A stretch of 54,300 nt of DNA, taken from positions 1 to 54,300 of the forward strand of contig NZ_JAGOMQ010000029.1 of the NCBI RefSeq assembly GCF_017993425.1. The letters run 5' to 3'. Shown here one piece after another: positions 1 to 54,300 of the stretch. Both the position numbers and the translations under genes were made by a program. Origin of the DNA: Amaricoccus sp. (lineage in GTDB: Bacteria > Pseudomonadota > Alphaproteobacteria > Rhodobacterales > Rhodobacteraceae). The notes under the pieces are model-generated. The model was given only the letters and a program-made list of their open reading frames with translations. It was not told where the DNA came from and made no database searches. Within the stretch, counting starts at the first letter, position 1. Every line of letters starts with the position of its first letter.

Positions 1-133
1 ACATGGCCCCGTAGCGTCCGGGAGAGGGCGGCGACGGCTCGGTGAGACATGGGACGATCCTTGCAAGGGAGTCGTCCAGTAGAATCCAACCAGCCGCCCT
101 CAGCCAGCACTGTGTCGTGTAGTGTGGGCGGAC
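1..133. other. Window edge, no gene seen; solitary terminal inverted repeat at 108-126
   Basis: No credible coding frame is visible in the first 133 bases. Positions 108-126 carry CACTGtgTCGTGTAGTGTG, which matches the outer end of the element at 36434-36759 apart from a two-base insertion. Only seven bases separate it from the left end of element A1 (from 134), so the two form an inverted pair. It is probably the remaining end of another copy of family A that has otherwise been lost. Confidence 0.5.
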
Positions 134-453
134 CACACGGCACGACAGTGGAGAGGAAGCCCCGGCCCGAGGCTGGCCGCGACGCCGACGCCAGACGGAT
201 TTGACCCGTGGCAAATCCGTCCGCGATCGCCCCTGCGGGGGGCGAGCGCGTTGCCGCGCTCGCCGGGGCGCTCACGGACGGATGGCGCGCTCCCGGAGAA
301 ATCGGCGCCCCTCACGGCTTCCGCGCCAACGCGCTCCAGCCGTCGGCGCGGCGAAAGCAATGCTTTCGCTTGTCGCGCCGGGCCTCGCGGGCAAGCCCGC
401 TTCGGTCGCTCGGGGCCCCCGTGGATCCGGCAGGGCAGGCGTCGTGCAGCGTG
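134..453 (+). repeat. Family A intergenic element, copy A1 (MITE-like, degenerate ends)
   Basis: A non-coding block of about 320 bases built of hairpins. It starts with CACACGGCACGACAG (134-148) and ends with the degenerate complement GCGTCGTGCAGCGTG (439-453). Internal landmarks shared in order with the copies at 36434-36759 (inverted) and 43071-43343 are the stem ACGGATTTG...CAAATCCGT, the block GCGATCGCCCCTGCGGGG, the phrase TCCGCGCCAACGCGCTCC and the stem GGCGAAAGC...GCTTTCGCTTG. No transposase is encoded and no flanking direct repeat is visible for this copy. Basis: sequence comparison by eye within the window. Confidence 0.7.
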
Positions 454-568
454 GCCCTCGTTTGGAAACGGCGTGTGTGCCTTTGCGCCGCGCCGGAAGG
501 CCCGGGCGGCGGGCTGCCGATGCGGCGAGCGCCAGCAGGAGGCCGAGGATCGTGATGCTTCGGCTCAT
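272..568 (-). pseudogene. Start of a secreted-protein gene running into element A1
   Basis: An ATG at 568 overlaps the xerD stop codon as ATGA and opens a frame of 98 codons. The first 18 residues (MSRSITILGLLLALAASA) look like a signal peptide. From about residue 39 onward the frame lies inside repeat A1, so the sequence is unlikely to be native protein. I read this as the 5' end of a gene once translated after xerD and truncated when A1 arrived. It could instead be a chance frame; the arginine-rich remainder has no recognisable domain. Confidence 0.35.
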
Positions 569-1536
569 CCGATCTCCGGCTCGGGGTCGCGGGCGGCGTC
601 GTCGGTCGCGGCGGGCTCGGCGAGGGGATGCTTCTCCAGCACCAGCTCCTTCAGGCGGGCGTCGAGGACGTGGGTGTAGATCTCGGTCGTGGCGATCGAG
701 GCGTGGCCGAGGAGGGTCTGGATCACCCGGAGGTCGGCGCCGTGGGCGAGGAGGTGCGTCGCGAAGGCGTGGCGCAGCGCGTGGGGCGAGACGGCGGCGG
801 GGGAGACGCCGGCCTCTACGGCGATGTTCTTGATCATGACGAAGAACCGCTCGCGCCCCAAGTGGCCCTTCTTGCCGCGGGCCGGGAAGAGGTAGGGCGA
901 GCGGGGGCGGCCCTCGCGGGCGCCCGTGTCGTCGGCGGCGTCGCGGGCGGCGAGCCAGGCGGCGAGCGCGCGGCGGGAGGGATCGGAGAGCGGGGCCATG
1001 CGCTCGCGGCCGCCCTTGCCGCGGATCAGGATCATCCGCGGGTCGCCGCGCACGGCGGCGGCGGGCAGCGCCACGAGCTCGCTGACGCGCAGCCCGGTGG
1101 CGTAGAGGAGCTGCATCAGGCAGGCGGAGCGTAGGCGCTCGGCCGGGGTCTTGCCGTGGCGCTCGGCGGCGTCGAGCAGGCGGTCGACCTCGGCTTCGGA
1201 GAGCGTGCCGGGGAGCGTGCGGGCCTTGCGAGGACCCTTGAGGAGGGCGCCGGGGTCGTCGGTGCGCCAGCCTTCGAGGAAGGCGAAGCGGTAGAACTGG
1301 CGGATCGCCGAGAGCCGCCGCGCCCGCGTCGCCTGCGCCATGCCGCGGTCGTCGAGCGCGACGAGGTAGGCCTCGACGTCGGCGCGCACCGCGCTCGCGA
1401 AGTCGCGGCCGCGCGGGCGGAGGAAGTCGGCGAAGTCGGTGAGGTCGCGGGAATAGGCGGCGAGGGTGTTCTGGGCGGCGTCGCGCTCGGCGCGGAGCGC
1501 CTCGAGGAAGCGGGGGGGCCAGGTCCGTTCGGGCAT
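565..1536 (-). CDS. xerD: Tyrosine recombinase XerD
   Basis: A 323-residue site-specific tyrosine recombinase. In the Xer system XerC and XerD resolve chromosome dimers at dif, coupled to FtsK at the septum. The N-terminal SAM-like core-binding domain covers roughly residues 8-95. The catalytic domain follows, with all expected residues visible: Arg150 (ATGLR), Lys174 (RGKGG), His252 and Arg255 (HALRH), His278 (LLGHAS) and the nucleophile Tyr287 (IYTHV). The ATG at 1536 overlaps the stop of the repeat ORF upstream as TGATG, so translation is probably coupled. XerC is the alternative name, but the position beside aroK matches xerD in relatives. Confidence 0.93.
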   Translation of the reverse strand: MPERTWPPRFLEALRAERDAAQNTLAAYSRDLTDFADFLRPRGRDFASAVRADVEAYLVALDDRGMAQATRARRLSAIRQFYRFAFLEGWRTDDPGALLKGPRKARTLPGTLSEAEVDRLLDAAERHGKTPAERLRSACLMQLLYATGLRVSELVALPAAAVRGDPRMILIRGKGGRERMAPLSDPSRRALAAWLAARDAADDTGAREGRPRSPYLFPARGKKGHLGRERFFVMIKNIAVEAGVSPAAVSPHALRHAFATHLLAHGADLRVIQTLLGHASIATTEIYTHVLDARLKELVLEKHPLAEPAATDDAARDPEPEIG

Positions 1537-1922
1537 CAGGATTCCCCCGGCCGGGTGATCGCGGGGCGGGTCCGGCCGGCGGCGCGCAGGGGGAGCGCGA
1601 TCGGGCGCGCGGGATCGACGGCGGCGCGGGGCGGCGGGGGCCAGGTCCATTCGGGCATCAGGGGCTCCCTCGGTGGCGGCAGGGCGTGAAGGGCGTCGCC
1701 GTGTCCGGCGGCGCGGGCGAGCGGCGCCGCGGCGAGGCTTGCGGGACCGGCGGCGGGGGCAGGATGCGGCGGCCGGGTCCGGGCGGGCATCAGGGGTTCC
1801 CTCGGTGGCGGCAGGGCGTGAAGGGCGTCGCCGTGTCCGGCGGCGCGGGCGAGCGGCGCCGCGGCGAGGCTCGCGGGACCGGCGGCGGGGGCAGGATGCG
1901 GCGGCCGGGTCCGGGCGGGCAT
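1536..1922 (-). CDS. Junction-repeat ORF, 128 aa, between the secreted protein and xerD
   Basis: One open frame of 128 residues made of three modules of 44, 44 and 40 residues. Each module starts MPARTRPP or MPEWTWPP, close to the xerD start MPERTWPP. The third module ends LRAAGRTRP...RPGES, close to the C-terminus of the gene upstream (LRAAGQTDS...LPGES). The ATG at 1922 overlaps the upstream stop as TGATG and the stop at 1536 overlaps xerD in the same way. The frame therefore looks like repeated duplication of the gene junction. Whether a protein is made is unknown; proline and alanine richness suggests disorder. It is not a recognised family. Confidence 0.5.
   Translation of the reverse strand: MPARTRPPHPAPAAGPASLAAAPLARAAGHGDALHALPPPREPLMPARTRPPHPAPAAGPASLAAAPLARAAGHGDALHALPPPREPLMPEWTWPPPPRAAVDPARPIALPLRAAGRTRPAITRPGES
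1537..1922. repeat. Tandem duplication of the xerD upstream junction
   Basis: Two 132-bp units, 1659-1790 and 1791-1922, differ at only two positions by eye. A third, more diverged unit of 122 bp fills 1537-1658. Unit boundaries coincide with start codons (minus strand ATGs at 1922, 1790, 1658 and 1536). All unit lengths except the last are multiples of three, which keeps one frame open through the array. Confidence 0.9.
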
Positions 1923-3487
1923 CAGGATTCCCCTGGCAGGAGCAGGGCCTGGAGGGCGATGGCGCGGGCGGAGTCGGTCTGGCCGGCGGCGCGCAGGGCG
2001 AAGAGGGCGGCGGTGAGGCTCGCCGGGTCGATGGCGGGGCCGGGGGCGGCGAGGGCGAGGGCCTCGACGATCGCGGTCCCGGCGGCGCCGTCGGCGACCT
2101 CGGCGGCGAGGCGGGTCTCGCGCTCGTCGGCGGGGGGCCGGTCGGCGAGCCCGGCGAGGGCCGCGGCGAGGCGGGGGTCGTCGGGGAGCGAGGGCGGGGG
2201 CGCGCCGACGCCGGCGATGGCGAGGAGCGCCGCGGTGCGCGGGTCGGGGGCGGGGCCGGCGACGCGGGCGGCGGCCCCGCTCTCGCCGCCGAGGAGGAGG
2301 ATCTCCACCACCTTGCCGCGGGCCGGTTCCGGCAGGCTGGCCGGGTCGAGCGCCGCGAGCGCCGGGGCGTAGGCCGTGGCGAGGGCCACGCGCAGGCCGC
2401 GGGCCGAGAGGGCCGCGTCGGCGGCGGCGAGGGCGTCGGCGATCTTCTCCGGCGCGCCGGCGGCGAGCGCGGCGTCGAGCGCCTGCGCGGCGGCGGCGCG
2501 GTCCCAGATGCCGCCCGAGGCCGCCGGGGCGCCGGAGCGGTAGGCGTCGAGGAGCGCGTCCGGGCCGGCCGAGCCGGCGAGGACCAGCCGCTCCGCCGCC
2601 TCGACCCGCATCCGCATCGGGGTGTGCTCGGTGAGGTCGGTCCAGAGGAAGGCGAGCGGCAGTTGCCCGGGCGGGCGCGACAGGCCGACCGCCTCGCGCA
2701 GCGTGAAGTCGAGGGCGGTCAGCGGGCGCGGGAGCGGCGGCTCGGGGTCTTCCTCGAAGAGCTGCGGGTCGAGGAAGCGGGCGAGCAGCGCCTCCTGCTC
2801 GGGCGAGATGGCGCCGACGCCCTGGCCGAGGGTCAGGGTGATCTCGGCGGCGTTCCAGTCGCCGCCGCGGGCGAGGCAGAACACCCGCGCAGGCAGCGTG
2901 GGCGAGAGGGCCGGGTTGAGGCGCAGCGCCTCGCATTGCGGCTGGGCGCGCTGGGTGAGGAGGCCGACGTCGAACCAGCGGCGGAAGAGCTCCGGCGTCT
3001 CGGGGCCGGCGGCGAGGATCAGCCCCTCGGCCTCGTCGAGGGCGCCGAGCTCCAGCAGGCGGTCGAGCCGGGTCAGCAGCACCTCGGAGCCGGGGCCGGC
3101 GCCGGCCGGCGGATCCGCCTCGGCGAGGAGGAGGCGGCGGAAGAGCGCGCGGGCCGCGGGCGGGCCGGCGTCGGGGTGCTCGATCAGGAGCGCGCGCACC
3201 TCGTCGGCGGTGGCGCCGCCCCAGAGCCGTCGCGGCAGGCCGCTGGCGTCGGGCTTGAGGAGGCCGACGGCGTCGCGGCTGACCGGGTCGAGCGGGGTGA
3301 CGGTGATGGCGCCGGCGCCCGGGCCGGCGGCGGGCTTGGGCCGCGGCGGCGGCAGGGCGGGGATGGAGAGCTCGACGCTGTCGGAGAGCCAGGGGATCGC
3401 GCTGCGGGGCTGCGCCGCCGCGGTCGTCGTCGCCGTCGCGAGGGCCAGCGCCGCGGCGAGCGCCGCCGGGCGCGTTCGCGGCCTCAT
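1922..3487 (-). CDS. Secreted or periplasmic alanine/leucine-rich protein, unknown function
   Basis: A 521-residue protein that I cannot assign to a named family. The first ~25 residues are a clear signal peptide (AALAAALALATATTTAAA followed by QPRS). The mature part has a proline-rich linker near residues 40-60, then long Ala/Leu/Glu helical stretches with no cysteine motif or membrane segment, compatible with a TPR-like or other helical-repeat fold. The ATG at 3487 overlaps the stop of the 42-aa membrane protein gene as ATGA, and the stop overlaps the next frame as TGATG. The three genes probably form one operon with xerD, and proximity suggests an envelope role. Confidence 0.75.
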   Translation of the reverse strand: MRPRTRPAALAAALALATATTTAAAQPRSAIPWLSDSVELSIPALPPPRPKPAAGPGAGAITVTPLDPVSRDAVGLLKPDASGLPRRLWGGATADEVRALLIEHPDAGPPAARALFRRLLLAEADPPAGAGPGSEVLLTRLDRLLELGALDEAEGLILAAGPETPELFRRWFDVGLLTQRAQPQCEALRLNPALSPTLPARVFCLARGGDWNAAEITLTLGQGVGAISPEQEALLARFLDPQLFEEDPEPPLPRPLTALDFTLREAVGLSRPPGQLPLAFLWTDLTEHTPMRMRVEAAERLVLAGSAGPDALLDAYRSGAPAASGGIWDRAAAAQALDAALAAGAPEKIADALAAADAALSARGLRVALATAYAPALAALDPASLPEPARGKVVEILLLGGESGAAARVAGPAPDPRTAALLAIAGVGAPPPSLPDDPRLAAALAGLADRPPADERETRLAAEVADGAAGTAIVEALALAAPGPAIDPASLTAALFALRAAGQTDSARAIALQALLLPGES

Positions 3488-3612
3488 CTTGCCGGGACCG
3501 GCAGCGAGATCTCGCGCGACGGGGCCGGCAGGTCGGACAGCAGCGCGAAGCCCGCGAAGCCGATCGCCGCGAGGACGACGAGCCACAGCAAGACCTTGAA
3601 CGCCAGCCGCAT
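3484..3612 (-). CDS. Small single-pass membrane protein, 42 aa
   Basis: A short frame beginning MRLAFKVLLWLVVLAAIGF. One hydrophobic helix (about residues 3-25) is followed by a short tail, SDLPAPSREISLPVPAR. Its stop overlaps the start of the secreted protein gene (ATGA), so the two are almost certainly co-translated, which is the main evidence that it is real. The lysine near the N-terminus could make this an uncleaved signal anchor with the tail in the periplasm. Function unknown. It opens the leftward operon that runs to xerD, divergent from aroK. Confidence 0.7.
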   Translation of the reverse strand: MRLAFKVLLWLVVLAAIGFAGFALLSDLPAPSREISLPVPAR

Positions 3613-3730
3613 GATAACCTGCTCTGCCCGCGCGGCTTGACCGCCGCGTCTCTACCTGCTCAATCGTCGGCGCTACGGCCGCGACCTTTGGCAGGAACCT
3701 TACCCCGGGCAGGGCCCCCCTACAATCGCC

Positions 3731-4345
3731 ATGATCGACCGCGAGACCTCTCCCGACCCGGCCCGGCCTGCCCGGGCGCGCCTGCGGCTCACGCGGCCGC
3801 TGGTGCTGGTCGGGTTGATGGGCGCGGGCAAGACCAGCGTCGGCAAGCGGCTGGCGGCGATGCTGGACGCGCCGTTCACCGATTCCGACGCGGTGGTCGA
3901 ATCGGCGGCGCAGATGACGATCCCGGAGATCTTCCGGCTCTATGGCGAGCCGGCGTTCCGCGACGTGGAGCGGCGGGTGCTGGCGCGGCTGCTCGCCGAG
4001 ACGCCGGGGGTGCTGGCGACCGGCGGGGGCGCGTTCATCGAGCCGCGGACCCGCGAGGAGATCGCGGCGCACGGCGTGTCGGTCTGGCTGCGGGCGAGCC
4101 TCGAGACGCTGTGGGACCGGGTGCGCGACCGGCCGGGGCGGCCACTCCTCGAGGCGCCGGACCCGCGGGGGGTTCTGTCGGAGCTGATGGAGCGGCGCTA
4201 TCCGGTCTATGCGCTGGCCGACGTCACGGTGGAGAGCCGGCGCAACGCCAGCCACGAGGCGACGGCGCGGGCGATCCTCGCCGGGCTCGCCGCGCATGAC
4301 CGGGGGCGGCCGGGGCTGCCGCCGACGCTGGAGGAGATCGCGTGA
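3731..4345 (+). CDS. aroK: Shikimate kinase
   Basis: A 204-residue cytoplasmic NMP-kinase-fold enzyme that phosphorylates shikimate to shikimate 3-phosphate using ATP. The P-loop GLMGAGKTSVG sits near residues 28-38. The shikimate-binding Asp (TDSDAVVE), an Arg in FRDVERR and the TGGGAF substrate loop (about residue 96) are all visible, as is the lid region RDRPGRPLL. The ~20 residues before the P-loop form an N-terminal extension. No Shine-Dalgarno is obvious; TACAAT at 3721-3726 ends five bases before the ATG, so a leaderless transcript is possible. The last codons overlap aroB (ATGA at 4342), the usual aroK-aroB pair. Confidence 0.95.
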   Translation: MIDRETSPDPARPARARLRLTRPLVLVGLMGAGKTSVGKRLAAMLDAPFTDSDAVVESAAQMTIPEIFRLYGEPAFRDVERRVLARLLAETPGVLATGGGAFIEPRTREEIAAHGVSVWLRASLETLWDRVRDRPGRPLLEAPDPRGVLSELMERRYPVYALADVTVESRRNASHEATARAILAGLAAHDRGRPGLPPTLEEIA

Positions 4346-5490
4346 GCGGAGAGAGAGCCGAGGCGCCTGGCGCCGTGCCGGAGACCGTGCGCGTCGAGCT
4401 GGCGGACCGGAGCTATGACATCCTGATCGGCCGGGGCCTCGTCGGGGCGGCGGGGCGGTGGATCGCGCCGCTGCTGAAGCGGCAGCGGGTGGCGATCCTG
4501 ACGGAGGAGCGGGTCGCGGCGCTGCACCTGCCGGCGCTGGAGGCGGCGCTGGCGGCGGAGGGGATCGCGTCCGCCGCGCTGGCCTTGCCGCCGGGCGAGG
4601 CGACCAAGGGCTGGCGCGGGATCGAGGCGGCGGTGGAATGGCTGATCGCCGAGAAGGTGGAGCGCGACGATCTGGTCGTCGCCTTCGGGGGTGGGGTGAT
4701 CGGCGATCTCGCCGGGTTCGCGGCGGCGATCCTGCGGCGGGGGGTCGGGTTCGTGCAGATCCCGACGACGCTGCTCGCGCAGGTCGACAGCTCGGTGGGG
4801 GGGAAGACCGGGATCAACTCGCCGCGGGGGAAGAACCTGATCGGGGCCTTCCACCAGCCGCGGCTGGTGCTGGCGGATACGGGGCTCCTCGACACGCTGC
4901 CGCCCCGCGACTTCCTCGCCGGGTATGGCGAGGTGGTGAAGTGCGGGCTGCTCGGGGACGCGGCGTTCTTTCAGTGGCTGGAGCGGAACGGGCCGGCTTT
5001 GGCGGCGGGGGATCAGGCGGCGCGGATCCACGCCATCCGGCGGTCCTGCGAGATGAAGGCGGGCATCGTCGCGCGGGACGAGACGGAGCAGGGGGAGCGG
5101 GCGCTCCTGAACCTCGGGCACACCTTCGCCCATGCGCTGGAGGCGGCGACGGGGTATTCGGACCGGCTGCTGCACGGCGAGGCGGTGGCGATCGGCTGCG
5201 CGCTCGCCTTCGACGCCTCGGCGGCGCTGGGGCTCTGCCCGCAGGAGGCGCCGAGCCGGGTGGCCGCGCATCTCGCCGCGATGGGGATGCGGCGGAGCCT
5301 CGCCGAGATTCCGGGCGATCTGCCGGACGCGGACGGGCTGCTGGCGCTGATGGAGCAGGACAAGAAGGCGAAGGCGGGGCGGATCGCCTTCGTGCTCGCC
5401 CGCGACATCGGCGAGACCTATGTCGAGCGGGGCGCCGACTTGGCGGTGGTGCGCCGGGTGCTCGCGGACGGGCTATCGGGCCGGGCGTGA
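4342..5490 (+). CDS. aroB: 3-dehydroquinate synthase
   Basis: A 382-residue cytoplasmic enzyme of the shikimate pathway, converting DAHP to 3-dehydroquinate with NAD and a divalent metal. The NAD-binding GGGVIGDLAGF motif lies near residue 115. The substrate region has PTTLLAQVDSSVGGKTGIN and the metal ligands are a Glu in GYGEVVK, a His in LNLGHTFAHA and a His in LLHGEAVAIG. Length is normal for the family. It is translationally coupled to aroK by a four-base overlap. The final 180 bases are repeated, decayed, immediately downstream. Confidence 0.95.
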   Translation: MSGERAEAPGAVPETVRVELADRSYDILIGRGLVGAAGRWIAPLLKRQRVAILTEERVAALHLPALEAALAAEGIASAALALPPGEATKGWRGIEAAVEWLIAEKVERDDLVVAFGGGVIGDLAGFAAAILRRGVGFVQIPTTLLAQVDSSVGGKTGINSPRGKNLIGAFHQPRLVLADTGLLDTLPPRDFLAGYGEVVKCGLLGDAAFFQWLERNGPALAAGDQAARIHAIRRSCEMKAGIVARDETEQGERALLNLGHTFAHALEAATGYSDRLLHGEAVAIGCALAFDASAALGLCPQEAPSRVAAHLAAMGMRRSLAEIPGDLPDADGLLALMEQDKKAKAGRIAFVLARDIGETYVERGADLAVVRRVLADGLSGRA

Positions 5491-5502
5491 GGCCGGGAGC
5501 AG

Positions 5503-5662
5503 GGCGATCGGCCCGACGTGGACGGGCTGCTGGCGCTGATGGAGCAGGACAAGGGGGCGGATCGCCTTCGTGCTCGCCCATCGCGCGACCTGTGTCGAGC
5601 GGGGCGCCGACCTAGCGGTGGTGCGCCGGGTTCTCGCGGACGGGCTCGCGGCCCGGGCGTGA
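5503..5662 (+). pseudogene. Decayed duplicate of the aroB 3' end
   Basis: This stretch realigns with the last ~180 bases of aroB: GGACGGGCTGCTGGCGCTGA is identical, as is GCGGATCGCCTTCGTGCTCG, and both copies finish GGGCGTGAGGC. Small deletions (for example the run after GACAAG, and in the RDIGETY codons) break the reading frame, so it is a remnant. Its right part also encodes, on the other strand, the last ~17 codons of the EamA transporter. Confidence 0.85.
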
Positions 5663-6520
5663 GGCGAGCGCCACGCCGATGGCGGTGATGGCGACGCCGA
5701 CGCCCTTGGCGGCGTCGAGCGGCTCGCCGAGGAAGGCCCAGGCCCCGAGCGCGGCGAGGATCGGCACCACCGCGGCGAAGGTCGCCGTGCGCCCGGCCCC
5801 GAGGCGCTCGATCGCGTAGAAGAAGGTGTAGGTGGCGACGAAGCCGGAGAGCACGCCCTGGAGCAGGGTCTGGATGACCACGGTGCGCAGCGGCACGGCG
5901 GCGAAATGCGTGCCGAGGAGCGCGGCGAGGACGAGGAAGCCGGCCGCGGCCCAGAAGGCGAGCATCGCCGCGGCGGGGAGCGCGGCGAGGCGGGAGCGGC
6001 GAAAGGCGATGGTGTAGATCGCCCAGTTGAACGAGGCGCAGGCGAAGAGGACATGCCCGCGCCACGCCCCGGGCGCGCCCTCGGTCATCGCCGCCCAGCC
6101 GCCGACGGCGAGCGCGCCGGCGACGATCAGCGCGAGCCCCGCGGCGCGCAGGCCGCCGACGCGCTCGCCCAGCGCGAAGCGGGCGATCAGCGCCACCCAG
6201 AGCGGCAGCATTGCGGGCGCGAAGACGCCGGCGTCGGCGACCGGGGCGAAGCGCATCCCGCTCGCCAGCAGGAACACGAAGGCGACGCCGCCGCAGAGCG
6301 CGAACACCGTCGCGTCGCGCCAGGTCGCGCCGGCGGGAATCGGCCCGCGGCGGACGAGGACCGGGGCGAAGAGCAGCGCCGCGGGGGCGAAGCGCATCAG
6401 GCCGATCTCGACGGGCCCGAGCGCGGTGGCCACGGCGGCCCGCGTCGAGACGAGGAAGCTCGCCCAGATCAGCAGCGTCGCCGCCAGCGCGGCCCAGGCG
6501 AGGATGCGGTCGCGCGTCAT
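5612..6520 (-). CDS. EamA/DMT-family transporter
   Basis: A 302-residue inner-membrane protein of the drug/metabolite transporter superfamily, which usually exports amino acids, nucleotides or small metabolites. About ten hydrophobic helices are visible in two repeated halves; the second half carries the typical PILAALGAWAFLGEPLDAAKG motif of EamA domains. The start at 6520 gives MTRDRILAWAALAATLLIWAS, a normal first helix, so longer upstream starts were rejected. The last residues (GREPVRENPAHHR) come from the antisense strand of the aroB remnant, so the native C-terminus was probably replaced. The gene is convergent with aroB. The substrate cannot be predicted. Confidence 0.88.
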   Translation of the reverse strand: MTRDRILAWAALAATLLIWASFLVSTRAAVATALGPVEIGLMRFAPAALLFAPVLVRRGPIPAGATWRDATVFALCGGVAFVFLLASGMRFAPVADAGVFAPAMLPLWVALIARFALGERVGGLRAAGLALIVAGALAVGGWAAMTEGAPGAWRGHVLFACASFNWAIYTIAFRRSRLAALPAAAMLAFWAAAGFLVLAALLGTHFAAVPLRTVVIQTLLQGVLSGFVATYTFFYAIERLGAGRTATFAAVVPILAALGAWAFLGEPLDAAKGVGVAITAIGVALASRPGREPVRENPAHHR

Positions 6521-6644
6521 GGCTCTCCCCGTGGCTCGCTTCGGCCGCAGCTGCGAAGATTCGCGTGAAACGGTGGGCGGTCGCCTTGCCTTAACGGCTT
6601 TTATCGTATTTGGTGAAAAATGAACCACCCGCCTGGAGCTACGA

Positions 6645-7490
6645 ATGTCGCGTCCCGCCTGTCGCCGTCTCTGCCTGATCGCCGCCGCCGCGCTCGCGAC
6701 GAGCGCCGTGCAGTCCATGGCGCAGACGAAGCTCGATCTCGCGACCCAGGAGCAGGATCTGCAGGCCTTCGACCCGAGCAAGCCGGCGGTGCGCTTCACG
6801 GTGGGCGCGGGCGCGAGCTACACGCCCGACTATTTCGGCTCCGACGAGTACGATTTCGGCCCCTCCGGCGTGCTGCGCTTCGACTACGTGCGGCTGCCCG
6901 GCGGCTTCGAGTTCGGCTCCTCGGGGGCGGTCGGCTTCCTGCAGGGCTTCGGCCCGCGGGGCACCGCCCGCTACATCTCCGAGCGCCGCGCCAGCGACCA
7001 CAGCGAGCTGCGCGGCCTCGACGACGTCGACGCCTCCTTCGAGCTGGGCCTCGGGCTCGGCTACGACGCGGAATACTGGCGCGCCTATGGCGACCTGAGC
7101 TACGGCGTGATCGGCCACCATTCCTGGGTGGGCGAGTTCGGCGCCGACGCGATCCTGCGGCCGAACGACGCCTGGGTGGTGAACTTCGGGCCGCGCGCCT
7201 ACTGGGGCTCGTCGCGGTTCATGGACACCTATTTCGGCGTGTCGGAGGCGGAGACGAACCGCAACCGCTCGGCCTTCGACGACGCCTACAGCCCGTCTTC
7301 CGGCTTCTACAGCGCCGGCGTGGAGCTCGGGGCGCGGTATTCGTTCTCGTCGCACTGGGGCGTCGAGGGCAAGGCGACCTACGAGCGGCTGGTGAACGAC
7401 GCGGCCGATTCGCCGATCGTCGAGGGCGGCACGGCGAACCAGTACGGGTTGCAGGTGCTGATCACCCGGAGCCTCGGGCTCGGCTTCTGA
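6645..7490 (+). CDS. MipA/OmpV-family outer-membrane protein
   Basis: A 281-residue protein with a signal peptide (about residues 1-26, ending SMAQ) and alternating amphipathic strands rich in Gly, Tyr and Phe, with motifs such as VGAGASYTPDYFGSDEY and a C-terminal GLGF, as expected for an outer-membrane barrel. MipA/OmpV proteins are MltA-interacting scaffolds or porin-like barrels; the precise role here is unknown. The start lies 24 bases after an in-frame-less AT-rich leader, with CTGGAG as a plausible ribosome site. The gene stands alone, convergent with terB. Confidence 0.85.
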   Translation: MSRPACRRLCLIAAAALATSAVQSMAQTKLDLATQEQDLQAFDPSKPAVRFTVGAGASYTPDYFGSDEYDFGPSGVLRFDYVRLPGGFEFGSSGAVGFLQGFGPRGTARYISERRASDHSELRGLDDVDASFELGLGLGYDAEYWRAYGDLSYGVIGHHSWVGEFGADAILRPNDAWVVNFGPRAYWGSSRFMDTYFGVSEAETNRNRSAFDDAYSPSSGFYSAGVELGARYSFSSHWGVEGKATYERLVNDAADSPIVEGGTANQYGLQVLITRSLGLGF

Positions 7491-7536
7491 CCGGCCCTCC
7501 GGAGCACGTCACGACATAAGGGCCCCGGCGCCGCAC

Positions 7537-7693
7537 GGTCATCAGCGCCGCATTTCGCGGCGCCGTTCGACTCCCTTCGAGCTTGCGCTCTCTCTGTCCC
7601 GACCGCTCCGCGTCGAGCAGGTGACATGCGCATGTCAACCTGCGGGAGCCGTCGCGGGGCGATGCGTCGCCGCGGGTCGACCCTTGCCGCCGC
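7537..7693. repeat. Family B intergenic repeat, copy B1
   Basis: Shares with copies at 38554-38740 and 45492-45680 the ordered landmarks ATCAGCGCCGCATTTCGCGG, TTCGA, CTCCGCGTCGAGC and a palindrome around GACATGCGCATGTC. In this copy the palindrome (7617-7643) has a one-base bulge. The right end TCGACCCTTGCCGCC also occurs in inverted copy B4 (36794-36892). No coding frame. It sits between the convergent genes mipA and terB. Confidence 0.8.
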
Positions 7694-7697
7694 CGTG

Positions 7698-7716
7698 GCG
7701 TCCCACCGTGGGACGC
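7698..7716. terminator. Hairpin GCGTCCCA-N3-TGGGACGC at the terB 3' end
   Basis: A perfect 8-bp stem with a 3-base loop ending one base from the terB stop codon and lying between convergent genes. No U-tract follows, so it may act as a bidirectional attenuator or RNA-stabilising stem rather than a canonical intrinsic terminator. The same arm sequence recurs at 50241-50255 and, shortened, at 53707-53725. Confidence 0.6.
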
Positions 7717-7717
7717 T

Positions 7718-8182
7718 TCAGCCCCAGGGGCCGCTGCGGCGCGGGGCGGCCTCGGCGGCGCGCTGGCGGGCCAGCCCGCTGTCCTGGTCGGTGACGCCGA
7801 TGAGGTTCGCGACCAGCCGCAGGAAGGCGCGCTCGTCGGCGTCGACCTCGTCCGCCGTCGCCACCTGCCACAGCGCCTCGATCACGCCGACCCGGTCCTC
7901 GTAGGGCACCGCCGCCTTGATGTGCCGGGTGAAGCGCACCGTATCCGGGGCGGCCTCCTCGGCGGCCTCGGCCTCGGCGCGGAGCGCCGTGGCCGACGCG
8001 GCGTCGAGCCTGTAGCGTTCGGCGAGGATGCGGTCGATGCGCTGCCGCTCGCGGCCGGTATAGCTGTCGTCGGCCCGCGCCAGCCGCACCATCAGCGCGG
8101 CGAGCGCGAGGCGGCAGTCCTCCGGCGCGAGCGGCGCCGGGTCGGGCGGGGCGGCGAGGCGGCGAATGAGGTCGGCGAGCAT
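7718..8182 (-). CDS. TerB-family tellurite-resistance-like protein
   Basis: A 154-residue acidic all-helical protein of the TerB superfamily. The characteristic pair of metal-binding-like acidic helices is visible: LARADDSYTGRERQRID near residues 35-52 and ATADEVDADERAFLRLVANL near 108-128. TerB-like proteins bind divalent metal and act at the membrane in stress responses; isolated copies such as this one are widespread and their function is poorly defined. The start at 8182 was preferred over an upstream GTG-type extension because the extra residues are not TerB-like. The gene is divergent from the deoR-tpiA-rpiB operon. Confidence 0.85.
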   Translation of the reverse strand: MLADLIRRLAAPPDPAPLAPEDCRLALAALMVRLARADDSYTGRERQRIDRILAERYRLDAASATALRAEAEAAEEAAPDTVRFTRHIKAAVPYEDRVGVIEALWQVATADEVDADERAFLRLVANLIGVTDQDSGLARQRAAEAAPRRSGPWG

Positions 8183-8280
8183 CCCGCCGATATAGCCGGC
8201 GGCGCGGCGCGCCGCCAGCCGCCGGCCCCCAAGATCGCGCGAGCGGTTCCTCCGGGCGCGAAGGGCGGCGATCCGGAAAA

Positions 8281-8297
8281 TCACATACAAGATGTGA
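8281..8297. promoter_or_regulatory. Inverted repeat TCACAT-N5-ATGTGA upstream of the DeoR gene
   Basis: A perfect 6-5-6 inverted repeat in an AT-rich island 73 bases before the regulator start, with TATAAC (8300-8305) just downstream as a possible -10 element. Position and symmetry fit an autoregulatory operator for the DeoR protein. This is inference from position only. Confidence 0.5.
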
Positions 8298-8369
8298 GTT
8301 ATAACATATTCAAGGTTGAAATCTCCGGTTCAGGCCGTTACGGAAATCCCGGAGGCGCTGGGAGCAGGC

Positions 8370-9143
8370 ATGAGGCTCGCGGGACGCAGGCAGGCGATCA
8401 TGGAGGCGCTGATCGAGGCGGGGTCGGCGACGGTCGACGATCTCTCGGCGCGGTTCGCAGTGTCGAGGATGACCATCCACCGCGACCTCGACGAGCTGGA
8501 GGCGGGGGGGCTGCTGCGGAAGGTGCGCGGGGGGGCGTCGATCCGGTCCTCGGCTCGGTTCGAGAGCGACTATCGGTATCGGGCGAGCCTCGCGGCGGCG
8601 GAGAAGGACCGGATCGCCCGGGCGGCGGCGCGGCTGGTGGAGCCGGGGCAGACCGTGATCCTCGACGATGGCTCGACGGCGGGGGCCGTCGCCCGTCATC
8701 TCGCGGCGCGGCGGCCGGTCACGGTGATCACCAACAACCTCACGGCGATCGGGGAGCTGGCCGGGGCGAACGGCGTCACGCTGATCGCGCTGGGGGGGCA
8801 GTACAGCCGCAAGTTCCACGGGTTCTTCGGGCTTGCCTGCGAGGAGGCGATGCGGGGGCTGCGGGCGGACGTGGCGTTCCTGTCGTCGTCGGCGATCCGC
8901 GGGGCGGCCGCGTGGCACCAGAACCAGGAGGTGGTGCAGGCGAAGCGGCTGATGATCGCCGCGGCGGACCAGCGGCGCCTCCTGGTGGACCATACGAAGT
9001 TCGGGCGTCCCGCGCTGCATTTCCTGTGCGATCTTGTCGCCTTCGACTCGGTCCTGACCGACCGGGCGCCGGGGGAGGAGGACCGCGCCGCGCTGGAGGC
9101 GGCCGGGGCGAGGCTCGACGTGGTCGGGGACGGGGAGGAGTGA
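8370..9143 (+). CDS. DeoR/GlpR-family transcriptional regulator
   Basis: A 257-residue sugar-phosphate-responsive repressor. The N-terminal winged helix has the family signature FAVSRMTIHRDLDELEAGG near residues 30-48. The C-terminal DeoR sensor domain contains the ISOCOT-like DDGSTAGAVARHL loop and Lys in VDHTKFG. The ATG at 8370 has GGAGCAGG immediately upstream, while an upstream start at 8316 lacks a ribosome site, so 8370 was chosen. It is the first gene of deoR-tpiA-rpiB, with only four bases between its stop and the isomerase start. In erythritol and threitol catabolic operons a regulator of this type controls the same pair of isomerases. Confidence 0.88.
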   Translation: MRLAGRRQAIMEALIEAGSATVDDLSARFAVSRMTIHRDLDELEAGGLLRKVRGGASIRSSARFESDYRYRASLAAAEKDRIARAAARLVEPGQTVILDDGSTAGAVARHLAARRPVTVITNNLTAIGELAGANGVTLIALGGQYSRKFHGFFGLACEEAMRGLRADVAFLSSSAIRGAAAWHQNQEVVQAKRLMIAAADQRRLLVDHTKFGRPALHFLCDLVAFDSVLTDRAPGEEDRAALEAAGARLDVVGDGEE

Positions 9144-9147
9144 CGGG

Positions 9148-9906
9148 ATGACGGTCTGGGTCGGAACCAGCTGGAAGATGAACAAGACGCTCGCCGAGGG
9201 GCTCGCCTTCGCCGAGGCGCTGGCGGCCTTCGTGCCGGAGCTCGATGCGCGGGTGCAGCCCTTCGTGATCCCCTCGTTCACCGCGGTGCGGGAGGTGAAG
9301 CGGGCGCTGGCGGGGTCGCGGGTCAAGGTGGGCGCGCAGAACATGCACTGGGCCGATGCCGGGGCCTGGACGGGGGAGGTGTCGCCGGTGCAGCTCAGGG
9401 ATTGCGGGCTCGACCTGATCGAGCTCGGCCATTCCGAGCGGCGGGAGCATTTCGGCGAGACCGACGAGACGGTGGGCCTGAAGACGGAGGCCGCCGTGCG
9501 CCACGGGTTCGTGCCGCTGATCTGCGTCGGCGAGACGCTGGCCGAGCGGGAGGCGGGGCGGGCCGGGGCGGTGCTGGCGGCGCAGACGAAGGGGGCGCTG
9601 GCGCGGCTCGACGCGGGGCAGCGGAAGCGGGAGATCCTCCTTGCCTACGAGCCGGTCTGGGCGATCGGGGAGAAGGGGATCCCGGCGAGCTCGGACTATG
9701 CCGACCGGCAGCAGGGGCTGATCAAGGAGGCCGCCGCGGAGGTGCTGGGGCGGGCGCCGCAGGTGCTCTACGGGGGCAGCGTCAATCCCGGAAACGCGGC
9801 GGAGCTGGTGGCGTGCCCGCATGTCGACGGGCTCTTCATCGGCCGCTCGGCCTGGGCGGCGGAGGGCTATGTCGACATCCTGAAGCGCGTCGTGGCGACG
9901 CTCTGA
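9148..9906 (+). CDS. TpiA-type isomerase, probably tetrulose-phosphate (EryH-like)
   Basis: A 252-residue TIM-barrel isomerase. Catalytic residues of triosephosphate isomerase are present: Asn/Lys in SWKMNK (residues 8-13), His in LGHSERR (about 97) and Glu in AYEPVWAIG (about 170), plus the phosphate loop YGGSVNPGN. Linkage to deoR and an RpiB-type gene, and divergences from housekeeping TpiA (for example VGTSWKMNKT and QNMHWADAGAWTGE), match the second TPI-like enzyme of tetritol pathways: EryH, the L-erythrulose 1-phosphate isomerase of Brucella. It could still be an ordinary triosephosphate isomerase if the genome has no other. Confidence 0.8.
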   Translation: MTVWVGTSWKMNKTLAEGLAFAEALAAFVPELDARVQPFVIPSFTAVREVKRALAGSRVKVGAQNMHWADAGAWTGEVSPVQLRDCGLDLIELGHSERREHFGETDETVGLKTEAAVRHGFVPLICVGETLAEREAGRAGAVLAAQTKGALARLDAGQRKREILLAYEPVWAIGEKGIPASSDYADRQQGLIKEAAAEVLGRAPQVLYGGSVNPGNAAELVACPHVDGLFIGRSAWAAEGYVDILKRVVATL

Positions 9907-9915
9907 CGCGCCATG

Positions 9916-9941
9916 TATCCTGAACCGATATCCTGAACCGA
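9916..9941. repeat. Perfect 13-bp tandem duplication between tpiA-like and rpiB genes
   Basis: TATCCTGAACCGA occurs twice in tandem in the 57-base spacer. It resembles the end of the upstream gene (CATCCTGAAGCG at about 9877), so it may be another small 3'-end duplication. Confidence 0.85.
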
Positions 9942-9963
9942 GAAGATCGAGACGGAGGAAGCC

Positions 9964-10419
9964 ATGAAGATCGCGATCGCCGGCGACAGCGCCGGGGCGG
10001 AGCTTGCCCACACGCTGGCCGAGCACCTGAAGGGGCGCTACGAGGTGGAGGAGGTGAGCCAGCCGCGGAGCGACGCGGAGAAGCTCTACGCCCATCTGAG
10101 CGACCGGGTGGCGAGCCAGGTCAGGGACGGGACCTACGACAAGGCGATCCTCGTCTGCGGGACCGGGATCGGGGTCTGCATCTCGGCGAACAAGGTGCCG
10201 GGGATCCGGGCGGCGCTGACCCACGACACCTATTCGGCGGAGCGGGCGGCGCTCTCGAACAACGCCCAGATCATCACCATGGGGGCGCGGGTGATCGGGT
10301 CGGAGCTGGCGAAGTCGATCGCGGACGCCTTCCTTGCCCAGACCTTCGACGAAGCGGGCCGCTCGGCGGGCAACGTCAAGGCGATCGAGGAGGTCGACGC
10401 CAAGTACGCCAAGGCGTGA
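9964..10419 (+). CDS. rpiB: RpiB/LacAB-type sugar-phosphate isomerase (EryI-like)
   Basis: A 151-residue cytoplasmic isomerase of the RpiB/LacA/LacB family. The phosphate- and base-catalysis loop [13 protein letters not shown] (about residues 65-77) with the catalytic Cys is intact, as are the N-terminal [10 protein letters not shown] and [15 protein letters not shown] motifs. RpiB interconverts ribose 5-phosphate and ribulose 5-phosphate. Next to a TpiA-type enzyme and DeoR regulator, the family member is usually EryI, which converts D-erythrulose 4-phosphate to D-erythrose 4-phosphate. A good ribosome site, GGAGGAAGCC, precedes the ATG. The gene ends the operon, followed by a strong hairpin. 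Confidence 0.88.
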
Positions 10420-10444
10420 GCATTCCGGCAGACCGTGCCCGGCA

Positions 10445-10469
10445 GGACCGTCCCCTGGCGGGACGGTCC
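10445..10469 (+). terminator. Strong hairpin after rpiB
   Basis: GGACCGTCCC and GGGACGGTCC form a perfect 10-bp stem with a 5-base loop 25 bases after the rpiB stop. A weaker stem, CGGTCC/GGACCG, lies at about 10524-10541. No clear U-run follows. Confidence 0.65.
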
Positions 10470-10590
10470 GGGGCCGCGACGATCCGAGAATCGATTGCCG
10501 GCTCGGGACCCGCTCGCCGCTTCGGTCCTACCCGTGGGACCGCTTGGCCAGTTACAAACGGATAGAAAGAATCGGTTAATTCTGCTAGCT

Positions 10591-10634
10591 TTGCTGAATA
10601 TCGTCTCGTCGCGCTATAATAACAACCTAGGGAG
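10591..10634 (+). promoter_or_regulatory. Promoter and ribosome site of the CHRD gene
   Basis: A consensus -10 box TATAAT lies at 10615-10620, with TTGCTG at 10591-10596 as a poor -35 at 18-base spacing. Ribosome site AGGGAG (10629-10634) follows, 6 bases before the ATG. The stretch is markedly AT-richer than its surroundings. Confidence 0.6.
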
Positions 10635-10640
10635 TTGTAG

Positions 10641-11165
10641 ATGATGCAGAAACTCGCCTTGGTCGTATGCGGTGGGGCCGTGATCCTTGGCGGCGGAGCC
10701 GACGCCGCCACCCTGCGCTGGACCACGGGCACGATGAGCCAGGCTCAGGAGACGGCGGTCGCCGTTGCAGCGCCGGACGCCGCCGGCTGGGGGCGTGGCC
10801 GGCTCGACACCGACACCGGCGCGCTCAGCTGGAAGGTGGAGTATTCCGGCCTCACCGGCGAAGCGATGATGATGCACTTCCATGGCGCCGCCCCCCCGGG
10901 CGCGTCCGCCGGCATCCAGGTCAACATCGGCGATCTCAGCGGCCTTGCCAGCGGGACGAGCGGGTCGACGACGATCGACGCGACGCAAATGGCCGACTTC
11001 CTCGCCGGGCTGTGGTACGTCAACGTCCACACCATGGCGAACATGGCCGGCGAGATCCGCGGCCAGGTCTCCACTGCGCCGGTGCCGCTTCCCGCCGCGC
11101 TGCCGCTCGCGCTCGCCGGGGTCGCCGCCTTCGGCGCGCTGCGCCTGCGCCGCCGCCGGGCCTAG
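10641..11165 (+). CDS. CHRD-domain protein with VPLPA-type C-terminal sorting signal
   Basis: A 174-residue exported protein. The signal peptide covers about residues 1-23 (LALVVCGGAVILGGGADA). A CHRD domain follows (about 28-140), recognisable by the spaced strands ending in HFHG, a form found in chordin and many bacterial surface proteins. The last ~28 residues are VPLPAALPLALAG, a hydrophobic helix, then RLRRRRA, the tripartite VPLPA-CTERM signal thought to be processed by an exosortase-type enzyme; none is in this window. Two ATGs (10641, 10644) are possible. It has its own promoter and is probably unrelated to the sugar genes on either side. Confidence 0.82.
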   Translation: MMQKLALVVCGGAVILGGGADAATLRWTTGTMSQAQETAVAVAAPDAAGWGRGRLDTDTGALSWKVEYSGLTGEAMMMHFHGAAPPGASAGIQVNIGDLSGLASGTSGSTTIDATQMADFLAGLWYVNVHTMANMAGEIRGQVSTAPVPLPAALPLALAGVAAFGALRLRRRRA

Positions 11166-11284
11166 CACGCGGGCCGCGGCGGGCCTCCACCCGCCGCGGC
11201 GTCCGCCCGGGCTCTCTCCCGCGCGACGAGGCGCCATCGGCGCCGAAGTTCTCGGCGTGACCGTCCCCCGGAAGAGAAAGCCGA

Positions 11285-11944
11285 TCAGACGGCTGGCCGC
11301 GGTCCCGAGGAGGACCGAACCCGGCCCAGCGCCCGGCTCATCGCGGCGATGACGATGACGGCGGAGGCGGCGCCGGGGTCGATGTGGCCGAGGGCGCGCT
11401 CGCCGAGGCGGGAGGAGCGGCCCTTGCCGGCGACCATCGCCTTCGTCGCCTCGGCGCCGGCCTGCGCGGCGGCCTCGGCGGCGGCGAGGCGGGCGGCGAG
11501 GGGGCCGGGCGTGGCGGCGATCGCCTCCGCCGCGGGGGCCCAGGCGTCGAGCATGGTCTTCTCGCCGGGCTCGGCCTTGCCGCGGTCGGCGATCCCCTTG
11601 GCCATCGCCTGCACGAGCGCGACGACGTCGGCGTCGTCGAGCGCGGCCTTGCCCTTGACCGCCGCCCCCGCCCGCATCAGCGCGGTGGCGTAGAGCGGGC
11701 CGGTCGAGGCGCCGACGGCGGAGAGGAAGGCCCTGGCCGCGGCGTTCAGCACCGCGGTCGGGTCGGCGCCGGGGTCGAGCGCCGCCGCGGCGTCGCGGGC
11801 GGCGCCGAAGCCGAGCGCCATGGCGACGCCGTGGTCGGCGTCGCCGATCACCCCGTCGAGGCGGCAGAGCTCGTCCTTCTCCGCGGCGATCGCCGTGGCG
11901 ATCTCCGCGAGCATCGCCCTCAGGTCGTCTCCCGTCACCGCCAT
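11285..11944 (-). CDS. dhaL: Dihydroxyacetone/erythrulose kinase, DhaL (ADP/ATP-binding) subunit
   Basis: A 219-residue all-helical nucleotide-binding subunit. The Mg-binding aspartates occur in LDGVIGDADHG (about residues 28-38) and the nucleotide loop in VGASTGPLYATAL (about 78-90). DhaL holds the nucleotide that phosphorylates the ketose bound covalently on DhaK. Its ATG lies two bases after the dhaK stop, so the genes form one unit. No dhaM (phosphotransferase subunit) is nearby, so direct use of ATP is likely, though unproven. Given the tetrulose-type isomerases 1 kb away, erythrulose is a plausible substrate alongside dihydroxyacetone. Confidence 0.88.
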   Translation of the reverse strand: MAVTGDDLRAMLAEIATAIAAEKDELCRLDGVIGDADHGVAMALGFGAARDAAAALDPGADPTAVLNAAARAFLSAVGASTGPLYATALMRAGAAVKGKAALDDADVVALVQAMAKGIADRGKAEPGEKTMLDAWAPAAEAIAATPGPLAARLAAAEAAAQAGAEATKAMVAGKGRSSRLGERALGHIDPGAASAVIVIAAMSRALGRVRSSSGPRPAV

Positions 11945-11946
11945 GG

Positions 11947-12948
11947 TCAGCCCGCCCGGAACATCGCGCAGTCGCAGGGGTGGTCGAGGAGCGGCGCCAG
12001 CTCGTCGTCGAGGTGCATCAGCGTCACCGAGGCGCCGGTCATCTCGAGCGAGGTGCACCAGTTGCCGACCCAGGTCGCGTGCGTGGCGAGGCGGGCGCTC
12101 TCCAGCCGCTGCGCCACCCGGCGGTGCATGACGTAGAGCTCCATCAGCGGCGTGGCGCCGAGGCCGTTGACGAGGACCGCCACCCGGTCGCCGGCCGCGG
12201 CGGCCATCTCGTCGAGGATGCGGTCCATCATCGCGTCGACGATGGCGTCGGCCGGGGCGAGGGGGCCGCGGGCGACGCCGGGCTCGCCGTGGATGCCCAT
12301 GCCGATCTCCATCTCGTCGTCGCCGATCTCGAAGTTCGGTCGCCGCGTCTGCGGCAGCGAGCAGGGGGCGAGGGCGACGCCCATCGTGAAGGTGCGGTCG
12401 TTGGCGTGGCGGGCGAGGCGCTCGACCTCGTCGAGCGGCAGCATCCGGTCGCAGGCGGCGCCGGCGGCCTTGAAGATGAAGAAGTTGCCGGCGACGCCGC
12501 GGCGGGTGTCGCGGCGGTCGCGGGGGGCGGAGGCGACGTCGTCGGTGGTCAGCACGGTGCGGACCTCGATGTCGTCCATGGCGGCCATCTCGGCGGCCAT
12601 GTCGAAGTTCATCACGTCGCCGGCGTAGTTGCCGTACATGTAGAGCACGCCGGCGCCGCCATCGACGGCGCGGGTGCAGTCGAGGATCGGGTCGGGCGGC
12701 GGCGAGGCGAAGACGTTGCCGACCGCGCAGCCGTCGGCGAGGCCGCGGCCGACGAAGCCGAGGAAGGTGGGCTCGTGGCCGGAGCCGCCGCCGATGACCA
12801 GCCCGACCTTGCCGGCGCGCGGTCCGTCCCTGGCCACCACGGCGCGGGGCGAGACGCGGGCGAGGTGGCGGGGATGCGCGGCGAGGACGCCGTCGAGCAT
12901 CTCGTCGACGGCCCGGTCGCCGTCGTTCACGATCTTCTTGGTCCGCAC
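11947..12948 (-). CDS. dhaK: Dihydroxyacetone/erythrulose kinase, DhaK (substrate-binding) subunit
   Basis: A 333-residue subunit that binds the keto sugar through a histidine. The motif GMGIHGEPG (His near residue 211) is the expected covalent substrate site. GGGSGHEPTF (about 50-60) and YGNYAGDVMNFD (about 103-114) are the other family signatures. The start is GTG at 12948, chosen because GGGAGGAG lies just upstream and the frame beyond is not DhaK-like. Transcribed toward rpiB on the opposite strand, with dhaL following. In mycobacterial threitol/erythritol pathways kinases of this family phosphorylate L- or D-erythrulose. Confidence 0.9.
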   Translation of the reverse strand: MRTKKIVNDGDRAVDEMLDGVLAAHPRHLARVSPRAVVARDGPRAGKVGLVIGGGSGHEPTFLGFVGRGLADGCAVGNVFASPPPDPILDCTRAVDGGAGVLYMYGNYAGDVMNFDMAAEMAAMDDIEVRTVLTTDDVASAPRDRRDTRRGVAGNFFIFKAAGAACDRMLPLDEVERLARHANDRTFTMGVALAPCSLPQTRRPNFEIGDDEMEIGMGIHGEPGVARGPLAPADAIVDAMMDRILDEMAAAAGDRVAVLVNGLGATPLMELYVMHRRVAQRLESARLATHATWVGNWCTSLEMTGASVTLMHLDDELAPLLDHPCDCAMFRAG

Positions 12949-13340
12949 GGCTCCTCCCGGGGCTCTCGTTTCCGGGCACCATAGCCGGGTCGGGCGACAA
13001 TGCCAGCCTCGTGGACGTGCTCCGGGCCGGCTTCCGGGGGCGATCGCCGGAAGGCATGGGCGCGCTGGCTCCGAAGGATCGACGGAGCGCCTTTGCGCTC
13101 CGGAGTCGGTCTCCCCGCCCGCGCAAGCGCGGGCGGGGCCCCTGCGCGCCGTTGCGCGCGGTCTCCCCACCCCCCCTTCCCCCCCGCCCAAGGGCGGGGG
13201 GAACCTGCCCGATGGGGGAAGGACAGAAGGAAGAAGGAAGAAGGGAGCGGCGGGAGCGGCGGGCGGGGCTTCGGGCGATCGCCGTGGCTTGCTCCCGGCG
13301 CGGGCGGGGACTTAGGTGGGCGGCAGGAGAGGCCGCAGCC
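12949..13340. repeat. Gene-free divergent region with four consecutive hairpins
   Basis: No gene is visible between the dhaK and GNAT starts. Positions 13083-13201 hold four stems: CGGAGCGC/GCGCTCCG (13083-13102), a perfect 12-bp stem with a 2-base loop (13113-13124 with 13127-13138), GCGCGC/GCGCGC (about 13144-13159) and a 10-bp stem CCCCCCGCCC/GGGCGGGGGG (13180-13201). An AAGGAAGAAGG purine tract follows. The cluster resembles a dispersed palindromic element, but it does not align clearly with families A or B. Confidence 0.75.
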
Positions 13341-14006
13341 ATGTCCGTCTTGCTTGTCATCGTCCTGAGCGTTCTCGCGCTGCTCGTCGCCCGTCTGGTC
13401 GGCGCGCCGCGGCGGGCCTGGCGGTATGTGGCGGTCGCGGCGGCGCTGGCGCTCGGGGCCTCGCTGCTGGCGCCGCGGGGGGACCCGTATCGGGCCGAGG
13501 TGGCGGCATGGGCGCGGGCGGCGGTGTGGACCGGGGCGGGGCTGGCGCCGGTCGCGGCCTATGCGCTCTGGGTGCGGTCGCTGCGGCGGCAGAGCGGGGC
13601 GGCGGCCGTGGCCGAGGCGCCGCCGTCGCGACCGCGGGGACTGGTGCAGTTCGACGACGACGCGGCGCTGGCGGCAGAGACCGCGGCGGCGCTGGCGGCC
13701 GAGGCGCCGGGGGCGCGGGTGTCGCTCGGCTGGCGCGGGGCGGATGGCGGGCTGGAGGGCCACGTGCGGCTGCGCGTGGCGGGGGAGACGGCGGAGATCG
13801 AGATGCTGCGGGTCGAGCCGGCGGCGCGGGGGCGCGGGGTGGGCGGGGCGCTCTTGCGCGCCGCGGAGGGCGAGGCGACGGCGCGGGGGGCGCGGCGGAT
13901 CGGCGCGGCGGTGGGCGAGTGGCAGTCGCCGGGGATGTTCGCGCGGGCGGGATATGTACCTGTCGGCGGCCCGGCGGTGCGGCGCTGGCTGGAGAAGCCG
14001 CTGTGA
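13341..14006 (+). CDS. Membrane-anchored GNAT-family acetyltransferase
   Basis: A 221-residue protein. Up to three hydrophobic segments lie in the first ~80 residues (LLVIVLSVLALLVARLV, YVAVAAALALGASLLA and a third near 60-75), then a linker, then a GNAT domain from about residue 105. The acetyl-CoA pyrophosphate loop is visible as AARGRGVGGALL (about 160), and the C-terminal half has the typical MFARAGYVPVGG. Substrate unknown. Its TGA overlaps a GTG start (GTGA at 14003), and the end of the gene (RRWLEKPL) is repeated 98 bases downstream. It is co-directional with the ThiF-family gene. Confidence 0.8.
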   Translation: MSVLLVIVLSVLALLVARLVGAPRRAWRYVAVAAALALGASLLAPRGDPYRAEVAAWARAAVWTGAGLAPVAAYALWVRSLRRQSGAAAVAEAPPSRPRGLVQFDDDAALAAETAAALAAEAPGARVSLGWRGADGGLEGHVRLRVAGETAEIEMLRVEPAARGRGVGGALLRAAEGEATARGARRIGAAVGEWQSPGMFARAGYVPVGGPAVRRWLEKPL

Positions 14007-14104
14007 CGCTGTCGCCGGAGGAGATCGGGCGCTGCGGCCGGCATGTCGTGCTGCACGACGTGGGCAGGCTGGGCGCGCGGCGCTGGCTGGAGAAGCCGCT
14101 GTGA
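14003..14104 (+). CDS. Junction mini-ORF, 33 aa, between the GNAT and ThiF genes
   Basis: A frame of 33 residues that starts VTLSPEEIGRCGRHVVL, nearly the ThiF start (VTLSPEEIERYARHIVL), and ends ARRWLEKPL, the GNAT C-terminus. It opens with a GTG overlapping the GNAT stop (GTGA) and closes with a TGA overlapping the ThiF GTG in the same way. Its origin is clear: a 98-base tandem duplication across the gene junction. Whether it is translated as a product is unknown; it may simply carry ribosomes from one gene to the next. Confidence 0.5.
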   Translation: MTLSPEEIGRCGRHVVLHDVGRLGARRWLEKPL

Positions 14105-14871
14105 CGCTGTCGCCGGAGGAGATCGAGCGCTACGCGCGCCATATCGTGCTGCGCGAGGTGGGGGGCCCGGGCCAGCGGCGGCTCGGGGCGGCGCGGGTGC
14201 TGGTGGTCGGGGCGGGCGGCCTGGGCTGTCCGGCGCTGCTCTATCTCGCGGCCGCGGGGGTGGGGACGCTCGGGGTGATCGACGACGACGTGGTGAGCCT
14301 GTCGAACCTGCAGCGGCAGGTGCTGTTCTCGACCGCGGATGTGGGGCGGCCGAAGGTCCTGGTGGCGGCGGAGGCGTTGGGGCGGCTGAACCCGCATGTG
14401 ACGGTCGAGGCGATGGAGGGGCGGCTGGAGGCGGCGGGGGCGGCGGCGCTGGTGGCGGGCTGGGATCTGGCGCTCGACGGCAGCGACAACTTCGCCACGC
14501 GCCATGCGGTCAATGCGGCCTGCGTGGCGGCGGGGCGGCCGCTGCTTGCCGCGGCGATGAGCCAGTGGGAGGGGCAGATCGCGCTCTGGGATCCGGCGCG
14601 GGGGGGGCCGTGCTATGCCTGCGTGTTTCCCGAGGCGCCGGCGGCGGGGCTGGCGCCGGCCTGCGCGGAGGCGGGGATCGTCGGGGCGCTGCCCGGGGTG
14701 ATGGGGTCGATGCTGGCGCTCGAGGCGATCAAGCTGCTCGCCGGCGCGGGGGAGGGGCTGCGGGGGCGGCTGGCGATCTTCGACGGGCTCCATGGCGAGA
14801 GCCGCCGGCTGGGGACGCGGGCGCGGGAGGATTGTGCGGTGTGCGGGGGGCGGGGGGCGATCTCCGGCTGA
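14101..14871 (+). CDS. ThiF/MoeB/HesA-family adenylyltransferase
   Basis: A 256-residue E1-like enzyme that adenylates the C-terminal glycine of a ubiquitin-like sulfur carrier such as MoaD or ThiS. The ATP-binding VVGAGGLGCPAL lies near residue 37, the DDDVVSLSNLQRQ strand-loop near 61-73, and DGSDNFATR near 124. Two Cys pairs, CYAC and CAVC (about residues 173-176 and 244-247), form the structural zinc site. No rhodanese domain is attached, which favours MoeB/HesA. The start is the GTG at 14101 that overlaps the mini-ORF stop. A gene-free 226-base spacer follows with nothing recognisable. Confidence 0.9.
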   Translation: MTLSPEEIERYARHIVLREVGGPGQRRLGAARVLVVGAGGLGCPALLYLAAAGVGTLGVIDDDVVSLSNLQRQVLFSTADVGRPKVLVAAEALGRLNPHVTVEAMEGRLEAAGAAALVAGWDLALDGSDNFATRHAVNAACVAAGRPLLAAAMSQWEGQIALWDPARGGPCYACVFPEAPAAGLAPACAEAGIVGALPGVMGSMLALEAIKLLAGAGEGLRGRLAIFDGLHGESRRLGTRAREDCAVCGGRGAISG

Positions 14872-15097
14872 CGGGCGGGCCCGCCGGGGGCGGCTTTCCT
14901 GCCGATGCGGGCGTCGGCGGCGCCTGCCTTGCGCCCGCCATGCGGACGCGCCGATGCTCTCTGCGGATGTCGGCGGACCCGACTGTCGAGCGGGGCGGGA
15001 GGCGGAGCGCGCTTGTCCAGGGCCGGGCATCGGCCGCTTCGGGCGGGCGGGCGCCTGCGCGGTCGGGCGCGCACAGGCGTCCGCGTGGCGTTCGGGG

Positions 15098-15904
15098 TCA
15101 GCGGCCGAGCTCCTGGGTGGCGCAGCTCTGGCCGCCGTCGACGGGGAGGCAGACGCCGGTGATGAAGGCGGCCTCGTCGGAGGCGAGGAAGACGGAAGCC
15201 GCGGCGATGTCCCAGGCGGTGCCCATGCGGCCGAGGGGCACGGCGGCGTTGCGGGCGGCGACCATCTCCTCGACGGAGCCGTACTGGCCGGAGATCTGGC
15301 GGTAGATCAGCGGGGTGTCGATCAGGCCGGGCATGATGCAGTTGGCGCGGATGCCCTGGCGGGCGTATTGCATGGCGAGGGCCACGGTCGCCTGGTTCAC
15401 CGCCGCCTTGGTGGCGTAGTAGGCGAAGTAGGGATAGCCGGTCCAGCGGATCGCCGCGAGGGACGAGATGTTGACGATCGCGCCGCCGCCCTGGGCCAGC
15501 ATGGCGGGCAGGACGGCCTTGGCCGTGCGGTAGACCGGGCCGAGGTTGAGGTCGATCGCGGCGGCGAAGGCGGCCTCGTCGAGCTCGACCGGGCCGCCCA
15601 TGTGGGTCGCGCCGACGTTGTTGTGCAGGATGTCGATGCGGCCGAAGGCGGCGAGCGTCTCGGCGACCGCGGCCTCGACGGAGGCGAGGCGGGTGACGTC
15701 GGCGGCGACGGCGATCGCCTCGAGGCCCTCGGCGGCGATGAGCGCGGCGGTCTCGCCGGCGGTGTCGGCGCTCAGGTCGACGCAGGCGACGCGGGCGCCC
15801 TCGCGGGCGTAGGCGACCGCGGCGGCCTTGCCGTTGCCCCAGCCCGGGCCGGACGAGCCCGCGCCGAAGACGATCGCCGCCTTTCCCTTCAGCCTGTCGG
15901 CCAT
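15098..15904 (-). CDS. Short-chain dehydrogenase/reductase (last gene of the PPC cluster)
   Basis: A 268-residue Rossmann-fold oxidoreductase. The cofactor loop is the variant GAGSSGPGWGNG (about residues 14-25) instead of the usual TGxxxGIG, NNVGATHMGG is the NNAG-type motif, and the catalytic Ser-Tyr-Lys triad is seen as ISSLA, then YFAYYATK (Tyr about 162, Lys about 166). The aspartate after the second strand (CVDLS) suggests NAD preference. It probably oxidises a hydroxyl group or hydroxyacyl-CoA in the pathway of the cluster. Separated from the PPC gene by 96 bases. Confidence 0.88.
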   Translation of the reverse strand: MADRLKGKAAIVFGAGSSGPGWGNGKAAAVAYAREGARVACVDLSADTAGETAALIAAEGLEAIAVAADVTRLASVEAAVAETLAAFGRIDILHNNVGATHMGGPVELDEAAFAAAIDLNLGPVYRTAKAVLPAMLAQGGGAIVNISSLAAIRWTGYPYFAYYATKAAVNQATVALAMQYARQGIRANCIMPGLIDTPLIYRQISGQYGSVEEMVAARNAAVPLGRMGTAWDIAAASVFLASDEAAFITGVCLPVDGGQSCATQELGR

Positions 15905-16000
15905 GGTGATCTCCGTTTGTGTTCGGGGGTGTCTGCTCGATGGCGCGCGGACGCCGCCGCGGGGGCGGGTGTGGGCGGGGCGCCTGTCGGGGGATCGGGA

Positions 16001-16393
16001 TCAGGCTGCGGGGAGCCATTCCTCGAGCGTGACCTCGAAGGTCATGCAGATCGGGTTGAGGCCGGGGACGAAGGGGCCGCCGCTGACGTTGCCCTCGGGG
16101 TCGGCGACGACGCCGGTGAGCGCGGCGCGGAGCGAGCCGTCGGGGGCGGAGCGGACCTCGCCGGCGAGGCTGACGATCTCGACGGCCGGGCCGCGGACGT
16201 GGCGCAGGCCGCCGTCGGCGTCGGCGAGGCAGGCGTCGACCAGCGATCCGAGCGCGCCGCGGACGAAGGCGTTGCGGAAGCCCTCGGCGAGGCAGAGCTT
16301 CTCGACGCCGAGCACGAGGTCCTCGTTGGGGGCGATGCGCGCGTAGGCGACGCGGCCCATGCTGCCGCTCTCGACGGCGATCGTGTCATCCAT
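16001..16393 (-). CDS. PPC/DUF296-domain protein, 130 aa (C-terminal-half type)
   Basis: A 130-residue protein with a PPC (DUF296) fold. It aligns with the C-terminal half of the 282-aa protein at 16955-17803: both have ED.V..., a LGSL motif, a VH or VR strand, and finish P(I/V)C(M/V)TFE. In plants PPC domains trimerise beside AT-hooks; bacterial members have no AT-hook and no settled function. No HxH metal motif is present in this half. Its start overlaps the end of the next PPC gene by eight bases, so the two are co-translated and may assemble into one complex. Confidence 0.75.
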   Translation of the reverse strand: MDDTIAVESGSMGRVAYARIAPNEDLVLGVEKLCLAEGFRNAFVRGALGSLVDACLADADGGLRHVRGPAVEIVSLAGEVRSAPDGSLRAALTGVVADPEGNVSGGPFVPGLNPICMTFEVTLEEWLPAA

Positions 16394-16940
16394 CGCGGGA
16401 CTCCCTGTGGGGCTGGAGGAGGGGGATGTTGGTCTCGGGGTCGAAGGCCTGGCGGAGCTCGAACTCGTCGAGCGAGGTGACGAGGACGGGGATCGGCGCG
16501 CGGCCGACGACGCAGGTCTCGGTCAGGATGTGGCCGCCCTTGACCTCGCCGGCCTCGGTGCGGATCGCGGCGTGGCAGTGGACGAGCGGCGCGCCCTTCA
16601 TGCTGCGGCCGATGGTGGCGTTGCCGAAGATCATGCAGGCGCGGCCCGCCGGGATCGGGCGGGTGTAGGCGATGACGGCGCTGCCCTCGGGGTCGGGCGG
16701 CGCGACGCAGTAGTCGAGCCGGTCGAAGAAGCCGCCGAGGATCGTCGTCGAGGCGCTGGTGATGCCGAGGGCCGCCAGCGGCTGGATCAGCCCGTCGAAG
16801 AGGGTGACGCCGGGCAGGAGCGCCAGCCGGACGTGGCGGCCGCTGGCGGAGCGCTGGCTCTGGATGCGGACGGGGTTGAACCGGCCTGGGTGAACCAGCG
16901 TCCGGGGCCTCGGCAGGGGCGATCCATGGGGCTCGGGCAT
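16386..16940 (-). CDS. PPC/DUF296-domain protein, 184 aa (N-terminal-half type, HxH motif)
   Basis: A 184-residue protein of the PPC/DUF296 superfamily. The segment LVHCHAAIRTEAGEVKGGH (about residues 122-140) gives the conserved HxH followed by GGH, which in structures of bacterial members forms a metal-like site at a trimer interface (family knowledge, recalled, not checked here). It aligns with the N-terminal half of the neighbouring 282-aa protein, sharing H.CHA...(G/S)GH and a following FE(L/V)...P(L)..P. Together with the 130-aa gene it forms a split counterpart of that fused protein. Cytoplasmic; function unknown, presumably in the catabolic pathway of the cluster. Confidence 0.75.
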   Translation of the reverse strand: MPEPHGSPLPRPRTLVHPGRFNPVRIQSQRSASGRHVRLALLPGVTLFDGLIQPLAALGITSASTTILGGFFDRLDYCVAPPDPEGSAVIAYTRPIPAGRACMIFGNATIGRSMKGAPLVHCHAAIRTEAGEVKGGHILTETCVVGRAPIPVLVTSLDEFELRQAFDPETNIPLLQPHRESRDG

Positions 16941-16954
16941 CTGGGCTCCTCCGG

Positions 16955-17803
16955 TCAGCCGGCTACGATCATCATCTCGAAGGTCACGCAGACCGGCGCG
17001 CGGCCGGGCAGGAGCGTGCCGCGGAACATCGCCCCCTCGGGGTCGACGCAGTGGACGCGCAGCCGCTCGGGGGTGGCGTCCGGCAGGAGCAGGATCTCCG
17101 AGGCGGGGGCCTCCATCGAGGGCGCGTCGGCGAAGTCGGCGCCGATCAGGCTGCCGATGCCGTAGAGCGCGGGCGCGGCGAAGCCGAGGCCGGCGGCGAC
17201 GGCGCGGGTGGCGGCGACGGCGTCCTCGTGCGGGCCGAAGGTGACGATTGCCGCGTTGGCCGGGCCGTCAGGGGCCTGCGTGGGCAGGGGGCGGAAGAGC
17301 GGGAACAGCGTCTCGTCGCAGGGGGTGACCTCGAAGCGCCCGCCGTCGAAGGCGACCGCGGTCACGGTCGCGTCGGCGGCGATGGTCACCTGGTCGGGCA
17401 GGAGGTGACCGGACTTCGGGTCCGGGGTGTCGGCGTCCCAGACGGCGTGGCAGTGCAGCCACCAGCTTCCGTCGCGGCGGCCGACGGTGGCGGTGGCGTG
17501 CTCGAGGGTGGCGCGGGCGCCGGTGCGGGTCTCGCTGTACCAGGCGGCGCGGACGCCGTCGGGCGAGCCGTAGCGCGGCATGACGTAGGCGTAGGGGCCG
17601 ATCTGGAGCCCGTCGAGGAGCAGCATGGCGGTGTCGCAGCCGAGCGCGTCCATCGCCGCGGCGACCGCGTCCATCAGCACGGCGCCGGCCGGCAGGGCGA
17701 CCTCGGCGCGGCGGGCGCGGCCGGGGACGACCCGGCGGCGCTCGGCGGCGGGGGGGCCGGGGTGGCGGATCAGCGCGTGGCGGTCGGCGAGCGTCGTGTC
17801 CAT
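16955..17803 (-). CDS. Two-domain PPC/DUF296 protein, 282 aa
   Basis: A 282-residue protein with two PPC-like halves. The N-terminal half (about 35-175) carries WWLHCHAVWD...SGHLL, the same HxH/GH pattern as the 184-aa neighbour. The C-terminal half (about 195-282) matches the 130-aa neighbour (GIGSLIGADF, RVHCVDP, APVCVTFEMMI). So the cluster holds one fused and one split version of the same architecture. Its ATG at 17803 overlaps the stop of the hexapeptide protein as TGATG. No known enzymatic assignment; metal-dependent chemistry on a CoA ester or keto acid is speculation. Confidence 0.75.
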   Translation of the reverse strand: MDTTLADRHALIRHPGPPAAERRRVVPGRARRAEVALPAGAVLMDAVAAAMDALGCDTAMLLLDGLQIGPYAYVMPRYGSPDGVRAAWYSETRTGARATLEHATATVGRRDGSWWLHCHAVWDADTPDPKSGHLLPDQVTIAADATVTAVAFDGGRFEVTPCDETLFPLFRPLPTQAPDGPANAAIVTFGPHEDAVAATRAVAAGLGFAAPALYGIGSLIGADFADAPSMEAPASEILLLPDATPERLRVHCVDPEGAMFRGTLLPGRAPVCVTFEMMIVAG

Positions 17804-18336
17804 CAGGCGATGGCCTCGGCGTGGCTGGCGTAGCGGCGCCATTTGGCGACGTAGACCTCGGCGGCGCGGCGGAGCCCGTCGATGGCGGCGGCGTCGAGGC
17901 TGCGGACGGCCTTGGCCGGCGCGCCGACGATCAGGCTGCCGTCGGGGAACTCCTTGCCCTCGGTCACCAGCGCGTTGGCGCCGACGATGCAGTTGGCCCC
18001 GATGCGGGCGCCGTTGAGGATGGTCGCGCCCATGCCGATCAGGGTGTTGTCGCCGATGGCGCAGCCGTGGACGATGGCCGCGTGGCCGATGGTGCAGCCG
18101 GCGCCGATCACGAGCGGGAAGCCCGGGTCGGCGTGGAGCACCGCGTTGTCCTGGACGTTGGTTCCGTCGCCGATGGAGACGGGGGCGTCGTCGGCGCGGA
18201 TCGCCGCCCCGAACCACACGCCGACGTCGCGGCCGAGGGTCACCCGGCCCGCCACGCTGGCGCTCGGCGCCACCCAGAAGGCGCCCGCCTCGGGTAGATC
18301 GGGGACGTCGTCCCCGTTGAGCCTGTAGATCGTCAT
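17803..18336 (-). CDS. Gamma-carbonic-anhydrase-like hexapeptide protein (PaaY/CaiE type)
   Basis: A 177-residue left-handed beta-helix protein, seen from hexapeptide repeats between about residues 25 and 140. The three zinc-binding histidines of gamma carbonic anhydrases are present: VLHADP, then CTIGHAAIVHG. In catabolic operons with CoA ligases and thiolases, family members such as PaaY (a CoA thioesterase) and CaiE play accessory roles, and that fits this context better than CO2 hydration. It is the first gene after a 150-base spacer with a candidate operator, so the PPC/SDR part may be separately transcribed. Confidence 0.82.
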   Translation of the reverse strand: MTIYRLNGDDVPDLPEAGAFWVAPSASVAGRVTLGRDVGVWFGAAIRADDAPVSIGDGTNVQDNAVLHADPGFPLVIGAGCTIGHAAIVHGCAIGDNTLIGMGATILNGARIGANCIVGANALVTEGKEFPDGSLIVGAPAKAVRSLDAAAIDGLRRAAEVYVAKWRRYASHAEAIA

Positions 18337-18386
18337 CGTCCCGTTCCCTCCCTTGCGCGCCGCCTCAGAGACCGTGACGCCGCGTG

Positions 18387-18402
18387 CTAACACGTGTGTT
18401 AG
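18387..18402. promoter_or_regulatory. Palindrome CTAACAC-GT-GTGTTAG upstream of the hexapeptide gene
   Basis: A perfect 7-2-7 inverted repeat, 51 bases before the start at 18336, in an AT-rich spacer that also contains GATACT-like and ATCATGAT sequences. It fits a repressor operator. The regulator is unknown; the IclR protein of the cluster or a TetR-type protein elsewhere are candidates. Confidence 0.55.
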
Positions 18403-18486
18403 TCGGATCAAGTATCTGAAATATCATGATAATTTCACTCCGTTAGCCGATTGGTCTTGAAGGTTGACGCGCGTCTGCGGCGGTGC

Positions 18487-19263
18487 TCAGGCCGCGCCGA
18501 CCGTGGCGGCGCGCGACTTGCCCGTCAGGATGCCGGCCGCGGTGAAGCCGCCGTCGACGCTGAGCGTCTGCCCGGTCACGTAGCCGGAGCGCGACCCGTC
18601 GAGCAGGAAGACGACCGCCGCGGCGATCTCCTCGGGCGTGCCGTAGCGGCGCATCGGCACGGCGCCCATCCAGGTGGCGCGGGCGACGTCGTCGTGGTGC
18701 TCGCGGACCATCGGCGTCTCGATCGGGCCGGGGGCGACGACGTTGACGCGCACGCCGATCTCGGCGAACTCGACGGCGAGGACGAGGCTCATCGTCACCA
18801 CCGCGCCCTTGGAGGCGCCGTAGGCGACCCGCCCCTCGTTGCCGCGGAGGCCGGAGACGGAGGCGATGTTGACGATGGAGCCGCCGCGGCCCCGCATGGC
18901 GCGGGCCGCCTCGCGGGCGACGACGAAGGAGCCGACGACGTTGATGTCGAGGATGCGGCGGAAGAGCGCGGCGTCGGTCTCCATCGCGGGCAGGTCGCGG
19001 GCGATGCCGGCGGAGTTGACCACGCCGGCGATCGGCGCGAAGTCGCGCTCGATCTCGGCGATCTCGGCGGCGACCGCGGCCTCGTCGGAGACGTCGATGC
19101 CGGCGACGCGCGCCGTGGCCGGGTCGAGCGCGGCGCGGGCCGCGTCGAGGGCGGCGCCGGGGAGGTCGAGGACGACCGCCCTCCAGCCCTCGGCCAGCAC
19201 CGCGTCGATGACGGCGCGGCCGATGCCGGAGGCGCCGCCGGTGACGACGACCGCGCCGCTCAT
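18487..19263 (-). CDS. Short-chain dehydrogenase/reductase (FabG-like)
   Basis: A 258-residue SDR. The classical motifs are complete: TGGASGIG (about residues 8-15), NSAGIA (about 83), IASVSG with the catalytic Ser and YGASKGA (Tyr about 150, Lys about 154), and the C-terminal YVTGQTLSVDGG typical of FabG-like enzymes. LDLPG after the second strand suggests NAD preference. The ATG overlaps the stop of the CoA ligase (four bases), so the two are coupled. A likely role is oxidation of a 3-hydroxyacyl-CoA before thiolytic cleavage by the thiolase of the operon. Confidence 0.9.
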   Translation of the reverse strand: MSGAVVVTGGASGIGRAVIDAVLAEGWRAVVLDLPGAALDAARAALDPATARVAGIDVSDEAAVAAEIAEIERDFAPIAGVVNSAGIARDLPAMETDAALFRRILDINVVGSFVVAREAARAMRGRGGSIVNIASVSGLRGNEGRVAYGASKGAVVTMSLVLAVEFAEIGVRVNVVAPGPIETPMVREHHDDVARATWMGAVPMRRYGTPEEIAAAVVFLLDGSRSGYVTGQTLSVDGGFTAAGILTGKSRAATVGAA

Positions 19264-20843
19264 TGCAGCGCGCCCAGGCGGTCGAGCTCCTCGCGGACGA
19301 GCTTCTTGGTGATCTTGCCGTAGGCCGACTTCGGCAGCGCGTCCCAGAACAGGAAGCGCTTCGGCATCTTGTAGCGCGAGAGCTTGCCGGAGAGGTGGGC
19401 GGCCAGCGCCTCCTCGCTGACCGCGCCGCCGTTGGCGACGCAGACCGCGATGCCGACCTCGCCCCAGAGCGGGTCGGGAACGCCGACGACGGCGACCTCG
19501 CTGATGCCGGGGAAGGTCAGGATCTTCTCCTCGATCTCGCGCGGGTAGATGTTCGAGCCGCCGGAGATGTACATGTCCGAGCCGCGACCGGTGATGTAGA
19601 GGAAGCCCTCGGCGTCGACGTGGCCGAGGTCGCCGGTGCGGAACCAGCCATTGCGGAACGACTTCGCGTTGGCCTCGGGGTTGTTGTAGTAGCCGGCGAA
19701 GACGGCGGGGCCGATCACGCAGATCTCGCCGGTCTCGCCGGGGCCGAGGGCCGCGCCGTCGTCGTCCTGGATCTGGACCTGCATCCCGGTGCGCTCGAAG
19801 CCGCAGGTGCCGACGCGCACGCCCTCGCCGTCCTCGGCCGCGTGGAGGGCGGGGGGGAGGACGGTGATGGCGCCGGTGACCTCGCCGAGGCCGAAGTACT
19901 GGACGAGGACCGGGCCGAGCGCCTTCAGGGCGCGCTTCTGGTCCTCGCGGTACATCGGCGCGCCGGCGTAGATGACGTAGCGCAGGCTCGAATGGTCGAA
20001 GCGGTCGACGGCCTCGTGCTCGACCAGCATCTTGAGGATGGTCGGCACGGTGAACATGGTCGAGACGCGCCACTTCTCGACGAGCGACCAGACGGCCTCG
20101 ACGTCGAAGCTCTCGCCGGCCGGCATCACGGTCTTCACGCCGCGGGCGACCTGGGTGAGCTGGTGGACGCCGGCGCCGTGGGAGAGCGGCGCGACGACGA
20201 GCGAGGCGTCGGCCGAGGTGAGGCCGGGCATCAGGTCGACGAGGTGGCTGTTGACCACGAAGGCCATCTGGCCGTGGGTCAGCACCGCCGCCTTGGGGCG
20301 GCCGGTGGTGCCGGAGGTGAAGAAGAACCAGCAGGGGTCGTCGCGGTCGACCGCGACCTCGGCGGGGGTGGCGCCCCGGTGCTCCGCGACCAGCGCCTCG
20401 TAGGAGGGGCCGAAGTCCGCCTCGCCGATGGCGACGGTGAAGGCGGTGCGGCAGGCGGCCGCGTGGTCGGGAAAACTCGCGTTGCAGATCATGCCGATCG
20501 CGCCGGAGGCCTCGCAGAGGTAGCGCACCTCGTCCGGCGTCTGGCGGAAGTTGGTCGGGACGAAGACCGCGCCGATGCGGAAGCAGGCGAACATCGTCTC
20601 GAAGAGCTGGTTGCAGTTCTGCGACTGCACGAGGATGCGGTCGCCCTTGGTCACGCCGAAGCGGGTCTGCAGGGCCGCGGCGATGGCGTCGATGCGGGCG
20701 TCGAGCTCGGACCAGCTCCAGGTCGCGTCGCCCCAGACCACCGCGACGGCGTCGGGCTCGCGGCGGCGGGCCTGGGAGACGAACTGGGCGAGGTTCATCA
20801 CCCGCGTCGAGCAGGGCGCGAGGCCTCCGGCGGGGTCGGTCAT
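19260..20843 (-). CDS. AMP-dependent acyl-CoA synthetase/ligase
   Basis: A 527-residue member of the ANL superfamily that would activate the imported carboxylate as a CoA ester. The P-loop-like FFFTSGTTGRPKAAV lies near residue 178, YFGLGEVTG near 318, RTGDLGHVDAEGF near 408, and the catalytic lysine of the C-terminal lid in KSAYGKITKK near 512. A second Met at residue 16 is an alternative start. The ATG overlaps the thiolase stop and the stop overlaps the SDR start. Acyl specificity cannot be read from sequence; relatives act on medium-chain or aromatic acids. Confidence 0.9.
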   Translation of the reverse strand: MTDPAGGLAPCSTRVMNLAQFVSQARRREPDAVAVVWGDATWSWSELDARIDAIAAALQTRFGVTKGDRILVQSQNCNQLFETMFACFRIGAVFVPTNFRQTPDEVRYLCEASGAIGMICNASFPDHAAACRTAFTVAIGEADFGPSYEALVAEHRGATPAEVAVDRDDPCWFFFTSGTTGRPKAAVLTHGQMAFVVNSHLVDLMPGLTSADASLVVAPLSHGAGVHQLTQVARGVKTVMPAGESFDVEAVWSLVEKWRVSTMFTVPTILKMLVEHEAVDRFDHSSLRYVIYAGAPMYREDQKRALKALGPVLVQYFGLGEVTGAITVLPPALHAAEDGEGVRVGTCGFERTGMQVQIQDDDGAALGPGETGEICVIGPAVFAGYYNNPEANAKSFRNGWFRTGDLGHVDAEGFLYITGRGSDMYISGGSNIYPREIEEKILTFPGISEVAVVGVPDPLWGEVGIAVCVANGGAVSEEALAAHLSGKLSRYKMPKRFLFWDALPKSAYGKITKKLVREELDRLGALQ

Positions 20844-22009
20844 CGCGCGCGCTCCAGGATCGAGACGTAGTTGGCGACGGCGGCGCCGCCCATGTTGAAG
20901 ACGCCGGCGAGGCTTGCGTCCTTCACCTGCATGTCGCCGGCGTCGCCGGCGAGCTGCATCGCGGCCATGACGTGCTGCGAGACGCCGGTGGCGCCGATCG
21001 GGTGGCCGCGGGACTTCAGGCCGCCGGAGGGGTTGACAGGCAGGGCGCCGTCCATGCGGGAGACGCCTTCGCGGATCACCTTCCAGCCCTCGCCGCGGGG
21101 GGCGAGGCCCATCGCCTCGTACTCGATCATCTCGGCCATGGTGAAGCAGTCGTGGGTCTCGACGAGGTCGAGGTCGGTCACCGCGACGCCGGCCGCGGCG
21201 AGCGCCTCGGCCCAGGCGCGGTGGGCGCCCTCGAAGGCGACTGGGTCACGGCGGGAGAGCGCGAGGAAGTCGTTGGCCTGGGCCCGGGCGCGGAAGGCGA
21301 TGGCGCGCTCCAACCCGGCCGCCGTCTCGGCGTCGGCGAGGACCAGCGCCGCGGCGCCGTCGGAGACGAGCGAGCAGTCGGTGCGGCGGAGGGGGCCGGC
21401 GACGTGCGGGTTCTTCTCCGAGATCGTGTTGCAGAAGTCGAAGCCGAAGTCCTTCCGCATGTGGGCCCAGGGGTTGTTCATGCCGTTGGCGTGGTTCTTG
21501 GCGGCGATCATCGCGAGCTCGGCGGAGCGGTCGCCGTAGCGCTGGAAGTAGTTGCCGGCGATCAGGCCGAAGACGCCGGCGAAGCCGCCCTCGGTGTCGC
21601 CCTCCTCGGCGCGGTAGCTGGCGTTGAGGAGCACGTCGCCGACGTCGGCGGTGGGGAGCGCGGTCATCTTCTCGACGCCGACCACCAGCGCGACGCGGCC
21701 GCGGCCGGCGGCGATGAAGTCCATCGCGGCGTGGATGGCGGCGGAGCCGGTGGCGCAGGCGTTCTCGAGCCGGACGGCGGGCACGGTTTCGAGGCCCGGG
21801 GTGCCCATGGCGACGAGCGCGCCCTGGAAGTCCTGCTTCTGGAAGCCGTTGTTGAAGCAGCCGACGAAGATGCCGTCGAGGTCGCCGGTCTCGACGCCGG
21901 CGTGGTCGAGCGCCGGGGCCACCACCTCGGCCATCAGCTCCATCGTGTCGGCGGCGGAAGACTTGCCGAACCTGGAGTGCGCCCAACCGACGATCTGCGG
22001 GTCAGCCAT
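20840..22009 (-). CDS. Thiolase-superfamily acyl-CoA acyltransferase (SCP2/SCPx type)
   Basis: A 389-residue thiolase. The nucleophile is Cys85 in RLENACATGSAA. The downstream motifs are ETHDCFTMAEM (about 295) and NPSGGLKSRGHPIGATG (about 335), typical of the SCP2-type branch rather than classical acetyl-CoA acetyltransferases. In steroid catabolism such thiolase-fold enzymes (for example Ltp2) need a DUF35 partner; no DUF35 gene is seen here, which makes the PPC proteins interesting as possible substitutes (speculation). The ATG lies inside the last codons of the IclR gene (eight-base overlap). Confidence 0.88.
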   Translation of the reverse strand: MADPQIVGWAHSRFGKSSAADTMELMAEVVAPALDHAGVETGDLDGIFVGCFNNGFQKQDFQGALVAMGTPGLETVPAVRLENACATGSAAIHAAMDFIAAGRGRVALVVGVEKMTALPTADVGDVLLNASYRAEEGDTEGGFAGVFGLIAGNYFQRYGDRSAELAMIAAKNHANGMNNPWAHMRKDFGFDFCNTISEKNPHVAGPLRRTDCSLVSDGAAALVLADAETAAGLERAIAFRARAQANDFLALSRRDPVAFEGAHRAWAEALAAAGVAVTDLDLVETHDCFTMAEMIEYEAMGLAPRGEGWKVIREGVSRMDGALPVNPSGGLKSRGHPIGATGVSQHVMAAMQLAGDAGDMQVKDASLAGVFNMGGAAVANYVSILERAR

Positions 22010-22838
22010 TGTCGTGTTCCTCCTTTGCAGGACCTGTCGGCCCGAAAATTCTCGCCATCCGGCGCTCCACCGCGGCGGTCTCGCGCCGCAGCGCGCCGGC
22101 AAGCTCGAGCTGGCGCTCGCGTTGCAGGCGCGACTCGACCGCGGCGATCGAGAGCGCGCCGGCGACCCCGCCGTCGGGGAAGCGCACCGGCATGGCGATC
22201 CCCCACGAGCCGGCGATGAAGCGCCCGGGGTTGAGCGCGTAGCCGTTCTCGCGCGCCCGCTGGATGTCGGCGGCCAGGATCTCCGGAGAGTAGCCGCCGT
22301 AGCGCCCGAGGTCGGGCGCCAGGTCCTGGACGATCCGCCCGGCCTCGGCGTCGGGCAGCGCGGCGAGGATGGCGAGCGAGCCCGCGCCGACGCCGAGGGG
22401 ATGCTGGTCCCCGGTCTGCAGCGCGTGGGTGCGCAGCGGGTGGCTGCCCTCCTGGCGGTGCAGGCAGACGGAGTAGTTGCCGTGCCGGACCGAGACGAAG
22501 CTCGCGTCGCGCGTCTCGGCCGACAGGACGCGCAGCGACTCGGCGGCGTGGGCGAGGAGCCCGTGCCGCGGCGTCGCCAGCACGCCGAGGACGTAGGCCT
22601 CGCTGCCGAGCCGGTAGCGCCGGGTCGCCGGGTCCTGCTCGAGGAGGCGGGCCTTGATCAGCGCGACGAGGAGCCGCCGCGCCGTCGGCTTGTTGAGGCC
22701 GCTGCCGGCGACCACCTCGGCCAGCGAGGCGCCGGCGGCGCCGGCGCGGCCGACGAGGGAGAGGAGCGACAGCGCCCGGTCGATCGACTGGGTGCCGGAG
22801 ACCGGCTCGCTCTCGCCCAGGACCAGCTGTCGGTTCAT
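22002..22838 (-). CDS. IclR-family transcriptional regulator
   Basis: A 278-residue regulator with an N-terminal winged helix (about residues 15-75; ALSLLSLVGRAGAAGASLAEV, then LNKPTARRLLVAL) and a C-terminal IclR effector-binding GAF-like domain (AMPVRFPDGGVAGALSIA near 230). Start 22838 has GGGAGCGGGAG upstream; longer frames were rejected. It lies inside the operon, after the TRAP genes and before the thiolase, so it probably senses the pathway substrate or an intermediate and controls the cluster, perhaps through the palindromes at 25835-26086. Confidence 0.88.
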   Translation of the reverse strand: MNRQLVLGESEPVSGTQSIDRALSLLSLVGRAGAAGASLAEVVAGSGLNKPTARRLLVALIKARLLEQDPATRRYRLGSEAYVLGVLATPRHGLLAHAAESLRVLSAETRDASFVSVRHGNYSVCLHRQEGSHPLRTHALQTGDQHPLGVGAGSLAILAALPDAEAGRIVQDLAPDLGRYGGYSPEILAADIQRARENGYALNPGRFIAGSWGIAMPVRFPDGGVAGALSIAAVESRLQRERQLELAGALRRETAAVERRMARIFGPTGPAKEEHDNG

Positions 22839-22869
22839 CTCCCGCTCCCTCGCCTTCCCTGCCTGTGCC

Positions 22870-23886
22870 TCAGCCCAGCTTCTGCGCGGTGGCGGCCTCG
22901 AGGATAGCCCAGGCGTCATCGCCGAACTTGCCCTTCCACTCGCCGTAGAAGCCCGCGTCGATCAGCTTCTGCTTGAAGGGCGGCAGCTCGGGGGTGTTGA
23001 ACACCATGCCGTTCTTCTCCAGCTCGCCCTGCAGCGAGGCGTTCAGCGCCTCGATGTCGGCGCGCTGCTGCATCCCGGACTCGTTGAAGGCGGTCTGGAT
23101 GATCTCCTTCACGTCGTCGGGGATGCCCGACCACGAGCGCCGGCCGGCCAGCAGCCAGAAGCCGTCCCACATGTGGTTGGTCATCGAGACGTATTTCTGG
23201 ACTTCCCAGAGCTTGAAGTTCGACAGGATGGCGAGCGGGTTCTCCTGCCCGTCGACGGTGCCGGTCTGCAGCGCGGTGTAGACCTCGGCGAAGTTGATCG
23301 AGGTGGGCGCCGAGCCGAAGGCGGTGAACATCGAGGTCCAGAGCGGGCTCACCGGCACGCGGATCTTGAAGTTCTCGAGGTCGGCGGGCGTGACGATCGG
23401 CTTGGTCGAGGAGGAGATCTGGCGGAAGCCGTTGTCCCAGATCTTCTCGAAGGCGAAGAGGCCCTTCTCCTCGATCTGGCCGCGCACATAGGCGCCGAGC
23501 TCGCCGTCCATGGCCTTCCACACGGTCGGGTAGTCGTGGAAGGCGAAGCCGATGCCGCTCAGCGAGGCGTTGGGCACGAAGGTGGAGAGGATGAGCGGCG
23601 AGAGGAAGAAGAAGTCGACGCCGCCCGAGCGGAGCTGGCTCAGCACGTCGGTGTCGGCGCCGAGCTGGCTCTGCGGGAAGATGGTGATCTCGACCCGGCC
23701 GCCGGTCTGCTCCTTGATCCGCTCGACCGCCTCCAGCCCGCGGACGTTCATCGGGTGCGTCAGCGGCTGGTTGTTGGCGAGCTTGAGGTTGATCTCGGCG
23801 GCGCGGGCGGGGCCGGTGCGCAGGAAGGGCGTGGCCAGCGCGCCGGCCGCGGCGCCGAGCAGGAGCGAGCGTCGGGTGAGTTTCAT
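22870..23886 (-). CDS. dctP: TRAP transporter substrate-binding protein (DctP family)
   Basis: A 338-residue periplasmic binding protein. The leader MKLTRRSLLLGAAAGALATP has a twin-arginine-like TRRSLLLG, so Tat export is possible, with cleavage near ARAAE. The mature protein shows DctP features: LANNQPLTHPMN at the start, the FKIRVPVSP segment with the arginine that grips a substrate carboxylate, and VDGQENPLA. It delivers a carboxylate to the fused DctQM membrane protein encoded 30 bases upstream. The actual ligand is unknown. Confidence 0.93.
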   Translation of the reverse strand: MKLTRRSLLLGAAAGALATPFLRTGPARAAEINLKLANNQPLTHPMNVRGLEAVERIKEQTGGRVEITIFPQSQLGADTDVLSQLRSGGVDFFFLSPLILSTFVPNASLSGIGFAFHDYPTVWKAMDGELGAYVRGQIEEKGLFAFEKIWDNGFRQISSSTKPIVTPADLENFKIRVPVSPLWTSMFTAFGSAPTSINFAEVYTALQTGTVDGQENPLAILSNFKLWEVQKYVSMTNHMWDGFWLLAGRRSWSGIPDDVKEIIQTAFNESGMQQRADIEALNASLQGELEKNGMVFNTPELPPFKQKLIDAGFYGEWKGKFGDDAWAILEAATAQKLG

Positions 23887-23916
23887 GGGTGGTTTCCTCC
23901 CGGTTGTGGTTCGAGC

Positions 23917-25794
23917 TCAGAGAAAGGCGATGGAGAAGTACGGCACCGCGGCGATGGCGATGAGGCCGATCACCAGGGCGGCGATGTAGGGCCAGATCGC
24001 GCCCATCGCCTCGTCCGGGGAGACGTTGCCGATCTTGCAGGCGATGTAGAAGCCGATCCCGATCGGGGGGGCCATCAGGCCGACGTTCATCGCCGTGACG
24101 ATCACCATCGAGTAGTGGATGTCGTGGATGCCGAGGTTGCGCGCCATCGGGAACATGATCGGCGCCATCAGCACGATCGCCGGCAGGCCCTCGAGCACGC
24201 AGCCGAGCACCATGAAGATCAGGATCGAGACGCCCATGAAGCTGATCCAGCCGCCGGGGAGCTCGGAGACGCCCTGGGCGAGCTTGCCCGCGAAGCCGGT
24301 CTGGGTGAGCGCCCAGGCCATGGCGGAGGCGGTGCCGAGGATCAGCAGGATCGCCCCGGCGAGGGCGGCGGTCTCGACCAGCATCTTGCCGATCGTGCGC
24401 GGGGTGATCCCGCCGTAGAGCACGATGCCGATGAAGAGCGCATAGACCACGGCGATGGTCGAGACCTCGGTCGCCGTCGCGATGCCGCCGCCGACGACGG
24501 CCCGGATCATGAAGGGGAGCACCAGGGCGGGCGAGGCGACGAGGGCGGTCTTGCCGATCGTCGAGAGCGGCGCCCGGCGCACGCCCGCCATGTCCTCGTG
24601 CCGCGCCTTCCAGCGGGCGAGGACGGCGAGGACGAGGAGCAGCACCATCGCGATGACGAAGCCGGAGGTGAAGAGGCCCGCGATGGAGACGCCGGCGGCG
24701 GAGCCGAGCACGATCAGCACGATCGAGGGCGGCACGGTGTCGGCCATGGCGGCGCCGGTGGCCAGCAGCGCGATCATCTCGCGCGGCTTGTGGCCGCGGC
24801 GCTTCATCTCGGGGAAGAGCGCCGGGGCGACGGTCGCCATGTCGGAGACCTTGGAGCCGGAGATGCCCGAGACGAGGAAGAGCGAGCCGAGGAGCACGTA
24901 GGACATGCCGGCCTTCACGTGGCCGAGCAGCGAGGCGAGGAACTCGACGATCGCCTTGCCCATGCCGGTGACGTCGAGGATGCAGCCGAGCAGCACGAAG
25001 ACCGGCACGGAGAGCAGGATGAGGCTCGACATGCCCTCGTCGATGCGGCCGATCATCACGAAGATCGGCGCCGTCGAGGCGAAGGTCAGGAAGGCGAGCG
25101 TCCCGAGCCCGAAGCAGAAGGCGATCGGCACGCCGGCCATCAGCATCAGCGCGACGAAGAGCCCGAGGAAGACCGGGAGGTTCCAGTTGCCCCAGGTCGC
25201 GAAGACCGGCTCCATCAGGTAGAGCCCCGCGACGATCGCGGCGATGGCCACGGCGGCGGCCCCGAGCGTGGCGGGCGTGCTCTCGCGGACCGCCTTCACC
25301 ATGGCGAGGACCGCCATCAGCAGCATGCCGAAGGGCAGCGCCGCGGCGCGGTAGGTCATCGGCAGCTCGAGCGCGGGCGAGGTGACGTAGCCCTCCTCGT
25401 AGGCGTACTCGAAGGCCGGCCGCAGCATGATGAGCAGGAAGGTCGCCACGAGCAGGAGCGCGAAGGCGTTGATGAAGGGCCGGAGCCGCTCGGGGATCAT
25501 CGGCAGGAAGATCGTCAGGCGCAGGTGCTCGTTGCGGTCGATGGCGAGCGCCGCGCCGATCATCGCGAGCCAGAGGAAGGCCATGGACGCGACCTCGTCC
25601 GCCCAGATGATCGGGGTGCTGAGCAGGTAGCGCGAGGTGACGTTGGCGAGGATCATCGCGATCATCACAACGAGCAGTCCGGCCGCGACGACCGCGAAGG
25701 GTCGCATCCACCGGGATCCGGGATGCATGGCCGCCCCGGTGATTTCCGGGATCAGGTGGTCCGCATCGACCGGGGAATCATAGGTCGCCGCCAT
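23917..25794 (-). CDS. dctM: Fused TRAP transporter permease (DctQ-DctM)
   Basis: A 625-residue inner-membrane protein in which the small subunit DctQ (about residues 30-180, four helices, with RNEHLRLTIF) is joined to the large subunit DctM (about 210-625, about twelve helices, with ISGSKVSDMATVAPALFP and PPSIVLIVLG). It couples sodium gradient to uptake of the DctP ligand. Start 25794 follows AGGGAGG at good spacing, so 21 upstream residues were discarded. First gene of the leftward catabolic operon. Confidence 0.93.
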   Translation of the reverse strand: MAATYDSPVDADHLIPEITGAAMHPGSRWMRPFAVVAAGLLVVMIAMILANVTSRYLLSTPIIWADEVASMAFLWLAMIGAALAIDRNEHLRLTIFLPMIPERLRPFINAFALLLVATFLLIMLRPAFEYAYEEGYVTSPALELPMTYRAAALPFGMLLMAVLAMVKAVRESTPATLGAAAVAIAAIVAGLYLMEPVFATWGNWNLPVFLGLFVALMLMAGVPIAFCFGLGTLAFLTFASTAPIFVMIGRIDEGMSSLILLSVPVFVLLGCILDVTGMGKAIVEFLASLLGHVKAGMSYVLLGSLFLVSGISGSKVSDMATVAPALFPEMKRRGHKPREMIALLATGAAMADTVPPSIVLIVLGSAAGVSIAGLFTSGFVIAMVLLLVLAVLARWKARHEDMAGVRRAPLSTIGKTALVASPALVLPFMIRAVVGGGIATATEVSTIAVVYALFIGIVLYGGITPRTIGKMLVETAALAGAILLILGTASAMAWALTQTGFAGKLAQGVSELPGGWISFMGVSILIFMVLGCVLEGLPAIVLMAPIMFPMARNLGIHDIHYSMVIVTAMNVGLMAPPIGIGFYIACKIGNVSPDEAMGAIWPYIAALVIGLIAIAAVPYFSIAFL

Positions 25795-26207
25795 ACATCC
25801 TCCCTTGGCGTGCCCGGCGCTCGGCCCGGCATAGTCCATATTATGGATCGTGAGCATTCGCCTTGTGCGGGGCTGCTATACCGAATCGGCGAGGCGGGCA
25901 ACAAAAAATTAACGACGGGAAGCGGTGATCCATCCCATGGAATCGATATTGCGGCGTAACACATTGTTTTCAAATTATATGAGTTGGAATGCTACCGTAT
26001 GTCCGGAACAAGACCGAAGGGGTCACCACGGGGTGGATCGAGCGAGAGCGGCGAAAGCTCGTCAAATTCATTCCACATAGTGGAATACAATGCCGACTCC
26101 TGTCGAGCTTGCATCCGATGGACGTCGAGCCTGCGCCCGCGGGCCGCGGTCGGCAAGGGTGGTGAGGATGGGCATGAGCGGGGCGGCCGGCGCCGCCCCC
26201 GGGGGCG
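25795..26207. promoter_or_regulatory. AT-rich control region of the TRAP/thiolase operon with three TCCA...TGGA palindromes
   Basis: This 413-base gene-free stretch is much AT-richer than its neighbours. It contains three palindromes with the same half-site: TCCATA-T-TATGGA (25835-25847), TCCAT-CCC-ATGGA (25929-25941) and ATTCCAC-ATA-GTGGAAT (26070-26086). The size and form are compatible with IclR-family operators. They lie 40, 135 and 276 bases before the dctQM start. The leftward promoter is presumably among them; a precise -35/-10 pair was not decided. Confidence 0.6.
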
Positions 26208-28652
26208 TCAGGCGCGGATACGGGCGCCCTCGGGGTCCCAGAGCGGGCGCAGGAAGGCCTCGGCGGGGAAGCGCTCGGTCGCGACCTCGAGCTCGTAGGA
26301 GCCGGAGAGGACGTAGCCGGGGTCGACGCCGGCCTCCGGGTCGCGGACGTAGCCGTAGCCGATCGGGCGGCCGACCGTGTGGCCGAAGCCGCCGCTGGAC
26401 AGCCAGCCGACGCGCTTGCCGTCGCGGTAGATCGTCTCGCGGCCGAGGAGCGTCACCGACGGGTCGGCGAGGGTGAAGCCGGCGAGGAGGCGGGGCAGGC
26501 GACCGTCGCGCTGCGCCTCCAGCGCCTCGCGGCCGAGGAAGGGCAGGTTCTTGCGGAGCTTCACCGCGAAGCCGAGGCCGGCCATCAGCGGCGAGTGGTC
26601 GGGGCCGATGTCGGCGCCCCAGGCGCGGTAGCCCTTCTCCAGCCGCAGCGACTCGATGGCGCGGTAGCCGGCGTCGCGCAGGCCGTGGGGCGCGCCGGCC
26701 GCCATCAGGGCGTCGTAGACGGTGGCGGCGAACTCGACGGGGACGTGCAGCTCCCAGCCGAGCTCGCCCACGTAGGTGATGCGCAGCGCCAGCGCCGGCG
26801 CGCCGGCGACCGAGAGGCGGCGGCAGGTCCCGAAGGGGAAGGCGGCGTTCGAGACGTCCTCCTCGGCGAGCGGCGCGAGGATGTCGCGCGCCCGGGGGCC
26901 CATCAGCGACAGGACGGCGTTCTGCGAGGTGGCGTCGTGCAGCCGCACGTCGAGGCCGGGCGGGATGTTGCGGCGGAGCCAGTCGAGGTCGTGGGTGGCG
27001 AAGCCGGTGCCGGTGACGACGTAGAAGGTCTCCTCGTCGAGGCGGGCCACGGTCAGGTCGCACTCGATGCCGCCGCGGGCGTTGAGCATCTGGGTGTAGG
27101 TGAGGGTTCCCGGCGGGCGGATGACGTCGCCCGCGCAGATCCAGGAGAGCGCCGCCTCGGCGTGGCGGCCGGTGACGAGGGTCTTGGCGAACGAGGTCTG
27201 GTCGAAGATCACCGCCGCCTCGCGGCAGGCGCGGTGCTCGCGCGCCACGGCGTCGAACCAGTTGGGGCGGTCGAAGGTCGGGACATCCACCGGCGGCTCG
27301 CCGTCGGCGGCGAACCAGTTCGGGCGCTCCCAGCCGAGCTTCTCGCCGAAGACGGCGCCCTTCGCCGCCAGGCGGTCGTAGAGCGGCGAGCGGCGGGCGG
27401 GGCGGGCGGAGGCGTATTCCTCGTGCGGCCAGGCCATGGCGTAGTGGCGCGCGTAGGCCTCGAGCGTGCGCTCGCGCACCGCGCGCGTCGAGAGGGTGTT
27501 GCGGCCGAAGCGGCGGATGTCGACGGGCCAGAGGTCGTAGGGCGGCGCGCCGTTGGCGACCCATTCGGCCAGCGCCATGCCGGCGCCGCCGCCCGAGGCG
27601 ATGCCGAAGGCGTTGAAGCCCGCGCCGACATAGAGGCCCGTCACCTCCGGGGCCGGGCCGAGGATGAAGTTGCCGTCGGGGGTGAAGCTTTCGGGGCCGT
27701 TGATGAAGGACTTGATGCCCGCCGTCTCCAGCGCCGGCACCCGGCCGAGGGCGAGGGCCATGGTCGGCTCGAAATGCTCGAGGTCGTTCGGCAGGAGCTG
27801 GAAGGCGAAGTCGTCGGGCACGCCCGCCTCGGCCCAGGGCTTGGGGTTCGGCTCGTAGCCGCCCATGGTCAGGCCGCCGACCTCCTCCTTCCAGTAGGTG
27901 AGCCGGTCGGGGTCGCGGAGCGTCGGCAGGCCCGGGGTGACGCCGGGGATCGGCTCGGTGATCAGGTACTGGTGCTGCACGCTGACGAGCGGCACGTTGA
28001 CGCCGACGCGGGCGGCCAGCGCGCGGGTCCACTGGCCGCAGCAGAGGACCAGCTTCTCGCAGGCGATCGGGCCGGCGCCGGTCAGCACGCCGCGGACCCG
28101 GCCCTTCTCGACGCGGATGCCGGTCACGGCGACGCCCTCGCGGATCGTCGCGCCGCCCATGCGGGCGCCGCGGGCGAGGGCCTGGACGATGTCGGAGGGC
28201 GAGGCCTGGCCGTCGGTCGGCAGGAAGGCCGCGCCGATGACGTCGTCGATATTCATCAGCGGCCAGAGCTCCAGCGCCTCGCGCGGGGTGAGGAGCTGCA
28301 TCTCGAGCCCGAAGGAGCGGGCGGTCGTCGCCTGCCGGCGCACCTCGGTCCAGCGCTCCGGCGTGCAGGCGAGGCGCAGGCCGCCGTTCATCTTCCAGCC
28401 GGTGGCGAGGCCGGTCTCCGCCTCCAGCCGGTCGTAGAGCGCGACCGAATAGCCGAGGAGCTGGGTGACGTTGGCGTTGGAGCGGAGCTGGCCGACGAGG
28501 CCGGCGGCGTGCCAGCTCGACCCGGAGGAGAGCTGGTGGCGCTCGAGGAGCAGCGTCTCCTGGCCCATGGCGGCGAGGTGGTAGGCGGTCGAGGCCCCGA
28601 CGATGCCGCCGCCCACCACGATGGTCTTCGCTGACGAGGGCAGGTCTGTCAT
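26208..28652 (-). CDS. FAD-dependent oxidoreductase with GcvT domain (dimethylglycine/sarcosine dehydrogenase-like)
   Basis: An 814-residue two-domain enzyme. The N-terminal DAO-type FAD domain (about 1-390) has VVGGGIVGASTAYHL and SSGSSWHAAGLVG; in dimethylglycine dehydrogenase the His of this second motif binds FAD covalently. The C-terminal half (about 430-800) is a GcvT-like aminomethyl-transferase domain that passes the released one-carbon unit to tetrahydrofolate (SLMGPRARDIL, YVGELGWELHVP, GYRAIESLRLEKGYRAWG). It likely demethylates an N-methylated amine imported by the ABC system. The ATG overlaps the kinase stop (ATGA). Confidence 0.9.
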   Translation of the reverse strand: MTDLPSSAKTIVVGGGIVGASTAYHLAAMGQETLLLERHQLSSGSSWHAAGLVGQLRSNANVTQLLGYSVALYDRLEAETGLATGWKMNGGLRLACTPERWTEVRRQATTARSFGLEMQLLTPREALELWPLMNIDDVIGAAFLPTDGQASPSDIVQALARGARMGGATIREGVAVTGIRVEKGRVRGVLTGAGPIACEKLVLCCGQWTRALAARVGVNVPLVSVQHQYLITEPIPGVTPGLPTLRDPDRLTYWKEEVGGLTMGGYEPNPKPWAEAGVPDDFAFQLLPNDLEHFEPTMALALGRVPALETAGIKSFINGPESFTPDGNFILGPAPEVTGLYVGAGFNAFGIASGGGAGMALAEWVANGAPPYDLWPVDIRRFGRNTLSTRAVRERTLEAYARHYAMAWPHEEYASARPARRSPLYDRLAAKGAVFGEKLGWERPNWFAADGEPPVDVPTFDRPNWFDAVAREHRACREAAVIFDQTSFAKTLVTGRHAEAALSWICAGDVIRPPGTLTYTQMLNARGGIECDLTVARLDEETFYVVTGTGFATHDLDWLRRNIPPGLDVRLHDATSQNAVLSLMGPRARDILAPLAEEDVSNAAFPFGTCRRLSVAGAPALALRITYVGELGWELHVPVEFAATVYDALMAAGAPHGLRDAGYRAIESLRLEKGYRAWGADIGPDHSPLMAGLGFAVKLRKNLPFLGREALEAQRDGRLPRLLAGFTLADPSVTLLGRETIYRDGKRVGWLSSGGFGHTVGRPIGYGYVRDPEAGVDPGYVLSGSYELEVATERFPAEAFLRPLWDPEGARIRA

Positions 28653-29542
28653 GATCCGTGGCTCTCCCGGAAGGCCGCCAGCGCCGCCTCGTAGCGGGCG
28701 AGGTTCTCGGCCGTGTAGGCGGCGTAGTCGAAGTCGATGGTCGAGCGGGCCTCCGAGACCATGCTCCACATCGTCTCGCGCAGGAGCGAGGCGGCGGTCA
28801 TCGCGTCGAGGGCGCGGGCGAGGCCGGGGTCGGCGGCGTGGCCGAGATAGGCGTCGAGGAGGAGGGCGCGCTCGCCCGCGTCCATGCCGGCGTTGGAGGC
28901 GAGGCCGCCGAGGTCGAAGAGGGGCGAGTTGAAGCCCGCGTATTCCCAGTCGATCAGCCAGAGCCGGTCGCCGTCGTCGATGATGTTGGCGGGCAGGAGG
29001 TCGTTGTGGCCGAAGACGATGCGGACGGGGCCGACCGCCTCCTCCAGCGCGGCGGCCTCGGCGGTCAGGCGGGCGAGGCGGGGGGCGTGGGGGCTCGCCG
29101 TCTCGGCGAGGGTGGCGGCGTAGTCGCGGATCACCTGGAAGACCCAGAAGATCGGCGCGGGGCCGCGGAACCAGCGGGGGACGTCGTGGTGGGTGCGTCG
29201 GAGCAGGTCGGCGAGGCGCGGGCGGTTCGCCGGGGCGCGGACGGCGGCGGCGTCGAGGGGGCGGCCGTCGATCCAGTCGACGACGAGGACGCCGGGCCCG
29301 GCGTGGCGGACGGCGGGCCCGACCCCGGCGGCGTGGGCGGCGCGGGCGGCGGCGAGCTCGGCGCTGCGCGAGATGCCGTGCGCGGGGATGTCCTCGCCGA
29401 TGCGCACGACATAGCGGCGGCCGGCGTCGGCGACGGTGAAGTTGAGGTTGGTGATGCCGCCTTCCAGCGGCTCGGCCGTGACGGGGCCGGACCAGATCGG
29501 GAGGGTCTCGGCCTTGCGGAGGGCGGCTTCGGCGGGGGTCAT
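28649..29542 (-). CDS. Choline/ethanolamine-kinase-like phosphotransferase
   Basis: A 297-residue kinase of the APH/choline-kinase superfamily. GGITNLNFTV with its glycine-rich loop lies near residue 28. VFGHNDLLPANI (about 180) and LIDWEYAG (about 200) are the catalytic Asp loop and metal-binding Asp. It probably phosphorylates a small amino alcohol such as choline or a methylated ethanolamine. Its stop overlaps the FAD-GcvT start, a strong sign of a joint pathway. The start ATGACCCCC at 29542 overlaps the stop of the 122-codon junction frame upstream. Confidence 0.87.
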   Translation of the reverse strand: MTPAEAALRKAETLPIWSGPVTAEPLEGGITNLNFTVADAGRRYVVRIGEDIPAHGISRSAELAAARAAHAAGVGPAVRHAGPGVLVVDWIDGRPLDAAAVRAPANRPRLADLLRRTHHDVPRWFRGPAPIFWVFQVIRDYAATLAETASPHAPRLARLTAEAAALEEAVGPVRIVFGHNDLLPANIIDDGDRLWLIDWEYAGFNSPLFDLGGLASNAGMDAGERALLLDAYLGHAADPGLARALDAMTAASLLRETMWSMVSEARSTIDFDYAAYTAENLARYEAALAAFRESHGS

Positions 29543-29907
29543 GGCGCGAGGCCTGGTAGGCGGGCGGGCGCGCGCGCGGAGGGGCGGCGCGGGACGGTCG
29601 TGCTGACGTCGGCGGGGCGCGTCGTTCTCCTGCTGCCGTTCGGGCGCGACGGCGCCGCATTCACTTCGCGGATTTGTCCGTCGACAAATCCGCGCGCGCC
29701 TGCCTGCCCGTCACGCCACAGGCGTGCCTTCGGCACGACGGCAGGCGCGATTCCGCGCCAGCCCAGGCAGGCGCGCGCGGATTGGAGAGCGACGGTGAGG
29801 CCCGGCGCCCCTCGCCCCTCCGCGCCAACGCGCTCCGGGTCGACGCCCTGCGCGAGGCAGTGCCTCGCTTTTGCAGGGCGAAGGAAGGGACCACCCCGGC
29901 CGGTCAT
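29539..29907 (-). CDS. Junction ORF, 122 aa, directly before the kinase gene
   Basis: A frame of 122 residues starting MTGRGG and ending RLPGLAP, where the ending copies the ProW C-terminus (RLGLAP). It opens by ATGA overlap with the 28-codon frame upstream and closes by ATGA overlap with the kinase. The middle is arginine-rich and coincides with hairpins of a repeat element (29667-29894), so the protein sequence is unlikely to be under selection. The frame may serve only to keep translation moving between proW and the kinase. Confidence 0.4.
   Translation of the reverse strand: MTGRGGPFLRPAKARHCLAQGVDPERVGAEGRGAPGLTVALQSARACLGWRGIAPAVVPKARLWRDGQAGARGFVDGQIREVNAAPSRPNGSRRTTRPADVSTTVPRRPSARAPARLPGLAP
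29667..29894. repeat. Hairpin-rich element related to family A
   Basis: Begins with a perfect 12-bp stem CGCGGATTTGTC/GACAAATCCGCG with a 4-base loop (29667-29694), which resembles the ACGGATTTG/CAAATCCGT stem of family A. It contains CGTGCC-TTC-GGCACG, the phrase TCCGCGCCAACGCGCTCCG shared with A1-A3, and a stem CCCTGC...GCAGGG around GAGGCAGTGCCTC. Clear terminal repeats are not visible. It appears inserted in the duplicated proW/kinase junction. Confidence 0.6.
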
Positions 29908-29990
29908 GGCGCGAGGCCCGGCAGCTGGCGGCGGCGCTGCGCGCGCCCTCCGGCGCGAGGCGGTCGAAGGAGGGGACCGGCCGGCGTCAT
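29904..29990 (-). CDS. Junction mini-ORF, 28 aa, directly after proW
   Basis: Starts MTPAGP (compare kinase MTPAEA) and ends LPGLAP (compare ProW LGLAP). Its ATG overlaps the proW stop (ATGA at 29987-29990) and its stop overlaps the next frame in the same way (29904-29907). The 15-mer TCATGGCGCGAGGCC (plus strand) marks all three junctions, at 29539, 29904 and 29987. Product function, if any, unknown. Confidence 0.45.
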   Translation of the reverse strand: MTPAGPLLRPPRAGGRAQRRRQLPGLAP

Positions 29991-31972
29991 GGCGCGAGGC
30001 CCAGCCGGCGGCGGAGGCGCTCCGCGCCCTGGGTCAGCATCCGGTCCGCGATCATGGCCAGCATGGCGATGCAGGCGCCGGCGACGAGGCCGCGGCCGAC
30101 GTCGGCCTTGGTCAGCGCGATGTAGACCTCCTGCCCGAGGTCGCGGGTGCCGACGAGCGCGGTGATGACGAGCATGGAGACCGCGAGGAGCACGGTCTGG
30201 TTGAGGCCGAGCAGGATCTCCGGCGCGGCGAGCGGCAGGCGGACGCGCGCGACCCGCTGCCAGCGGGTGGCGCCCATGGCGGTCGCGGCCTCGACCAGCG
30301 CCGGGTTGACCTCGCGGACGCCGAGGGCGGCGTAGCGGATCGCCGGGGCGATGGCGTAGAGGACGATGGCGATCAGCGCGGTGAACTCGCCGACGCGGAA
30401 GAGCATCACCACCGGGATCAGGTAGACGAAGGAGGGGAGCGTCTGGAGGGTGTCGATCGCGGGCTGGACCCAGGCCCAGAGCCGGGGCGACAGGCCGGAG
30501 GCGACGCCGACGGGGACGCCGATCGCGGCGGCGATCAGCACGGAGACGCCGACGAGGTAGATCGAGACCATCGCCGGCTCCCAGTAGCCGGTGAAGGCGA
30601 CGAAGAGCGCGAACCCGGCCGCGATGGCGGCGCGGCGGGGCCCGCCGATCCGCCACATGGCGAGCGCGACGACGAAGGTCCCCCACCACCACGGCACGGC
30701 GAGCAGCACGCGGCGGACGGGGACGAGGAGGTTGGTGAGGACGGCGGTCTTGATCGCCTCGAAGGTGTCGAAGAAGTTGACGTTCAGCCACCCGATCGCC
30801 CCGGCCCAGAAGGCGGAGGTCGAGACCTGCCATTCGGACGGGTAGACCGCGATCGCGGGGACGGCGAAGCCGAGGCCCCAGGCGGCGAGGGCGACGGCGA
30901 GGGCGGCGAGGGGGAGGCGCGAGCGCGGCAGGCCGCGGCCGGCGCGCACGGCGTAGGCCTGGCTCAGCCGGTCGAGCGCCACGGCGAGGACGACGATGGC
31001 GACGCCCGCCTCCAGCCCCGCGCCGATGTCGAGCCGGCGGAGCGCGGTCAGCACGTCGTAGCCGAGCCCGCCCGCGCCGATCATCGAGGCGATGATGACC
31101 ATGTTGAGCGACAGCATGATCACCTGGTTGACGCCGACCATCAGCGGCGCCCGCGCCGAGGGCAGCATCACCCGCCAGATGAGCTGGCGCGGCGTCGTGC
31201 CGGCCATGCGGCCGTATTCCACGATCTCCGGCGGCACGCCGCGGAGCGCGAGGAGCGTGATGCGGACCATCGGCGGCATGGCGTAGATCACGGTGGCGAT
31301 CAGCGCGGCGGCCGGGCCGAAGCCGAAGAGGACGAGGATCGGCAGCAGGTAGGCGAAGACCGGCACCGTCTGCATCGCGTCGAGGAACGGCGACAGCGCC
31401 GCCTCGAAGCGGCGGCTGCGATAGGCGGCGATGCCGAGGAGGAGGCCGCCGGCGACGCCGAGCGGCACGGCGATGGCGATCGAGGCGAGGGTGACCATGG
31501 CGCTCCGCCACTGGCCGAAGACGGCGAGGTAGCCGAAGGCGAGCGCCATCAGCGCGGCGAGCCGCCAGCCGCCGGCGTGGAGGCCGAGGATCGCGGCGGC
31601 GCCGACGATCCCGAGCCAGGGGAGGGGCGGCAGCAGGCGGCGCGCGGCCGAGCCCTCGCCGTCCATCAGCCCGGTGGCGAGGAGCGAGGAGGCGGCGCGC
31701 AGCGGGGCCTCGAGCAGCGCCGCCACGCCCCGGGTCAGGTCGCGGAAGGCGAGCGGCCCGAGGCGGGCGTCGTCGACGAGCCAGGCGGTGGCCGCGGAGA
31801 TCCAGCGCGCCACGGGGACCTGCATCGACCGCGGCACCTCCTCCCAGAGGCCGTCGAGCGCGCCGCGCGGCAGGTGCGAGAAGGCGATGGTCGCCGCGAG
31901 GACGGCGAGCCAGACGAGCGCCCAGGGGAGGCGCGCCCGCGGGGCAGGGGGGGCGAGGGCCAGCGCGGTCAT
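29987..31972 (-). CDS. proW: Glycine betaine/proline-type ABC permease, fused double unit
   Basis: A 661-residue inner-membrane protein with two complete permease domains in tandem, so one polypeptide replaces the usual homodimer. Each half contains an EAA-type coupling loop facing ProV: EYGRMAGTTPRQLIWRVMLP (about 262) and EAATAMGATRWQRVARVRLP (about 575). About 14-16 hydrophobic helices are visible. The ATG at 31972 overlaps the proV stop. This double permease is typical of betaine/choline importers of marine Rhodobacterales. The 3' junction with the downstream kinase is duplicated. Confidence 0.92.
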   Translation of the reverse strand: MTALALAPPAPRARLPWALVWLAVLAATIAFSHLPRGALDGLWEEVPRSMQVPVARWISAATAWLVDDARLGPLAFRDLTRGVAALLEAPLRAASSLLATGLMDGEGSAARRLLPPLPWLGIVGAAAILGLHAGGWRLAALMALAFGYLAVFGQWRSAMVTLASIAIAVPLGVAGGLLLGIAAYRSRRFEAALSPFLDAMQTVPVFAYLLPILVLFGFGPAAALIATVIYAMPPMVRITLLALRGVPPEIVEYGRMAGTTPRQLIWRVMLPSARAPLMVGVNQVIMLSLNMVIIASMIGAGGLGYDVLTALRRLDIGAGLEAGVAIVVLAVALDRLSQAYAVRAGRGLPRSRLPLAALAVALAAWGLGFAVPAIAVYPSEWQVSTSAFWAGAIGWLNVNFFDTFEAIKTAVLTNLLVPVRRVLLAVPWWWGTFVVALAMWRIGGPRRAAIAAGFALFVAFTGYWEPAMVSIYLVGVSVLIAAAIGVPVGVASGLSPRLWAWVQPAIDTLQTLPSFVYLIPVVMLFRVGEFTALIAIVLYAIAPAIRYAALGVREVNPALVEAATAMGATRWQRVARVRLPLAAPEILLGLNQTVLLAVSMLVITALVGTRDLGQEVYIALTKADVGRGLVAGACIAMLAMIADRMLTQGAERLRRRLGLAP

Positions 31973-32997
31973 GCGCGCCCCTCCGGCGTGCGGCCGAGCA
32001 GGATCGCCATCACCTCGGCGCGGCCGACGGAGCCGATGCGCGTTCCGTTCTCCACCACGGCGAAGGGGGCGCCGGCGGCCTCGACCTCGGCGGCGAAGTC
32101 GGCCACCCGGCGGCTCGCCTCGATCGCGCCGGCCACCGGGCCGTCGCCGCCGGGGCGCATGATGGCGTGGGCGGAGAGGATCTTCGCGCGGGGCGCGTCG
32201 CGGGTGAAGTCGGCGACGTAAGGGTCGGCCGGGGCGAGGATGAGGTCCTCGGCCGTGCCGGTCTGGATGATCCGCCCGTCGCGCATGATCGCGATGCGGT
32301 CGGCGAGGCGGATCGCCTCGTCGAAGTCGTGGGTGATGAAGACGATGGTCTTGCGCAGGTGCGACTGGAGACGGAGGAACTCGTTCTGCATCTCGCGGCG
32401 GATCAGCGGGTCGAGCGCCGAGAACGGCTCGTCGAGGAACCAGAGCTCGGGGCCGACGGCGAGCGAGCGCGCGATCCCCACCCGCTGCTGCTGGCCGCCG
32501 GAGAGCTCGCGCGGGAGGCGCGCCTCGCGGCCCTCGAGCCCGACGAGGGCGATCATCTCGCGGGCGCGCGCCTCGCGCTCGGCCCGCGCCACGCCCTGCA
32601 CCGCCAGCGGGAAGGCGACGTTCGCGAGCACGCTCAGGTGCGGCAGCAGGGCGAAGTGCTGGAAGACCATGCCCATCCGGTGCCGGCGCAGCTCGATCAG
32701 CTCGCGCTCCGAGGCGGCGCGCAGGTCGCGGCCCTCGAAGCGGATCTCGCCGGCGGAGGGCTCGACCAGCCGCGACAGGCAGCGAACCAGCGTCGACTTG
32801 CCCGAGCCGGAGAGGCCCATGATGACGAAGCACTCGCCCTCGGCGACCGCGAGGGAGGCGTCGATGACGGCCGGGGTCAGCCCGGCGGCGGCGACCGCCT
32901 CGCGGGTCGGGGCGGGATTCCGGGCGAGGAAGCCCTCCGCGCCGGGGCCGAACAGCTTCCAGACCCCGCGGCAGACGAGCTTCTCCGCCGCCGCCAT
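31969..32997 (-). CDS. proV: Glycine betaine/proline-type ABC ATPase
   Basis: A 342-residue ATPase of the OTCN family. Walker A GLSGSGKST (about residue 61), Q-loop in VFQHFALLPHLSV, signature LSGGQQQR (about 165), Walker B LWFLDEPFSALD (about 186) and switch His in VFITHDFDEA are intact. The N-terminal extension with RGVWKLFG typical of ProV is present. The C-terminal ~70 residues hold only one CBS-like unit, so the osmosensing tail is shortened compared with E. coli ProV. It powers uptake through the fused ProW. Confidence 0.93.
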   Translation of the reverse strand: MAAAEKLVCRGVWKLFGPGAEGFLARNPAPTREAVAAAGLTPAVIDASLAVAEGECFVIMGLSGSGKSTLVRCLSRLVEPSAGEIRFEGRDLRAASERELIELRRHRMGMVFQHFALLPHLSVLANVAFPLAVQGVARAEREARAREMIALVGLEGREARLPRELSGGQQQRVGIARSLAVGPELWFLDEPFSALDPLIRREMQNEFLRLQSHLRKTIVFITHDFDEAIRLADRIAIMRDGRIIQTGTAEDLILAPADPYVADFTRDAPRAKILSAHAIMRPGGDGPVAGAIEASRRVADFAAEVEAAGAPFAVVENGTRIGSVGRAEVMAILLGRTPEGRA

Positions 32998-33126
32998 GGT
33001 CAGGGCCTCAACCCTGCTTGCAGGAGGAGGCCCGGCGCGCGGAGGGGCGGGCCCGGCGCAGCGGGCGCCGCCCGGATCGGGCGACGCCCGCGACGGGACG
33101 GCGTGCTCCCCGGAACGCCGCCACTG

Positions 33127-34077
33127 TCACTTGCCGATCCAGCCGGACCAGCGATCCTTGTTCGCGTCCATCCATTCGGCGACGACCGCGTCGACCGTGC
33201 CGCCCTCTAGGTCGACCTTGGCGATCATCTCGCCCATCTCGTCGTTGGAGAGGGTGAAGTTCTGTATCGCCGCGTAGGCGCCGGGCCACTTGTCCTTCAC
33301 GCCCGACCAGGCGACCTTCCAGATCGGCCCGCGCGGCTTGCCGCAGTCGTGGGTCATGTCGGGGTTCACGCCCCAGGACGGGTCGGTGTAGCAGGCGGGC
33401 TCGTAGGGCGGGAACTCGATCCACTCGCCCTCGTACTTGATCGGGGCCCAGTGCGGCGCGTAGATCCAGAGCAGGATCGGCGCCTTGCGCTGGTAGGCGC
33501 TCTCGAGCTCGGCGAAGAGCGCGGCGTCGGTGCCGGCGTGGATCACCTGGAAGGGCAGGTCGAGCGCCTCGATCCGCTCCTCGTCGAAGCCGCCCCAGGT
33601 CACCGGGCCGCCGAGATAGCGGCCGTCCGGCGCGGTCTCCGGCGTCGAGAAGGCCTCGGCGCATTCGTCCTCGAGCAGCGCCTCCCAGGCCGGCAGGCCG
33701 GGGCACTTGTCGGTCATGTAGGAGGGATACCACCATTCCTCGATGGCCTGCATCCCGGTCTCGCCGAGGTTCTCGACCTGGCCGGTGGCGGTCGCCTCGT
33801 CCATCGCCTCGCGCCCCGTCGTCTCCCAGATCTCCATGGCGACGTCGAGGTCGCCCGTCTTCAGCCCGGCGAACTGCGCGAGGTAGTCGGCCTGCACGTA
33901 CTCGACGTTGTTGCCGGCCTCCTTCAGCACCTCGCCCATGATCGTCGTGGTGATGAGCTGCCCGGTCCAGTCGTGCAGCGTCAGCTTGATCGGGTCGGGC
34001 GAGTCCTGGGCGGCGGCCGCAGCCGCGAGGGCCAGGGTGGACGTGAGCGCAGTCACGGCGAGCGCGCGTCGCATCAT
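33127..34077 (-). CDS. proX: Glycine betaine/choline-type ABC substrate-binding protein
   Basis: A 316-residue periplasmic protein with a signal peptide (MMRRALAVTALTSTLALAAA, cleavage near AAAQD). It belongs to the OpuAC/ProX class. Tryptophans and tyrosines that could form the aromatic box for a quaternary ammonium group occur in HDWTGQ, WETTG, EEWWYPSY and WIYAPHWAP. The precise ligand (glycine betaine, choline, proline betaine or another methylated amine) cannot be told. First gene of proX-proV-proW; a 129-base GC-rich spacer with small hairpins separates it from proV. Divergent from the DeoR gene. Confidence 0.92.
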   Translation of the reverse strand: MMRRALAVTALTSTLALAAAAAAQDSPDPIKLTLHDWTGQLITTTIMGEVLKEAGNNVEYVQADYLAQFAGLKTGDLDVAMEIWETTGREAMDEATATGQVENLGETGMQAIEEWWYPSYMTDKCPGLPAWEALLEDECAEAFSTPETAPDGRYLGGPVTWGGFDEERIEALDLPFQVIHAGTDAALFAELESAYQRKAPILLWIYAPHWAPIKYEGEWIEFPPYEPACYTDPSWGVNPDMTHDCGKPRGPIWKVAWSGVKDKWPGAYAAIQNFTLSNDEMGEMIAKVDLEGGTVDAVVAEWMDANKDRWSGWIGK

Positions 34078-34149
34078 CGGGTCGGTCTCCCCTGTTTCCC
34101 GCCGCCATGGTCGAGCCAGAATCAACGGCAGGTCAACAGAAATCCACAA

Positions 34150-34177
34150 TTGCGTTGCGTTTGCGGCGCGGGTTGCG
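34150..34177. promoter_or_regulatory. Repeated TTGCG motifs in the proX/deoR divergent promoter
   Basis: TTGCG occurs four times (34150, 34155, 34161 and 34173) in the 128-base divergent spacer, next to AATCCACAATTG. DeoR-family proteins often bind short direct repeats, so this is a candidate operator for the adjacent regulator. Based on position and repetition only. Confidence 0.35.
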
Positions 34178-34205
34178 CAGTCTTTGACCGGGGACTGGAG
34201 ACGCG

Positions 34206-34964
34206 ATGGCGCCGAGCCGCTGGCAGAACGACATTCTGGACGCGGTGCGCGGCGAGGGGCGGGCCACCATCGCCGGCCTTGCCGCGAGCCTCAACGTCTC
34301 GGGGGAGACGATCCGGCGGCATGTCCGGCCGCTGGTCGACGAGGGGCTGCTGGTGCGCGCCCATGGCGAGGTGGCGCTCGCCGAGCGCGAGCCGCCGTTC
34401 CAGCGCCGGATGGGGGTGCGGGCCGCGGCGAAGCGGGCGATCGCGCGGGCGGCGGCGGCGCTGGTGCCCGACGGGGCGAGCGTGATGCTCGACACGGGCT
34501 CGACGACGGTCTTCGTCGCCGAGGCGCTGGCGGGGCGGCGCGGGCTGACGGTGGTGACGAACTCGATCGAGATCGCCCGCGCCATGGTGGGGCGGGGCGA
34601 TCATCGCATCTACCTCGCGGGCGGCGAGCTGCGGCCCGATCTCGGGGCGGTGGTCGGGCCGGAGGCGCTCGGGTTCGTGGCGCAGTTCCGCGCCGACCTC
34701 GCCATCCTGTCGGCCGGGGCGCTCGATCCGGCGCACGGGGTCGCGGATTTCCACCTCGACGAGGCGCGCGTCGCCCAGGCGATGGTGGCGCGGGCGGACC
34801 GGCTGATGGTGGCCGCCGACCGCTCGAAGTTCGATTTCCGGGCGGCGGTGCCGGTCTGTCCGCTCGAGGAGGTGGATCTGCTCGTCACCGACGTTCCCCC
34901 GCCGGCCCCTGCCCGCGCCGCGCTGGCCGCGGTGAAGGTGGAGGTGGTGACGGCGGCGGAGTGA
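34206..34964 (+). CDS. DeoR/GlpR-family transcriptional regulator
   Basis: A 252-residue regulator. The N-terminal winged helix reads LAASLNVSGETIRRHVRPLVDEG (about 26-48); the C-terminal sensor has DTGSTTVFVAEAL (about 96) and KFDF with the phosphate-binding Lys. DeoR sensors usually bind phosphorylated metabolites, which fits a pathway that contains a kinase (28649-29542). Divergent from proX, hence the likely repressor of the transporter-kinase-oxidase unit. Two hairpins terminate it against the M20 gene. Confidence 0.88.
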   Translation: MAPSRWQNDILDAVRGEGRATIAGLAASLNVSGETIRRHVRPLVDEGLLVRAHGEVALAEREPPFQRRMGVRAAAKRAIARAAAALVPDGASVMLDTGSTTVFVAEALAGRRGLTVVTNSIEIARAMVGRGDHRIYLAGGELRPDLGAVVGPEALGFVAQFRADLAILSAGALDPAHGVADFHLDEARVAQAMVARADRLMVAADRSKFDFRAAVPVCPLEEVDLLVTDVPPPAPARAALAAVKVEVVTAAE

Positions 34965-34968
34965 GCGG

Positions 34969-35066
34969 CCAGAGCGGAGTCCGTCCCGGTTGAACCGGGC
35001 CGTCCGCTCTGGAGTCTCGAATTTGCGCAATGTCCAACCGGACGATTCCGCCCGGCTGGACATTGC
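34969..35066. terminator. Two consecutive hairpins between convergent genes
   Basis: The first (34969-35012) has a perfect 10-bp outer stem CCAGAGCGGA/TCCGCTCTGG and an inner CCCGGTT/AACCGGG stem. The second (35027-35066) has GCAATGTCCA/TGGACATTGC. One serves each of the converging transcripts (DeoR rightward, M20 leftward). The second ends one base before the M20 stop. Confidence 0.75.
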
Positions 35067-35067
35067 T

Positions 35068-36234
35068 CTAGCGGTCGAGCGGCAGGGCGGTCTCGACGAG
35101 GCGGGCGAAGAACGAGGCGCCGATGGGGGTGACTGCGTCGTTGTAGTCGTAGGCCGGGTGGTGGAGGCCGGCGCCGGGGCCGGCGCCGACGAAGACGTAG
35201 GCGCCGGGGCGGGCCTCCAGCATGTAGGCGAAGTCCTCGGAGCCCATCTCGGGGCGGCGGCAGGCGTCGACATGGGTCTCGCCGACGACCTCGCGGGCGA
35301 CGCGGGCGGCGAAGGCGACCTCGTCGGGGTCGTTGCGGGTCACCGGGTAGCCGAACTCGTAGTCGAGGGTCGCCTCGACCCCGAAGGCCGCGCCGATCGC
35401 GGAGGTCGCGGTCGCGACGGCGTCGGCGATGGTCTGGCGCTCGGCGGCGTCGAGGGTGCGGACGGTGCCGCCGAGATGGGCGGTCGCCGGCACCACGTTG
35501 GTCGCCTCGCCGGCGCGGATCACCGTCAGCGACAGCACGCCGGCGCGGACCGGATCGACGCGGCGGGCGGGGATCGCCAGCAGGGCCTGGCCGAGCGAGA
35601 GCGCCGCCGCCACCGGGTCGATGCAGTCGTGGGGGAAGGCGGCGTGGCCGCCGCGGCCGGTGAGGGTGATCTCGAACTGGTCGGAGGCGGCCATGATCGC
35701 GCCGGGGCGGGTCTCGATGCGGCCGAGATCGACGCCGGGGACGTTGTGGAGGCCGAAGATCCGGGTGACGCCGAAGCGCTCCATCACCCCTTCCTCGACC
35801 ATGACCCGGGCCCCGCCGGAGAGCTCCTCGGAGGGCTGGAAGATCAGCGCCACCGTGCCGGCGAAGTTGCGGGTCTCGGCGAGGTAGCGGGCCGCGGTCA
35901 GCAGGATGGTGGTGTGGCCGTCGTGGCCGCAGGCGTGCATCGCGCCGGGCTTCGTCGACTTCCAGGGTCGGTCCACGGCCTCGAGGATGGGGAGCGCGTC
36001 CATGTCGGCGCGCAGCCCGATGACGGGCCCCTCGGCGCGGCCGCGGATCAGGGCGACGATGCCGGTCTTCGCGATGCCCTCGTGGATCTCGTCCACCCCG
36101 ATCTCGCGGAGGCGGTCGAGGACGAAGGCCGAGGTCTCGAAGAGGTCGAAGTCGAGCTCGGGGATCTCGTGGAGCCGACGCCGCCACGCCGTCGACTCGG
36201 CCTCGAACGCCGCGATCCGGTTGATGACCGCCAT
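35068..36234 (-). CDS. M20-family amidohydrolase (hippurate hydrolase/IAA-amino-acid hydrolase type)
   Basis: A 388-residue metallo-amidohydrolase that removes acyl groups from amino acids or similar conjugates. Metal ligands are visible: HACGHDGH (about 105-112), PSEELSGG with the catalytic Glu pair (about 138), GLHNVPG (about 165) and the C-terminal GLHHPAYDYND (about 360). GRGGHAAFPHDCIDP is the dimerisation-domain motif. A cytoplasmic location is expected. It stands alone with an AT-rich promoter region upstream containing the palindrome TTCACGCGTGAA. Confidence 0.9.
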   Translation of the reverse strand: MAVINRIAAFEAESTAWRRRLHEIPELDFDLFETSAFVLDRLREIGVDEIHEGIAKTGIVALIRGRAEGPVIGLRADMDALPILEAVDRPWKSTKPGAMHACGHDGHTTILLTAARYLAETRNFAGTVALIFQPSEELSGGARVMVEEGVMERFGVTRIFGLHNVPGVDLGRIETRPGAIMAASDQFEITLTGRGGHAAFPHDCIDPVAAALSLGQALLAIPARRVDPVRAGVLSLTVIRAGEATNVVPATAHLGGTVRTLDAAERQTIADAVATATSAIGAAFGVEATLDYEFGYPVTRNDPDEVAFAARVAREVVGETHVDACRRPEMGSEDFAYMLEARPGAYVFVGAGPGAGLHHPAYDYNDAVTPIGASFFARLVETALPLDR

Positions 36235-36433
36235 CTCGCCCTCCCTCGCGCCGGGCCCTTGGCCGCTTGTGGCCGCCCGGGCGCCGTCATGGGGTCGAGA
36301 CTGGCTCCTTGCGGGCCAGAGTCAAGCGGTGACCGGCGCGCCCGGAGCCCGGGCCTCGCAGGCGTGTTCACGCGTGAATATTCGATAAGCCGTTGATTTC
36401 ACTGGATTGGTTAATGTGAGCTAAATGGCTGGC
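36235..36433. promoter_or_regulatory. Upstream region of the M20 gene with palindrome TTCACGCGTGAA
   Basis: No gene. Positions 36367-36378 are a perfect 12-bp palindrome in an AT-rich stretch (ATATTCGATAAGCCGTTGAT), 133 bases before the gene start; a candidate operator. The region ends at the left 9-bp direct repeat of element A2 (36425-36433). Confidence 0.4.
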
Positions 36434-36759
36434 CACACTACACGACAGGAGCCGGTTGCCGCCCGAGGCTGCGGGCGCTCGCCCCGACCGAAGCGAGCTC
36501 TGCCCGCGAGGCTGCGGCGCGACAAGCGAAAGCACGGCTTTCGCCGCGCCGCCGGCCGGAGCGCATTGGCGCGGAGGCCGTGGGGGGGCCAGATTTTCCA
36601 CGCACCGCGCAATCCGGCCGTGATCGCCCCGGCGAGCGCGGAATCGCGCTCGCCCCCCGCAGGGGCGAGCGCGGACGGATTTGCCACGGGTCAAATCCGT
36701 CTGGCTTCACCGTCCCGCACCCTCCCGACCGATATTTCTCTCCACTGTCGTGTAGTGTG
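36434..36759 (-). mobile_element. Family A element, copy A2: MITE with 15-bp TIRs and 9-bp target duplication
   Basis: A 326-base non-coding insertion. The ends CACACTACACGACAG (36434-36448) and CTGTCGTGTAGTGTG (36745-36759) are perfect inverted repeats. ATGGCTGGC flanks both sides (36425-36433 and 36760-36768), as expected for a 9-bp target-site duplication. Read on the minus strand, its internal hairpins match A1 and A3 in order. It encodes no transposase, so it would have to be mobilised in trans. It is the best-preserved and probably youngest copy. Confidence 0.88.
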
Positions 36760-36793
36760 ATGGCTGGCGTGCGGCGGCACGCTCAACACGACG

Positions 36794-36892
36794 GAGGCGG
36801 CAAGGGTCGACCGGCGGCGCGGAGCGGCCTGGGCAGGGAGCGTGCAAGCTCGACGTGAGTTGAACGACGCCGCGAAATGCAGCGCCGATGAG
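36794..36892 (-). repeat. Family B intergenic repeat, inverted partial copy B4
   Basis: The reverse complement matches the left part of copy B1: CGGCGCTGCATTTCGCGGCG, then CGTCGAGCTTGC, then CCGCTCCGCG and GGTCGACCCTTGCCGCC. The central GACATGCGCATGTC palindrome is missing, so this copy has an internal deletion. It lies between A2 and the hemN 3' end. Confidence 0.65.
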
Positions 36893-36950
36893 TGTGCAAT
36901 TGTCCCCGGCCCGCATCCGATCGGGCTCGCCGGGCTGGCGGCCGTGCGGG

Positions 36951-38306
36951 TCAGGAGGCGCGGCTGAAGCGGGCGTTGTCGCCGAGGCGGTCGTCGAAGG
37001 CGCTGGCGATGATGCGGGCGAGGGGGGCGCCTTCGGGGAGGATGGCGAGGAGGTTCGGCTCGGCCGTGACGAAGCCGTCGAAGCGGTCCAGCACCTCGCG
37101 CGCCGTCGGGCCCAGCACGGCGGCGAGGGTGCCGAAGCGGGCGGCCAGCTCGGTGAAGTCGAGGCGGAAGTCGCAGAGCAGCATCTCGATCGCCCGCGCC
37201 CGCAGCCGGTCCTCGTCGCTGAGCGCGTGGCCGCGGACGCCGGCGAGGCCGCCCTCCGTGACGCGCTTGCCCCAGGCCGCGGTCGCGGGGGCGTTCTGCA
37301 CGTAGCCGGCGGGGAAGCGCGAGACGGAGGAGGCGCCGACGCCGATCAGCGTCGGGCAGAGGTCGTCGGTGTAGCCCTGGAAGTTGCGGCGCAGGCGGCC
37401 CTCGCGCGCCGCCTGCGCCAGCGCGTCGGCGGGGCGGGCGAAATGGTCGATGCCGATGCGGTCGAAGCCCTCGGCGACCAGCCGCCCGGCCGCCTGTCCG
37501 GCGAGGCGCCAGCGGGCGAGGTCGTCGGGGAGCGCGGCCGCGTCGATCAGCTTCTGGCGCTTCGCCACCCAGGGGACATGCGCGTAGCCGAAGAGCGCCA
37601 GCCGGTCGGGGCGGAGCGACAGCGTGCGCTCCAGCGTGGCGTCGAGCCGGGCGAGGGTCTGGTGGGGCAGGCCGTAGACGAGGTCGGCGTTGAGGCTCTC
37701 GACGCCGCAGTCGCGCAACGCCTCGATCGCCTCGCGCGTGGCCTCGAAGCTCTGGAGCCGGCCGATGGCCTGCTGCACCAGCGGGTCGAAGTCCTGCACG
37801 CCGAGGCTCGCCCGCGTCATCCCCTCCTCCGCCAGCGCGGCGATGCGGGCGCGGTCGACCTGGGTCGGGTCGATCTCGACGGAGAATTCCAGCGTGTCGG
37901 CGGGCGGGATCGCGGCGCGGATCGCCGCGGCGAGGCGGTGGATCAGCGGCGGCGGCAGGATGGTGGGGGTGCCGCCGCCCCAGTGCAGCCGGCCCATGCG
38001 CACGCCGGGCGGCAGGCTCGCCGCGACGAGGGCGAGCTCGGCCTCCAGCGCTGCGATGTAGGCTTCGACGGGAGCGAGGGTTTTGGTGCCTTGCGTGTGG
38101 CAGGCGCAGAACCAGCACAGCCGCTCGCAGAACGGGATGTGGACGTAGACGGAGACCGGCTCGGCCGGGTCGACCGCGGCGAGGCATTCGGCCTGGAAGC
38201 GGGCGCCGACCGACGGGGAGAAGTTGGGCGTGGTCGGGAAGCTGGTGTAGCGGGGCACCCGGCTGTCGAAGAGCCCGAGCCGGCGGAGGCGGTCGATCTG
38301 GTCCAT
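36951..38306 (-). CDS. hemN: Oxygen-independent coproporphyrinogen III oxidase
   Basis: A 451-residue radical-SAM enzyme converting coproporphyrinogen III to protoporphyrinogen IX under low oxygen. The cluster motif is CERLCWFCAC, the CxxxCxxCxC form diagnostic of true HemN. YTSFPTTPNF, WGGGTPT (SAM binding), VEIDPTQVD and the C-terminal HemN domain (AIEMLLCDFRLD) are present. The ATG at 38306 matches the usual family N-terminus (LGLFDSRVPRYTS). A TTG at 38354 would add 16 residues and overlaps the stop of a gph remnant (TTGA). No clear FNR box was found. Confidence 0.92.
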   Translation of the reverse strand: MDQIDRLRRLGLFDSRVPRYTSFPTTPNFSPSVGARFQAECLAAVDPAEPVSVYVHIPFCERLCWFCACHTQGTKTLAPVEAYIAALEAELALVAASLPPGVRMGRLHWGGGTPTILPPPLIHRLAAAIRAAIPPADTLEFSVEIDPTQVDRARIAALAEEGMTRASLGVQDFDPLVQQAIGRLQSFEATREAIEALRDCGVESLNADLVYGLPHQTLARLDATLERTLSLRPDRLALFGYAHVPWVAKRQKLIDAAALPDDLARWRLAGQAAGRLVAEGFDRIGIDHFARPADALAQAAREGRLRRNFQGYTDDLCPTLIGVGASSVSRFPAGYVQNAPATAAWGKRVTEGGLAGVRGHALSDEDRLRARAIEMLLCDFRLDFTELAARFGTLAAVLGPTAREVLDRFDGFVTAEPNLLAILPEGAPLARIIASAFDDRLGDNARFSRAS

Positions 38307-38341
38307 GCGGGCTTCGTGCCCCGTGGGGGCGGGGCCGTCCT

Positions 38342-38436
38342 TGCGCGGGATCAAGCTGCGGGCACGAGGAGGGCGGCGCGGTCGGGACGGCCGCCGGCGG
38401 GGCGGGGCCGTGCTTGCGCGGGGTCAAGCCGGACTC
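38342..38436 (-). pseudogene. Duplicated gph 3' end joined to a copy of the hemN leader
   Basis: On the minus strand this region encodes AGGRPDRA joined to ALLVPAA and a stop. That is the gph C-terminal sequence (AGGRPDRAVLVG...DRLVPAA) with a large internal deletion; 24 bases around GTCGGGACGGCCGCC are identical to gph (38372 and 38934). The hemN leader TTGATCCCGCGCAAGGACGG also occurs a second time, as TTGACCCCGCGCAAGCACGG from 38427. The spacing between leader copies is 73 bases, so unlike other junction duplications the frame is broken. Confidence 0.75.
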
Positions 38437-38553
38437 GCCTGATCTGTTCCGATTGGCCGGGGGGACGGACAGGACTGGGCGTGTGGACGTTGATCGGGTG
38501 GAGAATGACGGAGTAAAGAAAGTTGCGGGCGTGCCTGCCTGTGCCCGGAACTT

Positions 38554-38740
38554 GCGCACAAATATATTTCGAAATATTTTGAATATGAACGGTGAAAATC
38601 ATTGCATCGTTATCAGCGCCGCATTTCGCGGCGCCGTGCGACTCACTTCGAGGTTCCGCCGTCCCCGCCGCTGCCGCTCCGCGTCGAGCCGGGTGACATG
38701 CGCATGTCACCCGGCGGGCGCCGTCGTGGGACGGACCTCG
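38554..38740. repeat. Family B intergenic repeat, copy B2 (long form)
   Basis: Almost identical by eye to B3 over ~185 bases. An AT-rich left part contains the palindrome ATATTTCGAAATAT and GAAAATCATTGCATCGTTATC (split here for length: GAAAATCATTGC, ATCGTTATC). Then come the GCGCCGCATTTCGCGGCGCC hairpin, TCCGCCGTCCCCGCCGC, and a perfect 24-bp palindrome with arm CGGGTGACATGC (38690-38713). It lies between gph and hemN, both leftward. Confidence 0.88.
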
Positions 38741-38756
38741 CCGCGGGGGCGCGGGA

Positions 38757-39428
38757 TCAGGCCGCGGGCACGAGCCGGTCGAGGAGGGCGGGGAGGGCGG
38801 CGTAGTCGTCGAGGAGGGCCTCGGGCGCCATCGACGCGACCGCGTCGCCCTCGGGGCCGAAGCTGACGAGCACGCAAGGCACGCCGGCGGCGCGGGCGGC
38901 GTCGCGGTCGTTGGCGGTGTCGCCGACGAGCACGGCGCGGTCGGGACGGCCGCCGGCGCGGGCGATGGTCTCGAGGAGGTGGAGGGGGTCGGGCTTGCGC
39001 ACCGCGAGGCTGTCGGCCCCGAGCATGGCGCGGAGCCGCGGGCGGAGGTGGAGGGCGACGAGGAGCGTCTCGGCGAGCGCGGCGGGCTTGTTGGTGCAGA
39101 CGGCGAGGCCCCAGCCGGCGGCCTCGAGCGCGTCGAGCGCCGGCACGACGCCGGGGTAGAGCCTGGTGTGGCGGGCGATGTCGGCGGCGTAGGCGGCGAG
39201 GAGCCGCGGATAGGCGGCGTCGACGCGGGCCGCGTCCCAGCCGCCGGTCGCCCGCGCCATGCCGACCCGCAGCATCGCCCGGCCGCCGGCGAAGGCGTGG
39301 ACCTTGTCGGCCTCGGCGTCGAGCGGCGCGCCGTAGCCCGCCTCGGCGAGCGCGGCGTTGGCCGCGGCGATCAGGTCGCGGGAGGTGTCGGCGAGGGTGC
39401 CGTCGAGGTCGAACACGGCGAGGCGCAT
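38757..39428 (-). CDS. gph: Phosphoglycolate phosphatase (HAD family)
   Basis: A 223-residue HAD phosphatase that hydrolyses 2-phosphoglycolate to glycolate. The nucleophile motif FDLDGTLADT (residues 5-14), VCTNKP (motif II, about 105), KP in VRKPDP (motif III Lys, about 142) and VGDTANDRDAA (motif IV, about 165) are all present, with the C1 cap domain between. Length fits Gph. Divergent from glmU. Its 3' end has a truncated copy 400 bases downstream. Confidence 0.9.
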   Translation of the reverse strand: MRLAVFDLDGTLADTSRDLIAAANAALAEAGYGAPLDAEADKVHAFAGGRAMLRVGMARATGGWDAARVDAAYPRLLAAYAADIARHTRLYPGVVPALDALEAAGWGLAVCTNKPAALAETLLVALHLRPRLRAMLGADSLAVRKPDPLHLLETIARAGGRPDRAVLVGDTANDRDAARAAGVPCVLVSFGPEGDAVASMAPEALLDDYAALPALLDRLVPAA

Positions 39429-39735
39429 GGCGCCCCTTCTGGCGCCTCCGCCCGGATGAGGCAATGTGGCGGCGGTCGGGGCAGTGTCGGGGGCGGCGAC
39501 GTCGGGCGAGGCGGCGTCGGACGAGCGATGTGGGGTGAGGCGATGTCGGGTGAGGCGACGGCGGCTGAGGCGGCTGAGGTTGAGGCGGCTGAGGTTGAGG
39601 CGGCGGGGGCGATCTCTCCTGGCGATGTCGGGGGCGGCAATGACGCGAAACAATAACTGAAGCCTCGCGGCCTTCCCGACCCGGCGCGGCCGCGATAGAA
39701 GCCCGCGGAACCCGACGCTGCGCCGGAGCCTGCCG
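39429..39735. other. gph/glmU divergent spacer, no gene seen outside the 15-bp repeat array
   Basis: A 307-base spacer. Apart from the tandem array at 39496-39599 it holds a short AT-richer stretch GCGAAACAATAACTGAAG (about 39645-39663) that may contain the glmU promoter, but no convincing -35/-10 pair. Confidence 0.6.
39496..39599. repeat. Seven-unit degenerate 15-bp minisatellite
   Basis: Units begin at 39496, 39511, 39526 (14 bases), 39540, 39555, 39570 and 39585. The last two are identical (GCGGCTGAGGTTGAG); earlier ones drift (GCGATGTCGGGTGAG, GCGACGTCGGGCGAG). The right-hand units are the most homogeneous, suggesting recent growth on the glmU side. Confidence 0.88.
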
Positions 39736-41088
39736 ATGCCCACCGCCATCATCCTGCTCGCCGCCGGCGAAGGCACGCGCATGAACTCCGACCAGCCGAA
39801 GCCGCTGCACAGGCTCGCCGGCGCGCCGCTGATCGCCCATGCGCTGGCCGCGGCCCGCGCGCTGGAGCCGGAGCGGATCGTGGTGGTGACCGGCCACGGC
39901 GCGGAGGCGGTCGAGGCGGCGCTCGGGGAGATCGCGCCGGAGGCGGCGGTCGCGGTGCAGGCCGAGCGCAAGGGGACGGGGCACGCGGTGCTGGAGGCGG
40001 CCGGGGCGCTGGGGGATTTCGCCGGCGACGTGGTGGTGCTCTACGCCGACACGCCCTTCGTGCAGGCCGACACGTTGCAGGCGATGCTCGACGCGCGGGT
40101 CGGGGGGGCGGCGGTGGTCGTGCTCGGGTTCGAGGCGGCGGAGCCCGGGGGGTACGGGCGGCTGGTGCGGGGGCCGGACGGGGCGCTGGAGGCGATCGTC
40201 GAGGCGAAGGACGCGAGCGAGGCGCAGCGCGCGATCACGCTCTGCAATTCCGGGGTGATCGCCGCGGATCGCGACGTGCTGTTCGAGCTGCTCGCGCAGG
40301 TCGAGCCGAACAACGCCAAGGGCGAGTATTACCTGACCGACGTGGTGGGGCTGGCGCGGGCGCGCGGGCTCGCGGCGGCGGCGATCGTCTGCCCGGAGGC
40401 GGAGACGCTGGGGGTGAACTCGCGCGCCGATCTCGCGGCGGCGGAGGCGGCGTTCCAGGCGCGGGCGCGGGCGGAGGCGATGGCGAACGGCGCGACGCTG
40501 AGCGATCCGGCGAGCGTGTGGTTCGCCTTCGACACGGTGATCGGGCGCGACGTCGAGATCGGGCCGAACGTGGTGTTCGGGCCGGAGGTGACGGTGGAGA
40601 GCGGCGCGACGATCCGGGCGTTCTGCCACCTGGAGGGGTGCCATGTCAGCCGCGGCGCCGTCGTCGGGCCGTTCGCGCGGCTGCGGCCGGGGGCGGAGCT
40701 GGCGGAGGACGTGCATGTCGGCAACTTCGTCGAGATCAAGAACGCCATCGTCGAGGAGGGCGCCAAGGTGAACCACCTGAGCTATGTCGGCGACGCGCGG
40801 GTGGGGGCGCGGGCGAACGTGGGCGCGGGGACGATCACCTGCAACTACGACGGGGTGTTCAAGCACCGGACGGAGATCGGCGCGGGGGCGTTCATCGGCT
40901 CGAACAGCGCGCTGGTGGCGCCGGTGCGGATCGGCGAGCGCGCGGTGGTGGCGGCGGGGTCGGTGATCACCGAGGACGTGCCCGCGGGCGGGCTGGCGCT
41001 CGGGCGGGCGCGGCAGGCGGTCAAGCCGGGGCTCGGGGCGCGGCTGATGGAGCGGCTGCGCGAGATCAAGGCGCGGGGGGCGCACTGA
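39736..41088 (+). CDS. glmU: Bifunctional GlmU: N-acetylglucosamine-1-phosphate uridyltransferase / glucosamine-1-phosphate acetyltransferase
   Basis: A 450-residue cytoplasmic enzyme making UDP-GlcNAc for peptidoglycan and lipid A. The N-terminal pyrophosphorylase domain has LAAGEGTRMNS (about 7-17), the RKGTGHAVLEA uridine site and the YADTPF metal Asp. The left-handed beta-helix (about 250-430) has hexapeptide repeats, HVGNFVEIKN and TITCNYDG with the catalytic region of the acetyltransferase. Its stop is one base from the glmS start, so the two successive enzymes of the pathway are coupled. Confidence 0.96.
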   Translation: MPTAIILLAAGEGTRMNSDQPKPLHRLAGAPLIAHALAAARALEPERIVVVTGHGAEAVEAALGEIAPEAAVAVQAERKGTGHAVLEAAGALGDFAGDVVVLYADTPFVQADTLQAMLDARVGGAAVVVLGFEAAEPGGYGRLVRGPDGALEAIVEAKDASEAQRAITLCNSGVIAADRDVLFELLAQVEPNNAKGEYYLTDVVGLARARGLAAAAIVCPEAETLGVNSRADLAAAEAAFQARARAEAMANGATLSDPASVWFAFDTVIGRDVEIGPNVVFGPEVTVESGATIRAFCHLEGCHVSRGAVVGPFARLRPGAELAEDVHVGNFVEIKNAIVEEGAKVNHLSYVGDARVGARANVGAGTITCNYDGVFKHRTEIGAGAFIGSNSALVAPVRIGERAVVAAGSVITEDVPAGGLALGRARQAVKPGLGARLMERLREIKARGAH

Positions 41089-41089
41089 G

Positions 41090-42910
41090 ATGTGCGGCAT
41101 CGTCGGGATGCTCGGCCGGCACGAGGTGGCGCCGCTGATCCTCGAGTCGCTGAAGCGGCTGGAGTATCGCGGCTACGACAGCGCCGGGATCGCCACGGTC
41201 CACGAGGGGCGGCTGGGGCGGCGGCGGGCGCTGGGGAAGCTGATCGCGCTGTCGGACCTGCTGGTGGAGGATCCGGTCCGCGGCCATGCCGGGGTCGGGC
41301 ATACGCGCTGGGCGACGCATGGCGCGCCCTCGATCCGCAACGCGCATCCCCATGTCGCGGGGCGGGTGGCGGTGGTGCATAACGGGATCGTGGAGAATTT
41401 CCGGGCGCTCCGCGCCGAGATGGAGGCGGAGGGGCGGGTCTTCGAGAGCGAGACCGACACGGAGGTGGTGGCGCATCTCGTCGACCGGGCGCTGGGCAAC
41501 GGCGGCGATCCGCTGGCGGCGGTGCGGGCGGCGCTGGGGCGGCTGGAGGGCGCGTTCGCGCTCGTCTTCCTGTTCGAGGGCGAGGACGACCTGCTGATCG
41601 TCGCGCGCAAGGGCTCGCCGCTCGCCATCGGCTATGGCGAGGGGGAGATGTACGTGGGCTCCGACGCGCTGGCGCTGGGGCCGCTGACGAGCCGCATCGC
41701 CTATCTGGAGGAGGGGGACCATGCGCGGGTCACCCGGGCGGGCGCGGAGATCTTCGACGCGGCCGGGGCGCGGGTGGAGCGCGAGGTGCAGTCGACGCCG
41801 GCGGAGGCGTTCTCGGTCGAGAAGGGGCCCTACAAGCACTTCATGGCCAAGGAGATCCACGAGCAGCCGACGGCGCTCGGGAACGCGCTCGGCAAGTATC
41901 TCGCGCCGTCGCGGGACCGGGTGTCGCTGCCGGAGGGGCTCGATCTCTCCGGGGTGGAGCGGCTGTCGCTGGTCGCCTGCGGGACGGCGCACTACGCGTG
42001 CCACGTGGCGAAATACTGGTTCGAGGGCGTGGCGCGGCTGCCGGTCGAGATCGAGGTGGCCTCGGAATTCCGCTATCGCGAGCCGCCGCTCGGGGCGGGC
42101 GCGATGGGGATCTTCGTCAGCCAGTCGGGCGAGACGGCGGACACGCTGGCGGCGCTGCGCTACGTGCGGTCGCAGGGGGCGCGGGTGCTCTCGATCGTCA
42201 ACGTGCCGAGCTCGACCATCGCGCGGGAGAGCGAGCTGGCGCTGCCGATCCTCGCCGGGCCGGAGATCGGGGTCGCCTCGACCAAGGCGTTCACCTGCCA
42301 GCTGCTGGTGCTCGCGGTCCTCGCCATCGCGGCGGGGCGGGCGCGGGGCACGATCGATGCGGCGGAGGAGGCGCGGCTCGCGGCGGCGCTCGGGAGCCTG
42401 CCGGGGCTGATGGCGCAGGCGCTGGCGCAGGAGGCGCGGGTCGCGGAGATCGCGCGGTCGGTGTCGCGGGCGCGGGACGTGCTCTTCATCGGGCGGGGCG
42501 CGATGTATCCGCTGGCGCTGGAGGGGGCGCTGAAGCTGAAGGAGATCAGCTACATCCACGCCGAGGGTTATGCGGCGGGCGAGCTGAAGCACGGGCCGAT
42601 CGCGCTCGTCGACGAGGAGACGCCGGTGATCGCGCTCGCGCCCTCGGACGCGCTCTTCGACAAGACGGTTTCGAACATCCACGAGGTGATGGCGCGCGGC
42701 GGGCCGGTGGCGCTGCTCTCGGATTCCGCCGGCGCGGCGCGGGTGGCGGAGGAGGTGGGCGAGGTGCTGGCGCTGCCGGCCTGCGACCCGTTCGTCGCGC
42801 CGATCCTCTACGCGGCGCCGGTCCAGCTCCTCGCCTATCATGCCGCGGTGCTGAAGGGCACCGACGTCGACCAGCCGCGCAACCTCGCGAAGTCGGTCAC
42901 GGTGGAATAG
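41090..42910 (+). CDS. glmS: Glutamine-fructose-6-phosphate aminotransferase
   Basis: A 606-residue enzyme that makes glucosamine 6-phosphate from fructose 6-phosphate and glutamine. Residue 2 is the nucleophilic Cys of the Ntn glutaminase domain (CGIVGM), with RGYDSAGI and HTRWATHG following. Two SIS domains are seen around ACGTAHYACHVAKYW and ISQSGETADT-like SQSGETADTLAAL, and the C-terminal signature ends RNLAKSVTVE. A possible hairpin (GGATAG...CTATCC) lies 12-41 bases after the stop. Confidence 0.96.
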   Translation: MCGIVGMLGRHEVAPLILESLKRLEYRGYDSAGIATVHEGRLGRRRALGKLIALSDLLVEDPVRGHAGVGHTRWATHGAPSIRNAHPHVAGRVAVVHNGIVENFRALRAEMEAEGRVFESETDTEVVAHLVDRALGNGGDPLAAVRAALGRLEGAFALVFLFEGEDDLLIVARKGSPLAIGYGEGEMYVGSDALALGPLTSRIAYLEEGDHARVTRAGAEIFDAAGARVEREVQSTPAEAFSVEKGPYKHFMAKEIHEQPTALGNALGKYLAPSRDRVSLPEGLDLSGVERLSLVACGTAHYACHVAKYWFEGVARLPVEIEVASEFRYREPPLGAGAMGIFVSQSGETADTLAALRYVRSQGARVLSIVNVPSSTIARESELALPILAGPEIGVASTKAFTCQLLVLAVLAIAAGRARGTIDAAEEARLAAALGSLPGLMAQALAQEARVAEIARSVSRARDVLFIGRGAMYPLALEGALKLKEISYIHAEGYAAGELKHGPIALVDEETPVIALAPSDALFDKTVSNIHEVMARGGPVALLSDSAGAARVAEEVGEVLALPACDPFVAPILYAAPVQLLAYHAAVLKGTDVDQPRNLAKSVTVE

Positions 42911-43070
42911 CCGCGGGGTCCGGGATAGCCCTGACCCTGAGCGGCCCTATCCTCGGCGTCATCTGGCAGGCAATCCGGGTCGGCTGGCTGGAGGACTTCC
43001 TGCCTTCTGCCGGGAGTCCGCCCACCGGGCCCTGCCAGGTGCAGATCGCCTCCCGGACGTCTACGGCATT
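42911..43070. other. Spacer after glmS, no gene seen
   Basis: Contains the stem GGATAG/CTATCC (about 42922-42951), a possible glmS terminator. Nothing else recognised before element A3. Confidence 0.5.
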
Positions 43071-43343
43071 CACACATCCCGGCTGAAGCCACGGATCGGG
43101 AGGAATGGGCCGCGACGTCGAAGCCCGACGGATTTGACCCGTGACAAATCCGTCCGCGATCGCCCCTGCGGGGGGCGCTCACGGACGGATTGCGCGCGAC
43201 GGGGAAATCTTCACCCCTGACGACCTCCGCGCCAATGCGCTCCGGTCGTCGGCGCGGCGAAAGCCGTGCTTTCGCTTGTCGCGCCGCAGCCTCGCGGGCG
43301 GAGCCCGCTTCGGTCGGCTGTCGGCTTCCTGTCGTTCGGTCCA
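43071..43343 (+). repeat. Family A element, copy A3 (degenerate ends)
   Basis: Same landmark order as A1: ACGGATTTG...CAAATCCGT stem, GCGATCGCCCCTGCGGGG, TCCGCGCCAATGCGCTCC and GGCGAAAGCCGTGCTTTCGC. The left end CACACATCCCGGCTG matches the A2 terminus at 10 of 15 positions, the right end CTGTCGTTCGGTCCA at 9 of 15. About 50 bases shorter than A2; no target duplication is visible. An older, decayed copy. Confidence 0.75.
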
Positions 43344-43668
43344 TGGCGGCTGGAGGAGAAGCGTGAATTCGCTAGCCCGGACGCCCGTTCAGAGCGTCAC
43401 GGTCTGGCGGCTCATGCACCCGGCGGATCCCGTGCAAGGCCCTGCCGCTTCACACTCCAGGACGTGGCGCCCGCGGCGAGCGCCGGGGCGGCGGGCGCGG
43501 GCGCCGCCGGGCCGCGGGCAGGGCGCGTCCCGGGGGGCTTCGGGAGGGTCTTCGGCGGCGTGGGTCTGCGGCGGTCCTCACGAGGGCGCGTTCGGGGCGC
43601 CGGAGGTCGCGGGCGGGTCGCGCGGGGGCGGCGGGTCGGCTATAGGGGGCGTCGGCCTCCTCGATCCG
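43344..43668. other. GC-rich spacer before purU, no gene seen
   Basis: About 325 bases of very GC-rich sequence. An open frame continues upstream of purU, but its residues are glycine/arginine-rich with no family character, so it is not taken as coding. TATAGG (43641-43646) could be part of a -10 element for purU. Confidence 0.5.
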
Positions 43669-44562
43669 GTGATCCGCGTGAACTCCCATGTCCTGACCGT
43701 GCAATGCCCCTCCCGCCGCGGCATCGTGGCGGCGATCTCGACCTACCTCGCCGAGCGCGGCTGCAACATCACCGACGCCGCGCAGTTCGACGACCGCGAG
43801 ACGGGCAAGTTCTTCACCCGCATCTCGTTCGTCGCCGAGACCGGCGCGACGCTCGACGCGCTGCGCGAGGGGTTCCCGGCGGTGGCCGGGCCCTTCGCCA
43901 TGGACTGGGCGATCCATGGCGAGGCGGAGCGGGTGCGGACGCTCATCATGGTCTCGAACTTCGGGCATTGCCTGAACGACCTGCTCTATCGCTGGCGGAT
44001 CGGGGCGCTGCCGGTCGATCTCGTCGGGGTCGCGTCGAACCACATGACCTACCAGAAGGCGGTGGCGAACCACGACGTGCCCTTCCACCACATCCGCGTC
44101 ACCCGCGACAACAAGCCGCAGGCCGAGGCGCGGCTGATGGAGCTGGTCGAGGAGACGGGGGCGGAGCTGATCGTGCTCGCCCGCTACATGCAGGTGCTGT
44201 CGGACGGGCTCTGCGCCCGGATGTCGGGGCGGATCATCAACATCCACCACTCGTTCCTGCCGAGCTTCAAGGGGGCGAACCCCTACCGGCAGGCCTTCGA
44301 GCGCGGGGTGAAGCTGATCGGGGCGACCGCGCATTACGTGACGGCCGACCTCGACGAGGGGCCGATCATCGAGCAGGACACCGTGCGGGTGACCCATGCG
44401 CAGTCGCCGGAGGACTACGTGAGCCTCGGGCGCGACGTCGAGGCCTCGGTGCTCGCCCGGGCGATCCACGCGCATATCCACCGGCGCTCGTTCCTCAACG
44501 GCAACAAGACGGTGGTGTTTCCCGCCTCGCCCGGCTCCTACGCCTCGGAGCGGATGGGGTGA
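43669..44562 (+). CDS. purU: Formyltetrahydrofolate deformylase
   Basis: A 297-residue enzyme that hydrolyses 10-formyl-THF to formate and THF, balancing the one-carbon pool. An N-terminal ACT domain (HVLTVQCPSRRGIVAAISTYL, about 7-85) precedes the formyltransferase-like catalytic domain with SNHMT, ARYMQVLS, INIHHSFLPSFKGANPY and the catalytic Asp in DLDEGPIIEQD. There is no ATG near the family N-terminus. GTG 43669 is used; GTG 43678 would be three residues shorter. No good ribosome site is seen at either. Its stop overlaps the SMP-30 start as TGATG. Confidence 0.9.
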   Translation: MIRVNSHVLTVQCPSRRGIVAAISTYLAERGCNITDAAQFDDRETGKFFTRISFVAETGATLDALREGFPAVAGPFAMDWAIHGEAERVRTLIMVSNFGHCLNDLLYRWRIGALPVDLVGVASNHMTYQKAVANHDVPFHHIRVTRDNKPQAEARLMELVEETGAELIVLARYMQVLSDGLCARMSGRIINIHHSFLPSFKGANPYRQAFERGVKLIGATAHYVTADLDEGPIIEQDTVRVTHAQSPEDYVSLGRDVEASVLARAIHAHIHRRSFLNGNKTVVFPASPGSYASERMG

Positions 44563-45425
44563 TGGAGGACGTTCTCGACGCGCGGCGCTGCGAGCTCGGC
44601 GAGGGGGCGCTCTGGCACCCGGAGCGGGGGCAGCTCTTCTGGCTCGACATCCACGGGCGCGCGCTCCTCGGCCGCGAGGGCGCGGCGGAGCGGGCCTGGG
44701 ATTTCGGCGAGCAGGTGTCGGCGGCGGGGTGGATCGACCGCGACCACCTGCTCGTCGCGGGCGAGGGCGGGCTCTGGCGGTTCGCGATCCCGACCGGCGA
44801 GCGGGAGCGGGTGGCGGCGATGCCGCCGGAGGAGGGGCCGCGGCTCCGGTCGAACGACGGGCGCGCGGATCCCTGGGGCGGATTCTGGTTCGGCACGATG
44901 GGCAAGCGGGCCGAGGACGGCGCCGGCTCGCTGTGGCGCTACTGGCGGGGCGAGCTGCGCCGGCTGCGGCCGGGGCTGTCGGTCCCGAACGCGATCTGCT
45001 TCGATGCGGAGGCGGAGCTCGGGTTCTTCGCCGACACGCGGGCGGGGAACGTCTGGCGGCAGCGGCTCGACCCGGCGAGCGGCTGGCCGGCGGGGGAGGC
45101 GGAGGTCTGGCTGGCGCTCGCCGGCACGGGGCGGCATCCCGACGGCGCGGTGATCGACGCCGAGGGGCGGTTCTGGAACGCGCAATGGGAGTCGTCGCTT
45201 GTGGCGTGCTACGGGCGCGACGGGCGGCTGCTGCACGAGGAGGCGTTCGCGGCGTCGCGGCTGACCTGCCCGGCCTTCGGCGGGGCCGATCTCGCCACGC
45301 TCTTCGTCACTTCGGCGCAGGAGGGCATGGACGAAGCCGCGCGCGAGGCGGAGCCGGCGGCCGGGATGACCTTCGCGCGTCGGGTCGACGCGCGGGGGCG
45401 GGCGGAGCCGGCGGTGGTTCTGTAG
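44562..45425 (+). CDS. SMP-30/gluconolactonase/LRE-family protein
   Basis: A 287-residue six-bladed beta-propeller hydrolase, usually a metal-dependent lactonase in sugar oxidation. The conserved metal ligand Glu near the N-terminus (GEGALWHPERGQLFWLDI), the Asn/Asp in RSNDGRADPWGGFWFGTMG, PNAICFD and HPDGAVIDAEG (Asp of the active site) are present. The substrate lactone is unknown. Coupled to purU by TGATG, although no functional link is obvious. Followed by repeat B3 before the convergent lpxL-type gene. Confidence 0.9.
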   Translation: MEDVLDARRCELGEGALWHPERGQLFWLDIHGRALLGREGAAERAWDFGEQVSAAGWIDRDHLLVAGEGGLWRFAIPTGERERVAAMPPEEGPRLRSNDGRADPWGGFWFGTMGKRAEDGAGSLWRYWRGELRRLRPGLSVPNAICFDAEAELGFFADTRAGNVWRQRLDPASGWPAGEAEVWLALAGTGRHPDGAVIDAEGRFWNAQWESSLVACYGRDGRLLHEEAFAASRLTCPAFGGADLATLFVTSAQEGMDEAAREAEPAAGMTFARRVDARGRAEPAVVL

Positions 45426-45491
45426 CAGTCGGTTGGGTCATTGCCGTTGATTGAGGGGGGCGGGGCCGCGTCGCCCGGTAGCTGCAATTTC

Positions 45492-45680
45492 CGCGCAAGT
45501 ATATTTCGAAATATTTTGAATATAAACGATGAAAATCATTGCATCGTTATCAGCGGCGCATTTCGCGGCGCCGTGTGACTCACTTCGAGGTTCCGCCGTC
45601 CCCGCCGCTATCTCTCCGCGTCGAGCCGGGTGACATGCGCATGTCACCCGGCGGGCGCCGTCGCGGGACGGACCTTGCCG
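45492..45680. repeat. Family B intergenic repeat, copy B3 (long form)
   Basis: Nearly identical to B2 over its full length, including ATATTTCGAAATAT, the CGCATTTCGCGGCGCC hairpin and the perfect 24-bp palindrome with arm CGGGTGACATGC (45627-45650). It lies between convergent genes. Confidence 0.88.
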
Positions 45681-45714
45681 CTCGGGGAGCAGGCGTCGCC
45701 GCCTTGCGGCCGGG

Positions 45715-46599
45715 TCAGGTCGGGTCGAGGTCCTTGGTCCAGCGGCGGTGGAGCCAGAGGTATTGGCCGGGGTGCGCGCGGACCTGGGCGGCGAGGCTGT
45801 CGTTGACGACCTGCATCATCTCCTCGGCCGTGGTGTGCGGGACCGGGGGATCGAGGTGGATCGCCACGTGGACGCCGTCGGGCTGGCGCACGCCGTAGCC
45901 GGGAACGAGCGCCGCGCCGAGCTTGAGCGCGAGCTCGGCGGTCAGCGTCAGCGTGGGCGCGGGGCGGCCGAGGAAGTCGAGGCGGGGCGCGCGGCGGTCG
46001 TACTGGTCGATGAGGATCGCCGCGATGCCGCCCGCGCGGAGGTGGGTGACGAGCCCGCGCAGGCCGGGGCCGCCCTTGGCGAGCATCGGCCGGCCGCCGA
46101 TCTCGAGCTGGCGGCGGTAGATCGGCTCGAGCCAGCGGTTGTTGAGCGGGCGGTAGACGCCGGCGGCCTCGCCGCAGGTCGCCTTCAGCCAGGCGCGGCC
46201 GGCCTCCCACTGGCCGAGATGGCCGCTGACGAGGATCGCCGGGCGGCCCTCGCGCGCCGCGGCGAGCACCGCCTCGGCCCCCGGGCCGGTCGGCGCGATC
46301 CAGGTGCGCGCCGCCTGGAAGTCGGCCATGCAGAAGGTCTCGACAAAGGTGCGGCCGAAGCTGTCGCCGACCGCGCCGGCGACGCCGCGGCGGGCGGCGG
46401 CGTCGAGCTCCGGCATCACGTAGCGCAGGTTGGCGTCGACCCGGCCGCGGAGCTTCGGCAGGCCGAGGACGATGCGCCGGCCGAGCCAGCCGCCGAGGCC
46501 GAGGCGCGCCCGCCACGGCAGCAGCCGCACGATGCCGAGGGTCAGCGCCGCCGGCGCGAAGGCGAGCGCCTCGGCGACGGGGCGGCCGCGCCGGGCCAT
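45715..46599 (-). CDS. Lysophospholipid/lipid A acyltransferase (LpxL/HtrB family)
   Basis: A 294-residue membrane-associated acyltransferase that adds a secondary acyl chain to lipid A or a related lipid. The catalytic HxxxxE motif appears as GHLGQWE (His about 125). VYRPLNNRWLEPIYRR (about 150) and AILIDQYDRR are further family motifs. An N-terminal hydrophobic stretch (ALAFAPAALTLGIVRLL) anchors the protein to the inner membrane. The YDR region and the QYLWLHRRWTKD ending are standard. The gene follows infC on the same strand after 97 bases. Confidence 0.88.
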   Translation of the reverse strand: MARRGRPVAEALAFAPAALTLGIVRLLPWRARLGLGGWLGRRIVLGLPKLRGRVDANLRYVMPELDAAARRGVAGAVGDSFGRTFVETFCMADFQAARTWIAPTGPGAEAVLAAAREGRPAILVSGHLGQWEAGRAWLKATCGEAAGVYRPLNNRWLEPIYRRQLEIGGRPMLAKGGPGLRGLVTHLRAGGIAAILIDQYDRRAPRLDFLGRPAPTLTLTAELALKLGAALVPGYGVRQPDGVHVAIHLDPPVPHTTAEEMMQVVNDSLAAQVRAHPGQYLWLHRRWTKDLDPT

Positions 46600-46612
46600 G
46601 CTCAGCCGCCCG

Positions 46613-46630
46613 CCACGGCCGGGGCCGTGG
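46613..46630 (-). terminator. Hairpin CCACGGCC/GGCCGTGG after infC
   Basis: A perfect 8-bp stem with a 2-base loop, 67 bases after the infC stop and 14 bases before the acyltransferase start. No U-tract is visible. Confidence 0.5.
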
Positions 46631-46696
46631 CGCGAGGGCGATGTCGGGGGAGGCGGGTCATGGCGTCGCGGCCGCGTCGGCGGTCGCCCGTCCGGC

Positions 46697-47242
46697 TCAG
46701 TGGCGGACGGGGTTGATCATCATGACCATCTGCCGGCCCTCGAGCCGGGGGATGGCCTCGACCTTGCCAAGCTCGCTGACGTCCTGGGCGACGCGCTCGA
46801 GGAGCTTGCGGCCCAGGTCGGCATGGGCCATCTCGCGGCCGCGGAAGCGCAGCGTGATCTTGACCTTGTCGCCGCCCTCGAGGAACTTCATCACGGAGCG
46901 CATCTTGACCTCGTAGTCATGCGTGTCCGTGTTGGGGCGGAACTTGATCTCCTTGATCTCGATGACCTTCTGCTTCTTGCGGGCCTCGGATTCCTTTTTC
47001 TGGGTTTCGTACTTGTACTTTCCGAAATCCATGATCTTGGCGACGGGCGGCGTCGCGTTCGGCGAGATCTCGACGAGGTCGAGGCCCGCCTGCTCGGCGA
47101 GGAGCATCGCCCGCTCGGGCGTGATCAGGCCGATGTTCTCGCCCTCGGCGCCGATGAGGCGGATCTCGGGGGCGCGGATGCGTTCGTTGACGCGGGGGCC
47201 GGTGTCGCGCGTGGGCGGCGCGTTGTGAGGTCTGCGAGCTAT
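46697..47242 (-). CDS. infC: Translation initiation factor IF-3, probably starting at AUA
   Basis: A 181-residue factor that binds the 30S subunit and checks start codon-initiator tRNA pairing. The N-domain has [15 protein letters not shown] and [21 protein letters not shown]; the linker [11 protein letters not shown] and the C-domain ([28 protein letters not shown]) follow. No ATG lies near the expected N-terminus [10 protein letters not shown]; that isoleucine is encoded by ATA at 47242, with AAGGA ten bases upstream. IF-3 genes are known for AUU/AUC/AUA starts used in autoregulation. The alternative is GTG at 47308 (203 residues). Confidence 0.9.
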
Positions 47243-47474
47243 GGCCTTCAGGTCCTTCGATCGTTGCTCGGACAAAAACCGGGGCACCCTGCGCCACGGA
47301 GCGCGCACAATAGGGCAATCGCCGGGGCAAGTGAAGAGGCCGCGGCGGCGGCGCCACGCTGCGGGGCCGGGTTCGGGGCGGGGGGCGATTTCAGTTGCAT
47401 CGCCCGGGGGGCTCGGCTCTCAGTTCGCGCGAGGGGCGCGCAGGCGCCCGCAACGCATGTCTTGGGAGAGCGCG

Positions 47475-47732
47475 ATGCGCATTCTGATCCTGATCGCGGG
47501 CGCCGTCCTGATCGCGCTGGCGCTCTACCTCGGCTTCGGAGGGCAGGACCCCCAGGCCGCGGCGGAGAAGGCCGGCGTGGCGGTGGAGAATGCGGCGGAG
47601 GACGCCGCGACCGCGGCGGGCGAGGCCGCCGAGGCGACCGGCGACGCGGCCGAGGCCGCGGGCGAGGCGGTCAAGGACGCGGTGGAGGGGGAGCCTGCGG
47701 CCCCGGCGGCTCCGGCGCCCGCGAACAACTGA
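47475..47732 (+). CDS. Small membrane-anchored Ala/Glu-rich helical protein, 85 aa
   Basis: One hydrophobic helix at the start (MRILILIAGAVLIALALYLGF) is followed by an 11-residue-like repeated helix of EAAEATGDAAEAAGEAV type and a Pro/Ala tail. GGGAGAG precedes the ATG. The composition resembles amphipathic or apolipoprotein-like stalks in the periplasm. Not a family I can name. Could be a low-complexity spurious frame, but the leader helix and ribosome site support it. Confidence 0.6.
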   Translation: MRILILIAGAVLIALALYLGFGGQDPQAAAEKAGVAVENAAEDAATAAGEAAEATGDAAEAAGEAVKDAVEGEPAAPAAPAPANN

Positions 47733-47923
47733 GGAGGTCGCCCGCCGCCGCGGCGACGGCCGGAAGCGGGCCGTGTCGGGCGCGCAGGGTATGGCCACGG
47801 GGGGCGACGGCTTGACGCGCAACGGCGCGTTGGCGAGGAAGGCCATGGACGGGGGCCCGGCGTGCGTCGACTTCGGCGGCGTCTTGGGGTTCCCCAACAT
47901 GCCGCGCAACAGGAGCGAGGCCC

Positions 47924-48205
47924 GTGCCGCACGACCTTCCCGACGAGATCAGCGAGGCCCTGGTGCGGCTCAAGCGGCTGCGGCTGCGGGCCTGGCGGCG
48001 GGGAATGCGCGAGACCGACCTGCTGCTCGGCGGCTTCGCCGACGCCGAACTCGGACGACTTTCGTCCGACGAACTCGACGCATTTGAATCTCTGTTGCTA
48101 GAGAACGACCAGGACCTATATCTCTGGATTAGCCGCAACTGCGGACAGCCCTCCCGCTTCGACGGAATCGTCGGGCGTATTGCCGCCTTTCACGGCACGG
48201 GGTGA
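47924..48205 (+). CDS. sdhE: Succinate dehydrogenase assembly factor 2 (SdhE/DUF339)
   Basis: A 93-residue factor that helps attach FAD covalently to SdhA (and related flavoproteins). The diagnostic motif is RGMRETDLLLGGF (about 27-39, with RGxxExD), then DELDAFESLLLENDQDLYLWI. The start is GTG at 47924 with AGGAGCGAG upstream. The small five-helix fold and the length are normal. No sdh gene is in the window. Confidence 0.9.
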   Translation: MPHDLPDEISEALVRLKRLRLRAWRRGMRETDLLLGGFADAELGRLSSDELDAFESLLLENDQDLYLWISRNCGQPSRFDGIVGRIAAFHGTG

Positions 48206-48312
48206 GCGGAGGCGGCGGCATGGGGCGAAAGCTGCGTCGGCAGGGTCGGCGTTAACGGGTTGTATATGAATCTGAGCAACGGTCCGGGCACAGGGTCATG
48301 CGGAGAGAGATC

Positions 48313-48822
48313 ATGAGCGTGCACGCCTCGGTGGCGAAGGTTCCCGAACCTGTCCTGGACGGCGAGTTCCTCGGCTCCTATCTCGAGACGCTGTCCATGG
48401 TCGAACGCCTGCACCGCCTGCTGCTCGACGTCGTCAAGGACGAGTTCGAGCGGCTCGGCATCATCGACATCAACTCGGTCCAGGCGCTGCTGCTCTTCAA
48501 TGTCGGCGACAACGAGGTGACGGCGGGCGAGCTGAAGACGCGGGGCTACTACCAAGGCTCCAACGTCAGCTACAACCTCAAGAAGCTGGTCGAGTGCGGC
48601 TACATGCACCACCAGCGCTGCGAGGTGGACCGGCGGGCCGTGCGGGTGCGGCTGACCGACAAGGGGCGGCATATCCGCACGATCATCGCGGACCTGTTCC
48701 AGCGCCACGCCGCGGGCATCCTCGGCCGCGAGGTGCTGGGCGAGATGCGGCTCGCGGACATCAACGCGAGCCTGCGCCGGATGGAGCATTACTGGACCGA
48801 CCAGATCCGCTACATCTACTGA
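48313..48822 (+). CDS. MarR-family winged-helix regulator
   Basis: A 169-residue DNA-binding regulator. The winged helix covers about residues 50-125, with VGDNEVTAGELKTRGYYQGSN-type recognition region (GELKTRGYY, then SNVSYNLKKL) and the wing RCEVDRRAVRVRLTDKG. It resembles the alphaproteobacterial LdtR-like branch, implicated elsewhere in cell-wall and stress genes. The ATG at 48313 has GGAGAGAG seven bases upstream, so five extra residues from 48298 were dropped. TATATG at about 48261 may belong to its promoter. Confidence 0.85.
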   Translation: MSVHASVAKVPEPVLDGEFLGSYLETLSMVERLHRLLLDVVKDEFERLGIIDINSVQALLLFNVGDNEVTAGELKTRGYYQGSNVSYNLKKLVECGYMHHQRCEVDRRAVRVRLTDKGRHIRTIIADLFQRHAAGILGREVLGEMRLADINASLRRMEHYWTDQIRYIY

Positions 48823-49015
48823 GCCTGCGCCCGCGGGGACCGGCCGGGTGTGGCCCGGCGGTCGGCCGCGGGAAAGTTTGCTCAACCATGACGCGCGCCG
48901 GCTGACTATCCCCCCGCAATGGTGATAACCTGCGAGGAAACAGGGATTTGCGTCGGCGATTCGGTGCGATCCCCATAAACGTCAGGCACGAGCGCAGGAT
49001 CCCGCAGGCGATCGC

Positions 49016-50206
49016 ATGAATACGAGTCCCGGCATGAACGCTGCCCGCGGCGCCTTCGACTTCCCGATAGGGGACGAGCTGCGCGGCGAGCGGGCCACGC
49101 TCGGCCGGTCGCTGCTCGACGTGCAGCGCGACCTGCGGATCAAGGCGGTCTACATCTCGGCGATCGAGAACACCGATCCGGGCGTGTTCCCGAATCCGAG
49201 CTTCGTGCCGGGCTACGTGCGGGCCTATGCCCGCTATCTCGGGCTCGACGCGGACGAGGTCTACGGGCGGTTCTGCGCCGACAGCGGCTTTCGCAACCCG
49301 GTCGGGCTCGGGGCGAAGCCGGCCGCCGGGCGGGAGGCGCCGCGGCCGGGGAAGGCGAGCGGCGGGTTCCGGCCGGACTTTCCGCTGGCGGAGCCGCGGC
49401 GGCGGGGGCTGACGGCGGTGCCGCTGTCGGCGCTCGGGTCGCTCGTGGTGCTGGCGGCGGTGGTGGGGGCGCTCGGCTGGGGCGGCTGGACCGTGCTGCA
49501 GAACATCCAGCGGGTGCAGTTCGCCCCGGTGGAGGAGGCGCCCATCGCGCTCGCCTCGGCGCCGCCGCTCGCGGCGCCGGAGACGGCGGCACTGGTGGAG
49601 CCGGAGCTGACGGAGCTCGCGAAGCCGGTGGCGGCGACGGCGCTCGCGGAACTCTACCGGAGCCAGGAGCTGGAGGTGCCGATTCTGGCCCCGCGCGACG
49701 GGCCGATCGCGGCGCTCGATCCCGACAGCGTCGGCCTGCTCGCGGCGGCCGACGCCGCGCCGCGGCCGGTTCCGGTCGCCGGGGCCACGCCGGGCGCCGG
49801 GGCGCCGTTCGGGCCGCAGCCGGCGGTGGTCGGCGCGCCGGCGAGGGCGGCGGCGGACGTGGCGGCGGGGCAGCCGGCGGTCACCATCGTCGCGGAGCGG
49901 GCGGCCTGGGTGCGGGTCTACCTCGCCGACAAGACCGTGGTCTTCGAGCGCATCCTCGAGACCGGGGAGAGCTATGCGCTGCCGCCCGATCTCGTCGATC
50001 CGATGATCTGGGCGGGGAACTCCGGCTCGGTCTATGTCCGGCTCGGGCAGGAGCTGCGCGGGCCGCTCGGCAGCGGCACCCGCGCGGTGCGCGACGTGCC
50101 GCTGGAGCCGGCGGCGCTGGCGGAGCGGTTCGGGGTGGTCGCCGAGGTGCCGGAGTCGATCGCGCGGGCGGTCGAGCCGGTGGCGCAGGCGGCCGTGATC
50201 CGCTAG
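49016..50206 (+). CDS. RodZ-like helix-turn-helix membrane protein with DUF4115 domain
   Basis: A 396-residue single-pass protein. The N-terminal HTH_25/Xre domain (about 20-90, LLDVQRDLRIKAVYISAIENTD) is followed by a basic PRRRG stretch, one membrane helix (about 140-160, LSALGSLVVLAAVVGALGWGG), a Pro/Ala linker and a C-terminal DUF4115 beta domain (about 290-370). RodZ links MreB to the wall-synthesis machine. In relatives this gene sits directly before ispG; here araC and an MFS gene lie between. The second Met (49034) is an alternative start. Confidence 0.85.
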   Translation: MNTSPGMNAARGAFDFPIGDELRGERATLGRSLLDVQRDLRIKAVYISAIENTDPGVFPNPSFVPGYVRAYARYLGLDADEVYGRFCADSGFRNPVGLGAKPAAGREAPRPGKASGGFRPDFPLAEPRRRGLTAVPLSALGSLVVLAAVVGALGWGGWTVLQNIQRVQFAPVEEAPIALASAPPLAAPETAALVEPELTELAKPVAATALAELYRSQELEVPILAPRDGPIAALDPDSVGLLAAADAAPRPVPVAGATPGAGAPFGPQPAVVGAPARAAADVAAGQPAVTIVAERAAWVRVYLADKTVVFERILETGESYALPPDLVDPMIWAGNSGSVYVRLGQELRGPLGSGTRAVRDVPLEPAALAERFGVVAEVPESIARAVEPVAQAAVIR

Positions 50207-50240
50207 GCGGGTCCTCCTCCGCGGAATCCCGGCGGGGGGC

Positions 50241-50306
50241 GTCCCACAATGGGACATGGGTGAATCCATTGGATTAAAGCACGAATAAAAAGCTGGCAGT
50301 TTTATT
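50241..50306. terminator. Two stem-loops between the converging RodZ-like and araC genes
   Basis: GTCCCA-CAA-TGGGAC (50241-50255) shares its arm with the hairpin at 7698-7716. AATAAAA...TTTTATT (50284-50306) is an A/T-flanked stem compatible with bidirectional intrinsic termination. Confidence 0.6.
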
Positions 50307-50327
50307 GCGCGGCGAAGGCGGGCGCTT

Positions 50328-51128
50328 TCAGCCTGCGGCGGGGCTGTCGGCGCGGCGGGCGCGGACGTAGTCGCGGGGGGCGGCGCCGAGCATCCGGCGG
50401 AACATCGTGGTGAAGGCGGAGACGTTGCCGTAGCCGGCGCGCATGGCGACGCGCGACACCGGCTCGCCGGCGGCGAGGTGGGGCAGGCTCGCGAAGATGC
50501 TCGCCTGCTGGCGCCAGGTGGCGAAGCCGGCCCCGGTCTGGCGGGCGAAGAAGCGGGTGAAGGTGCGCCGGCTCATGGCGAGCTCGGCCGCCCAGTCGTC
50601 GATGCGGACCTCCGCCGAGGGATCGCGCATGAAGGCGCGGCAGAGCGCGGCGAGGCGGCGGTCGGAGGGGAAGGGCAGGCCGAGCGGGCGCACCGGCAGG
50701 GCGGCCGCCTCCTCGGCGAGGAGGGCGTAGACGAGCCGGGTCTTGCGGTCGCCCTCGGGCGCGTCGCCGAGGCGAATCGCCTCCTCGATCAGGCCGCGGG
50801 CCAGCGGCGAGATCGCCCGCACGGTCGGGGCCTCGTCCTCGGGCTCGTCGCCGCGCGGCGGCAGGTAGAGCGAGGTCACGTCGACCTCGCTCAGCATGTC
50901 GACCTCGTGCTCCAGCCCGTGGGGGATGCGCAGGGCATGGCCGGGCGGCACCATCCAGCGGCCGCGATCCGTCGTCACTGCGGCGAGGCCGGCGAAGACG
51001 CAGAGGAACTGCGTGCGGTCGTGGCTGTGGCGCGGCGCGCGGTAGCCCGCGGGGGCCTGCTCGTCGAGGAGGTGCAGCACCGCGTCGGCGCGCTCGACGC
51101 GCTGGATGCGGGAGGGGGTCGGGGACAT
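50328..51128 (-). CDS. AraC-family regulator with cupin sensor
   Basis: A 266-residue regulator. The N-terminal cupin-like domain (about 15-110, RHSHDRTQFLCVFAG, WMVPPGHALRIPHGLEHEV) senses a small ligand; the C-terminal double helix-turn-helix has LAMSRRTFTRFFARQTG (about 185) and VAMRAGYGNVSAFTTMFRRMLGAAP (about 228). Start 51128 gives MSPTPSRIQRV, a normal N-terminus for this subgroup. Divergent from the fosmidomycin-resistance-type MFS gene with 133 bases between starts, so it probably controls that exporter. Confidence 0.9.
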   Translation of the reverse strand: MSPTPSRIQRVERADAVLHLLDEQAPAGYRAPRHSHDRTQFLCVFAGLAAVTTDRGRWMVPPGHALRIPHGLEHEVDMLSEVDVTSLYLPPRGDEPEDEAPTVRAISPLARGLIEEAIRLGDAPEGDRKTRLVYALLAEEAAALPVRPLGLPFPSDRRLAALCRAFMRDPSAEVRIDDWAAELAMSRRTFTRFFARQTGAGFATWRQQASIFASLPHLAAGEPVSRVAMRAGYGNVSAFTTMFRRMLGAAPRDYVRARRADSPAAG

Positions 51129-51261
51129 CCTGTTTGGCCCGATCGCGAAGATATTAGACCAGAGCACGAAAGACGGCCGCGGGCAACTGCGCTATCTCCT
51201 CTTCGGCGCAGGCCCCGGCCCGCGCCGATTCAGCGTGGGCGGACGCGCCCGCAAATCCGGA

Positions 51262-52476
51262 GTGAACGAGTTGGCCGACGTGCTTGCCGGCGGGCAGCCC
51301 CGCTACGAGAGGACTGCGCTGTCGATCCTGGTGGCGGTGAGCTTCTGCCACATGCTGAACGACATCATGCAGTCGCTGCTGGCGTCGCTCTATCCGTTGC
51401 TGAAGGTCAACTATTCGCTCGACTTCGTGCAGATCGGCCTGCTGACCTTCGCCTTCCAGGTGACGGCGTCGCTCCTGCAGCCGGTGGTCGGGCTCGTCAC
51501 CGACCGCTGGCCGGCCCCGTATTCGCTGCCCGTCGGCATGACCAGCAGCTTCTTCGGGCTGATCCTGCTCGGCCATGCGCATGACTACGCGATGCTGGTG
51601 CTGGCGGCCTGCCTGATCGGGCTCGGCTCCGCCGTCTTCCACCCCGAGGCGAGCCGGGTCGCGCGTCTCGCCTCGGGCGGACGGCATGGCTTCGCCCAGT
51701 CGTTCTTCCAGGTCGGGGGCAATGTCGGCCATGCCGTCGGGCCGCTGCTCGCCGCCTTCGTCGTGCTGCCGTTCGGCCAGCCGAGCGTCGCGTGGTTCGC
51801 GGCGATCGCCATGGTGGGCATCGTCACGCTGACCCGCGTCGGCGGCTGGTATTCCGCGCATCGCCGCGCCCATGCCGGGCGGGCGGCGCCGAGCAAGGCG
51901 TTGCCGCTGCCGTCGCGGCAGGTGCAGTGGACGGTGGCGATCCTCGTCCTGCTGACGGTCACCAAGAACGTCTACATGGCGAGCCTGTCGAGCTACTTCA
52001 TCTTCTACCTGATGGACCAGTTCGCCCTCTCGACCCGGGACGCGCAGCTGTTCCTGTTCCTGTTCCTCGGCTCGGCCGCGGTCGGCGTCTTCATGGGCGG
52101 GCCGATCGGCGACCGGTTCGGGGCGCGGTTCGTGATCTGGCTCTCGATCCTCGGGGTGATCCCCTTCGCGCTGCTGCTGCCCTATGCGTCGCTGTTCTGG
52201 ACGGGCGTGCTGGTCGTGGTGATCGGCCTCGTCCTCGCCTCGGCGTTCCCGGCGATCGTCGTCTTCGCGCAGGAGCTGCTGCCCGGGCGGGTCGGGCTGG
52301 TCGGGGGCGTGTTCTTCGGCTTCGCCTTCGGGGCGGGCGGGCTCGGGGCGGCGGCGCTCGGCGGGCTCGCGGACAGCCACGGCATCGCCTTCGTCTACAA
52401 GCTCTGCTCGTTCCTGCCGCTGCTCGGGCTCTTCACGATCCTGTTGCCGCGCATCCCCCGGCCGCCGCTGGGGTGA
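51262..52476 (+). CDS. fsr: MFS transporter, fosmidomycin-resistance (Fsr) type
   Basis: A 404-residue, 12-helix efflux protein closely resembling E. coli Fsr: [16 protein letters not shown] near the N-terminus, [52 protein letters not shown], and [14 protein letters not shown] with a [20 protein letters not shown] end. Fsr exports fosmidomycin, which inhibits Dxr of the MEP isoprenoid pathway. Start GTG 51262 gives a length like Fsr; the frame is open further upstream to 51106, inside the divergent araC promoter. The MEP-pathway gene ispG follows 70 bases downstream. Confidence 0.9.
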
Positions 52477-52546
52477 CGCCGCCGGGGTGACATGCGGCGC
52501 GGCGCGGCCTATGTTGCGCCGCGTCGCGGTCGCCGCGGAAGGAGCC

Positions 52547-53692
52547 ATGTCGCACAACCCGATCCGCCCCTGGCGCAACATCGACCGGCGCGAGAGCCGG
52601 CGCATCCATGTCGGCCCGGTGCCGGTGGGCGGCGGCGCGCCGATCAGCGTTCAGACGATGACGAACACGCCGACCACGGACGCGAAGGCGACGATCGAGC
52701 AGGTGCTGCGCTGCGCCGAGGCCGGGGCGGACATCGTGCGCGTCTCGGTGCCGGACGAGGAGTCGTCCCGGGCGCTGCGCGAGATCGTGCGCGAGAGCCC
52801 GGTGCCGATCGTCGCGGACATCCATTTCCACTATCGCCGGGCGATCGAGTCGGCCGAGGCGGGGGCGGCGTGCCTCAGGATCAACCCGGGCAACATCGGC
52901 TCGGCCGAGCGGGTGCGTGAGGTGATCCGGGCGGCGAAGGACCACGGCTGCTCGATGCGGATCGGGGTGAACGCCGGGAGCCTGGAGAAGCATCTGCTGG
53001 AGAAGTACGGCGAGCCCTGCCCCGACGCGATGGTGGAGAGCGGGCTCGACCATATCCGCATCCTCGAGGACAACGACTTCCGCGAGTTCAAGATCAGCGT
53101 GAAGGCGTCGGACGTGTTCCTCGCCGCCGCGGCCTATCAGGCGCTGGCGGAGGCGACGGACGCGCCGATCCATCTCGGGATCACCGAGGCGGGCGGGTTC
53201 GTCGGCGGGACGGTGAAGTCGGCGGTGGGGCTCGGCAGCCTGCTGTGGATGGGGATCGGCGACACGCTGCGGGTGTCGCTCTCGGCCGATCCGGTCGAGG
53301 AGGTGAAGGTCGGGTTCGAGATCCTGAAGGCGCTGGGGCTCCGGCATCGGGGGGTGAACATCATCTCCTGCCCGTCCTGCGCGCGGCAGGGGTTCGACGT
53401 GATCCGCACGGTGGAGATCCTCGAGAAGCGGCTGGAGCACGTGAAGACGCCGATGTCGCTCTCGATCATCGGCTGCGTGGTCAACGGGCCGGGCGAGGCG
53501 CTGATGACGGACGTCGGCTTCACCGGCGGCGGGGCCGGGGCGGGGATGGTCTACCTGGCGGGCCGGCAGCACCACAAGCTCGGCAATGCCGGGATGATCG
53601 ACCACATCGTCGAGCTGGTCGAGCGCAAGGCGGCGGAGATCGAGGCGGAGCGGGCGGCCGAGGCCGCCGTCGCGGGGCAGGCGGCGGAGTAA
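52547..53692 (+). CDS. ispG: 4-hydroxy-3-methylbut-2-enyl-diphosphate synthase
   Basis: A 381-residue iron-sulfur enzyme of the MEP isoprenoid pathway, converting MEcPP to HMBPP. The TIM-barrel part has [17 protein letters not shown] and LRINPGNIG; the 4Fe-4S ligands are in [10 protein letters not shown] and [10 protein letters not shown], with a conserved Glu following. It is the short bacterial form. AAGGAG precedes the ATG at good spacing. A hairpin follows the stop by 15 bases. Confidence 0.95.
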
Positions 53693-53706
53693 GGCCCCGG
53701 GGCGGG

Positions 53707-53725
53707 GCGTCCCGCAGTAGGACGC
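53707..53725 (+). terminator. Hairpin GCGTCC-N7-GGACGC after ispG
   Basis: A 6-bp stem 15 bases after the stop, followed by an AT-rich tract (TTATCTATTTGATATTGTTG) that could supply the U-rich tail. Confidence 0.6.
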
Positions 53726-53766
53726 TGATTATCTATTTGATATTGTTGCGATAATATGAGCGCCGG

Positions 53767-54300
53767 TCAGGAGCCGGTGAGGCGGTCGCGCGTCGTCTCG
53801 ATCCAGAGGCGCGCGGCGTCGACGCGCTCCGCATAGGCGTCGAGGGCGGATCCGGCGGCCGGGAGGCGGGCGGCGAGCGGCTCGGCGTTGCGGTAGGCCG
53901 CCGTCGCCGCGGCGGCGAGCGCCAGCGCCAGCAGGAAGCCGGCGGCGCCGCCGCGGCGGCGGAGCGGCGGCTCGGGGATCACCGCCGGGGGCGGGGCCGG
54001 GCGGTCGGAATGCCGGGGCCGCAGCGGCGTCGCCGGCGCCTCGGCGGGCCGCGCGGGCGCGGGGTCGAGCCGCTGCTCGGGTCGCGGCGCGGGCGCAGGG
54101 CGGGCGGGCTCGGGGCGCGGGCTGGCCGCGAAGGGCTCCGCGGGCGCAGGGATTTCCCCGAGGTCGGGGCGCGGGGTGGCCGGGGCGGGCTGCGCGGGGG
54201 CGGCGGGTTCCCGGAGGTGGGGGCGCGGACCGGCGTCGGCGCGCTCCGCGAGCGGAGGGCCGTCCCGGAGGTCGGGCGGGGGGCCGGCCTCCATGCGCTC
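53767..54300 (-). CDS. Proline-rich membrane protein, C-terminal part (cut by window end)
   Basis: The frame stays open to the right edge, so only the last ~177 residues are seen. A long Pro/Ala/Arg-rich stretch is followed by a basic PLRRRGG, one membrane helix (AAGFLLALALAAAATAAYR) and a ~40-residue helical tail (LDAYAERVDAARLWIETTRD). This layout resembles Rhodobacterales proteins with an N-terminal MJ0042-type zinc ribbon, but that domain would lie outside the window. Function unknown. Confidence 0.65.
   Translation of the reverse strand, partial: ERMEAGPPPDLRDGPPLAERADAGPRPHLREPAAPAQPAPATPRPDLGEIPAPAEPFAASPRPEPARPAPAPRPEQRLDPAPARPAEAPATPLRPRHSDRPAPPPAVIPEPPLRRRGGAAGFLLALALAAAATAAYRNAEPLAARLPAAGSALDAYAERVDAARLWIETTRDRLTGS

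Follow-up and report, generated by a model that had tools for sequence, protein, structure and literature searches.

Whether stop/start overlaps between neighbouring genes persist for the sake of translational coupling or of compactness is a long-standing question. It is raised by the window analysed here, a stretch of 54,300 nucleotides from an Amaricoccus-like Rhodobacterales genome (G000), in which the original prediction had placed extra frames between the partners of three overlapping gene pairs. How did these genes come apart, and why does a frame remain open between them?

The window was compared with a close relative (G003; 90% identity to G000 in aroB and 91-92% in XerD), and start codons were assigned by our own gene finder from codon usage. 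The upstream and downstream genes of a codirectional pair are termed A and B. A bridge is an ORF, or a chain of ORFs, from the stop of A to the start of B, and was scored under a strict and a loose rule.

Three former overlaps and two gene-end copies

The junctions and the two further loci with repeated gene ends comprise the following features.

1922..3487, minus strand: gene upstream of junction 1, about 520 aa, codon-usage gene call, ending in TGATG
1536..1922, minus strand: putative relay ORF 1, 128 codons, from the TGATG of the upstream gene to a stop on the TGATG of xerD
565..1536, minus strand: XerC/XerD-type tyrosine recombinase, downstream gene of junction 1 (Pfam Phage_integrase, 1.5e-40)
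13341..14006, plus strand: GNAT acetyltransferase, upstream gene of junction 2 (Pfam Acetyltransf_1, 1.7e-09)
14003..14104, plus strand: putative relay ORF 2 of 33 codons, derived from a 98-nt tandem duplication, with GTGA at both ends
14101..14871, plus strand: ThiF/MoeB-like protein, downstream gene of junction 2 (Pfam ThiF, 2.7e-75)
29987..31972, minus strand: ABC transporter permease, upstream gene of junction 3 (gene call; Pfam BPD_transp_1 on the longer ORF 29987-32833)
29904..29990, minus strand: putative relay ORF 3a, 28 codons, ATGA at either end
29539..29907, minus strand: putative relay ORF 3b, 122 codons, ATGA at either end, absent in G003
28649..29542, minus strand: choline kinase/APH-like phosphotransferase, downstream gene of junction 3 (Pfam Choline_kinase, 1.5e-23)
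5502..5665, plus strand: tandem copy of the aroB 3' end, decayed and lying between convergent genes, 85% identical over 181 columns to 5313-5493
38342..38436, minus strand: short mosaic copy (weak) of pieces of the 3' part of a HAD-hydrolase gene, upstream of a radical-SAM gene

The extra frames were confirmed at all three junctions, with the overlap kept at each step and without inserts in G003, whose gene pairs overlap plainly by TGATG, GTGA or ATGA. At junction 1 copies of the start lie at 1922, 1790 and 1658, in steps of 132, 132 and 122 nt, followed by the xerD-like gene. From 1922 a single frame runs uninterrupted through 128 codons and terminates on the TGATG at 1536. The genes are now 385 nt apart, while in G003 they form a plain stop/start overlap and relay ORF 1 is absent. 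No Pfam family was found for the upstream gene (1922-3484), and a search for a plasmid match of relay ORF 1 found none. Junction 2 carries the 98-nt tandem duplication with copies of 87% identity and GTGA at every step; its genes are 94 nt apart in place of a plain overlap in G003, which lacks relay ORF 2. On a brief look the copies at 13979-14082 and 14077-14180 share a 6-nt overlap, a candidate breakpoint microhomology.

The claim that such frames derive from the duplicated junction held for junctions 1 and 2 and in part for junction 3. There, two ORFs of 28 and 122 codons are linked via ATGA across the 444 nt that now separate the genes, which plainly overlap in G003. Only the end of the upstream gene is clearly repeated (about 15 nt, GGCCTCGCGCCATGA). 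The bridge end ranked 0/37 against the end of A, while the bridge start ranked 35/37 against the start of B. The remainder is other DNA, including a 22-nt match to a dispersed repeat (MITE). The single MITE tested was absent at junctions 1 and 2.

Of the two decayed copies of gene 3' ends, that of aroB at 5502-5665 is absent in G003, and 38342-38436 is a weak case, with 41 nt at 90% identity to 38924-38964 and 54-nt matches at 76% and 70%. Of 80 aroB loci, 57 provided a usable gene model. The hit at 38365-38964 fell into a mixed class that was left out of the count; one such hit occurs in G003 as well.

At all four comparable loci of the window the insert was missing from G003, and the inserts there are derived; at the fifth locus the gene is divided between two G003 contigs. 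Small genes conserved in all relatives were not seen at the loci compared, and no Rfam match was found in the window at gathering thresholds. Yet single cases prove little, given how common NTGA stops and ATGA starts are and how often GC-rich gaps stay open.

Gene-end duplications in the sampled genome

Local duplications touching gene ends numbered 22 (one of them invalid) in 1.25 Mb of G000, i.e. 30% of the genome, against one in 1.35 Mb of relatives, in line with the recurrent process that had been predicted. The G000 sample was not random, because its contigs were picked via a dispersed repeat; the relatives' contigs were picked by gene hits and, for G003, additionally by number. Repeat hits crossing runs of N were left out, and two additional duplications belonging to dispersed repeats were kept apart. 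Block-shuffled sequence of the first sample contained no local repeats of at least 50 bits, so the repeats exceed chance. The two copies of each of the 21 valid junction duplications differ by 6-29%, which makes an assembly artefact unlikely. Junction duplications recur through the sampled genome. Comparable duplications also occur at convergent gene ends (5313-5665, C92:187466 and C4:158649). These three, together with C67:81049, C70:60543 and the invalid C92:153189, where a repeat gene adjoins a run of N, lay outside the codirectional test.

A mechanism that targets stop/start overlaps, the other possibility raised by the original prediction, found no support. In an admittedly small sample, 6 of 26 overlapping and 16 of 52 non-overlapping pairs were stretched (Fisher p = 0.60), so that overlaps were stretched no more often; the duplications at convergent gene ends speak against targeting as well. 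The same comparison bears on a mobile MIRU-like element that inserts at DTGA overlaps and carries its own coupled ORF. MIRUs behave somewhat likewise in mycobacteria, as far as the available part of PMC12548453 goes. On reading, the overlap duplication is near-minimal at C92:170472 (ATGA, with a MITE) and C70:29245 (TGA). However, no further copies of the 22 junction duplications were found in the 1.25 Mb sample, nor, apart from the MITE, a shared mobile unit. The MITE, which is present at C92:170472 and a few other inserts, is carried by bridges in either orientation; it also lies in 23 convergent gaps, and frequently where no start falls on the A stop. We regard a MIRU-like element as highly improbable. 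Of the codirectional gaps that bear the MITE, in their present state, 5 of 34 were strictly bridged, and 5 of 15 among those with a start on the A stop, which counts against selection for coupling.

Open frames at stretched overlaps

The bridges might be a product of neutral drift: junction-spanning tandem duplication would be the main type of change that spares both genes, and GC-rich DNA with few stops would leave frames open by chance. That duplications also occur at convergent ends and in plain gaps speaks for such a general process, and random GC-rich gaps are frequently open. Simulated tandem duplications over overlaps gave a strict bridge without selection in 0.35-0.45 of cases, random inserts in 0.16-0.28. 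Yet the real junctions exceeded this rate. A start on the A stop was present at 11 of the 16 codirectional duplicated junctions, and 10 of these 11 were strictly bridged (p = 7e-4 against a rate of 0.40); the eleventh retains a -13 overlap.

The ortholog set comprised 81 codirectional pairs, 29 of them overlapping in G003. Nine of the 29 were called stretched in G000, and removal of three start-call differences (0/3 bridged) left six. A strict bridge was found in 5/6 stretched overlaps vs 1/16 stretched non-overlapping pairs (p = 0.001), a loose one in 6/6 vs 4/16 (p = 0.003). The set is small, three of the six are the junctions of the original finding, and at least four of the 16 non-overlapping pairs may be start-call differences. 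Without the window's own three junctions the values were 2/3 vs 1/16 (p = 0.05) and 3/3 vs 4/16 (p = 0.04) for the strict and the loose rule, respectively. Five further clean G003 overlaps, whose genes are 361, 400, 251, 123 and 288 nt apart in G000, were all bridged, three of them by chains of 2-3 ORFs; deoA-deoB and otnK-otnC were bridged in both genomes with different insert lengths. Because they were chosen as already bridged or duplicated, these pairs serve as illustrations only.

Gaps of at least 100 nt, with known duplications excluded, were bridged in 16 of 31 eligible cases vs 3.8 expected under a shuffle null (p = 3e-8). Single-ORF bridges occurred in 32/59 eligible gaps vs 10.5 expected. 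In-frame cases numbered 36 against 23 out of frame, where one third was expected (p = 1.2e-5). A frame opened at the A stop stayed open in 34/82 codirectional vs 6/40 convergent gaps (p = 0.004). Measured against codirectional gaps in which no start lies at the A stop (50/168 open), the excess was weak (p = 0.09), and the 34 open gaps do not exceed the shuffle expectation of 33.2; this null is conservative, because real gaps elsewhere are open less often than shuffled versions of them. Taken together, the open frame at stretched overlaps is retained above chance, and neutral drift is an unlikely account of it.

Alternatively, the junctions might have given rise to mini-ORFs that encode functional small proteins. 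Their frames are open and fixed, a similar peptide stretch occurs in the deoA-deoB bridges of G003 and G000, and among 38 listed bridges, whose longest single frames reach 227 codons, some running through a MITE, four scored above 0.1 per codon for codon usage. However, 25 of the 38 scored below -0.1, none of seven bridges tested had a Pfam match, the two copies at C92:90944 differ by nine nonsynonymous and no synonymous codons, and the mini-ORFs are absent in G003 at the clean junctions compared. Small proteins are thus very unlikely as a general explanation, and the bridges look mostly like filler. Outside the duplication set, some bridges may represent genuine small genes that lack annotation; that at C4:21441 has a positive codon score.

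We favor ordinary duplication and insertion, combined with purifying selection that retains translational coupling, as the probable explanation. Gaps would be widened by ordinary mutation, i.e. short junction-spanning tandem duplications, MITE insertions and other DNA. At former stop-to-start overlaps mainly those changes would have survived that left both genes whole and a frame open from the A stop to the B start. A ribosome finishing gene A would reinitiate at the overlapping start codon, translate the filler frame up to its stop on the B start, and reinitiate there once more. Judged from sequence, relay translation and its selective cause are inferred. That the traced stretched pairs are still linked by an ORF or a chain suggests that the hand-over of ribosomes between the genes is worth keeping. 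According to the accessible part of PMC10666635, coupling is lost or strongly reduced with gaps of about 20-38 nt. A counterargument would be that the downstream genes might be served by promoters or ribosome-binding sites of their own. The predicted tolerance of duplications that preserve coupling is supported, the inserts being derived and recurrent and stretched overlaps being bridged more often.

That relay ORFs form a general, selected class, in which nearly any DNA may be inserted between operon genes once coupled by an overlap, provided that a frame or chain runs from stop to start, seems to us somewhat better than an even bet. If so, genomes with active gap growth would naturally document the junctions at which coupling is needed and the distance that a relay can span. 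Overlapping genes repeatedly pulled apart, with the frame link kept in the traced cases, would be evolutionary evidence for coupling, and the stretched junctions named here are candidates for its direct test. Selection for coupling would also explain a class of small ORFs that resemble junk and that annotation would discard or mistake for genes.

Comparison with known systems

The original prediction knew of no described name for the phenomenon; inserts with a coupled ORF have a precedent in the literature, namely the mycobacterial MIRUs. In the available text of PMC12548453 their inner ORF is coupled to the neighbouring gene at -4 nt and thought to soften the effect of insertion; one lies between senX3 and regX3 (PMC4213456, likewise in part). 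Junctions 1-3 and others resemble them in having repeated DNA between operon genes with a short ORF coupled by overlaps. In contrast, the duplicated units here are local copies of the junction, distinct for each locus, or a MITE. For the 22 junction duplications the 1.25 Mb sample held no homologous unit at many unlinked loci, and in the small ortholog sample given above there was no direction to start codons or DTGA overlaps. Tandem duplication in the usual sense, with adjacent direct copies absent in the sister genome, is found at junctions 1 and 2 and the aroB copy, and partly at junction 3.

In upstream ORFs and bicistronic delivery a short ORF brings the ribosome to the next gene (PMC12548453, same part). 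Here too a short ORF precedes the next gene, with a putative relay role, yet it arises between two genes after an insertion and would restore an ancestral link. Finally, codirectional coupled pairs overlap by ATGA, GTGA or TGATG (PMC6728339 and PMC10666635, both as excerpted). The 4- or 1-nt stop/start overlap of termination-reinitiation pairs is found at each relay step of junctions 1-3 and in the ancestral pair in G003. Here, however, the genes no longer overlap, and one or more filler ORFs would relay the ribosome across 94-444 nt in the window and more elsewhere.

Added DNA at gene junctions of the window genome

A draft genome of 4.24 Mb contains the window as its contig 23. Among 80 loci retained from the GTDB collection, its aroB was best matched by Amaricoccus solimangrovi (79%), hence the label Amaricoccus-like. 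All five places of the original prediction were inspected base by base:

1536-1922: junction 1, before a xerD-like gene
14003-14104: junction 2, GNAT/ThiF
29539-29990: junction 3, permease/choline kinase
5502-5665: copy of the aroB 3' end
38342-38436: second copy of a gene 3' end

The duplication of junctions 1-3 into mini-ORFs was seen as described, except that at 29539-29990 the clear repeat is confined to the end of the upstream gene. Of the two decayed copies of gene 3' ends, that of aroB is clear and that at 38342-38436 weak and mosaic. G003 was the nearest relative seen (identity of aroB 90%, XerD 91-92%, ThiF 87%, choline kinase 82-83%). Its xerD, GNAT/ThiF and permease/kinase junctions are plain TGATG, GTGA and ATGA, respectively, and no extra DNA separates its aroB from the convergent gene. 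Because G003 lacks the added DNA at these four places, we concluded that it arose in the lineage of the window.

A box, TTGATCCCGCGCAA, lies at 38341-38354 upstream of a radical-SAM (HemN-like) gene, and reading found a similar one at the corresponding place in three other genomes (G004, G005, G008). It looks like an FNR-type site.

Direct repeats of 50 bits or more were sought within 800 bp in 1,254 kb of the window genome (30%, on non-random contigs) and in stretches of relatives, with genes and starts called by our own codon-usage finder. Local duplications touched gene ends 22 times in the window genome (21 without one false case), never in 334 kb of G003 or 400 kb from four further relatives, and once in 57 Rhodobacterales loci totalling 614 kb; thus 22 of 23 fall in the window genome (p = 1e-6). 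Shuffling the first sample produced no repeats at this level. Duplications also occurred at convergent gene ends and seven more were wholly intergenic, so that the duplication process as such is not peculiar to overlaps. An insertion mechanism targeting stop/start overlaps, which had been proposed, is not supported, as overlapping pairs were stretched no more often than others in a small sample (6/26 versus 16/52).

Bridges across stretched junctions

We define a bridge as an ORF or ORF chain that leads from the stop of the upstream gene to the start of the downstream one; the strict rule demands -4 or -1 at each step. Sixteen of the 22 duplications lie at codirectional junctions, 13 of them bridged loosely and 10 strictly, and in the three unbridged ones the stretch from -14 to +12 around the upstream stop holds no start codon. 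When duplications were simulated over actual overlaps, a bridge resulted in 0.42-0.51 (loose) or 0.35-0.45 (strict) of cases. Among all codirectional gaps of 40-700 nt, strict bridges numbered 38/376 in the window genome versus 1/108 in the first G003 sample (p = 9e-4); other relatives had 4/21 (G009), 1/26 (G006), 0/23 (G007) and 0/22 (G013), and the Rhodobacterales set 3/142. Six strictly bridged junctions lie within ~10 kb at C92:88545-98892 (contig and positions), where they seem to cluster, though some junctions between them are unstretched.

Where a start sat on the upstream stop and a stop on the downstream start, one-ORF bridges occupied 32 of 59 gaps in the window genome versus 10.5 expected. 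The pooled relatives had 9 of 32 versus 3.7 expected (p = 0.006), so the bridging tendency is not confined to the window genome. In gaps where no bridge was expected real DNA was less open than shuffles (e.g. 50 versus 71.4 expected for codirectional gaps with no start at the upstream stop), which makes the shuffle null conservative. Frames opened at the upstream stop stayed open across 34/82 codirectional gaps (33.2 expected from shuffles) and 6/40 convergent gaps (13.4 expected). The two proportions differ at p = 0.004, but the codirectional one differs only at p = 0.09 from the 50/168 of codirectional gaps without a start.

With 485 kb of G003 the window genome shares 81 adjacent codirectional pairs, 29 of which overlap in G003. 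Six of these are truly stretched in the window genome:

junctions 1-3
C92:170472, through a dispersed MITE-like repeat
C12:134075, keeping a -13 overlap
C70:29245

Bridges were found in 5/6 stretched overlaps versus 1/16 stretched non-overlapping pairs under the strict rule (p = 0.001), and in 6/6 versus 4/16 under the loose one (p = 0.003). Leaving out the window's own three, the values were 2/3 versus 1/16 (p = 0.05) and 3/3 versus 4/16 (p = 0.04). Further junctions were chosen for being bridged or duplicated in the window genome and serve as illustrations, not as a test.

Junctions read as a clean ATGA overlap in G003, with their state in the window genome
ltnD-otnK: 361 nt, bridge of 122 codons
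otnC-otnI: 400 nt, bridge of 135 codons
deoB-add: 251 nt, three-ORF chain
pair before mlaE: 123 nt, two-ORF chain
C92:90944: 288 nt, two-ORF chain

The tadB-tadC and alpha-E/transglutaminase pairs are 3 nt apart in G003, and the window genome bridges them only with near-adjacent starts. At otnK-otnC, 61 nt with a 22-codon bridge in G003 correspond to 573 nt bridged through the MITE-like repeat. deoA-deoB, a 1-nt overlap in 7/9 other genomes, has 217 nt and a 73-codon bridge in G003, and 358 nt and a 120-codon bridge in the window genome. All these names, from ltnD to transglutaminase, are putative and come from reading the sequences in the light of known families. The deoA-deoB bridge (L166:9456-9818 and L332) contains a peptide-like stretch, RIS..LESSRF..CAHLRAP.GGKGRL, similar in both genomes; hence the inserted DNA may represent an older element that has its own role.

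Coding nature of the bridges and dispersed repeats

The codon score per codon was below -0.1 for 25 of 38 bridges and above 0.1 for four, and none of seven tested bridges matched Pfam. Between the two copies at C92:90944 there are nine nonsynonymous and no synonymous codon differences. Judged by their sequence, the bridges mostly look like filler rather than proteins.

The MITE-like repeat (~325 bp) lies at window 36420-36800 and, by reading, also at about 120-430. It had 49 matches in the window genome, one weak match in G003 and 23 weaker ones in G006. Its 66 places in the sample comprise 38 codirectional, 23 convergent and two divergent gaps, one site inside a called gene and two edges; tandem copies occur at C59:29351, C4:65098 and C92:179134. 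Strict bridges were absent from 29/34 codirectional gaps bearing it, which would fit if those gaps were not former overlaps. One codirectional gap of 820 nt with such copies (C55:62272-63093) is open as a single strict bridging frame. A second dispersed repeat, partly AT-rich, lies at about 38560-38740; reading found the same text at C4:50318 and C12:14682, whose repeat units have 31 and 34 further occurrences in the sample. At the window's end a 54-bp tandem repeat (54110-54289) lies inside a called gene.

Proposed origin and the MIRU precedent

In the best-supported sequence of events, gaps would be stretched by ordinary duplication or insertion, and selection would then purge changes that deprive the downstream gene of ribosomes; the relay frames, i.e. 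the bridging ORFs, would be translated. According to PMC10666635, coupling is abolished or strongly reduced by gaps of about 20-38 nt; an insert of this size, if left unbridged, should therefore uncouple the genes.

No other description of bridging or relay ORFs arising from local duplication was found among the open-licence full texts listed. Mycobacterial interspersed repetitive units (MIRUs) are, according to a 2025 review (PMC12548453), repeats, apparently mobile, whose insertion at start codons leaves an inner ORF coupled at -4 spacing, with a likely minimal effect on the gene. The bridged inserts of the window genome would work similarly. Yet in the sample its duplications showed neither a common unit nor a preference for overlaps, and thus the inserts are not MIRUs.
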